From Tetrahymena thermophila SB210 (Eukaryota; Ciliophora; Oligohymenophorea; Hymenostomatida; Tetrahymenidae), in contig NW_002476434.1 in assembly GCF_000189635.1 (NCBI RefSeq), positions 310,001-374,000 on the forward strand: 64,000 nucleotides of DNA, read 5' to 3'. Position 1 is the stretch's first letter, and every line of letters begins with the position of its first letter. This document shows, one piece after another, positions 1-64,000 of the stretch. The notes beneath the pieces were generated by a model. That model was not told where the DNA came from. It worked only from the letters and a program-made list of their open reading frames with translations, and ran no database searches. Position numbers and translations under genes: made by a program.

Positions 1-540
1 ATTAAGCTTATTCTATTAGAACTATTAAAATAAGACTATTTATTGCTTGTTAAAGTATGAATATAAAGATACATAATCTGTTAACTAAATTTATATTTTT
101 TAAATATACAAACCTAATTAACGGTTAAACAGCCTATTTTTTAAATGATTAAATTTTTTAGTTTATTTTCATTAAATATAAATAGAAGTAATTAATATCC
201 TCAAATATATTTTTAAAAATAGTTTTTTGTTAAAGAAATCAAGACTATAATTCTAAAATTATTTATATGATGAATTTTATTAGTAATATTATTGGATTGC
301 TCAAATTAATTTTAAATTAATATTTTCATAATTTTAACCTTTACTTCTTAATAAAAAAATAGGTAAATTAATATTACATTTAATTATAAACCTTTTTTCG
401 AATGTGTGATTATTTATATTAAAAATAGATAAATATACTAAATCCTTCACATTTTTTATAGGCCCAGACATTTTGTGCTTATAGAATAATAAATTAATAG
501 ATTTTTTATTTAAATACTTTATTTAGCTTTAATTGCAGGA
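1..540. other. AT-rich flank, no gene seen
   Basis: This stretch is almost pure A/T with TGA triplets in every frame and no credible start, signal peptide or exon. The last 20-30 bases run into the decayed gene that follows and could contain the end of a lost upstream intron, because they finish with a TTGCAG acceptor-like string. Confidence 0.4.
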
Positions 541-930
541 GATAAAATTTTATTGAGCTTTTAAAAAACTTGCTTGATCAATCCTAATTGAGTTTTAATG
601 ATTACATTAGTTGTGCAAATAAAGCCTATTTCGAGCATTTAAACTCTCCTTATGTTGATAATGAAGAATATCAACAAATTTATAAATCTTTCTAAGAGAA
701 ATCAAGTTTTAATATATCTTAAAGTGGTAAATAATCTTGTTTTGATTTTGTAGGATTTGCTAATTAAGCTTAAGAATAAATCAATAACTAAGTTTATTAC
801 TAACTATGCTTTGAAAGTTTTTCTTGAAGGATGTATATGCTCTTATTTATATTTTCTTATTTACGATGGTTTTAGCTAGTACAAATATCCTCCTTATACT
901 GTTTTTGATTTAAACAGTTATGGTTTCTTT
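541..930 (+). pseudogene. decayed paralogue of the 2567-3019 secreted protein
   Basis: With TAA/TAG read as Gln, one frame is open from about 541 to a TGA at 825-827. It encodes a Cys/Tyr/Gln-rich peptide whose spacing follows the intact gene at 2567-3019: a leucine-rich start, an isolated Cys, a YQ-rich stretch, a SCFDF motif and a CFESF motif. The homology then continues in another frame from about 815, where DGFSQYKYPPYT aligns with GGFDIYAFPPYT in the intact copy. The frame change, and the lack of any start codon or signal peptide upstream, point to a pseudogene. No intron of plausible size explains the shift. The homology is by eye and moderate, but it continues through the frame change to the PPYT motif. 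Confidence 0.55.
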
Positions 931-2566
931 TTTTTATCAGATTAAAAAAGTAGTTATTTTAAATTATTTAATAAAAATATTTTCCTTTTTTTTATATTTT
1001 GAGGAAATATAAAAGTTTTTTTTATCTTTTATTATTTTTATTTTAGATTTAAAATGAGAATTATTAAATTAATTTATTTATAAGGATATCTATTTATATA
1101 TTTATTTATTAAGAATTTAATAGTTTATTGTTTTTATTTTAGAAACAAAAAAAATGGTTAGTAATTTTTAGAAAATATCAGATTAAGTTGTTTACATTAA
1201 GAAAATATATTTATAAATATCACTTAAATCAGAAACTAGAAACTAGAGTTGTGCCTCAAATGTATAGATTTATCTTTGATTTTTCAAATAAAGTTTAATA
1301 TCTTAAAACATTTTTATTATCAATATTTGGTATATTGAATGAAAAAAATGATGTCATCATTAATACTTACTTATTGTCACATTGTAATTAATTAAGTTAA
1401 TAATAATTATATTTTAATCTAATCTTAATTTTAATGATTTTTTTATTCTAATTAAAAGATGAAAATTATTTTACACATTAAATTTTTTATTATTAGTTTG
1501 TTTTGCTTGCGATCATATTCAAAATTTTTTCTTTTTAATAAACTCGAAGTTATTGTATATTTTAAAACGTTTTTATCATATAAATAGTAATAAAGATCCT
1601 TAAATTTTTTGCATTTTTAATTTAAAAATTAAAATAAGTCTTTTAGAAGCATTATATGGAAGCTAATATTAATTTAATTTAAGATATTATCAGAATACAA
1701 AATTAATTTTTCTTTAATGCTGAAAAATTTCTGATCAATAGTTTGGAGATTTATAAAATGACTTATGTATTTAGACGTATAAGAAATTTTCTAATAATAT
1801 ATAATATTGGTAAGCAAATATTTACAATACTATTGAATTTTAGAGTTTATTTATTATCAAAAAAAATAAAGTATTGCTTAAAGAATTAGAATTTACTTAT
1901 CCTAAAAGTTGTTAAAAAATTCGTTACTTAGATAGTTCTCTTTTTAAAAAAGCAAAAATTAAATTAACTTTATTTTAGAGTGGTTTTTTTTAAACAATTT
2001 ATCAATTTTTTTTATCTTTTATACTAATCAAGAGTCTATTTTAGTTTTTAGAGTAATACCAACAAATTTTTTCTTTTTTTTAGTCATTAAAAAATAGTTT
2101 TTTTATTGAGATAATGACATAAATTTTTACTTTTTAATAAAATTTCATAATGAATTGAATAAAAATATATATTTTACTTTTAGCTCAACATAAGGATAAA
2201 TCCTTTTTATTATACCTGCATTTATATGTCAAGAAAAACATCAAAACACTGACTGTAATTTTTTTGATTTTATTTGAATTTTATCAATTTATTTTGCTTA
2301 TTTAAGCCTATTTTTTATATAAGATTTTGATAAGTAATCAAAGCAATTAGAAATTTTCTCTTGATAAACTATTTGTAAAGTTTTTAGTGTTCTAAAAAAA
2401 CTATTAAATCTTTTATTCAAGATAAAAGTAAATAGTATCAAACATTTAGCTAAATTATTAATTTTGTATAATCAACTCATTTTTTAAAAGGTGAAAATAT
2501 AAATTAATATTTAAATTATATAATAATTAATCATTAAAAATAAATAAATTACAAAAAAAAATAACT
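931..2566. other. gene-poor AT-rich spacer
   Basis: No gene is supported. A TGA-free frame starting with ATG runs from 1656 to about 2117, but its translation is low-complexity I/L/F/K/N, as expected from random sequence this rich in A/T when only TGA stops translation. A short stretch near 2230-2280 contains a TDCN motif faintly like the secreted family on either side and may be another degraded copy; the evidence is too weak to call. Confidence 0.35.
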
Positions 2567-3019
2567 ATGAGCCTAAAAATCTTTTTTTTTCCTATTTTAT
2601 TAACATTGATTGGAGCTGGAGTTTACTTCACTTAATTATAAAAGACAGATCTTAAGAATCTTGTACCAGTTACCTTATCATAATATGAAAAATGCTTAAA
2701 CAATAATATTCCCACCGATTCTTGCACTTAATCTTAAGTATACTAAGAATATCTTCAAGCCTTCGTTGAAACAACAATGAGTGAAACAGCTTCAGATGAT
2801 TGTAATAAAGTCAAGGATATTATTAGATAAGGCAATCCTGATGCTTATATTAATGAAAATAATTATTTCTTTAAATGCTATATTAATGATCACATCAGAA
2901 AATTTGCTAACACCAACTAGTGCTTCTTCAAAACTTTCTATGCTCCCAATTATCTTATTTGTGGAGGATTTGATATCTATGCTTTCCCTCCTTATACTTC
3001 ATATGATATTAATAATTGA
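2567..3019 (+). CDS. small secreted Cys-containing protein, 150 aa
   Basis: A single exon of 150 codons ends at TGA 3017-3019 and is open only when TAA and TAG are read as Gln. The N terminus (MSLKIFFFPILLTLIGAG) is a clear signal peptide, so the product is probably secreted or lumenal. The mature part has about seven Cys (EKC, DSC, DDC, FKC, QC and IC contexts), many Tyr and Asn, and ends with a PPYTSYDINN tail. A frameshifted relative lies at 541-930, so this is a local family. The chosen ATG is the first in frame and directly precedes the hydrophobic core. I recognise no domain and assign no function. A partial standard-code frame inside it is a shadow. Confidence 0.75.
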
Positions 3020-3480
3020 TATTATTCTTATTATAATAATAACTAATTAGTAATTGTTTTATAATTTATATAAAATAAATTTTAACATTTATTTTTTTTT
3101 AAATTACTTTTATATTATTTCAAATAATTTTCTATTCAATTTTAGAATTTATTTTAGAAATTAAATAATAATATAAAGAATAAAATAAATAATAAATTTA
3201 TAAATATTTGAATGCAAAAATATATCTTTTAGGAAAGTGAAATATTTTTTATTGAATAGTTTTTATGAAACAAATATTAAAAAAAAGAACCGATTTATAA
3301 TATTAGATATAATATCAAAACTAAAATCTAAGAAATTTTTTTAATGAAAAAAACTAAATTAAAAGATTATTAAAAATTAATAATTTATTATTTAAAATAT
3401 TAGTTCAATTTAGTATAAAATATTTCATTTTGAATTAAATTTCAATAATTAAGAAATAAAAATTTTATAAAATACTTTCT
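3020..3480. other. AT-rich spacer
   Basis: It holds the presumed 3' untranslated region of the preceding gene and featureless A/T-rich DNA. No exon or RNA gene was seen. Confidence 0.4.
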
Positions 3481-3613
3481 AATTTACCGTAATTCCTCGA
3501 TTCGTATTAAATCGTACATAATCTAGTGAGGAATTAATTATTAAAAAAACGCCTAAAAATATTTATTCCTCGTATGCGATTCGTACAATCGTATAGAGGA
3601 ATTACAGTAAATT
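3481..3613. repeat. inverted-repeat element with two nested hairpins
   Basis: The outer arms, AATTTACCGTAATTCCTC at 3481-3498 and the reverse complement of 3595-3613, match at all but about one position. Inside are two separate AATTCCTC...GAGGAATT type stems (about 3491-3535 and 3565-3603) flanking a 30-base spacer. Each loop contains GATTCGTA followed by a related ATCGTA string, so the element is also an imperfect direct repeat of about 40 bases. It has clearly more G/C than its surroundings. It could be a small palindromic transposon remnant, a structured RNA or a paired protein-binding site; the sequence does not decide between them. Confidence 0.7.
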
Positions 3614-3949
3614 CATGATAATTTATAATAGCTATTATTATAATTATTATTAGTATTTTATAAAAATTATTTAATAAATTTACGAATCGGAAATTTAAAA
3701 ATTGCTTATTTATCAATAGTAACTTGATATATATGCATTTATTAATTTTCAATATTAACAAGAGTAAAAATGATAAAACCTTTATTGATAAAAACTAAAT
3801 GAAAACTTCAAGTTTGTATTATAATCAAAATTGATGTCAGTCATTTTTGGTTGATACGTTTTTAATTTATTATTTTTTGCTATATAAAAAGAAAAACCTT
3901 TGAAAAAAACGAATATTAAATTCAAACAAAAATATTAAAAATATATCAA
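3614..3949. other. spacer upstream of 3950 gene
   Basis: AT-rich DNA presumed to contain the promoter of the gene at 3950. A reverse-strand frame here is a low-complexity I/N/L shadow. No other feature was seen. Confidence 0.35.
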
Positions 3950-4396
3950 ATGAAAGTAAAGACCTTTTTTTTGCTATTAGCATTAATTTTGATTAGCTCT
4001 CCCTAAGTATTTTGTAGATTATCTGGCAAAAGCTTCCATTTAGTTTTTTAGCAATAGGTTGTAACAGTTTTAGCTGCAAACAAGGATTCTGAAAGCACTT
4101 AAGGGATAGATTACTACTGGAAATAGGCCTAATCTAATTGCTAATCAGAAGTTAGAGATGTTATTTAATATGGTTTGTTTGAAAGATAACTTAGTAAATT
4201 GACTAAATGCATGTTCGAAAGAAATCAAGAAGAAATCAAGAACTGCAAAAGCAATTTCTTATAATAGGTAGTATAACCTATCCAAGAATAAATGAACGTT
4301 GAAACTGAATATGAAACACACAAATAATAAGTAAAAAAATCAATGATCTTCAATTCTAAATTATTGAAAAAGCCATCAGGTAGCTTCTTAGTTTGA
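3950..4396 (+). CDS. small secreted protein of unknown function, 148 aa
   Basis: One uninterrupted exon of 148 codons in the ciliate code ends at TGA 4394-4396. Residues 1 to about 22 (MKVKTFFLLLALILISSP followed by QVFC) form a signal peptide. The mature protein is rich in Gln, Lys and Glu and has a few spaced Cys (SNCQ, KCMF, NCKS) that could pair. Its middle and C-terminal parts look helical. Base composition is richer in G/C than the flanks and the codon pattern is coding-like. A reverse-strand open frame over the same DNA is an antisense shadow. I do not recognise the family. Confidence 0.75.
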
Positions 4397-5491
4397 TAAA
4401 TAAGCATCTTATAAAATCATTTAATATTATATTTATGTTTATTTGTTATTTTTTAGATTTTAAGCTAAAATTAAAAATATTTTTTTATTGCACAAATTGA
4501 AATTCATTTAATGACATAATTAATATTTTTCTCATTAATAAATAAACTTTTTTCTTTTGTTCTATTAGAACATAAAAATCCAATGTTTAGTTATTTAAAA
4601 AAATCTCAAACAATAAAAGAAAATTAAACAAGTATCAATAAATCAAAAAGCAAATAGTAAATAATTTTTTTTAGTCTATTGATAAGATGTTAAATTATTC
4701 TAACAATTTCTAAAACGAAAAATATTAGTTAATTTTACTAAGAAAGAAAATACTTCTTAAATTAAAGCATGTGTAAAATTAATTTTATTTATTTATTATA
4801 TTTCTTCAATTATTAAATTATTTATTTAATGTTTATCAAATAAATTTACTTTTATCAATAGAATATAATGTAATAATTTGATACATTTACCTCAAAAAAT
4901 ATTGTTTGGTAATAAAGATTTTTTTTTAGTTTTTATTATTTATAGAATATGCTATAATCTATTTAAATTAAATTTCATTTAAAATATTAAAAAGTAAATA
5001 AATAAATAATTATATATATATTGAATTAAATTTTTTTTAGTTGAATAAATAAAATGATCAAAAATTCTTTATTCAAACCAACTCATATCCATAAAAAATA
5101 AATAGATTTTATAACTCACATGTTAATTTTATACCTATTAAATTCAAAGAAAATAATTTCATTAAAATTTAATTATTTATATATTATAATTAAAAAATTT
5201 ATTTAATTTAAATAAAAAAGCTTTCATTATTAATTAAGAAAAAATAAAATAATGGAAAATAAAAAAGGAAATTTATTTAGGTTAACAAAAGAAATAATAT
5301 TTTAATTATGGAATTCAATTTTTAAAAACAAATTTATAAATTAAAATAAGATCAGAAAAAAATATAATTGAGTTTTTTTTTGAGATTCAAATAAATTTAA
5401 TAAGTTTAAAAATACTTAATATGCAATTTGATTTGGAGGTATATGTAATCCTAAATAAGAAATCAAATTATATTCTATACTGAATTTTTTA
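4397..5491. other. AT-rich spacer between convergent genes
   Basis: It contains the 3' flanks of the forward gene ending at 4396 and the reverse gene ending at 5492. I saw only low-complexity A/T DNA with no sustained coding composition and no structured RNA. Confidence 0.4.
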
Positions 5492-5917
5492 TCAATTTTT
5501 TGCACATTTTCCTTTGATAGTATAAATCACATTATTAGTTGTGCAGGCTTAGCATGCATTAGCAGACTCTACGTTGCAAGGAGGAACCAAACAATTAACA
5601 CTCTTATTGAAGTATCCACAACTTGGAGCATATTCATTAGAGCATTGTGACTTTGCTAAAGCAGGATGACAAAACTTAGCTTCTCCAGGATATTCTTCGC
5701 ATTTACCATCTACAGTAAAAGCAACTTTTCCTATCGAACAAGCAATGCAATGGTTTGTGAAATTTACTTTAACCTATCCATTGTAAGTAATGCTAACACC
5801 ACAAACAGGATATTCTTAAAGAGAGCATTTCATCATTCTACCGTCAGTAGGGCATTACTAAATAGATTAACAAGCACAGAGGCAGATTAGAGCAGCAATT
5901 AATAGTAATCTTTTCAT
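5492..5917 (-). CDS. secreted Cys-rich protein with two Kazal-like modules, 141 aa
   Basis: Read on the reverse strand with TAA/TAG as Gln, this is a single 141-codon exon from ATG 5917-5915 to TGA 5494-5492. It begins with a signal peptide (MKRLLLIAALICLCAC). Two Cys-rich modules follow. The first contains EYPVCG, then ITYNG, then NHCIAC and DGKC. The second contains NEYAPSCG, then VNCLVPPC, CQAC and IKGKC. The C-x(n)-Y-x-PVCG...TY.N...C..C spacing resembles Kazal-type inhibitor domains, which bind serine proteases extracellularly. The second module departs from the consensus, and no reactive-site loop can be identified with certainty, so inhibitor activity is inference. The forward-strand frame at 5666-5890 is its shadow. 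Confidence 0.8.
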
Positions 5918-6200
5918 TTTTAGTATTTTTATTTTTATTTTTTTTTGTTGAATTAATTTCTTAAATAAAATTAATAAATTTTTACTGAACTTAAGCAGCT
6001 ATTTAAAGCAAAATGCTATAAATTTGGTAGGTAGATTTTAAATTAATAATAATTTTAAAATATTTATGTTGAATATACTAACCATAACTATGATAAGTAA
6101 TAGTCTTTTCCATTTAATTACTTATTATAAATAAATAACAGTTGTTTTACAAGTGCATTAGTGTTTATTTAAGCATTTTTTTATTGTAGAAATAAATTTA

Positions 6201-6520
6201 CTTTTAATATAAAAAAAGAAGATAAAAATAAGTAGTTTTCACAAAAAAATTGTATTAATTTTTATCTTAATATTTTAATTTTAGTTAAAAATTGTAATTT
6301 CCTTATTATATCATCGGAATTTCTAAGATTTTCAAAAAATCATTACGATTAAATAAATAAATTTTAACATAAAAAAAGAAGATAAAAATAAGTCGTTTTC
6401 ACTAAAAAATTGAATTAATATTTTATCTTAATATTTTAATTTTAGTTAAAAATTGTAATTTCCTTATTATATCATCGGAATTTCTAAGATTTTCAAAAAA
6501 TCATTACGATTAAATAAATA
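6201..6520. repeat. two tandem 160-bp repeat units
   Basis: The units 6201-6360 and 6361-6520 are near-identical. Both contain AAAAAAAGAAGATAAAAATA followed by a shared block ending in CATTACGATTAAATAAATAA, with only a few substitutions. The exact 160-base period points to a recent unequal duplication. There is no coding frame and no internal inverted repeat strong enough to suggest a transposon. Confidence 0.85.
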
Positions 6521-7484
6521 AAAGATTTTTCTCAAGAGTACTACATTTATATATTTCATAAGTGAGATAAAAATTTAAATAAAACAAATTCATAAAGAAT
6601 AAATACTTAAAAGCTATAAATATAATAGTTTAATTGTGTAAAATAATCCTTGTTAATTTTATTTTAACTAGGATATTAATAAAAATGATTATAAAAAGCA
6701 AATATTTAGATGATTAATATTATTTGCTGATTTTAATTTATTTTTCTTGTATCGCTTTGCTTACTTAATTAAATTACATTTGTATTACATAATAAGTATG
6801 CAAATTTAATTTATAATTTCCTAAATAAATTAAATAAAATTTTTGTAAGATACATATATTTAATTAATATGGAAATTCCTATTAGGAGTTTTCAGAAAAA
6901 AATATTTACTTAAAATTAAGTTTTATTCAAAAAACTATTTTAAAATTTTAATTCACAATGTTTTTTTTAAATTTTTACAAGGTTTTTTAATTTTTCATAA
7001 TTTTTTATTTTATATCATAACTCCCAATATAAATATTTGTTATTTAAATTATTTTTATATTTGATATCAAAGTATTTATGATAAGACATAAATTCTTTAA
7101 AATTAATTGTTTTATTTCTATTCATTTTTAATTTTCTTTAGAAAAAATATGCAAAATTGAATTTTATAGGTAAGTTGGCTTTTATTAATTGAGATTCAAA
7201 TATAATATAAAAATATTTTTCAATAACATTTTGTTTTAATATAATGATGGATTTAATAAAATTTTAATTATTAAATTTTTAAAATCAGTTTTTATTTTTA
7301 TAAAGCATTTAGTTTGTATCAAAAGTCTATTATGAATAGAAAAGCTTATAATTATAAAAATTTAATTTAATATTTGCAGAAATTTATTTAAATCAAACCA
7401 AAAAAGTATTTTCTTAAATTTATTTCTATAATTAGAATAGAATTATTGTATTTTTATAAAATAAATTTTATTTATCAATTTTTA
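6521..7484. other. gene-free AT-rich spacer
   Basis: No coding frame, RNA gene or clear repeat was found. This is the flank preceding the giant-gene array. Confidence 0.4.
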
Positions 7485-8007
7485 TCAAAAATATTACAAA
7501 ATATTTTGATTATTCATAAAAAATGTAAATTTTTAATAATAGTATTATCATTAAATGTTATAAATTAATTTTCTAAATATAAAAAATAGAATTTAATCAA
7601 AATAATAATCCTAAAATAAAATAATTTAATTTAAAAAATATCTTTTTAATTTATTAAAATTTTACTCTCCAATCAATAAAATATATAAAAAGACTCCTTT
7701 ATAATTAATAATATAAAGAATTGTGATTATTATTAATTTAAATAGTCTAATTGTGATTTATGCAGTTGAATATAATAATAAATAACTGTTAAATTAATAG
7801 AAACTAATCAAGTAAAAAATCGAAAATTTAAATAACTAAATTTAAAAATATGTTTATTTAGATTTTTTTGGATAAAAGATAAAAAAAATTGATCATTTGT
7901 TGTACATACAATTACCTATTTTTAATTTATAATAGTAATTTAAGTTAAAAAAGAAATATAAAAAATTTACTAAAAGATTAAAAGATTTAAATGTTTTGGA
8001 ATTAGAA
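7485..8007 (+). promoter_or_regulatory. conserved leader of array copy 1
   Basis: This noncoding leader aligns with the segment upstream of copy 2 (about 12885-13430). Shared blocks include AATAGAATTTAATCAAAATA, CCTTTATAATTA, AGAATTGTGATTATT and TTTAAAAATATGTTTATTTA, in the same order and close to the start codon. The duplicated unit therefore included its own 5' flank, which probably holds the promoter and 5' untranslated region. No defined motif can be assigned. Confidence 0.6.
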
Positions 8008-11000
8008 ATGAAATAACAGTAATAGGATAAGGAATAATTTGCACAAGAGCTAACGATCTAAAAAAGCAATAGCTAGTCTAATAAAGAATTTTAAGATGGA
8101 AAATTAGATTAAGCTTCCTAAGGTACTAACTAGATCAATGAGAAAAACAAATTATTAAGCCATTTAAGCGAACAAAATAAAGATTCTTTAAGAGACAATA
8201 ATAGTATAGTAATGATAAAATTAATCTTACACAAAATAAAAAATAGCTGGATAAACCAGCAATTTAATAGACATATTCTTTAGATGAAGAAATTAAGGGT
8301 TATTTTCATTTGCTTTTAAATGAACAAAAAGAGGTCAAGCAACAAAGCTAACATTTTAACAGATTAACATATATCAAAAAAAAAATTATTAAAAAATCAA
8401 GAAAGCTTTAAAAAAATGTTAAAAGCTTCTTGTTTAAAAGAAAGTTATTCAGAATAATTTTGTTATTAGCTATAGAAGTTGTTGTTATAGGACTACGTTA
8501 GTTTTGACAACAATCTAAATATTTATTTAAAAAATTAGTTTTAATCAAATATATTTTTTTTATAACTAATGTATATTTGGTTTATTTTTAATATTTTTTT
8601 ACTTTAATATTCAATTAAATAATAGATTCAATATTCAAAAGAAAAATTCGTATCCAATCATTTTCAAGATTGTAAAATTATAGCTAATTTAAAATTTATG
8701 CAAATAATTAGTATGTATATACATACATAGTTTATATACTTGCTACTCTTAAATTTTACAAAATACTTATTAAATTAAATATATTCCATTTATATTTGGT
8801 TTTTGAGGCCGAATATACTTTTTAAAATTATTAAATTATTCGGTATACGGAAGAATCAAAAAAAGTCTTATTCGGTGAATCACTACTATTAACTTTTAAT
8901 TCTTAAAAATATAGGGTTTACGTTGTGGATTTAATTTAGACGGAAGCGAAATTTTATCTCATTCTCCTATACCACCAATAGCTAATCCATAATTTAGAAG
9001 CATGATTATTTTATTGAAAAATCTTGAAGATTTAAATAATTATAAAATTAATCATATCGAAAATATTTTTTAGGATTTTGATTAGATTGTTTAAGAAATA
9101 GCAAAAGAAGATCCTTTACTTATTCTTTAAAAGCCTACAGTATAAAAGATAAAAAGGTTTAGCTCAAGTTTTTTCTCAGTCTTAAATTTTACTGTAAGAA
9201 CTGATAAATCCAAATAATACATGGATAGATTAATAGATCAGTTTGACTTGTTTATAGAGTAATTAATTGATATTTTTATTAAAATTATTTAATAAAATAA
9301 AATTTTTTTATTTAAAATAGATCTTAATACATAAACAATTCTAGTGGTAAAAAATAATCGAAAATATTTATTTATTTATTTCACAATTGTTAAAAATAGG
9401 ATCTAAAACTTTTTGTAAACATACTTTAGCTTTCAGGTTCGTTATGGTCTTCATTCAATAAAAAGATTGATTATGAGACATTTAGTAGATAAATTACATA
9501 AGTCACTTAATTTATGAATAGCAATAAAAAAGCTATTCTCTAAATTACTTCTTTATTTTTTGATACAACTGAATATGATATATCTACAATTAGCGAAAGT
9601 ATGAACATAAGTCCAAAGCTATTGAAGGATTTTGCTAAAGTTTTCTTGAATAAATATAATTTTGATATAAAGGATTTTGAATAACTTCTTCTCTAGCAAA
9701 CTTAATACTCAGAAACTAATAAAAGGTAATTTATTTGAGAAAATGATTTTTAACACTTATCATTTGATATCTATTAGAGTAATTAGGAATATAATCAGTA
9801 TTAATAATGGATGGTTTGATAGTATAATGGATCTTGTAAAGTTTTCACCTCTTTTTTAGTATTCCTAAGGTTATTAAATTTTCTACTAGTTGCTTTACTC
9901 TTTTGATTAAGTAAAGAAATATATTTATTTATTGATTTAAATTACAAAACATTACTTATAATAAAAAAGATGAGTATTCAAAGCTAAAAGACTGAACCTA
10001 ATAAAGTAAATATACTAAGCTTAATTTTACTCTCACCAGATAGAGAAGAAAATAAATTAATGGTATAAAAGATACTTTTTAGATTATGTAAAGAGGTTAT
10101 TAAAGAATAACTTAAAAAAGCAAAAATTAAGAATGGTTAATTATTTATACGAAAATATTCTCATCTTATAGAAGAAAAAAAAAACAAAGAGAAAAATTAA
10201 TTTATGATAGAGGCTATGAATATATTATTGATAATTCATGGAAGTTCTTATTTGGAAAAAAAGAAGAGCTCATAAAGTAAAAATTTTTTGTTCAAATTTA
10301 TTTAACTTATTTGCATTTTTTTATAGCAAATTTATGAGTTATGCTTTTAATTTATCAGAAAGCTAAGTCAAGCTATTTAAAGTATTGACAATATTTAAAC
10401 CTAACTTGCATAAATTACATCAGAAAGAAATAAATTCAATTATATAAGATCCCTCTGTAAGTATTTTTTTAATTATTGAGATTTAAATTATTAATTTGTA
10501 TTGAAGATTAAAAATGGATTTGAGACTCTTTAGTAATTTGGGCTAATTGAAAAAGATATTAGAAAAGAATATTTTGATTTGATACTTGGTATAACAAGTT
10601 AGAGGGGAATCTTAACTTTAGATTCTCTAATTTCTCTATAAGTAACAAAAAAAACTCCTTTTTAAAAAAATTATTTTTTTTATTATGCAATATAGGATGC
10701 TGATAAAACTTTTGTATAAAATATTTCAAAAAATTTTAATGAGGAGGGAGAATAAGATTATCTAAAAAATAAATATTAAAATATACATTCTAGTTTAATT
10801 TTAAAGTCTCTCTATTTATGGAAAAAAATATCAGCAACTAAATGTAATCATAAGAAACTTAAAAATGAGGAGATTCTATAATAAATAGCTAGCACTTTAA
10901 CATTTTTAACAGCTCATATTGTTGATATATTGGAGTCTAAAACTTATTTATAAAACAATAATACTATTTCAATTTCTATGGATAGTGGAGATTAAAATTA

Positions 11001-12811
11001 CAAAAACCTAATTAAGCAATTTAACTCGTAAACATAATTATTACTTTAAGTTGATATCTTAAATAAAAATATTTTATATATTTGAATTTATTTTTTGTTT
11101 CAATAATTATTATTTTAAATAAAACAAGTATTTAGAAAATGCATCTGAAAATATTTCATTCATTGACGATCTAGAAATAGTTAAAACCTCTGATAAAACT
11201 TCTATTGCAAATGTAGTTTAGAATTTCTGCTATTTTGCTGACTAATTATCATCTACCGATATTTCTAGTTATCTTACTACATTTTTTACAGCTGATATAT
11301 ACACTATTATTGGAAAAAAACACTCTATTCCTGAATTTATGATGTAAATTCTCGAATTCTTTGTTTAAGGATAGCATTCTCAAGGATTTGAAAACAACTT
11401 TTAAGCACAGACTAAAATAACTTTTTTTACTAGTTACTTTAAAAAGATGGATAGTTTAATGAAACTTCTAAAAATTTTTCTAAGTTTTTTTATTATTTTA
11501 CTAAAATTATTTTGACTTATTAATTGCAAACATGTAAAAAAGAAAAAAATAAATAACTAAACAACGATTTCTTATACTTTTTGGAAACCTGTTTCAAGAT
11601 AGTTACTGATAAAGATATGCCATAATTTTTAAGAGAGGCATTTAACATTTTATAATCTGGAGAAACAAAAAATTCAGAAAAGATTCAAAAAGTAATAAAT
11701 AATTCTAAATTAGAATGTAAATTATAATATTAAATATTAAAAAATAATAGGATTTAATCAACTTTTTAGTGAAGAAAACATAATTAAAAGAATATTTAAA
11801 TATTAATAATGATGACAACTAGATAAGTCAAAAGTTTTATTTAATATTCAAATTGCTTTCTACAATATTTAATAGTCCAACTAAAACCTTGTAAGATTAG
11901 ACTGTAGTTTAAAGTATTACTTAGTTAATTCTTATTGCAGGAGAATAATCTGTTAGTTAGGAGCTAGTAAAAAGTTTGATTGGCATAATTTAGGGCAATA
12001 TTTCAAATATATTTACGTTAATTGGCTAATTTGATCTATTAAATCAGAGTGATTTAAAAACAATTTAAGAATTTATTACTACAACATAAAAATCAGTAGT
12101 TTTTTAAAACCGCAGTTCTCTAGAATAAATTAACGTTACTCCTTAGTAGGTTTTAGATGACTAAACGAAGGATATTCTTAAAAGAATAAATGAAGGAAAA
12201 GTAATTAATTTTTATATTACTTTAAGATAACAAATTATAATCAAATAATTATTTAGATAAATCTTTAGGATATTTTCAGAGTTTTAGTAAGTAAAGAAGG
12301 GTAGAATGGCATGATTAATATTGATACATTTTGTACATTCATAAATAGAATAGGTAAATATATATAAATTTATATATAATTTAATTTTAACTGTTTTTTT
12401 TATATGAAATGGAAGGCATTCTTTGTTATTATCAAAAAGACAGGTATCCTCTCAAGCTAGAAGTTATAATTCTTATTAAGTGAGGAAGAATTTGAAAGGG
12501 CTTTTGAGTATGTCAATATTAAAAAAATTAGTATGTCCCTATAAAAATTGGGTATATCTCCTGCTTTGTTAGCATTATCACTAGGCACATTAATATTAAT
12601 ACTTGTTTTATTATTTGTGTTCATATTTTTAGGGATTCAAGCCTTTACTTTAGGTGGAACATTTGGTGCAGTTATAAACTCCATAATTCCTATAACAGCT
12701 GCAACAGGTGCAGCTTTATCTTAAGAAGATAAATCCTCAAATTTGAACGAAAAAAATATTTAAAATACTATAAAAGAAATTGAATAAATTTTGAATTCAA
12801 AATAACTTTGA
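8008..12811 (+). pseudogene. giant membrane protein gene copy 1, internally deleted pseudogene
   Basis: Only exon 1 and exons 18-29 of the 29-exon gene remain. Exon 1 starts at ATG 8008, shifts frame near 8205-8212, keeps the basic stretch and first membrane helix, then leaves homology near 8492 and hits TGA 8505-8507. Homology resumes in intron 17 near 8886. Surviving exons: 8915-9258, 9321-9346, 9400-9725, 9778-9910, 9970-10276, 10327-10456, 10507-10641, 10696-11027, 11129-11691, 11751-12200, 12257-12353, and about 12400-12811. Lesions: exon 19 has lost exactly 200 nt; exon 22 is one base short (near 10220); exon 26 has a shifted acceptor and a missing T near 11400; the start of exon 29 is damaged. 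The C-terminal membrane helix and terminal TGA are preserved. It is closest to copy 2. With this many independent lesions a full-length product is not possible. Confidence 0.88.
8508..8885. other. unrelated filler at the copy 1 deletion junction
   Basis: About 380 bases between the two homologous parts of copy 1 match neither copy 2 nor the leader. It contains a cluster of TTCGG/CCGAA strings (8805-8875) that is unusual for this base composition. It may be an insertion at the breakpoint or divergent leftover DNA. Confidence 0.5.
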
Positions 12812-13430
12812 TATTCTTAAATTTATTTATTAATAAAAATATTTTTTTATTTTATGTTTAAAGAGATTGTTTTTGAAATTTTAAATAATTATTATGAAAA
12901 ATATTTTGATTATTTAATTGAAAAAAATTAAAATTATTACAAATTTAAAAAATAATAGCATAATAATTGAATGTAATAAATTTATTTTCTAAGTGTTGTT
13001 AATAGAATTTAATCAAAATAATAATCCCTAAATATAATCATTAATTTAAAAAAGATCTGTTTAATTTACTAAAACTACATATGAATTTACAAAATATACA
13101 AAAAGATTCCTTTATAATTATTAATATTAAGAATTGTGATTATTAAAAATATAAATAATGTAATTGTGAATTTTGTAATTGAATGTTACCATAAATATTT
13201 TAACCAATAATCACAAGTAACTTCTCAAGCAAGAATTGAAAGTTTAAATAATTAAATTTTAAAAATATGTTTATTTAGATATTTCTGGATAAAAGATAAT
13301 ACTTTGATAATTTGTTGTAAGTTTTATTTTCCATTTTTAATTTAAAAAATAGTAATATAAGTCCAAACAGATATATAAAAAATTTAATTTACTAAAATAT
13401 TAAAAAATCTATAGATTTTTAGTATTTGAA
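12812..13430 (+). promoter_or_regulatory. copy 1 tail and leader of array copy 2
   Basis: Roughly the first 70 bases are the 3' flank of copy 1 and also match the flank after copy 2 (TATTCTTAAATTTATTTATT then AATAAAAATAT). From about 12885 the sequence is the duplicated leader that also precedes copy 1, running to the ATG at 13431. No gene is present. Confidence 0.55.
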
Positions 13431-16400
13431 ATGAAATAAAATTAATAGGGTAAGGAATAATTTACACAAGAGCTAGCTATCTAAAAAAGTAATAGCTAGT
13501 ATAACAAAGATTTTTAAGATGGTAAATTAGATAAAGCTTCTTAAGGTACTAACTAGATCACTGAGTAGAATAAATTATTAAGTCATTAGAGCGAACAAAA
13601 TAAAGATTCTATAAGCCTAAGAGGTGATAATACTAACAATCTAATTAATCTTTCATAACATGAGAAATAGCTGGATAAATCAGTAATTTAACATATATAT
13701 GTTTAAGATGAAGAAATTAAGGCTTCTCGTAATTAGCTGATAAATTAGAGAAAAGTGGTTTAACGAAAAATTGAAACTTTTGATAGATTAGCATATTACA
13801 AAAAAAAAATGATTAAAAAATCAAGAAAGCTTTAAAAAAGTTTATATAGCGTATTGTTTAAAAGAAAATTATTTAGAATAATTTTGTTATTGGCTATAGA
13901 GGCTGTTGTTTTAGCATTAATAATAGCATTTTTCAATATTTTAGGCTATAATAGAGGTCAGATTTAAATTTATGCATCTGATTAAGTAGAAATTTAAGTA
14001 AATAAATGTGTTATCAAAATTATTGATTATGATAATAAAGATAAAATTGATTTAAATTATCTTTCAAGAGCATCTCTACCATCTACGATTGATGGGGATA
14101 TACTTATGGTATATTCATTTCCAGATATTTAACCTTATAAAAAAGATTACTCATTTTCAGTAAGTTCGTTTATTTATTATTAATTAGTTATTGATAGCTA
14201 TTTTTGTTCATTTAATTTTAATAATATTAGTAATAAAACTCAAAAAAGACTTTTTCATTCAGTAATAATGCAAATTACAAATCTTGTGAAATCGCCTTCT
14301 ATGTATATCAAAATATTTAATTGACCAATCTAAGCATCAATTGTTAAGAATAATAATGTGATATTTTAATTGATTCATCAAATATATCATTCACTTCATT
14401 AAGTATATAAGGACCTTAAGTATATCTTAATTCACCAAAACTAATCGCACAAGTATATTTTTAATATTTTTCTATTGCTTAATTAAATATTTTTTTTGTT
14501 TTTAAAACGCTTATAGAGTCTTTAATTTCTGACCTTTTAGGGAAATTTTGAAGTTAACAACTTCTAATTTTCAAACGCATCAGTTGAAACTTCAGAGGGA
14601 GATATAATTGTACAATCATTATAGGGGATAACTGCAACTGTACAATTAACAAATAAATATTACTGCGTATCAACATATTCTTTAACACCAATTTAAAATA
14701 CTATTACTAGCAATCCAGCAAGCTGTACTAATGGTAATATTTTTGTTATATTTGACATTTTTAATTTATCAAAAAATAAAAGTATTTCCTTATGGTACAA
14801 CTGATTATGACCCAAAAAATGTGATAGCTGAGAGATGCATTTAAGGTTCTATTACTATTCCATCAAATATAGGAGGAAACTAGAATCTTATTGCCAAAAA
14901 TACATTTGGTAACCTCTTTATAAATGTGCTTGAAAAAATAGGTTAGGCAGCTGATTAGATTCCTAATGGGTAGTATGTCTATGATTCATCTGTTTATGGT
15001 AAAAATGGAGATTAAATATAATTTTCAACTAATTCGTAGAGCAGGTTAAATGATTAAATGGTGTCAGCAAGTAATCCAAATGTTTATGATCCAATCTTTA
15101 TAATGAGGTTTGGATCTTCATAAATAGAGTCAAATACTTACTCATAGTGGCAAGTAATAATTATTTAATTATTTTCATCTATATGATTTTAAAATATTTG
15201 ACTATTTAAATTAAAGCTAACTTACAACCCAGCATATTCATACTTCAGGCCTTTTTGGTTAGGCACATTGACTCTAAGTCTGTTAAACTCTTAAAGGTAT
15301 GAAAATTAATTTGTACTTGCCCCAGGATTTTGTCCATATGTTAATTCATTGAGCTAAAATAGGCTTAACACAGTTAAACAATTGTTACAATAATAATTTA
15401 AATCATAGCAAAATTCTGCCTATTTTATTTTTTCTCTAGCTTGGTAGCCTTCAATAAGCTTGCCACCAATTAAATTTACTTAATCTGATACCTACAGTAG
15501 TTTGAGAGATACATCTCTTAGTGATAATTATGTTGACGATTGGATTTAATTCAATAAAAACAATGATGGTACAGTTTCAATCAACTATTTGAGTATATCT
15601 TAAAGCGGTAAAAATTTTGTTTATGTATACATTTATATGAATGGAATAATTATAATTAAAGGTGTTTTAGAAGCAGCAATAATAGTTAGCTTTATTTTAG
15701 CATCTATAGTAGGATTAGTCTTAATTGTTGGAATAGTTTATGTAATAAATGTGAACTATATCTATTTACTGGACCACATTTCTAATATAGATATCTATTC
15801 TAAAATCATAGATTCTTAGTAAAATCAAAATGAAAAAGGAATCAACAGTGATGAAGAATTAGAAGATTAAAAAGAGGAAGAATTAGCGGTATTTATTCTA
15901 ATATTTAGATTTTAAAACTTAAAAATCTTGAATTAATAAAAAGCATCAGTAAGTACTTGAGCAAGTTAAATAAAAAGATGTTCTTAAGATAGAGTATACT
16001 ATCAAAGGAATTCTTAAGCTATTTTTTAATTTAATCTTATTGTCTCCTCCTTTAAGTGCATATATTGATTAAGTTGTTATACTGTTTTATAAAGCTAGAT
16101 AAAATTCAATTAGCGAGTTTTATAAATTATTATTTAAAGAAGTATAAATTAATGAAAAAGCTTCTGATGATATAATCCATAATTTAGAAAAAGATTCTAT
16201 TGTAGGATCTGAATTGAAAGGACTTTATGAAAAATATTGCTATCTAAATTAAGTGCTTGAAAGAAAGTTAGATGAGGAAGAAAGTATTATTCAATTGAGA
16301 AAAAGAGGCTTTAAAATTATGAATAAATATGATGCTCTTATTTAATCTTATTCATATATCAAATATAATGGAAAAATAGTTACTATTTCTGATACTTAAA

Positions 16401-19400
16401 ATAAAGATTCTTTATAACTTTTTATAGAGTCTTCATGCACTCTTACAAAATTTCCAAATGATACAATCGACTCAATTTCATTCGAATAATTTTACAGTGT
16501 AATTTTATTTTTTAAATAAAAAATAAATATGAATAATTTATAAATTTACTTTAGGATTTTTGTATTATGAATCATATTCCTAAACAATCTATTAGTGAGG
16601 GTTAATTGCAAAGAGATTATGGTGTTGAAACCAAATATGATCCCCTTTAAGTCATAGAAAGAGATCCTAGCTATAATCTACTGAATAAAAAGAAAATGTT
16701 TATTATAGATAAAAAAAGAGTAAATAATACTTTTAAATTGCTACTGTCTAAAAATCTCTAAGGAAAACAATACCAAACAGATGAAATGGAAGAAGTTAAG
16801 AAAGAGTTATTTTCTCCAGATTTTTGGTGGTTTTATGATGCTGTTACAGTTTTAGCCCATTTGGGATCAGTAGTCATATTGGGATGTCCTTTTATTGTTC
16901 TAATAATCTTTATTAGGATGCTTCAATCTAATTATTCTTCTGTTCCTATTCAGAGATTAATATACAGGTAATTAAATTTATGGAAAGGCTTTTAAATTTT
17001 TGTTAATTTATAACTTAAATATTTTTTTAATGCTTTGGTTTTCTTTTAAATTCATTTTTTTATATTTAAAGAAAAACCATTTTGAGTTATTAAAATTTAC
17101 ATTTATTTAAATAAAGAAGTTAAATTTTTCTAGAATGATTAAAAAATAATAAAAGTTTTTCACAATAATTTTCAGAATTTTTTAAAATTTAAATATTTAT
17201 TTATCATTTAAATTACCAAGCATTAATTAAAAATTAAATAATATCAATTAATTTAATCAAAAATTAATTATCATAATTAAATATTAATTAAATGTTTACA
17301 AATTATTTGAGAAAAAATAAAAAAAATATTTTTAAAAATTTTATTTTATCAAAAAAGCTATGATATATTAGAAGAACCCTCATCTATACCGTATAAATTA
17401 ATGTCTGACAGCAATGGTATTGCTATAATTGTTATCATCTCTATTATATTTTTAGTTCTTTCATCATTTGATTTAGTTCATTACTACATCTTTATGACAA
17501 TCCCTTAAGAAAGATAATTTTAAGATTATAATAAATCCAGCTAAGTCAGAAAATTAGCTTCTAAGATAATGTGGGTGCTTGCTTTATTAGTTTTGTATGG
17601 AATTGGTGTTTATTTAAGCTTGATAGGAACATGGCTCATTTTGAGTGCTATTATTAATCCAAATGCATTCTTACCATACGCCACTTCAGCTGCTACTTTT
17701 CTTACTTTAGTCGCAAGAAAATACCAGTAAAATTTTCATCTAATTTACTTTATTTTTAAAGTTAAAAAAAATTTTTGACACTTATTTCACAAATTTATAT
17801 ATATCATACAGAATGTTGAAAAGAATATTGGACCAAGGAGTTAAACTTTTAACAGATTATTTGAAAGGGTTAGCAGAGAAACAATTTAAAGATATGCTCA
17901 AAAAATTAGATATTGGAGGCAAGGTTGATTAGCTTGTTCCAACAGATTAAATAAAAAGGCTATGCTAGGAGGCATCTTCTTATGGCTTAATTGATCAAAA
18001 GTTAGCTGAAAATATATAGGATAATATTGAGATGATGGTTAGAGACCCTGAAGCTGTTGCTCATCTAGGTAATGAGGTACTAAAAATTGCGCAAGATCCT
18101 AAACAGTATGCCTTAAGTATTATGGAAAAGTTAGAAGAAAAAGCTAAACTATAACTAGAGCAGCAAGTAATAAATTTTAATATTACCTATTTTATTTAAA
18201 ATAATTTTTTCTTAGCTAAAATAATATCTACCAATAATGGCTCAAAGTCTGACATAATTGCTATTTTCAATTTTAAGCAATTAAAAAGCAAGATTAAAGA
18301 CAGAATTAGGAACTGTTTTATCAGACTTAAATTTAGAGATCCAAAACAAATTTTAAAAAAATGTTGATAAAAAAATTATGAATCAACTAGAATTGTTGCA
18401 AGGTCCTATCTTAAAATTATTATTTGAGTGTTTATCATCAGACAATCAAAATAGGAAATAAAAGGTAAATGCCATCTTATAGTAAGTGAGTTACTATATA
18501 TCTTCTCTAGTTTTGTAAAAATATCCTTACTCTGAAGAATAATATAACGCTTTTAAATAAGCTGAGAGAGCACTTGATATTGATGTGAATATTTAAAAAA
18601 AGAAAGGTGGATATGATTTTAAGCAATTGCTTTAATCAAAACTCAAAGAATTGGATAATAATGTAGTCACTATTAATGAATAAATGGTCTAAAAAGCTAT
18701 AAAAACTATCTTCGAAGGAATGTATAACATTTTTAATGAAGGATTAAAGAATAATGTTGAAGTAATTTAATTCATTTTTTTAAATTTAAACTTTAATTCA
18801 TAAAATAACTAAAGGGAATGTTAAAAGAATTTATCAAGATTTTGTAAAAATTTTAATCTATGCCAGTTTATGGTAATATCGAAGAACTATCAAAGTTTGC
18901 TAATTTATTAAATTTAGTAATAGAAGCATTTACTAATTTCAAATCATTATCAAGAAGTGAAATTTTAAGTGTTCTTAAAAAATTTATTTAAGACTCTAAG
19001 ATTGAAGATAAATTTAATATCTGCTAATTTAGTATTATAGACTTTTGTGATTTCCTTCTTTTAATTATTGGTTCATTTAATTAAGAGCAAAAGACTCCTC
19101 ATGTAAACTAAATCAGAGAAATATTTACTTCTATTTTTAAAGATACTAAATTTGCTAATTAAACTGATATTAAAAGAATGTCTTCAATAGTAGCTTTCTT
19201 CATTTTAGGATTTAGAAGTAACTTATAAAATATACCTGTTGATGTTATTAAAGATTTATTTGAATGGCTTAGAGAAAAATTAAAAGATAACGAGAGCGAA
19301 TATAAGTTGAATGAATTTATTAAACTTATTTTAGATAATACAGGAAATAATAAAGGAAATACATCTTAAAAAAATTTGATTCTTATATAGAATCTTTTAA

Positions 19401-22400
19401 GTCTGTTCGAAAAAATATACAACAACAAGATAGGTTAAATTGAAAACATGCAAGTGAATTCTCAAAGAATCTACGGTGTATCAAAAGAATTTTCAAAATT
19501 CTTTTTAAGCATTCTATTTTTCAAGAATAAAAACTCCATAAATTAATCTGATTGGGATAAAATTATCTAATAAAAGCATTTTTCAATTATATGTTAAAAA
19601 ATGAGGATGTCCCCAGAAGATTTAAGTGGCTTAATACAATTTATACTTAACCAAAAAACTATGCCATAGTATTCAAGCTTTATTAGAATGATTCAAAATT
19701 AGTATAAGGTAATTTTTAATTTAACCACATTTATCAAACATTTTTATTTTTATATGATTAAAATAGCATTTAAACACTTAAAAATAATTTTAAAAATAAA
19801 AATAGATTGATAAGAAAGCAATTAAAAAACTAAATCAGATAATAAATTTTGTGTTGTCTACAGACGATTATGATATATATGAAGTATTCAGTGAATTAGA
19901 TATGGAAAAAAATATAGAGTTTAAAATTTCATAAAGTAATAAGGAAACATTAAAAAAAATGCACTTTGAGGATTTTAAGTTAATTCTTTAATTTCATAGA
20001 GGTAAATATGAGTTTGACTAATTTGAGTCTTAAATTACATAAGTATTAGAATTTAACTTTACTGATTTTAAAGAATATATCACTAATAACGCTGTTGGAA
20101 AAAACAAAAGTACTTGTATTCTAAATTTTATTAAATAGATTAAGTTTACAAATTAGGCTCTTTCTTATATGATGAATAATATATAACTTGGTTAAATTAC
20201 ACACTAGCAAATTGTGCAGCTAATTAAATTATTGAAAATAGGAGAAGATTAAGGCGTAGATAGTAAAGTTGCAAACTTATTTGGAAGACTTGTATCTTTG
20301 AAAAATTTAAATATTGCAAACATAACCTCATCATCAACTATTTTCAAAGAATAAGTATAAAATGTTGCCAGTATTATTAATTTAGATGAAAGAATAGTTT
20401 AAACATTTTTATAGCTGATATTTTGCCCAGATGATAAATTATACGAGTAAATTAATTATATTTTTATTTAAAATTTATACTTTCCCATATAAATATAGAT
20501 CATTAAATGATTGCTTTTAGATGTAAATTAGTGGTATCAACTATAACTAATTTATAAATCATTGTGTACATAATTTGAAAGAAATAAATGATTATTAAAA
20601 CCAGCTTGCTAAAATTAATGAAATAATATTCAAAAATAAAATACCTTTAGACCTACTTAAAAGCATTGTAGTAGATATGCAGATTCCTTAAACAATAGAA
20701 ACAGTTTAATTCTTTTTATAGCTTACAAATCAAAAAATTCCAAAAAGCATTAATAGTTTTGTTAAATTTGTATTTAATTCCCAACAGTAATCAGAAAAAT
20801 AGGAATTTATAAAATTAATATAATAAAATGAAAATAACTTTTTAGGTGTATAAGGATTAGTGGATATTTTTACAAGCACCAAAAACTCAGTCAAGCTTTA
20901 AGTTTTGCTTCAGTATTTTGCTGATTCAGAAAACGACTATTTTTTGCTAATAGCTTGTATGTTTTGCTATTTAGAGGGTAAATCAGATGGAATACTTCTA
21001 AGAATATTTGATGGACAGAATAATCAAAATTAAATATTAAAACTTACTATTGAGCAATACTTGTCAAGAAAATTAGATATTAAGATAGAATTTTTTTAAG
21101 CATTCTAAGCAATCTTTTGCAGCAATACATAATAATTTTCATCTGCTTTTATCAAGTTTTTTAGATAAGTCGATTATCAAGAGCAGAGATTAATAAAGGA
21201 AGTCACATAAAAAAGAATTAAAGCAAATTAAATAGGTCCAAATGAATAATCAGATACAAAAACAAAGATTTACTTGGAGATTATAAAAAGTAAAACAAAA
21301 ACTACCTTTCAACAAAATTAGAATTAATAGGAAAATTTCATTAATAATGTAACTGTTTCTGATAAAGAAGTTGAATAGTACATAAATTTATCTAGAGGTT
21401 TACCAATAAATACATCGTTCTTTAGTAGAGAACTCAATATTCCTTTAGATGTTGTGGAATTTTTTTAATATATTTACTCAATTAAAAGTGCTTCTGATTA
21501 TCAATCTATTAATAAAGTATTTGAAGAAATGAAAAATAGCTCTTCAGTGATTTAGGTTTTAAGAAGCATAAACTTAGATTTAAAAGATCTTAAAAATTGC
21601 ATTAAGTTATTGTATTAAATGATAGAAGTTCAAGAAGCTTAGTAGCTTTAAGAATCACTTAATTTACCTTCAACTGTTAACATAGAAGCTTTGCAAAATC
21701 TATTGCTTCTTGATTAGGATTTTGATGATTCTACTAATTTAGAAACAAATAAAAAGATGTTAACTAATTCATTAAACTAAAATGCAATACATAAAAGTTT
21801 TGAAATTAAAACTTATTGGTCATCTCTAATTTTCTGCTTAACTAAAAACTTTGTTTTGCTTGAAGCTTTTGTTAATAAAAATAATTTACTTAAATTAGCT
21901 TTGAGTGGTAATCCATAATTGTTGTCAATATTCTAAGGGTTTATAGGGTATATTTTATAATTCTTTTTCTATTCTTACAAAATTATTATTTTAAAAAAGG
22001 GTTATTTAAAAGAGACAATGTGAGCTACCTATTGATAAAATTTATCAAGATATTTACTAACTTTACTAACGAGAGATTAAAAAAAAATAAAAAGAAGAAA
22101 ATAATTAAGACTATTTAGATTATTTTGGGGAAGACGATGATGATGATGAAGAATTGAATGACAATAAATACTAGTAATCAGAAGAAAAAAATAAATCTGT
22201 AATAGAAATTGAAAAATCAAATAAATTTGAATATGCATTGTATTTACTATATAAAGAACTTTAGTTAAGTCCAGTTTGGATTTTGCTAATGTCAGGAGAT
22301 GTTTTTGCTTGGGATTACTATATATTAAGATATTATTACACATATAAATACTATAAAGCTTATTAGATCAACCCAGTAATATCTCTTATATTAATCCTCT

Positions 22401-25400
22401 AGCTCAGACAGACTGCAACTATTGTCAAAGAATTCATCTCTTATCTTGAATACTACATACAAATAAATAAAAAATACTCTGAAAAAGGCGAAAGCTAAGA
22501 ATACTAATAAATAGGCAATAAAATTCTTGAATTTTAAGGAGAATATCTTTATAATTTAATTATAAAAAATGCAAGCAAGTATTTTTACAATTAAAATAAA
22601 ATAAAATGTTTACATATTTTTATTTTCAACTTAAAAAAGAGCAACTGAGTTAGCTTAAGCTTGTCAATTCCCTTAAATAATATTAAATTCTATTGCAGAA
22701 GAAGAATTTAATACAATTACAGATGAAAAAGAGAAAAAAAATTATTCAAAAAATGATATCAATAAATTATTTGAGAGAGCAGCTCAAAAATACATCGAAG
22801 AAATTGAGTATTTTATTATTTATTTATTTCAATCTAATACTTTAAATGTTTAAAAAGGAAAAATAAGCAAAGTTACTATGATTTTATTCATGGTTTGTAT
22901 TTTGGTGTTGATAAAATTTGCTTTAGATAACCAAAAAATGTATTAAAAAAAAAAAAAAATCTTAATTTATCTTAGAGTCTTGAATCAAACGGAGTTGTTC
23001 ATCTCCTTTTGATAAGCACATTAACATAACTATAAGATAGCTCAAAGTTTATATTTTCATATAACGATAAAGGATAAGATCATCTGATATAAGTCAGCTA
23101 TGAAATAGATTTTCTATTAACAACTTTTGATATCTTTTTTTTTATGAAGTTGTAAAATCCTAACTTTTAGAAATTCTATATGCATCCAATCATTGTAAAT
23201 ATTCCAATTTATTTGCTTCTAAAATATAAATTATTTTTTATATTTTTTCATCGCATTTAGAAATTTTATTTTGATTATTGATATTAATTAACTTTTAATT
23301 CTTAAAAAAATAGGGTTTATGCTGCGGATTTAATTTAGACGGGAACGAAATTTTATCTCATTCTCCTATACCACCAATAGCTAATCCAGAATTTAGAAGC
23401 ATGCTTATTTTTTAGAGAAATCTTGAAGATTTGAACAATTATAAAATGAATTACATTGAAAGTATTTTTTAGGATTTTGGTTAGATTGTTTAAGAAATAG
23501 CAAAAGAAGATCCTTTACTTATTCTTTAAAAGCCTTCATAATAAAAGATAAAAAGGTTTAGTTCAAATTTTTTCTCAGTCTTAAATTTTACTGTAAGAAC
23601 GGATAAATCCAAATAATATATGGATAGATTAATAGATGAGTTTGACTCGTTTATAGAGTAATTAATATTTTTTAAATTATTTGATCAAAGTAAATTGTTT
23701 TATTTAAAATAGATCGCAATACATGATCAGTCCTAATAAGAAATTTTTTAAATTAAATTCTCTTAAAATAGAAGAGTAAAATGAATCTATAAGTATATCA
23801 AGCGATGCATTAGCAAAAGAAGAAAACTCCTATTTAGAATTTGTATAATCACCAAATGCCTCAACTCTTTTGGGATTTTTTAAATAGGACTATGAGTGCC
23901 TATATACAAATAATTTTATGATACAAAATTATCAAGAGGTAAAAAAATAATCTAAAATATTTATTGATTTGATTATTGTTAAAAAAGGATCTAAAATTAT
24001 TTGTCAACATACTTTAGCTTTCAGGCTCGTTATGGTCTTCATTCAATAAAAAGATTGATTAAGAAACATTTAGTAGATAAATCGCATAAGTTACTTAATT
24101 TATGAATAGCAATAAAAAATCTATTCTCCAAATTACTTCATTATTTTTTGACACAACTGAATATGATTTATCTACAATTAGTGAAAGTATGAACATAAGT
24201 CCTAAGTTACTGAAGAATTTTGCTAAAGTTTTCTTGGATAAATATAATTTTGATGTAAAAGATTTTGAATAGCTTCTCTCTCAAACTAATTACTCTGAAA
24301 CTAATAAAACGTAATTTATTTGAAAAAATGATTTGTAACACTTATCTTTTTATTTTGATTAGTGTCATTAGGAATATAATCAGTATTAATAATGGCTGGC
24401 TTGATACAATGATGGAGCTTACAAAATTTTCTCCTCTCTTTTAGTATTCATAAGGCTATTAAATTTTCTACTAGTTGCTTTACTCATTTGATCATGTAAA
24501 AACATTAATTTTTTTATTTATATATATATTCAATAATATCTTAAAATAAAAAGTTGAGTATATAAAGCTAAAAGACTGAACCTAATAAAATAAATATAGC
24601 AAACTTAATTTTACTCTCGCCAGATAGTCAAGAAAATAGATTAATGTTGTAAAAAATAGTTTTTAGACTATGTAAAGAGGTTATTAAAGAATAAGTTAAA
24701 AAAGCAAAAAGTAAAAATGATTAATTATTTGTATAAAAATATTCTCATCTTCTAGAAGAAGAAAAAAACAAAGAGAAAAACGAATTTATGATCCAGGCTA
24801 TGAATAATATCATTGATAATTCGTGGAAGTTCTTATTCGAAAAAAAAGAAGAGCTCATAAAGTAAAATTTATTTGTTCAAATTTATTTAATTTATTTGCA
24901 ATTTTTTATAGCTAATTTATGAGTTATGCTTTTAATTTATCCGAAAACTAAGTTAAGCTTTTTAAAGTATTGACAATATTTAAACCTAATTTGCATAAAT
25001 TACAGCAGAAAGAAATAAATTCAATTATTTAAGATCCCTCAGTAAGTATTTTTTTAAGTTTTAAATTATTAATTTTTGTTGAAGATTAAAAAAGGATTTG
25101 AGACTCTTTAGTAATTCGGACTAATTCAAAAAGATATTAGAAAATAATATTTTGATTTGATACTTGGTATAACAAGTTAGAGAGGACTCTTAGCTTTAAA
25201 TTCTTTAATTTCGCTATAAGTAACTAAAAAAACTCATTTTATAAAAATTCATTTTTTTTTTTAAATCTAGGATGCTGACAAAGTTTTTGGATAAAACTCT
25301 TCAAAAATTTTTAATGAGGAGGGAGAATAAGATTAAATAAAAAATAAATATTAAAATATACATTCTAGTTTAATTTTAAAATCTCTCTATTTGTGGAAAA

Positions 25401-27409
25401 AAATATCAGCAACTAATTGTACTCATTAGAAACTTAAAGATGAGGAGATTCTATAATAAATAGCTAACACTTTAACATTTTTAACAGCTCATATTGTTGA
25501 TATATTGGAGTCTAAAGCTAATGTATAAAACAATAATACTATTTCAGTTTCTATGGATAAAGGAGATTATAATTACAAAAACCTAATTAAGCAATTTAAC
25601 TCGTAAACTTAATTATTACCATTATAAGTTGATATCTAAAATAAAAATTTACTTAATAAGATAAGATTTTTTTATTTCAAAATTATTATTTTATATAAAA
25701 CAGATATTTAGAAAATGCATCTTATGATATTTCATTTATTGATGATCTAGAAGTAGTTAAAACCTCCGATAAAACTTCAATCGCGAATGTCGTTTAGAGT
25801 TATTGTTATTTTGCTGACTAATTATCTTCTACCGATATTTCTAGTTATCTTACTACATTTTTTATAGCTGATATATACACTGTTATTGGAAAAAAACACC
25901 CTATCCCTGAATTTATGATGTAAATTCTCGAATTCTTTATTCAAGGATAGAATGCTCACGGATTTGAAAACTACTTTTTAAGCACAGACTAAAATAGCTT
26001 TTTTTACTAGTTATTTTAAAAAGATGGACAATTTGATGAAACTTCTAAAAACTTTTCTAAGTTTTTTTATTATTTTACTAAAATTATTTTGACTTATTAA
26101 TTGCAAATCAGTAAAGAAGAAAAAAATAAATAATTAAACTAAGATTTCTTAAACTTTTTGGAAACATGTTTCAATATAGTTACTAATACAGGTGTACCAT
26201 AGTTTTTAAAAGATGCATTTAACATTTTATAATCTGGAGAAACAAAAAATTCAGAAAAGATTCTAAAAGTAATAAAAAATTCTAAATTATTATGTAAATT
26301 ATAGTTTTAAATATTAAATAAAAATAGGATTTAATCTACTTTTTAGTGAAGAAATCATAATTAAAAGAATATTTAAATATTAATAAAGATGACAATTAAA
26401 TAAGTCAGAAATTTTATTTAATTTTCAAATTGCTTTTGACAATATTTAATAGTCCAACAATAACCTTATAAGATTAGACTATAGTTCAAAGTCTTACTTA
26501 GTTAATTCTTATTGCTGGAGAATAATTTGTTAGTTAAGAGTTAGTAAAAAGTATGATTGGGCTTATTTAGGGAGACATTTCAAATATATTTACTTTAATT
26601 GGCTAATTTAATCTATTAAATTAGAATGATTTAAAAACAGTTTAAGAATTTGTTTCTATGACTTAAAAATTAGCAGTTTTTCAAAGCCGTAGCTCTCTAG
26701 AATAAATTAAAATTACTCCTTAAAAAGTTTTAGATGACTAAACGAAAGATATTCTTAAAAGATTAAATGAAGGAAAAGTAATTAATTTGCATTCTATTTC
26801 AAGATAATAATTAATCAAATAAATTATTTAGATAAATGTTTAGGATATTTTCAGAGCTTTAGTAAGTTAAGAAGGGTAGAATGGTATGATTAATATTGAT
26901 ACATTTTGTACTTTCATAAATAGAATAGGTAAATATAATTTCATTTAATTTAACCTTTAACTATTTTTTATATATAAAAAAAAGGTATTTATCTCAGTTA
27001 ACATAGAGCGAATGAAATTTTTGCTATTATCAAAAAGACAGGTACCCTTTCAAGCTAAAAGTAATAATTCTTACTAAGTGAGGAAGAATTTGAAAGGGCT
27101 TTTGAGTATGTCAATACTAAAAAAATTAGCATGTCCTTAGAAAAATTAGGAATATCTGCTGCTTTGTTAGCATTATCTCTAGGCACATTAATATTAATAC
27201 TTGTTTTATTATTTGTGTTCATATTTTTAGGGATTCAAGCCTTTACCTTAGGTGGAACATTTGGCGCTATTATAAACTCTATAATTCCTATGGCTGCTGC
27301 AACAGGAGCAGCTTCATCTTAAGAAGATAAATCCTCAAATTTGAACGAAAAAAATATTTAAAATGTTATAAAAGAGACAGAATAAATTTTGAATTCAAAA
27401 TAACTTTGA
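13431..27409 (+). CDS. giant multi-pass membrane protein, copy 2, 3,974 aa, intact
   Basis: Exons: 13431-14159, 14231-14452, 14517-14733, 14783-15153, 15217-15607, 15662-15888, 15950-16498, 16555-16967, 17358-17726, 17812-18166, 18216-18761, 18815-19708, 19806-20446, 20499-21947, 22000-22578, 22640-22807, 22858-23194, 23314-23657, 23713-23938, 23988-24310, 24363-24495, 24554-24861, 24912-25041, 25085-25219, 25271-25602, 25704-26268, 26328-26777, 26832-26928, 26985-27409. All phases join and sum to 3,975 codons. Predicted: Q-rich cytosolic N terminus; TM1 about 149-171 after a basic run; ectodomain to about 643 with eight Cys (KCVIK, SCEIA, INC, QCDI, YYC, SCT, ERC, FCPY); TM2 about 646-680; hydrophobic segments near 735, 988-1025, 1058-1085 and 1109-1163; long, mainly helical cytosolic part with an acidic patch (GEDDDDDEEL); EF-hand-like QEGQNGMINIDT lacking acidic residues at loop positions 1, 3 and 12; anchor TM about 3884-3925. 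I do not recognise the family. Sensor or scaffold roles are inference. Confidence 0.9.
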
Positions 27410-28126
27410 TATTCTTAAATTTATTTATTAATAAAAATATTATTTTATTTTTTCATGTTAAAAATGTAGTTTTTTTTGAAATTTTAAATAGAATACAAAA
27501 AAATAAAATGTATTTATTCAATAAAAACTTTTATTTAAAATAAGGATTAAATTAAATATTTTTAAAAATAAGGCTATGTTTGATAAAAATATTTTTTTTA
27601 TTAACTTGCCTTAATTAATGAGAATGTACGGTAATTAGAAAAATAATTGAATAAATTTAAATTTTGATTCAAATCTTAAAAAGATATTGCTGAATAGGTG
27701 GGAAAATTATTAATAGAAATATAATTTATATTTATAAAGCTTTATTTCCAAGAACTTATTCAAAAACATTTATTTTTTTATCTTTCTAATTATTCAGAAA
27801 ATTTTAATAAGCAATTCTTTTAAATTTTGCAAAGTAAAAATAAAAGTATTTTAAAATACTGGTAAGAGAAGGTAAATTTAGGAAAGATACTTTTACAAAT
27901 TTAAATAAAATTTATTATCAATTTAAGCTTTAAAATAAACTTTTATGTTTATATGTTTTTAATTATGTGATAAAAAAGAAGTTTAGAGAAACTTTTGCTT
28001 GATCGATCAGTTATTAATATAGTTTGTGGAATCTACTTTTTTTACATATAAATCTTAATTAAGAGAAGAATATTAAAAAATCAATTAATTAAAAAGATAG
28101 AAAAAGAAGGTTTAATAAAATTCAAG
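27410..28126 (+). promoter_or_regulatory. spacer and leader of array copy 3
   Basis: The first part is the 3' flank of copy 2. From about 27720 the sequence aligns with the region before copy 4 (about 42990-43399): AAAGCTTTATTTCC, TTATTTTTTTATCTTTCTAA, AAATAAAATTTATTATCAAT and CTTTTGCTTGATC occur in the same order. It differs from the leaders of copies 1 and 2, so the two gene pairs have different 5' flanks and perhaps different control. Confidence 0.6.
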
Positions 28127-31100
28127 ATGAATTTGTAGGAATAAGAGAAAGCATAAACATTTGAATAAGAACTTGTTTTATAAAGGAGTAGCAATTCAAA
28201 TAATGAATATAAAAGCAAAAAAATGGATAAAGATTCTTGTAATTATGACTAGATAAGTGAGGATATAAAATTACTAGATCATCTTTTGAATAAAAATGAA
28301 CCCTATGTAGGCTAAAAAAATGAAGATAGCAGTAAATAAATCAATCGAATTTAAACTAAATCGCTTGATTAGCCAACAGGTTAGAATACATAGCCAACAG
28401 GTTTGTATATATAGCAAACAGGTTAGAATATATAGACCTAAGATAAATTTGAAAACTAGTAAGATGAAGAGGCAGATGTCACTTCTAATGGACTAATGGA
28501 TGAACAAAAATAAGACAAAAAATAAATGAATTCAATCAAAAAGTTTAAATAGTTCAACAAAAAAACATTTAAAAAAACAGCCAAGCTCTAAAAAAGCATT
28601 TATGATATCCTGTTTAAAAGAAAATTATTCAGAATAATTTTATTGTTAGCAATTGAAGTTGTTGCTATAGGACTATTTATAGTTTTCTTTAATGGTTTAG
28701 GTTATAGTAGAGGTTAGATTTAAATTTAAGAAAGTGATCAAATAGAAATTCAATTAAATAGGTGTGTTATCAAAATTATTGACCATAATAAAAAAGATAA
28801 GAATGACTACCTTTCAAGAACATATCTACCTGCTTAGATTGACGGAAACATACTGATGGTCTATTCGTTTCCTACTCCATAGCCTTACTAAAAAAATTAC
28901 TCATTTTCTGTAAACTCTCTCAAAATATTTTTATTGATTGATTTAATCTTTTTTAAATAAAATAAGTAATCAAACTCATAAAAGAGGTTTACACTTAATA
29001 ATAATGCAAATTATAAATCATGTGAAATTGCATTTTATGTATACTAAAAGACTTAATTGAGTAGTTTAAAAAATCAATTGTTTAGATAAACAATGTGATA
29101 TTTTAATCAATTCATCTAATATATCCTTTACATCATTAAGCATATAAGGACCTTAAGTCTACCTTAATTCACCAAGCATAATAGTATAAGTAAGTTGATC
29201 TTTAATAAATTTTGAATTTTATTTTATAGTTTTTTATTTAAAAAACTTATTTAGGACTTTTCATTTTTGACTTTCTAAGGAAATTTTGAAGTTAACAACT
29301 TCTAATTTTCAAAAGCTTCTGTAGAAACTTCGGAGGGTGATATAATTATACAATCTTTATAGAGTATTACTGCAACTGTATAGCTAACCAATAAATATTA
29401 TTGTGTCTCAACATATTCTTCAACTCCTATATAGAATACTATTACTAGTAATCCAGCAAGCTGTACTCCTGGTAAAATATTTATGAATTTATAAATTCTT
29501 AAAATATTTTAAATAATAGTATTTCCCTACGGAACAACTGATTTTGATCCTAAAAACATGATAGCTGAGAGATGTATTTCAGGTTCAATTACTATTCCTT
29601 CTAATATAGGAGGAAATCAAAACCTCATAGCAAAGAATACATTTGGTAACCTTTTCATAAATGTACTTTAAAAAGTAGGGTAAGCAGCAGACTAGATCCT
29701 CAATGCATAGTATGTTTATGATCAAACTATTTATGGAAAGAATGGAGATTCAATATCATTTTCCAATAATTCATAGAGCAGATTGAATAGCTAGATGGAA
29801 TCAGCAAGTAATCCAAATGTATATGATCCAATCTTTGTTATGAGGTTTGGTTCCTCATAAATAGAGTCTAATACTTACTAATAATGGCAAGTAATAATTT
29901 TATTTATTGAATAAAATTTTAAAAAGTTTATCATTTTTATTTAAAGATAACATACAATCCAGCTTATTCATACTTTAAACCTTATTGGTTAGGGGCATTG
30001 TCAGTAAATCTTCTTAATTCTTAAAAATATTAAGATTAATATTTTCTCGCACCAGGATTTTGTCCATATGTAAATTCATTGAGCTAAAAGAGACTTAATG
30101 CAGTTAAAGAATTGCTAAAATCATAGTTTAAATCATAGTAAAATTCTGCATATTTCATTTATTCTCTAGCTTGGTAATCTTCAATCAGCTTGCCACCAAT
30201 CGAATTTACGTAAACTGATACATATAGTAGTTTAAGAGATATATCTCTTAGTGATAATTATGTGGACGATTGGATTGATTTTAATAAAAATAGTGATGGC
30301 AATATTTCTACAACTTATTTGAATGTATCATAAAGCGGTAATGTTTTATCTTTTTTGCAAATAAATAAATAACTATTATTTATACATATAGGAGCATTAG
30401 AAGCAGCAATAATAGTTAGCTTTATATTATCATCCATAGTAGGATTAATCCTAATGATCGCAATAGTTTACATAATAAATGTTAACTACATCTATTTACT
30501 CAATCACATATCTAACATAGATACCTATTCCTAGATTTTAAATAATCAATAAAATCAAAATGAAAAAGGAATAGATAGTAGTGAAGATCTTGAAGAACAA
30601 AAAGAAGAAGAATCTTCAGTATTTATTTAATTTATATTATTTTTAAAATTCAAACCATAAATTTTTATTTATCATAAAATAAAATAAATAGTAAATACCT
30701 GAATAAATTAAGTAAAATGAAGCTATAAAATTTGAGTACTCCATTAAAGGAATTTTTAAGTTGTTTTTTAATTTAATCTTATTATCTCCTCCTTTGAGCG
30801 CATATATTGATTAGGTTGTTTTAGTTTTTTAAAAAGCTAGATAGAATTCTGTCAGTGAATTTTATAAATTGCTCTTTAAAAAGGTCCAAATTAATGAAAA
30901 AGCTTCTGATGATATTATCCATAATTTAGAGAAAGATTCAATAGTAGGATCTGAGTTGAAAGGACTGTATGAAAAATACTGTTATCTAAATTAGGTGCTT
31001 GAAAGAAAATTAGATGATGAAGACAGTGTTATTTACCTATAAAAAAGAGGTTTTAAGATAATGAATAAATATGATGCTTTAATTCAGTCTTATTCTTATA

Positions 31101-34100
31101 TTAAATATAATGGAAAAATAGCATCTATCTCTGATACTTAAAATAAAAATTCTTTATAGCTCTTTATAGAATCTTCATGCACTCTTACTAAATTTCCGAA
31201 TGATACAATTGATTCAATATCGTTTGACTAATATTACAACGTAATTTTTTTACCAAATAAACAATATTAACATATTATCTTTATTTAGGATTTTTGTGAG
31301 ATGAATCATATTGCTAAATAAACAATTAGCGAAGGTTAATTGTAAAGAGACTTTGGTGTTGAAACAAAATATGATCCATTATAAGTGATAGAGAGAGATC
31401 CAAACTACGATCTTAAAAAAAATAAGACGATGTATATTGTAGATAAAAATAGAGTTAATAATACCTTTAAGCTTCTACTTTCAAAGAATCTGAAAGGAAA
31501 ATAATTTAAAACAGAGGAAATGGAAGAAGTTAAGAAAGAGTTATTTTCTCCAGATTTTTGGTGGTTTTATGATACTTTGACAGTTTTAGTTCACTTAGGA
31601 TCAATTATTATTTTGGGATGTCCTTTTTTGATCCTGTTAATTTTTATAAGAATGCTTCAATCCAATTATTCTTCAGTTCCTATTTAGAGATTAATTTTCA
31701 GGTAAACTATTATTCTTGTCTTGTTATGAATTTAAAATTAAATATTTTTTATTTGAAAGCTAATAAATTATATTAGAAAAAGATTTAACTAAACTAAATG
31801 AATATAATTTTAATAAAAATAAGATATCATTTTTTTAATGCTTAATTTGTTAGTCAATAATAAATAATTTGTTTTTTATAAAAAGCTATGATATTATAGA
31901 AGAGCCCACATCTATCCCTTACAAACTAATGTCTGATACTGGTATAGTTATTGCATTTACTATTATCTCTCTTATTTTCTTAGGTCTTTCATCACTTGAT
32001 TTAATTCATTATTATATCTTCATGACAATCCCTTAAGAGAGGCAATTTTAAAATTATAACTAATCAAGCAATATCAGAAAATATGCTTCAAAGATAATGT
32101 GGGTAATTATTCTGTTTGTTTTATATGGTGTTGGTGTGTATTTAAGTTTAATCGGCACATGGCTCATCTTAGGTGCTATTATTAATCCAAATGCATTCTT
32201 ACCATATGCAACTTCAGCTGCTACTTTTCTTACTTTAGTTGCTAGAAAATATTAGTAAATTTTATTTCATATTTTCAAAAAAAAAAAATTCTCAAAAAAT
32301 TTTTTGAAATTAAAAAAAGAATTCTAAAGCAGATATTAGATTAAGGAGTAAAACTTTTAACAGATTACTTAAAAGGATTAGCAGAGAAATAGTTTAAAGA
32401 TATGTTAAAAAAATTAGATATTGGAGGTAAAATATATTAATTTATCCCAACAGATCAAGTAAAATCACTATGCTAAGAGGCAGCTAATTATGGTCTAATA
32501 GATCCAAAGCTCTCTGAAAATATATAAGATAATTTAGAGATTATGGTTAGAGATCCTGAGGCTGTTTCTCATCTTGGTAATGAGATGCTGCAGATTGCAT
32601 AAGATCCTAAATAATATGCAATAAGTATTATGGGAAAATTAGAAGAAAAGGCAAAGTAATAGCTTGAATAATAAGTAAAATATTTAATATTATATATTTA
32701 ATTTCATAAAACATTTCTATTTAGCTTAAATAATACCTACCTATCATGGCTCAGAGTCTAACTTAGCTAATTTTCACTATTTTAAGCCGTTAAAATACAA
32801 GAATGAAGACATAATTAGTAACTGTTCTATCAGACTTAAATTTAGAAATCTAAAACAAATTTAAAGAAAAAGTTGATAAGGATTTGACATAGAAACTAGA
32901 AATTTTTTCAGGACCTATCTTAAAATTATTATTTGAATTTTAATCATAAGACAACTAATCTAGGTAAGAAAAGATGGATGCCATTTTATAATAAGTAAGT
33001 TACTTAATATCAACTATGGTTTTGTAAAAATTCCCTTTCTCAAAAGAAAATTATATTTAAATTTAATCAGAAGATAAAAATTTGAAAAACCAAACGAATA
33101 CTGAAAAAAAGAGTGGAGAAGTTTATGACTATAAACAACTATATCAAGAAAAACTTAAAAAATTAAATAAGCCTGAAGTTTAAATAAATTAGCAAACAGT
33201 CTAAAAAGCTTTACAAACTATGTTTAATGGAATATATAATATTTTTAATGAAGGCTAAAAATAAAATTTAGAAGTAAAAAAATAATTTACATTCTTTAAT
33301 TTTATTTTTTTTTTTTATTTTATTAATTAATTTTAGGGAGTTTTAAAAGAATTCTTGAAAATTTTGTAGGAATTTTAATCTATGCCAGTTTATCCTAAAT
33401 TAAAAGAAATATCTAAATTTACTAGCCTATTAAGCTTAGTAGTAGAGGTCTCTATTAATTATAAATAATTGTCAAGAAGTGACATTTTAAGAATGCTTAA
33501 AAAGTTTATTTATGACTCTTAGATAGAAGATAAATTTGATGTTTGTAAATTTAGTGTTATTGACTTTTGTGACTTCCTTCTTTTAATTATTAGCTCATTT
33601 AATTAAGAGTAGAAGACTCCTGATGTAAATCAAATGAGAGAAATATTTATTTCTATTTTTAAAGAAAGTCAAAATGCAGATAAAATTGATGTCAAAAAGC
33701 TGTCATCAATTGTTGTCTTCTTCATTTTAGGATTTAGAAGTAACTTACAAAATATACCAGTTGACGTGATTAAAGATATATTAGAATGGGTTAGAGAAAC
33801 ATGTAAAGATGATCTTAAGTTAATTACATTGATTAAATTTATATAGCTTGTTTTAGATAATAAAGAAAATAGTAAAGGAAATACATAATAAAAAAAGCTA
33901 GTACTAATATAAAATTTACTGTGTTTACTTGAGAAATTATTTAACAATAAGATAGGTTAAATAGAGAATATGCAGGTGGGTTCACAAAGAATTTATGGTG
34001 TATCAAAAGAATTTTAGAATTTCTTTTTAAAAATTATATTTTGTAAACATGGAAATTTTACAAATTAATCAGATTGGGAAAGTCTTACACAATTAAATCA

Positions 34101-37100
34101 TTTTTAAATTATTTCTAAAAAAATGAGGATGTCCCCAGAAGATTTAATTGGTTTAATATAATTTATGCTCAACTAAAATACATTGCCATAATACTAAAGT
34201 TTTGTAAGAATGATTCTTAATTAATACAAGGTAATTAATTAATAATATTAATTAATTTTTTTAATTTCTTTAGAAAAAAATTATTGTTTGTTAAAATTGA
34301 TTGTTTGATTTACTATTTCTAAATTTATTGATTAATTTTAATAATTAATGTAGATTTAAAGGAAAGCTTAAAAAATATTAAATCAACTTATTGTCTTTGT
34401 TTTGTCTACAGATGATTATGATCTTCACGAAGTTTTCATTGAATTAGATATTGAAGATAAAATAGAATTTTTTTTTCTAGAAAAAAATAAAAAAGAAAAA
34501 TTAGGAAAGATAAATTTTGAAGATTTTAAAACGATTCTATAATTTTTAAGAGGAAAATATGACTTTGATCTATTTGAGTTACAAATTACCGAAATATTAA
34601 AAAAATACTTCCCTGAAAATACTTTTGAAAAAAATAAAAGTGCTAATATCATAAATTTTATCAAAAATATTAAATTTAAAAATTAAGCATTTTCTTACAT
34701 GTTGAATAATATATAAATTGGATAAATCACATACTAATAAATTGCACAGCTGATTAAACATTTGTAAATTGGAGAAGAATAAGGAGTTGATAGCAAAACA
34801 GCAAACTTATTTGGAAAACTAATATCTTTGACAAATTTAAATAGTTTAAATTTAACTTCATCATCCTCTGTTTTCAAAGAATAAGTTTAAAACCTTGCCA
34901 ACGTTATTAACCTAGACGAGAAAGTAGTATAGTCTTTTTTATAATTAGTATTTTGCCCAGATGATAAACTATTCGAGTAAATTATATTGATTTTTTTATT
35001 GGTAGAATAATATATTAACATTTTAAATATAGGTAATTTAATGATTGTTTTTAGATGCAAATAAGCGGCCTTAATTATAGTTAGTTTATAAACCATATTG
35101 TATTTAACGTGAAAGAAATAGATGATTACTAAAATTAACTTACCAAAATAAACTAAACACTTTTCTAAAATAAAATTCCTGTACCTTTACTTAAGAGTAT
35201 AGTTGTAGACATGTAGATTCCATAAAATATGGAAACTGTTTAATTCTTGTTGCAGCTCACCAACTAAGAAATCCCTAAAAGCATTAACAGCTTTATCAAG
35301 TTTGTATTTAACTCTTAAATGAATTCAGAAAAAGAAGAATTTATTTCATTAATACTTTAAAGTTAAAATAATGTTACTGAAAAAAATTACTTAGGTGTTT
35401 CAGGATTAGTAAATATGTTTACAAACACTAAAAGCTCTGTCAAGCTTTAAATTCTTCTTCAATATTTAGCTGACTCTGACAATTAGTATATTTTATTAAT
35501 AGCTTGTATGTTTTGCTATTTAGAGGGTAGAGCAGAAGGAATATTTATTAAAATAAATGACAACTAAAGCAATAATAAAACCAAATTATATCTTTCAATT
35601 GAGCAATACTTATCAAGATAATTAGAGATTAAAATAGAATTTTTTGAGGCATTCCAAGCAATTTTTTGTAGCAATATAAAATAATTTTCCTCAGCTCTTA
35701 TAAAACTTTTTAGATAAATTGATTACCAAGAACAGAGATTTATAAAGGAATTCAGTTAATAAGGAATTAAAGCAAATTAAGTTGCTCCAGATGGAAAATC
35801 TAATACAAAAACATAGATATTTATGGAAATTGTAAAAAATAAAACAGAATTATCCTTTTTAGAAGTGTAAAAATAATAAGAAAATTTTGTAAATAACGTC
35901 ACTGTTTCTGATAAAGAAGTTGAGCAATACCTCAACTTAAAAAGAGGTTAATCTATAAATACTTCCTTTTTTAGTAGAGAGCTCAATATCCCTCTTGACA
36001 TTGTGGAATTGTTCTAGTATATTTATTAAATAAAAAGTGCTGAAGATTATTAATCTATAAATAAAACATTTGAAGAAATGAAAAACAGCTCATCAGTAAT
36101 TTCAGTCTTGAAAAACATAAACTTAGAGTTAAAAGATCTTAAAAATTGCATAAAATTATTTTATAAAATGATTGAAATATAAGAAGTTCAATAGCTTTAA
36201 GAAGCATTTAATTTGCCTTCTACTGTGAATGTAGAAGCATTACAGAATCTTTTACTTCTCGATTAAGATTTTGATGATTTTGCAAATATTGAAGACAATA
36301 GAAAGTTATTATATAATTCTTTAAACTAAAATACAATAAATTAAAAGTTTGAAATAAAACCATATTGGTCTTCTTTTGTTTTATGCTTAACTAAAAATTT
36401 TGTTTTACTTGAAGCTTTTGCTAATAAAAACACTTTACTCCAGCTAGCAACTGGTAAAAACCCATAGTTAATATCTATTTTCTAAGGTTTTATAGGGTAT
36501 AACATTTATTTCTTTATCAAGCTTTTACAAATTTGATATTTTTTTAAATAAAGGGTCATTTAGAAGAGAAGTTGTGAATTACCAATCGATAAAATATATT
36601 AGAGTATTTACTTGCTCTATCAGTAAGAAATTTTAGTTAAGAATAAAGAAAAATCAAAAAATTAAGATTATGAAGAATATTTTGAATCAGAAAATAAAAG
36701 TGCATCTGCTATCCAAATAGAAAAATCAAATAAATTTGAATATGCAATGTATTTACTATATAAAGAGCTTCAGTTAAGTCCAGTTTGGATTTTACTAATG
36801 TCTGGAGATGTTTGTGCTTGGGACGAATACATTTTAAGATATTACTACACTTACAAATTTGATACAAATTATTAAAATAATCCAGCAATATCTCTCATCT
36901 TAATTCTTCAACTAAGATAAACAGCAACTATTGTAAAAGAATTTATCTCCTACCTTGAGTATTACATACAAATATATAAGACGTATTCTGAGAAAGGTGA
37001 AACCTAAAAATTCATTGAGGTTGGAAAAAAAATTATTTAATACTTAGGATAATATTTATACAATTTAATTACCATAGATGCCCACAAGTAATTTAACAAT

Positions 37101-40100
37101 TTAAACTAATTTATAACTTAAAATATTTTAATAAAAAATAAGAGTAACTGAGCTTGCATAGGCTTGTTAATTTCCTTAGGTTATATTACATCGTTTAGCA
37201 GAAGAAGAATTTAATACAATTACAGATGAAAAAGAGAAAGAGTAGTACTAAAAGGATGATATTAATAAATTATTTGAAAGAGCAGCTCGAATTTATAAGG
37301 ATTAAATTAAGTATTTTAACTTTTTAAAATTCATTTAAATATTTTCAATACTAAAAATAGGAAGTAGAATTATTATGACTTTATTTATGATTTATATTTT
37401 AATGTTGATAAATTGTGCTTTAAATAACCTTAAAGTACTAAAAATGCAAATTAAACTACTCACTTCTCATAAAGTCTATAATAAGATGGAATTATCTAAC
37501 TCCTTCTTATAAGCACATTGACATAGTTACAGGATAGTAGAAAGTTTTTATTTTCATTTAATGATAAAGGATGTGATCATTATAATTAAGTCAGCTATGA
37601 AATTGATTTTCTATTAACAACTTTTGATATCTTTTATTTTATGAAGTTGGATAATCCTAACTTTTAAAAATTCTACATGCATCCAATTATAGTAAATATT
37701 ATTATTTATTTATTTATTTATTTACTTATTTACTTCTCAATTAAATCTTATAACACTTTGAATTATTAAAAAATAATTTTTGCTATTTATAAGTAATGAT
37801 TTAAATAATATTTAGAAATAGACATAATTAAATTAAAGATTATGTATATAAACAAAATTTATTTTCTTTCTGATATATTTTGACATATTAAACGAAAAAT
37901 AGTGAGTTTATAAAATTTTATTTGAAAAATGAATTTTAAAATTAAAAAACCTATAATTCAAATTAGTTTTTAATAATAAATAAATTTTTAAAAATCTAAA
38001 TACGTAATTATGGGAACAATGAGAGAGAAATTTAAATTCGTTTTTATTTAAATAATAAAGGGCTTATGCTGTGGATTTAATTTAGATGGCTATGAGATAT
38101 TATCTCATTCTCCTGTAAAGCCAATAGCTAATTCAGATTTTATTAAAGAACTTGAAAATCATGATGATAAAGAAAAATTAAAAATTTAATAAATTGAAAG
38201 TATATTTTAGGATTTTGGTTAGATAATTTAAAAAATAGCAAAAGAAGCTCCATCACTAATTCTTAAAAAACCTAATAATGAACCTAAAGAATAAAAGATA
38301 AAGAAATTTAGCTCAAACTTTTTCTCAATCTTAAACTATTCTGAATAACCTGATAAATGGAGATAATGTATGAATAGGCTAATAGAAGAGTTTGATTCTT
38401 TTATTGAGTAATCAAAATAATTTTAAATTTTTAAATAAACTTAAAACTTAAATTTATAAATAGATCATAATATACGACTGATCGTACAGAGAATTTTTTT
38501 TATTTAAATTCTCATAAATCAGATTAGTAAAAGGAATTTTATGGGTAATTAGGAGATAAAGTATCAAAAGAAGAAAAATCATATTTAGAGTTTGTAGAAT
38601 CCCCTAACGCTCAAACTCTTTTGGGATTTTTTAAATAAGATTACGAGTGCTTATTTAACAATAGCATAATGATACAATACTATCAAGAAGTAATTTAAAT
38701 GTTGGAGCAACATATTAATCTAAAGATTATTATTTAAAATAGGATCTAAAACTATTTGTAAACATACTTTAGCTATCAGGATCACTTTGGTCTTCGTTTG
38801 CTAAACATACTGATAAAGAAAAATTTACTATATAAATTTCTTAAGCCACCTAATTTATGAATAGCAATAAAAAATCTTTATTATAAATTGCTTCCTTGTT
38901 ATTTGACGGAATTGATAATGATTTATCTACTATCTGTGAAAGCATGAACATAAGTCCAAAGCTGTTAAAAATTTTTTCTAAAGTTTTTTTGGATAAATAC
39001 TATACTGAAATCTAGGATTTTGAAAACCTTCTGTCTCTAACTAAGTATTCTGAAACGAATAAAAAGTATTAATTAATATTTTACAAATTATAATTTATAA
39101 TATTAATCATTTTACTATTTCAATTTAGGGTAATTAGGAATATAATACATATATATAGTGGTTAGCTTGACACAATGTTGGATATCACAAAATTCTCTCC
39201 TCTATTTCAATATTCACAATGTTATTAAATTTTTTATTAGATGCTTTACTCTTTTGATATAGTAAATAAATAAATTAATTTACATTTTTATAATCTTAAA
39301 TAATAATTTTTTAAAATCAAAAGTGGAGTATTCTAAGCTAAAAAACTGATCCTTGTAAGATTAATATAACAGAATAAGTTTTTCTTTCACCAGATAGAGA
39401 GGAAAATAAATTTATGCTATAAAAAATTGTTTTCAAATTGTGTAAAGAGGTTATGAAAGAATAAGTAAAAAGAGCCAAAGATAATAATGATCAATCATTT
39501 GTAAAAAAATATTCTCACCTTCTTGAAGAAGGAAAAAATAAAGAAAAAAACGAATTTGTGATAGAAGCAATAAATTGCATTATTGATAATTCTTGGAAGT
39601 TCTTATTTAACTAAAAAGAAGAGTTGATAAAGTAAAATATTGATTGTATTTTACTTTATTTATTTATTTACTTATTAAAATTATTTTACAGCTAATTCAT
39701 GAATTATACGTTCAATATATCTGAAAGCTAAGTTAAGCTTTTAAAGATTTTGTGCATATTTAAACCTAATTTACATTAATTGCAGCAGAAAGAAATCAAC
39801 AAAGTTATTAAGGATCCACCTGTAAATATTTTTGATTTAATTCTCAATTTTTATAATAAATTATTTTTGGAAGATCGAAAATGGATTTGAGATTCTTTAG
39901 TAATTTGGACTTATTGAAAAAAATATAAGAAAAGAATATTTTGATTTAATACTTGGAATAACTAGTGATAGAGGATTTTTAGCTATAGATGCTCTAATAC
40001 AACTTTAAGTAATTATATTAACTATATTAACATTATAGACACTAATTTGGGTTTATATTTAAAAAAGGATGCTGCACAATTTTTTGGAAAAAATAATCAG

Positions 40101-40412
40101 GAAGGTAGTAATTCAGAATAATTGAAAAAGAAATTTTAAAACATACAAACTAGTTTGATTCTAAGATCTTTATATCTATGGAAAAAAATGTCAGCAACAA
40201 ACTTTAATCATGAGAAACTTAAATCTCCTGAAGTTTTAAAACCACTAGCATATACCATAACATTTTTAACTGCACATGTCATAGATTTATTAGAGTCAAA
40301 ATCTAATGTATTGAATAATAATACTATTTCAGTTTCTTTAGATAACGAAGATATAAATTATAAAAATCTAATTGAACAATTCAATTCGTAAGTTTAAAAA
40401 TTATTTTTGTTT

Positions 40413-40443
<31 letters not shown>

Positions 40444-42197
40444 TAAATCAAATTTAAAATTAATTTTAAATTAAAAAGGTTTTTAAAGTATAAATCTTAA
40501 AATATGTCTTTTTTAGATGATTTAGAAGTTATTAAAGCTTCTGATAAAACTTCAGTAGCAAATATTTGTTTAAGTTTTAGCATTTTAAAAAATTTACCAG
40601 AATCCGATATTTCTTGTTTTATTTCAAGATTTTTCTCAACGGATATCTATGAAATAATTGGAAGCACGCACGCTGTCCCATAGTTTATGTTAAGCATCCT
40701 CGGATTTTTCATTTCAGGAATAAAATCTGAAAAGAAATTAGAGGACTACTTTCAAAACGCTGATGCTATAGAAAAAGAAAAAGAAAATAGATTTATTTTC
40801 TAATTATTATAATAAAATGGAAAATTCACTGAAACTTCAAAAAATTTTGCATAGTTTTTCTATCATTTTACTAAAATTATACTAATTTATTAATTATAGA
40901 TTAGCTAAGAGGAAAAAAATAAATAACTACTTGAAGAATTTAAATAATTTTGCTAAAATTGTTTCAGCATAGTCACTGGAAAAGAAATGCCATAATTTAT
41001 AATTAGTTCTATTAGTGCTTTAAGAAAAAAAAAATAAAAATAAGTTGATGTTATTGTGAAGGTAATATTTTAAGCTGATTTAAAGAAATTATTTCACTTA
41101 ATTTAATTTAATATAGGATTTGATTATTTTTTTAGTGGAAGAGACTAACTTGAAAGACTATTTAGAAATAAAAAATGAAGATAAATAAATTAGTTAGCAA
41201 TTTTATTTAATATTTAAAATGCTTTCTACTATATTTAATCGTCCTGTTATAAGTTTGTAAGATTAAACTGTAGTTTAAAATCTTAGCTTACTAATTCAAG
41301 TTTCTGGAGAGGAATTTATTAGTTAAGAGTAGGTATAAAGTTTGGTTGGGCTTCTTTAAGGAGATATTTCAAAAATATTTAATTTAATTAGCTAGTTTAA
41401 TCTATTAAATTAGAATGATATGAAAACAATATAAGAATTTGTTACTATGACTTAAAAATTAGCAGTCTTTTCAAATCGTAGCTCTCTAGAACAAATTAAA
41501 GCAACTCCTTAATAAGTTATAGATGACTAAACAAAAGATATTCTAAAAAGGCTGAATGAAGGAAAAGTAATTAAAATTTCTTGATTTGTATTAAAATAAT
41601 TTAAATAATTAATTTAGATAAGTATTTAGGATATTTTTAGATCTTTAGTAAACTAAGAAGGTTAAAATGGAATGATTAATATTGATACATTTTGTACTTT
41701 CTTGAATAGAATAGGTAAATTATAAATCCTCTTTAACTTTTTTTAGCATACTTCTTTAAAATAAAATACAAGGTATTACACTTAGTTAGCATAGAGCAAA
41801 TGAAATTTTTGCAATAATCAAAAAGAAAAACATACTATCAAGCTAAAAAGAATAATTTTTATTAAGCGAAGATGAATTCGAAAGAGCCTTTGAATATGTT
41901 AATCTTAAAAAAATTAGTATGTCACTTGAGAAGTTAGGAATATCTGCTGCTTTGTTGGCATTATCTCTAGGCACATTAGTACTAATACTAGTTTTATTAT
42001 TTGTGTTCATATTTTTAGGAATATAAGCATTCACTTTAGGTGGTACTTTTGGTGCTATCATAAATTCTATCATCCCAATGGCTGCAGCATCGGCTACAGC
42101 TGCATCATAAGATGATAAAACATAAAATTTGAACGAAAAAAGTATTAAAAATGTGGTAAAAGAGATAGAACAGATTTTAAATTCAAAATAGCTTTGA
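28127..42197 (+). CDS. giant multi-pass membrane protein, copy 3, with one frameshift in exon 2
   Basis: Exons: 28127-28909, 28967-29189, 29255-29471, 29520-29890, 29947-30337, 30392-30618, 30692-31240, 31289-31701, 31886-32254, 32320-32674, 32725-33273, 33337-34230, 34354-34976, 35033-36496, 36554-37087, 37143-37310, 37361-37691, 38061-38407, 38464-38689, 38743-39065, 39129-39261, 39324-39631, 39692-39821, 39874-40008, 40068-40387, 40479-41061, 41117-41566, 41618-41714, 41773-42197. They total 11,938 nt, one more than a multiple of three. The excess is in exon 2, 223 nt against 222 in copies 2 and 4, at the A-run 29068-29073; translation then meets TGA within about ten codons. All other exons match copy 4 in phase, so this is either a very young pseudogene or a one-base sequence error. 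Differences from copy 4: three 7-residue PTGQNTQ-like repeats near the N terminus, and loss of 13 acidic residues in exon 15. Topology and cysteines are as in copy 2. Confidence 0.87.
28373..28435 (+). repeat. 21-bp minisatellite (3 units) coding for PTGQNTQ-type repeats
   Basis: Units 28373-28393, 28394-28414 and 28415-28435 all fit the pattern CCAACAGGTTAGAATACATA plus G with one to four changes. They lie in exon 1 of copy 3 and stay in frame, encoding PTGQNTQ, PTGLYIQ and QTGQNIQ. Copy 4 has one unit and copies 1 and 2 have none, so the expansion is recent. Confidence 0.85.
37701..37735. repeat. TTTA microsatellite in copy 3 intron 17
   Basis: A run of (TTTA)n with two TTAC interruptions lies near the donor of intron 17, which is 369 nt here but only 119 nt in copy 2. 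The same intron in copy 4 has a related run and is 453 nt long, so the expansion predates the split of copies 3 and 4. Confidence 0.7.
40410..40442. repeat. TTTA microsatellite in copy 3 intron 25
   Basis: About eight TTTA units lie inside the intron at 40388-40478. The matching intron of copy 4 lacks the run, so it arose after the two copies separated. Confidence 0.75.
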
Positions 42198-43399
42198 TAT
42201 ATTTAATTTATGTATTAATCTAAAAGATTTTTTTTAATTAAAAAGTAAAAATTTATAAATCAAAAATATTTTTTCATTAAAGATATAATTTTATCATTTA
42301 AATAAATCATCTAAATATTTAGTAATATTAATGATTAACATAAGATGATCGATAAAATAAAAAACATTTTCTTTTAAAAAATGAATAATTCATATTACTT
42401 TTTGGCAATAAACCATCAAATATTTAAAAATAAAAACTTTAACTTTAATTTTAACTTATTATTTAGAAAACTTAATTATTATATGATGTCTTTTAAAATT
42501 CCTTACCATTACTAATTTATTGTGTTTGAGTTAATTTTTTAATCAGATTATTTTAAAGTAAATTTTTTATTTTAAATTAAATTAATGTAAAGATTGAAAA
42601 AATTTCAATTTATACTTAAATGCTTGATATCAAAATTTATATTTCACATCAAAAACAAATTTATGATTAAATATTTTTATAAATAAACAATCAAATTAAA
42701 AATAAAATATTAATATAATGATAGATTTCACAATCTATTAATATATAAATTAATTAATATTTAATTAAATAAAATAAGAAAAATAAAATTAATTAACATT
42801 AAATTTATATTTTATTATTTAATTTTTATAAAATAAAATTAAAATTATTTATTTTAAATTTAAAAGCAAACAAATATATATATAAATATATAATTATATA
42901 AAATTAAAAATTTAATTAATTTATTTATTTTTTTATTTATTTTAACATGTAGCTTCTCAGCTACAGAAAAAATTTGCTGCAAATAGCAATATAAAGCTTT
43001 ATTTCCAAAACTGAAGATACTTATTCAAAAGAATTTATTTTTCTATCTTTCTAATTATTCAGAACATTTTAATAAAGCAATTCTTTTAAATTTTACAAAA
43101 TTAATGTAAAAATAATTTAAAAAACTGGTGAGTGAAGGTAAATTATAGAATAGAGACTTCTACAAATTTAAATAAAATTTATTATCAATTTAAGCTTTAA
43201 AATAAAAAATTATGTTTTATATATATGTTCTTAACTATGTGATAAAAGAATGATAATCTGTTTATAGAAACTTTTGCTTGATCAGTTATTATATGGTTTG
43301 TTGAATTTACTTTTTTATAAAGAAATCTTAAATAAGAGAAGAATATTTAAAAATCAATTAACTAAAAGATTAGAAAAAGAAGGTTTAATAATATTCAAG
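42198..43399 (+). promoter_or_regulatory. spacer and leader of array copy 4
   Basis: The proximal part (to about 42660) is the 3' flank of copy 3. It matches the flank after copy 4 near 57770-58100, sharing ATTTTCTTTTAAAAAATGAA and TTGATATCAAAATTTATATT. The middle, about 42660-42945, is extremely A/T-rich. A small perfect stem, TGTAGC/GCTACA, lies at 42948-42965, right before the leader shared with copy 3 (from about 42990). There is no gene. Confidence 0.5.
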
Positions 43400-46300
43400 A
43401 TGAATTAAAAGGAAAAAGAGAAAGCATAAACATTTGAATAAGAGCTTGTTTTTTAAAGCAGTAGTAATTCAAATAATGAATATAAAAGCAACAAATTGGA
43501 TAAAGATTCTTCTCCTTTTGACTAGGTAATTGAGAAGAAAAAATTGCTGAGTCATGAGATGAATATAAACGAAGTCTACTTAGGCTAAAAAAATGAAGAG
43601 AGCAGTAAATAAATCTTTCCAGTCTAAAAAACTAAATCACTTGATTAGCCAACAGGTTAGAATACTTAGGCCTAAGATAAATTTGAAAACTAGTAAGATG
43701 AAGAGGCCGATGTCTCTTCTAATGAACTAATAATTTAAGAAAAAGAAGACAAAAAATAAATGAATTCAATCAAAAAGTTTAAATAGTTCAACAAAAAAAT
43801 ATTTAAAAAAACAGCCAAACTCTAAAAAAGCATCTTTAATATCCTGTTTAAAAGAAAATTATTCAGAATAATTTTATTGCTAGCAATTGAAGTGGTTGCT
43901 ATAGCTCTATTTATAGCTTTCTTTAATGGTTTAGGTTATAGTAGAGGTTAGATTTAAATTTATGAAAGCGATCAAATAAATATTCAATTAAATAGGTGTG
44001 TTATCAAAATTATTGATTATAATAAAAAAGATAATATTGATTTAAACTACCTTTCAAGAACATATCTACCTGATTAGATTGACGGAAACATACTGATGGT
44101 CTACTCGTTTCCAAATCCATAGCCTTACTAAAAAAATTACTCATTTTCTGTAAACTCTCTAAATATTTTTATTGATTAATTTAATCTTTTTTAAATAAAA
44201 TAAGTAATCAAACTCATAAAAGACGTTTTCTTTTGATAATAATGCAAATTATAAATCATGTTAAATTGCATTCTATGTATACCAAAAGACTTAATTGAGT
44301 AGTTTAACAATCAATTGCTTAGATAAACAATGTGATATTTTAATAGATTCATCTAATATATCCTTTACTTCATTAAGCATATAAGGACCTTAAGTCTATC
44401 TTAATTCACCAAGCATAATAGTATAAGTAAGTTTATCTTTAATACATTTTGAATTTTATTTTATAGTTTTTTATTTTAAAAATGTATTTAGGACTTTTCA
44501 TTTTTGACTTTCTAAGGAAATTTTGAAGTTAACAACTTCTAATTTTCAAAAGCTTCTGTAGAAACTTCGGAGGGTGATATAATTATACAATCTTTATAGA
44601 GTATTACTGCAACTGTATAGCTAACCAATAAGTATTATTGTGTCTCAACATATTCCTCAACTCCTATACTGAATACGATTACTAGTAATCCAGCAAGCTG
44701 CACTCTTGGTAACATATTTATGAATTTATAAATTCTTAAAATATTTTAAATAATAGTATTTCCCTATGGAACAACTGATTTTGATCCTAAAAACATGGTA
44801 GCTGAGAGATGTATTTCAGGTTCTATTACTATTCCTTCAAATATAGGAGGGAATCAAAATCTTATTGCTAAGAATACATTTGGTAACCTTTTCATAAATG
44901 TACTTTAAAAAGTAGGGTAAGCAGCAGATTAGATCCTCAATGCATAGTATGTTTATGATCAAACTATTTATGGAAAGAATGGAGATTCAATATCATTTTC
45001 AAATAATTCATAGAGCAGATTGAATAGCTAGATGGAAACAGCAAGTAATCCAAATGTATATGATCCAATCTTTGTTATGAGGTTTGGATCTTCATAAATA
45101 GAGTCAAATACTTACTAATAATGGCAAGTAATAATTTTTTTATTGAATAAAATTTTTAAAAGTTTATCATATTTATTTAAAGATAACATATAATCCAGCT
45201 TATTCATACTTTAAACCTTATTGGTTAGGGGCATTGACGGTAAATCTTCTTAATTCTTAAAGATATTAAGATTAATATTTTCTCGCACCAGGATTTTGTC
45301 CTTTTGTAAATTCGTTGAGCTAAAAGAGGCTTAACTCAGTAAAAGAATTGCTAAAATCATAGTTTAAATCATAATAAAATTCTGCATATTTCATTTATTC
45401 TCTAGCTTGGTAATCTTCAATCAGCTTGCCACCAATCTAATTTACGTAAACTGATACATATAGTAGTTTAAGAGAAATATCTCTTAGTGATAATTATGTG
45501 GACGATTGGATTGATTTTAATAAAAATAGTGATGGCAATATTACAACAACTTAATTGAATGTATCCTAAAGCGGTAATATTTTATCATTTTTACTAATAA
45601 ATAAATAACTATAATTTATTATTATAGGAGTATTAGAAGCAGCAATTATAGTTAGCTTTATATTAGCATGCATAGTAGGATTAGTCCTAATAGTTGCAAT
45701 AGTTTACATAATAAATGTTAACTACATCTATTTACTCAATCACATATCTAATATAGATACCTATTCCTAGATTTTAAATAATCAATAAAATCAAAATGAA
45801 AGAGGAATAGATAGTAATGAAGATCTTGAAGAACAAAAAGAAGAAGATTCTGCAGTATTTATATAATTTTTAAAATTCAAGCCATATATTTTTATTTATC
45901 ATAACACAAAATAAATAGTAAATACCTGAATAAATTAAGTAAAATGAAGCTATAAAAATAGAGTACTCCATAAAAGGAATTCTTAAGTTGTTTTTTAATT
46001 TAATCTTATTATCTCCTCCTTTGAGTGCATATATTGATTAGGTTGTTATACTTTTCTAAAAAGCTAGATAGAATTCTATCAGTGAATTTTATAAATTGCT
46101 CTTTAAAAAGGTTTAAATTAATGAAAAAGCTTCTGATGATATTATCCATAATTTAGAGAAAGATTCAATAGTAGGATCTGAGTTGAAAGGACTGTATGAA
46201 AAATACTGTTATCTAAATTAGGTGCTTGAAAGAAAATTAGATGATGAAGACAGTGTTATTTACCTATAAAAAAGAGGTTTTAAGATAATGAATAAATATG

Positions 46301-49300
46301 ATGCTTTAATTCAGTCTTATTCTTATATTAAATATAATGGAAAAATAGCATCCATCTCTGATACTTAAAATAAAAATTCTTTGTAACTCTTTATAGAATC
46401 TTCATGCACTCTTACTAAATTTCCGAATGATACAATTGATTCAATATCGTTTGACTAATATTACAATGTACTTTTTTTATCAAATGAACAATATTAACAT
46501 ATTATCTTTATTTAGGATTTTTGTGAGATGAATCATATTGCTAAATAAACAATTAGCGAAGGTTAATTATAAAGAGACTTTGGTGTTGAAACAAAATATG
46601 ATCCATTATAAGTGATAGAGAGAGATCCAAACTACGATCTTAAAAAAAATAAGACTATGTATATTGTAGATAAAAATAGAGTTAATAATACCTTTAAGCT
46701 TCTACTCTCAAAGAATCTGAAAGGAAAATAATTTAAAACAGAGGAAATGGAAGAAGTTAAGAAAGAGTTATTTTCTCCAGATTTTTGGTGGTTTTATGAT
46801 ACTTTGACAGTTTTAGCTCACTTAGGATCAATTATTATTTTGGGATGTCCTTTTATTATCCTGATTATTTTTATTAGAATACTTCAATCCAATTATTCTT
46901 CAGTTCCTATTCAGAGATTAATTTTCAGGTAAACTATTATTCTTGTCTTGTTATGAATTTAAAATCAAATATTTTTTATTTGAAAGATTGATTGGCACTT
47001 TTTTAAAATTATATAATTCTCAAGTGATTTAGTAATTTTAAACATTTTAAATGGCAAAATCACATTTTATAACAAATATAAGATTTGAAATTTTATCTAA
47101 AATTGTTGAAAATAATAAGCTATATTTAGGTAGTCATAAATTAATCAATAAAATTAGAAAAAGATTTAACTAAACTAAATGAATATTATTTCAATAATAA
47201 TAAAATATCATTTTTTAAATGTTTAATTTTGTAATCAATAATAATTTGTTTTTTATAAAAAGCTATGATATTATAGAAGAGCCCTCGTCTATCCCTTACA
47301 AATTAATGTCTGATACTGGTATAGTTATTGCAATTACTGTTATATCTCTTATTTTCTTAGGTCTTTCATCATTTGATTTAATTCATTATTATATCTTCAT
47401 GACAATCCCTTAAGAGAGGCAATTTTAAAATTATAATTAATCAAGTTATATCAGAAAATTAACTTCAAAGATAATGTGGGTAATTGTTCTGTTTGTTTTA
47501 TATGGTGTTGGTGTGTATTTAAGTTTAGTAGGAACATGGCTCATCTTAGGTGCTATTATTAATCCAAATGCATTCTTACCATATGCAACTTCAGCTGCTA
47601 CTTTTCTTACTTTAGTTACTAGAAAATATTAGTAAATTTTATTTAATATTTTCAAAAAAAAAAATTCTCAAAAAATTTTTTGAAAATAAAAAAAGAATTC
47701 TAAAGCAGATATTAGATTAAGGAGTAAAACTTTTAACAGATTACTTGAAAGGGTTAGCAGAGAAATAGTTCAAAGATATGTTAAAAAAATTAGATATTGG
47801 AGGTAAAGTTGATTAATTTGTCCCGACTGATCAAGTAAAATCACTATGCTAAGAGGCAGCAAATTATGGCCTAATAGATCCAAAGCAATCTGAAAATATA
47901 TAAGATAATTTAGAGATTATGGTTAGAGATCCTGAGGCTGTTTCTCATCTTGGTAATGAAATGCTACAGATTGCATAAGATCCTAAATAATATGCAATAA
48001 GTATTATGGGAAAATTAGAAGAAAAGGCCAAGCAATAGCTTGAATAATAAGTTAAATATTTATTCTTATATTTTTAATTTAATAAAAAATTTCTATTTAG
48101 CTTAAATAATACCTACCTATCATGGCTCAGAGTCTAACTTAGCTAATTTTTACTATTTTAAGCCGTTAAAATACAAGATTGAAAACAGAATTAGTAACTG
48201 TTCTATCAGACTTAAATTTAGAAATCTAAAACAAATTTAAAGAAAAAGCTGATAAGGATTTAACATAAAAACTAGAAATTTTATCAGGACCTATCTTAAA
48301 ATTAATATTTGAATTTTAGTCATAAGACACTTAATCTAGGTAAGAAAAAAAGAATGCTATTTTATAATAAGTAAGTTACTTAATATCAACTATGGTTTTG
48401 TAGAAATTCCCTTTCTCAAAAGAAAATTATATTTAAATTTAATCAGAAGATAAAAATTTGAAAAATGAAGTTAATACTCAAAAAAAGAGTGGAGAAGGTT
48501 ATGACTATAAACAACTATATCAAGAAAAGCTGAAAAAATTTAATAAGAGCGAAGTTTAAATAAATTAGCAAACAGTATAAAAAGCATTACAAACTATGTT
48601 TAATGGAGTATATAATATATTTAATGAAGGCTAAAAATAAAATTTAGAAGTAAAAAAATAATTTTCATTCTTTAAGTTTATTTATTTTTTTAAATTATTA
48701 AATAATTTTAGGGAGTTTTAAAAGAATTCTTGAAAATTTTATAAGAATTTCAATCTATGCCAGTTTATCCTAAATTAAAAGAAATGTCTAAATTTACTAG
48801 TCTATTGAGCTTAGTAGTAGAGGTCTTTATAAATTTTAAATCATTGTCAAGAAGTGAAATTTTAAGAATGCTTAAAAAGTTTATTTAAGACTCTTAAATA
48901 GAGGATAAATTTGATGTTTGTAAATTTAGTGTAATTGATTTTTGTGACTTCCTTCTTTTGATTATTAGCTCATTTAATTAAGAGTAGAAGACTCCTGATG
49001 TAAATCAAATGAGAGAAATATTTATTTCTATTTTTAAAGAAAGTCAAAACGCTGATAAAACTGATGTCAAAAAGCTGTCTTCAATTGTTGTTTTCTTCAT
49101 TTTAGGATTTAGAAGTAACTTACAAAATATACCAGTTGACGTGATTAAAGATATATTAGAATGGGTTAGAGAAAAATGCAAAGATGATAATGGCTTATTT
49201 AGATTGATTGAATTTATATAGCTTGTTTTAGATAATAAAGGAAATAGTAAAGGAAATGCATAATAAAAAAAGCTAATACTTATATAAAATTTACTGTGTT

Positions 49301-52300
49301 TACTTGAGAAATTATTTAACAATAAGATAGGTTAAATAGAGAATATGCAGGTAGGTTCGCAAAGAATTTATGGTGTATCAAAGGAATTTTAGAAATTCTT
49401 TTTAAAAATTATATTTTGTAAACATGGAAATTTTACAAATTAATCAGATTGGGAAAGTCTTACACAATTAAATCATTTTTAAATCATTTCTAAAAAAATG
49501 AGGATGTCCCCATAAGATTTAATTGGTTTAATATAATTCACGCTCAACTAAAATACATTGCCATAATACTAAAGTTTTATAAGAATGATTCTTAATTAAT
49601 ATAAGGTAATTATTTAATTAATAATATTAATTAATTTTTAAAATTTTTTTTAGCAAAAAATTATTGTTTGTTAAAATTGATTGTTTGATTTACTATTTCT
49701 AAATTTATTGAATAATTTTAAAAATTAATGTAGATTTAAAAGAAAGCTTAAAAAAGATTAAATCAACTTATCGTGTTTGTTTTGTCTACAGATGATTATG
49801 ATCTTCACGAAGTTTTCATTGAATTAGATATTGAAGATAAAATAGAATTTTTGTTTCTTGAAAAAAATAAAAAAGAAACATTAAAAAAGATAAATTTTGA
49901 AGATTTTAAGACAATTCTATAATTTTTAAGAGGAAAATATGACTTTGATCTATTTGAGTCACAAATTACCTAAATATTAGATAAAAACTTCCCTGATTTC
50001 CAAGGATATATGTCTAACAATACTGTTGGAAAAAACAAAAGTGCTAATATCATCAATTTTATCAAAAATATTAAATTTAAAAATTAAGCATTTTCTTACA
50101 TGTTGAATAATATACAAATTGGATAAATCACATACTAATAAATTGCACAGCTGATTAAACATTTGTAAATTGGAGAAGAATAAGGTGTTGATAGCAAAAC
50201 AGCAAATTTATTTGGAAAACTAATATCTTTGACAAATTTAAATAGTTTAAATTTAACTTCATCATCCTCTGTTTTCAAAGAATAAGTTTAAAACCTTGCC
50301 ACGATTATTAATTTAGACGAGAAAATAGTATAGTCTTTTTTATAATTAGTATTTTGCCCTGATGATAAACTATTCGAGTAAATTAAATTTATTTTTTTAC
50401 TGGTGGTATACTATATTAACATTTTAAATATAGGTAATTTAATGATTGCTTTTAGATGCAAATAAGTGGTCTTAATTATAGTTAGTTTATAAACCATACT
50501 GTATTTAACGTGAAAGAAATAGATGATTACTAAAATTAACTTACCAAAATAAATTAAACACTTTTCTAAAATAAAATTCCTATACCTTTACTTAAGAGCA
50601 TAGTTGTAGACATGTAGATTCCATAAAATATGGAAACTATTTAATTCTTGTTGCAGCTCACCAACTAAGAAATCCCTAAAAGCATTAATAGCTTTATCAA
50701 GTTTGTATTTAACTCTTAAATGAATTCAGAAAAAGAAGAATTTATTTAATTAATACTTTAAAGTTAAAATAGTGTTACTGAAAAAAATTACTTAGGTGTT
50801 TCAGGATTAGTAAACATGTTTACAAACACTAAAAGCTCTGTCAAGCTTTAAATTCTTCTTCAATATTTAGCTGACTCTGACAATTAGTATATTTTATTAA
50901 TAGCTTGTATGTTTTGTTATTTAGAGGGTAGAGCAGAAGGAATATTTATAAAAATAAATGACAACTAAAGCAATAAAAAAAACACATTAAAGCTCTCAAT
51001 TGAACAATACTTATCAAGATAATTAGAGATTAAAATAGAATTTTTTGAGGCATTCCAAGCAATTTTTTGTAGCAATATACAACAATTTTCCTCTGCTCTT
51101 ATCAAACTTTTTAGATAGATCGATTACCAAGAGCAGAGATTAATAAAAGAATTCAGTTAATAAGGAATTAAATCAAATTAAGTTGCTCCAGATGGAAAAT
51201 CTAATACAAAAACATAGATTTATATGGAAATTGTAAAAAATAAAACAGAATTATCCTTTAAAGAAGCATAAACATAATAAGAAAATTTTGTAAATAACGT
51301 CACTGTTTCTGATAAAGAAGTTGAGCAATACCTCAACTTAAAAAGAGGTTAATCTATTAATACTTCCTTTTTTAGTAGAGAGCTCAATATCCCTCTTGAC
51401 ATTGTGGAATTCTTTTAGTATATTTATTAAATAAAAAGTGCTGAAGACTATTAATCTATAAATAAAACATTTGAAGAAATGAAAAACAGCTCATCAGTAA
51501 TTTCAGTCTTGAAAAACATAAACTTAGAGTTAAAAGATCTTAAAAATTGCATAAAGTTATTTTATAAAATGATTGAAATATAAGAAGTTTAATAACTTTA
51601 AGAAGCATTTAATTTGCCTTCTACTGTGAATGTAGAAGCATTACAGAATCTTTTACTTCTCGATTAAGATTTTGATGATTTTGCAAATATAGAAGACAAT
51701 AGAAAGTTATTATATAATTCTTTAAACTAAAATACAATAAATTAAAAATTTGAAATAAAACCATATTGGTCTTCTTTTATTTTCTGTTTAACTAAAAATT
51801 TTGTTTTACTTGAAGCTTTTGCTAATAAAAACACTTTACTCCAGCAAGCGACTGATAAAGACCCATAATTAATATCTATTTTCTAAGGTTTTATAGGGTA
51901 TAATATTTATTTCTTTATCAAGCTTTTACAAATTTATTATATTTTAAATAAAGGGTCATTTAGAAGAGAAGTTGTGAATTGCCAATCGAAAAAATATATT
52001 AGAGTATTTATTTGCTTTATCAGTAAGAAATTTTAGTTAAGAAAAAAGAAAAATCAGAAAATTAAGATTATGATGAATATTTTGATGATGAAGACGAAGA
52101 AGAAGGATCAAATGATTAATAGTAATCAGAAAATAAAAGTGCATCTGCTATCTAAATAGAAAAATCAAATAAATTTGAATATGCAATGTATTTACTATAT
52201 AAAGAACTTCAGTTAAGTCCAGTTTGGATTTTGCTAATGTCTGGAGATGTTTGTGCTTGGGATGAATACATTTTAAGATATTACTACACTTACAAATTTG

Positions 52301-55300
52301 ATACAAATTATTAAAATAATCCAGCAATATCTCTCATCTTAATTCTTCAACTAAGATAAACAGCAACTATTGTAAAAGAATTTATCTCCTACCTTGAGTA
52401 TTACATACAAATGTATAAGACGTATTCTGAGCAAGGTGAAACATAACAATTTATTGAGGTTGGGAAAAAAATTGTTTAATTTTTAGGAGAATATTTATAC
52501 CATTTAATTACCAAAGACGCCCACAAGTAATTTTACAATTTAAACTAATTTATAACTTAAAATATTTTAATAAAAAATAAGAATAACTGAGCTTGCATAG
52601 GCTTGTTAATTTCCTTAGGTTATACTAAATTGTTTAGCAGAAGAAGAATTTAATACAATTACAGATGAAAAAGAGAAAGAGTAGTACTAAAAGGATGATA
52701 TTAATAAATTATTTGAAAGAGCAGCTCGAATTTATAAGGATTAAATAGAGTAAGTATTTTAACTTTTTAAAATTCATTTAAATATTTTGAATACTAAAAA
52801 TAGGAAGTAGAATTATTATGACTTTATTTATGATTTATATTCTAATGTTGATAAATTGTGCTTTAAATAACCTAAAAGTACTAAAAAAGCAAATTAAGCT
52901 ACTCACTTCTCTTAAAGTCTATAATAAGATGGAATAGTCTAACTCCTTCTTATAAGCACATTGACACAATTATAGGATAGCAGAAAGTTTTTATTTTCAT
53001 TTAATGATAAAGGATGTGATCATTATAATTAAGTCAGCTATGAAATTGATTTTCTATTAACAACTTTTGATATCTTTTATTTTATGAAGTTGGATAATCC
53101 TAACTTTTAAAAGTTCTACATGCATCCAATTATAGTAAATATTATTATTTATTTATTTACTTACTTACTTATTTACTTTTCAATTATATTTATATAGTAC
53201 TTTGAATTATTAAAAAATAATTATTGCTATTTGTTAGCAATGAATTAAATAATATTTAGAAATAAACATAATTAAATAAATGATTATGTATATAAACAAA
53301 ATTTATTTTCTTTCTGATATAATTTAACATATTAAACAAAAAATAGTGATTTTATCATCAAAGTATTTAAAAGTTTGAGTAAAAATTATAAAAATTGCTC
53401 TGAATTTTCTAAATGATAACTTAAAATAATAAAAAAATAATATGAAAAATAAATTTTAAAATGAAAAAACCCCCATCAAAAGTTCATATTAGTTTTTAGT
53501 AATTATAAATAAGTTTTTTAATCTAAATATGTAATTATGAGAATAATGAGAGAGAAATTTAAATTTATTTTTATTTAAATAATAAAGGGCTTATGCTGTG
53601 GATTTAATATTGATGGCCATGAGATATTATCTCATTCTCCTGTAAAGCCAATAGCTAATTCAGATTTTAGGAAAAAGTTTATTGAACTTAAAAATCATGA
53701 TGAAAAAGAAAATTTAAAAATTGAATAGATCGAAAGTATATTTTAAGACTTTGGTTAGATAATTTAATAAATAGCAAAAGAAGATCCATCACTAATTCTT
53801 AAGGAACCTAATAATGAACCCAATAAAGAACCTAAAGAATAAAAAATAAAGAGATTTAGCTTAAACTTTTTCTCAAGCTTAAACTATTCTGTAAAAACTG
53901 AGAAATCAAGATAATTCATGAATAGGCTAATAGAAGAGTTTGATTCTTTTATTGAGTAATCAAAATAATTTTAAATTTTTAAATAAAATTAATAATTAAA
54001 TTTATAAATAGATCACAATATACAACTGATTCTACAGAGAATTTTTTTTATTTAAATTCTCATAAATCAGAGTAGCAAGAGTAATTAAGAGATGAAGTAT
54101 CATAAGAAGAAAAATCATATTTAGAGTTTGTAGAATCCCCTAATGCTCAAACTCTTTTGGGATTCTTTAAATAGGATTACGAGTGCTTATTTAACAATAG
54201 CGTAATGATACAATACTATCAAGAAGTAATTTAAATTTTGTAGCAATATTTTAATCTAAAGATTATTTTTTAAAATAGGATCTAAAATTATTTGTAAACA
54301 TACTTTAGTTATCAGGATCACTTTGGTCTTCGTTTGCTAAAAATACTGATAATGAAAAATTTACTAGATAAATTTCTTAAGCTACTTAATTTATGAACAG
54401 CAATAAAAAGTCTTTATTATAAATTGCTTCCTTATTCTTTGACGGAATTGATAATGATTTATCTACTATCTGTGAAAGCATGAACATAAGTCCAAAGCTG
54501 TTAAAAATTTTTTCTAAAGTTTTTTTGGATAAATACTATACTGAAATCAAGGATTTTGAAAACCTTCTGTCTCTGACTAAGTATTCTGAAACGAATAAAA
54601 AGTATTAATTAATATTTTATAAATTATAGTTCATAATATTTATCTTTTTACTTGTTTAATTTAGGGTAATTAGGAATATAATACATATATATAGTGGAGG
54701 GCTTGATACAATGTTGGATATCACAAAATTTTCTCCTCTATTTTAATATTCACAATGCTATTAAATTTTTTATTAGATGCTTTACTCATTTGATAGTGTA
54801 AATAAATAAATAAATTTAATTTTTATTATCATAAATAATTATTATTTAAAATAAAAAAAAAGTGGAGTATTCTAAGCTAAAAAACTGATCCTTGTAAGAT
54901 TAATATAGCAGAATAAGTTTTTCTTTCACCAGATAGAGAGGAAAATAAATTTATGCTATAAAAAATTGTTTTCAAATTGTGTAAAGAGGTTATGAAAGAA
55001 TAAGTAAAAAGAGCAAAAGATAATAATGATCAATCATTTGTAAATAAATATTCTCACCTTCTTGAAGAAGGAAAAAATAAAGAAAAAAACGAATTTGTGA
55101 TAGAAGCAATAAATTGCATTATTGATAATTCTTGGAAGTTCTTATTTAACTAAAAAGAAGAGTTGATAAAGTAAAATATTGATTGTATTTTACTTTATTT
55201 ATTTACTTATTAAAATTATTTTACAGTTAATTCATGAATTATACTTTCAATGTATCTGAAAGCTAAGTTAAACTTTTAAAGATTTTATGCATATTTAAAC

Positions 55301-57764
55301 CTAATTTACATTAATTGCAGTAGAAAGAAATCAATCAAGTTATTAAGGATCCACCTGTAAATATTTTTGATTTAATTCTCAATTTTAATAATAAATTATT
55401 TTTGGAAGATCAAAAATGGATTTGAGATTCTTTAGTAATTTGGACTTATTGAAAAAAATATAAGAAAAGAATATTTTGATTTAATACTTGGAATAACTAG
55501 TGACAGAGGATTTTTAGCTATAGATGCTCTAATATAACTTTAAGTAACTTTAATTAATTTTATTAACATTATAGATACTAATTTGCATTTATTATAAAAA
55601 AAGGATGCTGGAAAATTATTTGGAAAAAACAATTCTGTGGATTAACAACTTAATCAGGAAGGTAGTAATTCAGGATAATTGAAAAAGAAATTTTAAAATA
55701 TACAAACTAGTTTGATTCTAAGATCTTTGTATCTATGGAAAAAAATATCGGCAACAAACTTTAATCACAAGTAGCTTGATCCTTAATAAGATTTATAACC
55801 ACTAGCAAATACCATAACATTTTTAACTGCACATGTCATAGATTTACTAGAGTCAAAATCTAATGTATTAAATAATAATACTATTTCAGTTTCTTTAGAT
55901 AACGGAGATATAAATTATAAAAATCTAATTTAACAATTCAATTCGTAAGTTTAAAAATAATTTTTATTATTTTATTTTCATAAATCAAATTTAAATAATA
56001 AAAATTAAATTATTTTTTTTTTCAAATATTGATTTTATATTAATGTTAAATTAAAAAGATTTTTAGAGTGTGGACCTTAAGATATATCTTTTTTAGATGA
56101 TTTAGAAGTTGTTAAATCTTCTGATAAAACTTCAGTAGCAAACATTTCTGAAAGTTTTGGCATTTTAGCAAAATACTTAACTGCGACCAATATTTCTTGT
56201 TATATTTCAAAATTTTTCTCAACGAGTATCTATGATGTAATTGGAAGCACGCACGCTGTCCCAGAGTTTATGTTAAGCATCCTCGGATTTTTCATTTCAG
56301 GAATAAAATCATCTGAGATATAATTAGATAAATACTTTCAAAACGCAGATGAAAAAAGCTTTATTTTCTAATTATTGTAATAAAATGGAAAATTCACTGA
56401 AACTTCAAAAAATTTTGCTGAGTTTTTCTATCATTTTACAAAAATTATGCTAATTTATTAATTATAGATTAGTTAAGAGGAGAAAAATAAGCAGCTACTT
56501 GATGAATTTTATTTTTTTTGTTAAAACTGTTTCAGTATAGTTACTGGAAAAGAAATGCCTTAATTTATAATTGATTCCATTGGTGCTTTAAGAGATTTAG
56601 AATAAAAGTAAGTAGATGTTATAGTGAAGGTAATATTTTAAGCTGATTTAAAGAAAATATTTCACTTAATTTAATTTAATATAGGATTTGATTATTTTTT
56701 TAGTGGAAGAGACTAACTTGAAAGACTATTTAGAAATAAAAAATGAAGATAAATAAATTAGTCAGCAATTTTATTTAATATTTAAAATGCTTTCTACTAT
56801 ATTTAATCGTCCTATTATCAGTTTGTAAGATTAAACAGTAGTTTAAAATCTTAGCTTACTAATTCAAGTTTCTGGAGAGGAATTTATTAGTTAAGAGTAG
56901 GTATAAAGTTTGGTTGGGCTTCTTTAAGGAGATATTTCAAATATATTTAATTTAATTAGCTAATTTAATCTATTAAATTAGAATGATATGAAAACAATAT
57001 AAGAATTTGTTTCTACAACTTAAAAATTAGCTGTTTTTTCGAACCGTAGCTCTCTAGAACAAATTAAAGCAACTCCTTAATAAGTTGTAGATGACTAAAC
57101 AAAAGATATTCTAAAAAGGCTGAATGAAGGAAAAGTAATTACAATTTTTTACTTAGTATTAAAATAATTTAAATAAATAATTTAGATAAGTATTTAGGAT
57201 ATTTTTAGATCTTTAGTAAACTAAGAAGGTTAAAATGGAATGATTAATATTGATACATTTTGTACCTTCTTGAATAGAATAGGTAAATTATAAATCCTCT
57301 TTAACTTTTTTAGCATACTTCTTTAAAATAAAATACAAGGTATTACACTTAGTTAGCATAGAGCAAATGAAATTTTTGCAATTATCAAAAAGAAAAACAT
57401 ACTATCAAGCTAAAAAGAATAATTTTTATTAAGCGAAGATGAATTCGAAAGAGCTTTTGAATATGTTAATCTTAAAAAAATTAGTATGTCACTTGAGAAG
57501 TTAGGAATATCTGCTGCTTTGTTGGCATTATCTCTAGGCACATTAATACTAATACTAATTTTATTATTTGTGTTCATATTTTTAGGAATATAAGCATTCA
57601 CTTTAGGTGGAACATTTGGGGCTATTATAAATTCTATCATCCCAATGGCTGCAGCATCGGGTACAGCTGCATCATAAGATGATAAAACATAAAATTTGAA
57701 CGAAAAAAGTATTAAAAATGTGGTAAAAGAGATAGAACAGATTTTAAATTCAAAACAGCTTTGA
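43400..57764 (+). CDS. giant multi-pass membrane protein, copy 4, 3,993 aa, intact
   Basis: Exons: 43400-44149, 44205-44426, 44492-44708, 44757-45127, 45183-45573, 45628-45854, 45919-46467, 46516-46928, 47263-47631, 47696-48050, 48101-48649, 48712-49605, 49734-50377, 50434-51897, 51954-52526, 52582-52749, 52804-53134, 53588-53955, 54012-54225, 54279-54601, 54665-54797, 54863-55170, 55227-55356, 55409-55543, 55604-55944, 56059-56629, 56685-57134, 57186-57282, 57340-57764. They sum to 3,994 codons with every phase closing, which strongly supports the model. The architecture matches copy 2: basic run then TM1, ectodomain with the same eight Cys, TM2, a membrane cluster ending in NPNAFLPYATSAATFLTL, a long cytosolic region with an acidic stretch (DDEDEEE), a degenerate EF-hand-like motif, an LSEDEFERAFEYV helix and the terminal anchor. 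It is much closer to copy 3 than to copy 2. Exon 18 carries an extra PNKEP unit, and intron 8 has an insert. One donor is GTTAAA (exon 10). Function is unknown. Confidence 0.9.
46987..47149. mobile_element. possible 163-bp insertion with 7-bp inverted ends in copy 4 intron 8
   Basis: Intron 8 of copy 4 is 334 nt against 184 nt in copy 3. The flanks align (TTTGAAAG on the left, TTAGAAAAAGATTTAAC on the right), and the extra DNA begins with ATTGATT and ends with its exact reverse complement AATCAAT. A small palindromic-ended element is possible. The ends are short and A/T-rich, and no clean target-site duplication is visible, so chance is not excluded. Confidence 0.35.
53141..53178. repeat. TTTA/TTAC microsatellite in copy 4 intron 17
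   Basis: A run of ATTTATTTA then TTACTTACTTATTTAC follows the donor of the 453-nt intron 53135-53587. The equivalent run lies in intron 17 of copy 3. Confidence 0.7.
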
Positions 57765-58962
57765 TATATTTTAATTTAAGTATTAATCAAACATATTTTT
57801 TTTATGTTAAAAAATAAAAATTTATAAATCTATCATATTTTTTCATTAAAGATAAATTTTATGATTTAAATAAATCAGTTTAAATATTCAGCCTTATAAA
57901 TCAATAGCATTAGATGATCGATTAAATAAGATACATTTTCTTTTAAAAAATGAATAATTTAAATTTTTTTTACTAACAAATAAACCATCAAATATTTAAA
58001 AATAAATGTAAATTTTTTATCTGAATGTAAAGATTGAAAAAATTTCAATTTATTCCTTTGATATCAAAATTTATATTTTACATCAAAAATTTATCACTTT
58101 TCCATGATTTTTATTATCTAAAAATTTTGTTTTTTACTCTTTATTCAATTCACTAATAGAGTTATCTTTATAGGCATGCAATAAAATATCTTTGTAAATC
58201 TGGAAATAACATCAGCTTAATTAGAAGTTATTTTTTTTGTCATTTTAATTTTTAAAAATGATTAACCACTATTTAAAGAAGTAGATTTATATCGAAAAAA
58301 GATAAAGCTCTTTAAAAAATTTTACAAATATTATCAATAAACCATTAAATTAAATAAAAAAGATGTTTAGAGAATATTTAGTAAATATTTTTTATTCAGT
58401 ATTTTAATTATTTTTGAAAAAAGAAACAACTAAAATTTCTACAAAATCTAATAATTAAGTACTGATCTGCAGAATAAAATAAAACCATTTTATTTATTTT
58501 TAGTATCAGCATACTAATTATACTTTCATAATAATAATACAATTGGCAAATGTGTTTTGAATTATTCAAGAAATACATTAATTTCAGTTTTTTTATATTG
58601 ATTTCTTTTAAATCGAATTTAATTAAGTTTAAATAGAATCTATTATTTATTTATTTAAATCAAGAGAATATTCTGTAAAAATATTGATTATTAACTTACA
58701 AATTATTTAAATTAGAAATTAGATAATTTATTCACACGTAAATTATATTCGTTTATATTGTTTTAAGTTATTACATTTAAATAACAATCAAAATTTAAAT
58801 TTTTTTTTTAATATCTGAATTGAGTTTGCTTGATATAAAAAAAGGTTTAGTTAATTATTTCTAATAAATAAAAATTATTAAATTTTGAAATCATAGATAT
58901 TATCTATACTTAAAATTAGAATAGCAATAATTTGCAAGATAAATAGGTAGGACTAAATAAAA
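57765..58962. other. array end and spacer before the KDEL gene
   Basis: Up to about 58100 the DNA repeats the 3' flank of copy 3, marking the right edge of the duplicated unit. The remainder is A/T-rich with no coding frame. The last 100-150 bases presumably carry the promoter of the gene at 58963. Confidence 0.5.
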
Positions 58963-61505
58963 ATGAGATCTTTTAAGTTGTTTATTTTAGTTTCCTTAGC
59001 TATTTTCGTTTTAATGAGTAGCTCTAGGTAAGTGAATGCTGAACTTGTAACCATAACATAGTTTAGTGATATAGCTGATAAAGTAAGAAGCAATCCTAAT
59101 TCTTTATCTGCGATTATGGTAACTCGTTTAAATTAATGTGAAAGATGCAATGTCGGTGTTAAAGTTTTCAAAGAATATGCTGCTTTAGTTGATGGAGTTG
59201 TTCTTACTTATTTAGTAGATTGTGAAAAAGTCTGGGAAAACTTTGAAGACCAACCAAGAATTCCTGCATGTGACCCTGAAAAGAAAGATTAATTACCTCA
59301 TATTACTTTCTTCTAACCAGAATCTGATGAATTAGACATCTATAATAAGAAAAATAAAAAACTACCTAAAGATGTGCCCTATTAAGGTATGGTTAGTCCG
59401 GATGCTTTAATGCAAAAGTCAAAAGAATTGCTTCCTTCTTTTATTAAGACTATTTCTAATCCCAAGGACATTGACAACTATTTAAACTTTAAAGAAATCC
59501 CATTAAAGTTAGTTCTTTTCACAGATGAGGAATAACCACCTCTATTTTTACGTGCCTTAAGTGGACAATATCGTGGCTAAGTTGATGTAAGATTAAAATT
59601 CTATTTAAACTTAATTAAAATTTCATAATTGACTATTTTTTTTTTAGATCAGAACAAGCCATATTTTATTTAAATATTTTTAATTTTAAAAACGAATAAA
59701 TCTAATTAATACTTTAAAATAAATAGTTTGGTTTAGCTGATGTTGACAATAGAAAGCTTAAAAAAAGATATAATGTTTCAAATTTCCCACTTCTTATAGC
59801 ATTAAAATTATCAGGCACTGATTATGAAAGGGCCGATTTCAGTGGTGAATTTACTGTCCCAGCTGTTGCTTCTTTCATTTAAGAATAACTTAAATCTATG
59901 CAAGTTGACAAACAAAACACCAAATAAAATTAAGGAACATACTTTGATATTCCCGAAAATGTAGATGTCCAAGAGTTAAAACCAGGCTAAATTCTTGCAG
60001 CATTGAAGAAATATAAAGAAAATTTCGTAGCCTTCCATCTTTAGAAAGGAAAATCTTCTGAAACTGCTTAGATTTTTGACTAGCTTAAATAAGATTTCGG
60101 GTAATTATTTAAATTTTTTTAAAAAGTTATTTTAAAAAAATATCAGAAAAGGCAATAAATTTTTTTATTTTTTAATTTAAGAGATGGAATTATTTAAACT
60201 TTGTTTAGAGTTATCTTATTTAAAGAAATCTATTTTTAAAATAAGGCTCATACTTTCATATTGAATAAAATTTTAATTTTACATTTTAAGATCTAAAGAT
60301 TTAATAAGAATAAATAATCAAAATAAAAATGTTTATTTTATTTTAAAAATAATAAATTTATATTAATATAAAAATAGCAACATGTTTAAGTATTACTAAG
60401 TTCAATGTAATGCTGAATGCAATGAAATTTTTGGTAGTAGCTTATCAACCTATCCAGCTGTGATAATTTACCCATTAAGTGGAACTAGAAATTAACAATA
60501 ATTTGTTAAAGTTAACAAATATGATGACAAAAATGATTTATCTTCAGAAATTCTAAACTCCGTTTTATACAGCAATTTAGTTGAAAGTGAAGTGGAAAAT
60601 GATTAAGATGCAAGAAAGAAAATAAGAGAAGGGCTTGATGGTAAAAAGTATTCTGTAATTTTAGCTCATGATAAATATGACCACTATCAAAAATTGATCT
60701 TCTTTATAGTAACATAGCAATAGCGTTTCCGTAAATACTTGAATTTCGTTCGTTATGTTAATCCAACTTAAAGTGAAATTAAAAATTGGAGCTTAAATGG
60801 TGTTCCTGGAATCGTAGCTGTTTTAGAACTAAATGACTTTTAAAACACTTTTAGAAGATCTCCTTATGAATAAAAGGACTTCTAGTTTAAATCTGTAGTT
60901 GATTATTTAAACTAAATTGCCATTTAAAAGCAAGATGAAGTAGTTGACCAAATAAAGGTTGAAGAAATTAAAAAATAAGAAGAACTTGAGGAGAAATGTC
61001 TTCTAAATACTGAGAAGCCTTGCTTAATTGCTCTTTTCGATATGTCAAAGGAAGGTAAATTTAAGTTAGACTTAGAGAAGATTAACAAGATTAAGAAGCT
61101 TTATGCAGATAGAGATATTGGTTATTTCTATATTGATGCTAAATGCCACAGAGAGCTTTTATAATACTTTAAAATTCATGATACAAATCTTAACAGCTTA
61201 GTTTACTTAGACTAAAAGAAAACTAAGTAATTTTTATTTATTTTAATCTAGTAAAAATTTAAATTAATTTAAAATTTTATATTAATTATAGGTATAGATT
61301 ACTTAAGGAAGCTTTTGAACTTGAAAATCTTATCAGCTTTATGGATGACTTATAAGGCAAGAAACCTAAAGGATTAGTAGCCTTACCAGGTTCAATAGAT
61401 TTGGATGAAAGAGATTGTGATGCCTTTAATGCAAGTGAAAAACAAAGATTAGAATAAGAAAGACTTCAAAAGAGCAAAAGCAAATATAAAAAAGATGAGC
61501 TTTGA
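58963..61505 (+). CDS. ER-lumenal thioredoxin-fold (PDI-like) protein with KDEL, 686 aa
   Basis: Exons 58963-59586, 59727-60100, 60378-61226 and 61292-61505 join in phase to 687 codons. Residues 1-26 are a signal peptide (MRSFKLFILVSLAIFVLMSS, cleavage likely after VNA). A first thioredoxin-like domain has the active-site type motif CERC at residues 59-62. Later segments repeat thioredoxin-fold features without a CxxC: FGLADVDN followed by NVSNFPLLI in exon 2, and VPGIVAVL and a second set of strands in exon 3. The protein ends in KYKKDEL followed by TGA, a classic ER-retrieval signal. Together these fit a protein-disulfide-isomerase relative acting on secretory proteins, probably with one redox-active domain and several non-catalytic ones. 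Substrates are unknown. A Lys/Glu-rich helical linker lies around VEEIKKQEELEEKC. The ATG used is the first in frame before the hydrophobic core. Confidence 0.9.
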
Positions 61506-62459
61506 AAAAAATTTTAAATTAAATATTTTAATTTGTATTTGTATTTATTTTAAACTCTTTTTTTATAGAAATAACTAATTTTGTTTGTATTTTTCAATAT
61601 AAAGCTCCTTAACAATAATTAAAATTTGTATTAATGCAAATAAAATATCTATACTTCTTTAATCTCTCAATAATATTTAAATATTTTCTAATCTCAATTT
61701 ATTTCTCAATTAATTATTTTCTCATCTATATAATTATCCCCATAAAAAATAAGTCAATTAACAAATTTAATAAAAATCCCTTTTTAAATTATTAATCATT
61801 ATCAATAATGTTAAATAAAATCTATCTTTTGAAAAAAATCAGTATCATGCTCTCCTTCTATTCTACGAAGATTAAAATAGCCTGATCAGGTTTGTAAAAG
61901 TTAATTAAATCCAGGAGATGCTATTTAATAAGTATTTCTAATCAATAAGATGACAACAGTGAAGGTAGTGAAAGTGCAAATTATATTTCGAATTTATTAT
62001 TTAGCAAAGTTATTAATTTTATATTGTAATTTTTTTAACTATGCACTTAAATTATTTTAGTTAAAATGGAGATATTATCCAATTATTATATATATAATAT
62101 AGATGTTAAAATTCTAAATTTAATAATATTAATGAATATATGCATGTAAATTTAATTTAAAACTGATTTTTTAATAGCAATAGTTTTATAAAAATTTATA
62201 CTAAATCATTGTTAACAATAGATTTTATAATATTTAAAAATTTTTTATTTTAAATTATAAACTTATTAAATTAAATATAATAAAGAGTTATAATGAAATT
62301 TGCTTTAATTTAAAAAATTTAAGATTGAAATAATTGATATTATAAAATATACGAATGATTTTGAAAGTGCTTTACAATTATTTTTAAAAATAATAAATTT
62401 ATTGTGATTACAAATTGAAAAAGATGATTAATTTGAAGTTTTTTTTTATATATTTATTT
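61506..62459. other. spacer between convergent genes, with a G/C-richer island
   Basis: Most of this is featureless A/T DNA. An island at about 61850-61995 is richer in G/C. Its forward frames encode exon-like strings (for example SPSILRRLKQPDQVCKSQ, then in another frame DDNSEGSESANY), but no single frame, start or splice pair links them. It may be a decayed gene fragment or part of an unrecognised transcript. Confidence 0.4.
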
Positions 62460-64000
62460 TCATATTTTTTTCTTAGTCTATTAATTGTTGTGAATCACTT
62501 AAGTTTTTAGGTGAGATTTGTGGGTAAAAATAAATGAACGGGCATCATTATTATTCATTCTATTTAAAAAATTTTAGTTGCTATTTTAATTATTTATTAT
62601 GCTAGACTAATTTTGATATTTTAGTTGCTTTGATAAAGTTGGTTCTATTACCATTTCATTCAATTATTCTGCTTCTGCCTTAAAAAGCTAGCCTTAGCTA
62701 AAATTACACGATAGAGATTAGCTATTTACTTTTTTTAATCTGTACATTGACGGAGTTATATTTACTATTTAATATTTTTCTTTTGACTTTTTTGCATTAT
62801 AAATAGGAGAAGGTATCTTTTTTCCAAGAGTTTAATCAGAATTAGAATTGAAAAGTGAAATTGTTGCTTATTTAGTATTAAGCTACTATGTGAAATCTTA
62901 TTATTTTTTTTATGTTTAAGCATTAGGTGTTGTTTTTGGAAAGACTTCTTCTTTTATAGAATCTTTAACAACATTTTACTATGGTAACTCTATATTAAGA
63001 TTTTACTAATTAACTTCCTCTAGCATATGCAAGGATTTATTTTTGAAAAGTTTACCAAATGAATAATTGTACATATCAAAATCACTAGTGATTGACAGCA
63101 AAGTAGGTTCTGTTTTTTCTTCTTAGATTTTATTGTGATTTTCGTCTTAGCTAGATTAATTTGACTCTTCATTAAGTTCTTTAATATAAGTTCCCAGACT
63201 TTTATTACTTCCACTACTACCAGCTAAGCTACTACTTTCATTCTTAACTTCTGGTGTATTTCCTAAGCAATCAGTATTTATCTTGAATTATGGTGGACTG
63301 TATTCTTGATTAGAACTTTGAGTGTTGGACTATTTCTACAAGGCATTTACTTTATCTTTTAGCTAGAGAATAAAATCGTCTTTAGTTTTGTTCATGTTTA
63401 TCAAGCAAACAGTTTCTTTTTTGAGCTTATCGATTTTTTATTTTTAGGCCTCATTTTAGCTTTATAAGTTCTACTATTTAATTTTTTCTTATTTTAGACG
63501 GAAGTCTCCTAAACTATAAAATATTGATCCAAATATTAGAGAGGCTTATAATTTTTAGTTAAGTTCTTAGTTAATTTCATTATATACTTAATTAACTTTT
63601 CTTTCATATATGAGCTGCTTTTCAAGCTCGTTTGTTAAAGAGCCAATTTACTACATATATTAAGCATTATATTTAGCTGTAATTTGTTATTCATATTCAG
63701 TATAACGCTTTTAGTAAATTTCTAAGCATTTAGTCTTAGTGAGTTGCATAAATTCCAGCATTTATCTCTAGTCAGATTCATTTTTTAAGTTTTAAAACAA
63801 GATTTCATAGCATTTTTCATAGACACCTTCAATTACGTTATTATTGATCTCCATTTGTTAATCAAGCTTTGAGAAGTTTTGCTTATGATAAGTATGGTAA
63901 ATAAAGCAATAAAAGTATTGAATATTTGATTTGGATGTGTTACTTATCTAGTTTTTTGTTTGCTTAATTAGAATTATTTTTATTATAAATTATTTATATT
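62460..64000 (-). CDS. Q/N/S-rich helical protein with a C/H motif, 5' end outside window
   Basis: On the reverse strand one frame is open from the window edge at 64000 to TGA 62462-62460. All in-window TCA triplets (reverse TGA) avoid this frame, giving more than 510 codons. The visible N-terminal part reads FYCFIYHTYHKQNF, a Cys/His arrangement faintly like the end of a B-box zinc finger. It is followed by a Gln/Lys/Glu-rich, probably coiled-coil stretch of about 150 residues and then a low-complexity Ser/Asn/Gln/Lys tail. The first visible Met is at 63854, but coding-like sequence continues upstream of it, so the true start lies beyond the window. An intron acceptor near 63940-63960 (TTAAG or CTAG on the reverse strand) is possible. 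Function is unknown. Confidence 0.75.

Follow-up and report, generated by a model that had tools for sequence, protein, structure and literature searches.

A tandem array of giant genes

The window analysed here is a 64,000-nucleotide stretch of the Tetrahymena thermophila genome (C114:310001-374000 of a 445-contig, 101.0 Mb assembly). A telomerase exon from this genome agrees at 100 of 101 aligned residues with 2r4g_A, the solved telomerase reverse transcriptase chain of T. thermophila, and the single mismatch sits next to an intron left unspliced in the query. The window contains an array of three full-length giant genes, two of them intact, together with one wreck. Gene models came from a compact HMM gene finder, for which the window served as training data, and were then corrected by hand from a three-way comparison of the copies; the features of the array are as follows.

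8008..8500, + strand: copy 1 remnant, 5' piece; N-terminus (cytosolic) and start of TM1, from alignment to copy 2, end approximate
8915..12811, + strand: copy 1 remnant, 3' piece; equivalent of exons 18-29, from per-exon comparison with copy 2
13431-27409, + strand: copy 2, intact 29-exon gene, 3,963 aa; GT-AG introns, no internal stop in code 6
28127-42197, + strand: copy 3, 29 exons; exon 2 frameshifted, exons 3-29 open
29068-29073 (approximate), + strand: A run at the 1-bp frameshift of copy 3, from DNA alignment of copies 2-4, hand-counted from exon start 28985
43400-57764, + strand: copy 4, intact 29-exon gene, 3,977 aa after the shift of one splice acceptor

Copies 2, 3 and 4 lie head-to-tail on the + strand, each with 29 exons and ~3,960 codons, and all 28 introns of each copy have GT-AG borders. 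The genetic code is table 6, and in-frame TAA/TAG codons number 267 in copy 2 and 282 in copy 4. Exon phases are identical between copies 2 and 4, exon length is the same in all three copies for 16 of the 29 exons, and lengths are equal modulo 3 for 28 of 29, the sole exception being exon 2 of copy 3. A sequence-only reading had described four 29-exon copies, with exon number, phases and most lengths identical in copies 2, 3 and 4; the arrangement and exon count of these three copies hold, as do the shared lengths and the phases of copies 2 and 4, but copy 1 is a pseudogene remnant and exon 2 of copy 3 breaks the pattern. An assembly artefact, in which the array would be the echo of one locus, was ruled out because the copies diverge in their introns and at silent sites, with dS of 0.87-0.90 for copy 2 against copies 3 and 4, and of 0.13 for copy 3 against copy 4.

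The flanks of the array hold several other features. On the 5' side are two small single-exon models (window positions 2567-3019 and 3950-4396) whose starts read as signal-peptide-like and which have no Pfam match above the curated cut-off, and a direct repeat of ~150 bp (6212-6522; spacing 161 bp) with translations 80-100% identical. Just 3' of the array, a 669-aa model at 59014-61505 carries a PDIA6-like thioredoxin domain (E 2.3e-10) and a KDEL end. Elsewhere in the assembly, a 67-bp DNA match to an array exon, at 80%, was found at C358:50141-50207.

Decay of copies 1 and 3

Homology of copy 1 to copy 2 starts at the ATG at 8008 and stops at ~8500, with the reading frame already disturbed near 8206, and exons 2-17 have been lost. 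The exons that remain have suffered further losses, of 199 bp in exon 19, 1 bp in each of exons 22 and 26, and 28 bp in exon 29, and for exons 26 and 29 there is no AG where the acceptor falls in the alignment. In copy 3 a single extra base in the A run breaks the frame, exon 2 measuring 205 bp against the expected 204 bp. Over 3,609 codons of exons 3-29, we assigned 131 nonsynonymous and 111 synonymous changes to the copy 3 branch, compared with 77 and 111 to the copy 4 branch (Fisher p 0.009). Copy 3 therefore seems to be under relaxed constraint, in agreement with its frameshift. Alternatively, the frameshift could be a sequencing error, and the excess of amino-acid change could reflect functional divergence. 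With one of three full copies frameshifted and a fourth reduced to a wreck, the array fits a birth-and-death picture.

Related genes elsewhere in the genome

Genome searches recovered four full-length relatives and one fragment outside the array, and the full-length loci were the same whether the queries were pieces of copy 4 or distant members of the family.

C114, 1.740-1.757 Mb: paralogue A
C114, 1.764-1.782 Mb: paralogue B
C17, 1.227-1.244 Mb: paralogue C17
C426, 0.290-0.304 Mb: paralogue C426
C114, 1.758 Mb: C-terminal family fragment

The family thus comprises at least seven full-length genes (copy 3 counted) and two remnants, a lower bound in that the genome search scores best candidates only. 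The uncurated models of A, B, C17 and C426 encode 3,966-4,949 aa; those of A and C17 are mis-spliced at their ends, and the true ends were read separately. Copy 4 shares 73% identity with copy 2 and 34% with C426, falling to 29-30% with A, B and C17, and B contributes 916 alignment columns that were not found in copies 2, 4 or C426. Paralogues A and B flank the C-terminal fragment in a second tandem array (C114, 1.738-1.786 Mb), ~1.4 Mb from the array in the window.

Architecture of the encoded proteins

The proteins share an order of TM1, ectodomain, TM2, a conserved loop, a TM3-6 bundle, a giant region of ~2,600 residues, an EF region and a C-terminal hydrophobic segment. In copy 4 these parts map as follows (all coordinates computed by hand).

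43925..45629, + strand, introns included: ectodomain, residues 176-645; eight invariant Cys, five NxS/T sites
45639..45713, + strand: TM2, from hydropathy
46783..47617, + strand, intron included: TM3-6 membrane bundle with a predicted sixth pass; contains the conserved AIINPNAFLPYATSAAT
57090..57518, + strand, intron parts included: decayed EF-hand region, from alignment with relatives
57519..57599, + strand: C-terminal hydrophobic anchor, from hydropathy

Membrane segments were called at a hydropathy cut-off of 1.6, with the part of copy 3 that was compared beginning past TM1. TM4 of A falls under this cut-off, and the bundle would include a sixth helix, although hydropathy leaves the count of passes uncertain. 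There may also be an additional pass inside the giant region, since a segment there reaches 1.72-1.86 in six of the seven proteins (copies 2 and 4, the copy 3 part, A, B and C17).

The distribution of cysteines bears on which parts face the cytosol. The ectodomain of copy 4 has eight Cys, and every one is invariant among six proteins; of the 32 in the giant region, none is. This contrast suggests that the ectodomain lies on the extracytosolic, oxidising side of the membrane and the giant region on the cytosolic, reducing side. Two of the three Cys in the loop between TM2 and TM3 are likewise invariant in these proteins, even though the loop is placed in the cytosol. The layout proposed from the window alone, with eight conserved Cys between TM1 and TM2, a membrane cluster, a giant region and a C-terminal anchor, is borne out in outline: the Cys are retained across the six proteins, as in a separate alignment of five sequences, and hydropathy recovers the anchor segment. 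Profile comparison of 11 blocks of the giant region, two at a time, gave no internal repeat, the highest probability being 2.35%.

A shorter relative (C91:1452501-1460500, gene at about 2522-7778 within it; uncurated model of 1,545 aa) was reached through a weak match (E 0.005) in a genome search with distant members. Its ectodomain scored 124.5 over 289 columns against the family profile, whereas the reversed sequence scored 24.7 and none of 20 shuffles exceeded 25.1; these, together with two other blocks, are the valid controls. Six of the eight family Cys are retained. The match of its loop is collinear with that of the family but is not significant alone (E 0.08), the last 350 residues have no significant match to the TM3-6 region (E 0.67), and Pfam yielded no family at E<=1. 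As the model stops shortly past the last hydrophobic stretch, the gene appears to encode an ectodomain with no counterpart of the giant tail, and it probably belongs to a sister family.

Domain and structure searches

Domain scans covered five of the seven full-length members (copies 2 and 4, B, C17 and C426), or four for the membrane core, where copy 2 was left out. Pfam recognised no family at E<=0.1 in copy 2 (uncurated model, 4,003 aa); the best Pfam hit of the membrane core was DUF7874, at E 0.02 in one of four members. PDB profile searches with the ectodomain and membrane core gave nothing below E 0.47, and a PDB search with the largest helical exon likewise turned up nothing credible. 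Short peptide patterns from the membrane core confirmed no prokaryotic or viral relative in viral and genome contig collections that did not include other ciliates. The earlier impression that the protein matches no known family is thus upheld, in that neither Pfam nor PDB profile searches tied it confidently to a named family.

Two weaker resemblances deserve comment. The middle of the ectodomain resembles Toastrack (Pfam PF13349 DUF4097; LiaG-type), a domain whose fold is a right-handed single-stranded beta-helix, with sub-threshold matches in four of five members (E<=10; best E 4.5e-4) and a weak NCBIfam LiaG match in one of five (E 0.007). Copy 4, the sole member with a known score, nevertheless reaches 17.4 bits against a Pfam curated cut-off of 22.9, and the family ectodomain differs in having eight invariant Cys between two membrane helices; bacterial Toastrack has been proposed to be intracellular (PMC11237479).

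The second resemblance is to an EF-hand pair (Pfam PF13499). EF-hand_7 was recognised in the C-terminal region of three of the five scanned members, presumably all outside the array (best E 1.9e-6); the C-terminal Pfam scan of copy 2 returned no EF-hand match, and copy 4 is presumably the other miss among the five. A family C-terminal profile had 21 PDB matches, with calcium-binding proteins at E 0.003 and worse; ryanodine and IP3 receptor chains were absent from these 21, as from the core and ectodomain searches. Calcium ligands of EF-hands occupy loop positions 1, 3, 5 and 12. As read from the alignment, in which the C17 row is incomplete owing to a false intron in its model, the array copies have lost ligands, among them the position-12 Glu, and in the relatives positions 3, 5 and 12 are kept, with Glu or Ser rather than Asp at position 1. 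Calcium binding by the relatives is therefore not assured and may be weak. The motif that had been described as degenerate and EF-hand-like has indeed lost ligands in the array, and because the relatives carry an EF-hand recognised by Pfam, it looks like a derived, decayed EF-hand.

Conservation along the protein

The proportion of invariant columns, calculated with gapped columns left out, is 31% in the loop, 34% in TM3-6, 38% in the EF region and 43% in the C-terminal anchor and tail, compared with 19% in the ectodomain and only 7-13% in the giant region, the lowest value. One alternative explanation of the family is that the proteins are ion channels or transporters, in which TM3-6 would form a pore with the re-entrant-looking AIINPNAFLPYATSAAT, gated by the cytosolic part and the EF-hand in the manner of the giant intracellular calcium-release channels. 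The invariance of TM3-6, the conserved Pro and polar residues within the hydrophobic stretch, and the closeness of the EF-hand to a membrane segment are all consistent with such a role. The membrane core, however, has no Pfam or PDB channel match, and the PDB matches of the C-terminal profile include no ryanodine or IP3 receptor chain; we regard a channel as rather unlikely.

The proteins could instead be structural components of the cortex, giant skeleton elements anchored in a membrane, with no part in signalling or transport and with an EF-hand that is a leftover. The length and loose conservation of the giant region agree with this, as does the loss of EF-hand ligands in the array; conservation of the membrane core and C-terminus is nonetheless far above what a simple anchor would need, and we regard a purely structural role as rather unlikely. 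Both the channel and the purely structural element are serious rivals to the explanation we prefer, which is set out below.

Selection on the array and its paralogues

Overall dN/dS was 0.25 for copies 3-4, 0.18 for both 2-4 and 2-3, 0.26 for A-B and 0.15 for A-C17; the ectodomain values for the same pairs were 0.11, 0.14, 0.11, 0.16 and 0.12, with 327 of 470 codons covered in the comparisons that involve copy 3. Copy 4 against C426 gave 0.42 overall and 0.41 in the ectodomain, at a dS of 1.4-1.6 that is near saturation. In the array pairs and in A-B, the ectodomain thus ranks with the more constrained segments of the protein. Higher ratios were obtained for the N-terminal tail (0.32 for 2-4, 0.68 for A-B) and, between copies 3 and 4, for TM2 (1.00 on 28 codons) and TM3-6 (0.46), short segments for which the estimate is noisy; the 0.70 obtained for A-B at the C-terminus is an artefact caused by mis-splicing at the end of the A model. 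In sliding windows, dN exceeded dS in 0 of 196 for 2-4, 5 of 181 for 3-4 and 4 of 190 for A-B. One of the five and one of the four reach the ectodomain's end, at low divergence (581-640 for 3-4, dN 0.03; 601-660 for A-B, dN 0.07), and in three of the windows for copies 3 and 4 dN also exceeds the median dS.

These estimates bear on the proposal, made from the sequence alone, that amplification of so large a gene reflects selection for diversity. With an overall dN/dS of 0.18-0.26 and ectodomain values of 0.11-0.16 for the array pairs and A-B, this proposal is not supported. A diversified surface recognition family, in which tandem copies would provide varied ectodomains for sensing or for recognition of self, can point to the tandem copies themselves, to an ectodomain predicted to be exposed, and to N-terminal tails that vary. 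Against it stand the low ectodomain ratios in these same pairs, the absence of any window with dN>dS between copies 2 and 4, and the decay of the copies, and we judge it very improbable.

Interpretation

The explanation we favour, tentatively and with somewhat less than even confidence, is a birth-and-death tandem array of giant multi-pass scaffold or tether proteins that are calcium-tuned in the relatives with an EF-hand. The scaffold or tether role is one that we infer from the layout. The protein would reside in a peripheral membrane with its ectodomain outside the cell or in a lumen, and the long cytosolic part would act as a scaffold or spacer between the N-terminal bundle and the C-terminus, where the protein would enter a membrane for a second time. 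Calcium would tune this C-terminal junction in the relatives that have an EF-hand, and the array copies, having lost ligands, would be calcium-insensitive versions. The array turns over by duplication and decay, copy 1 being dead and copy 3 broken, and purifying selection maintains copies 2 and 4.

One may postulate a more specific version in which the protein bridges two membranes, with a bundle in the plasma membrane, a cytosolic span of ~2,600 residues, an anchor in the alveolar sac or ER, and calcium sensing by the EF-hand; the array would then consist of calcium-blind paralogues. We think this version quite unlikely to be correct. If it were true, the family would offer candidate molecules through which alveolates might couple their plasma membrane to cortical calcium stores.

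Apart from mechanism, the array offers a clean case of duplication followed by decay, in which intact, freshly broken and wrecked copies adjoin one another. The seven full-length genes, each some 4,000-5,000 codons long, are nameless and strongly conserved at both membrane ends, and they form a tractable unknown given that tagging and knockout are possible in T. thermophila.

Comparison with known systems

We found no published description of the giant family in titles and the openings of abstracts, a weak negative given that the literature is not searchable by sequence, and none is given in the available parts of PMC10901506, PMC6564038, PMC9159632 and PMC11237479. The proteins of the Tetrahymena mating-type complex (MTA, MTB and MRC1-6) are also large membrane proteins, of 92-212 kDa, and in three of them (MTA, MTB, MRC1) five TM helices are accompanied by a growth-factor-receptor Cys-rich domain (PMC10901506). 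The giant family differs from them in that its proteins are bigger, at ~4,000 residues and more, and in that Pfam, at E<=0.1, did not find this Cys-rich domain in copy 2 (4,003-aa model). The tandem arrangement recalls that of other T. thermophila tandem families such as the LRR genes, although at the same threshold copy 2 has no LRR or other Pfam domain. Tandem duplication is frequent in species-specific Tetrahymena genes, as described in PMC6564038, and the form of the array is therefore ordinary; as far as our searches reach, the protein family itself may be undescribed, and it is the family, rather than the form of the array, that is the interesting part.
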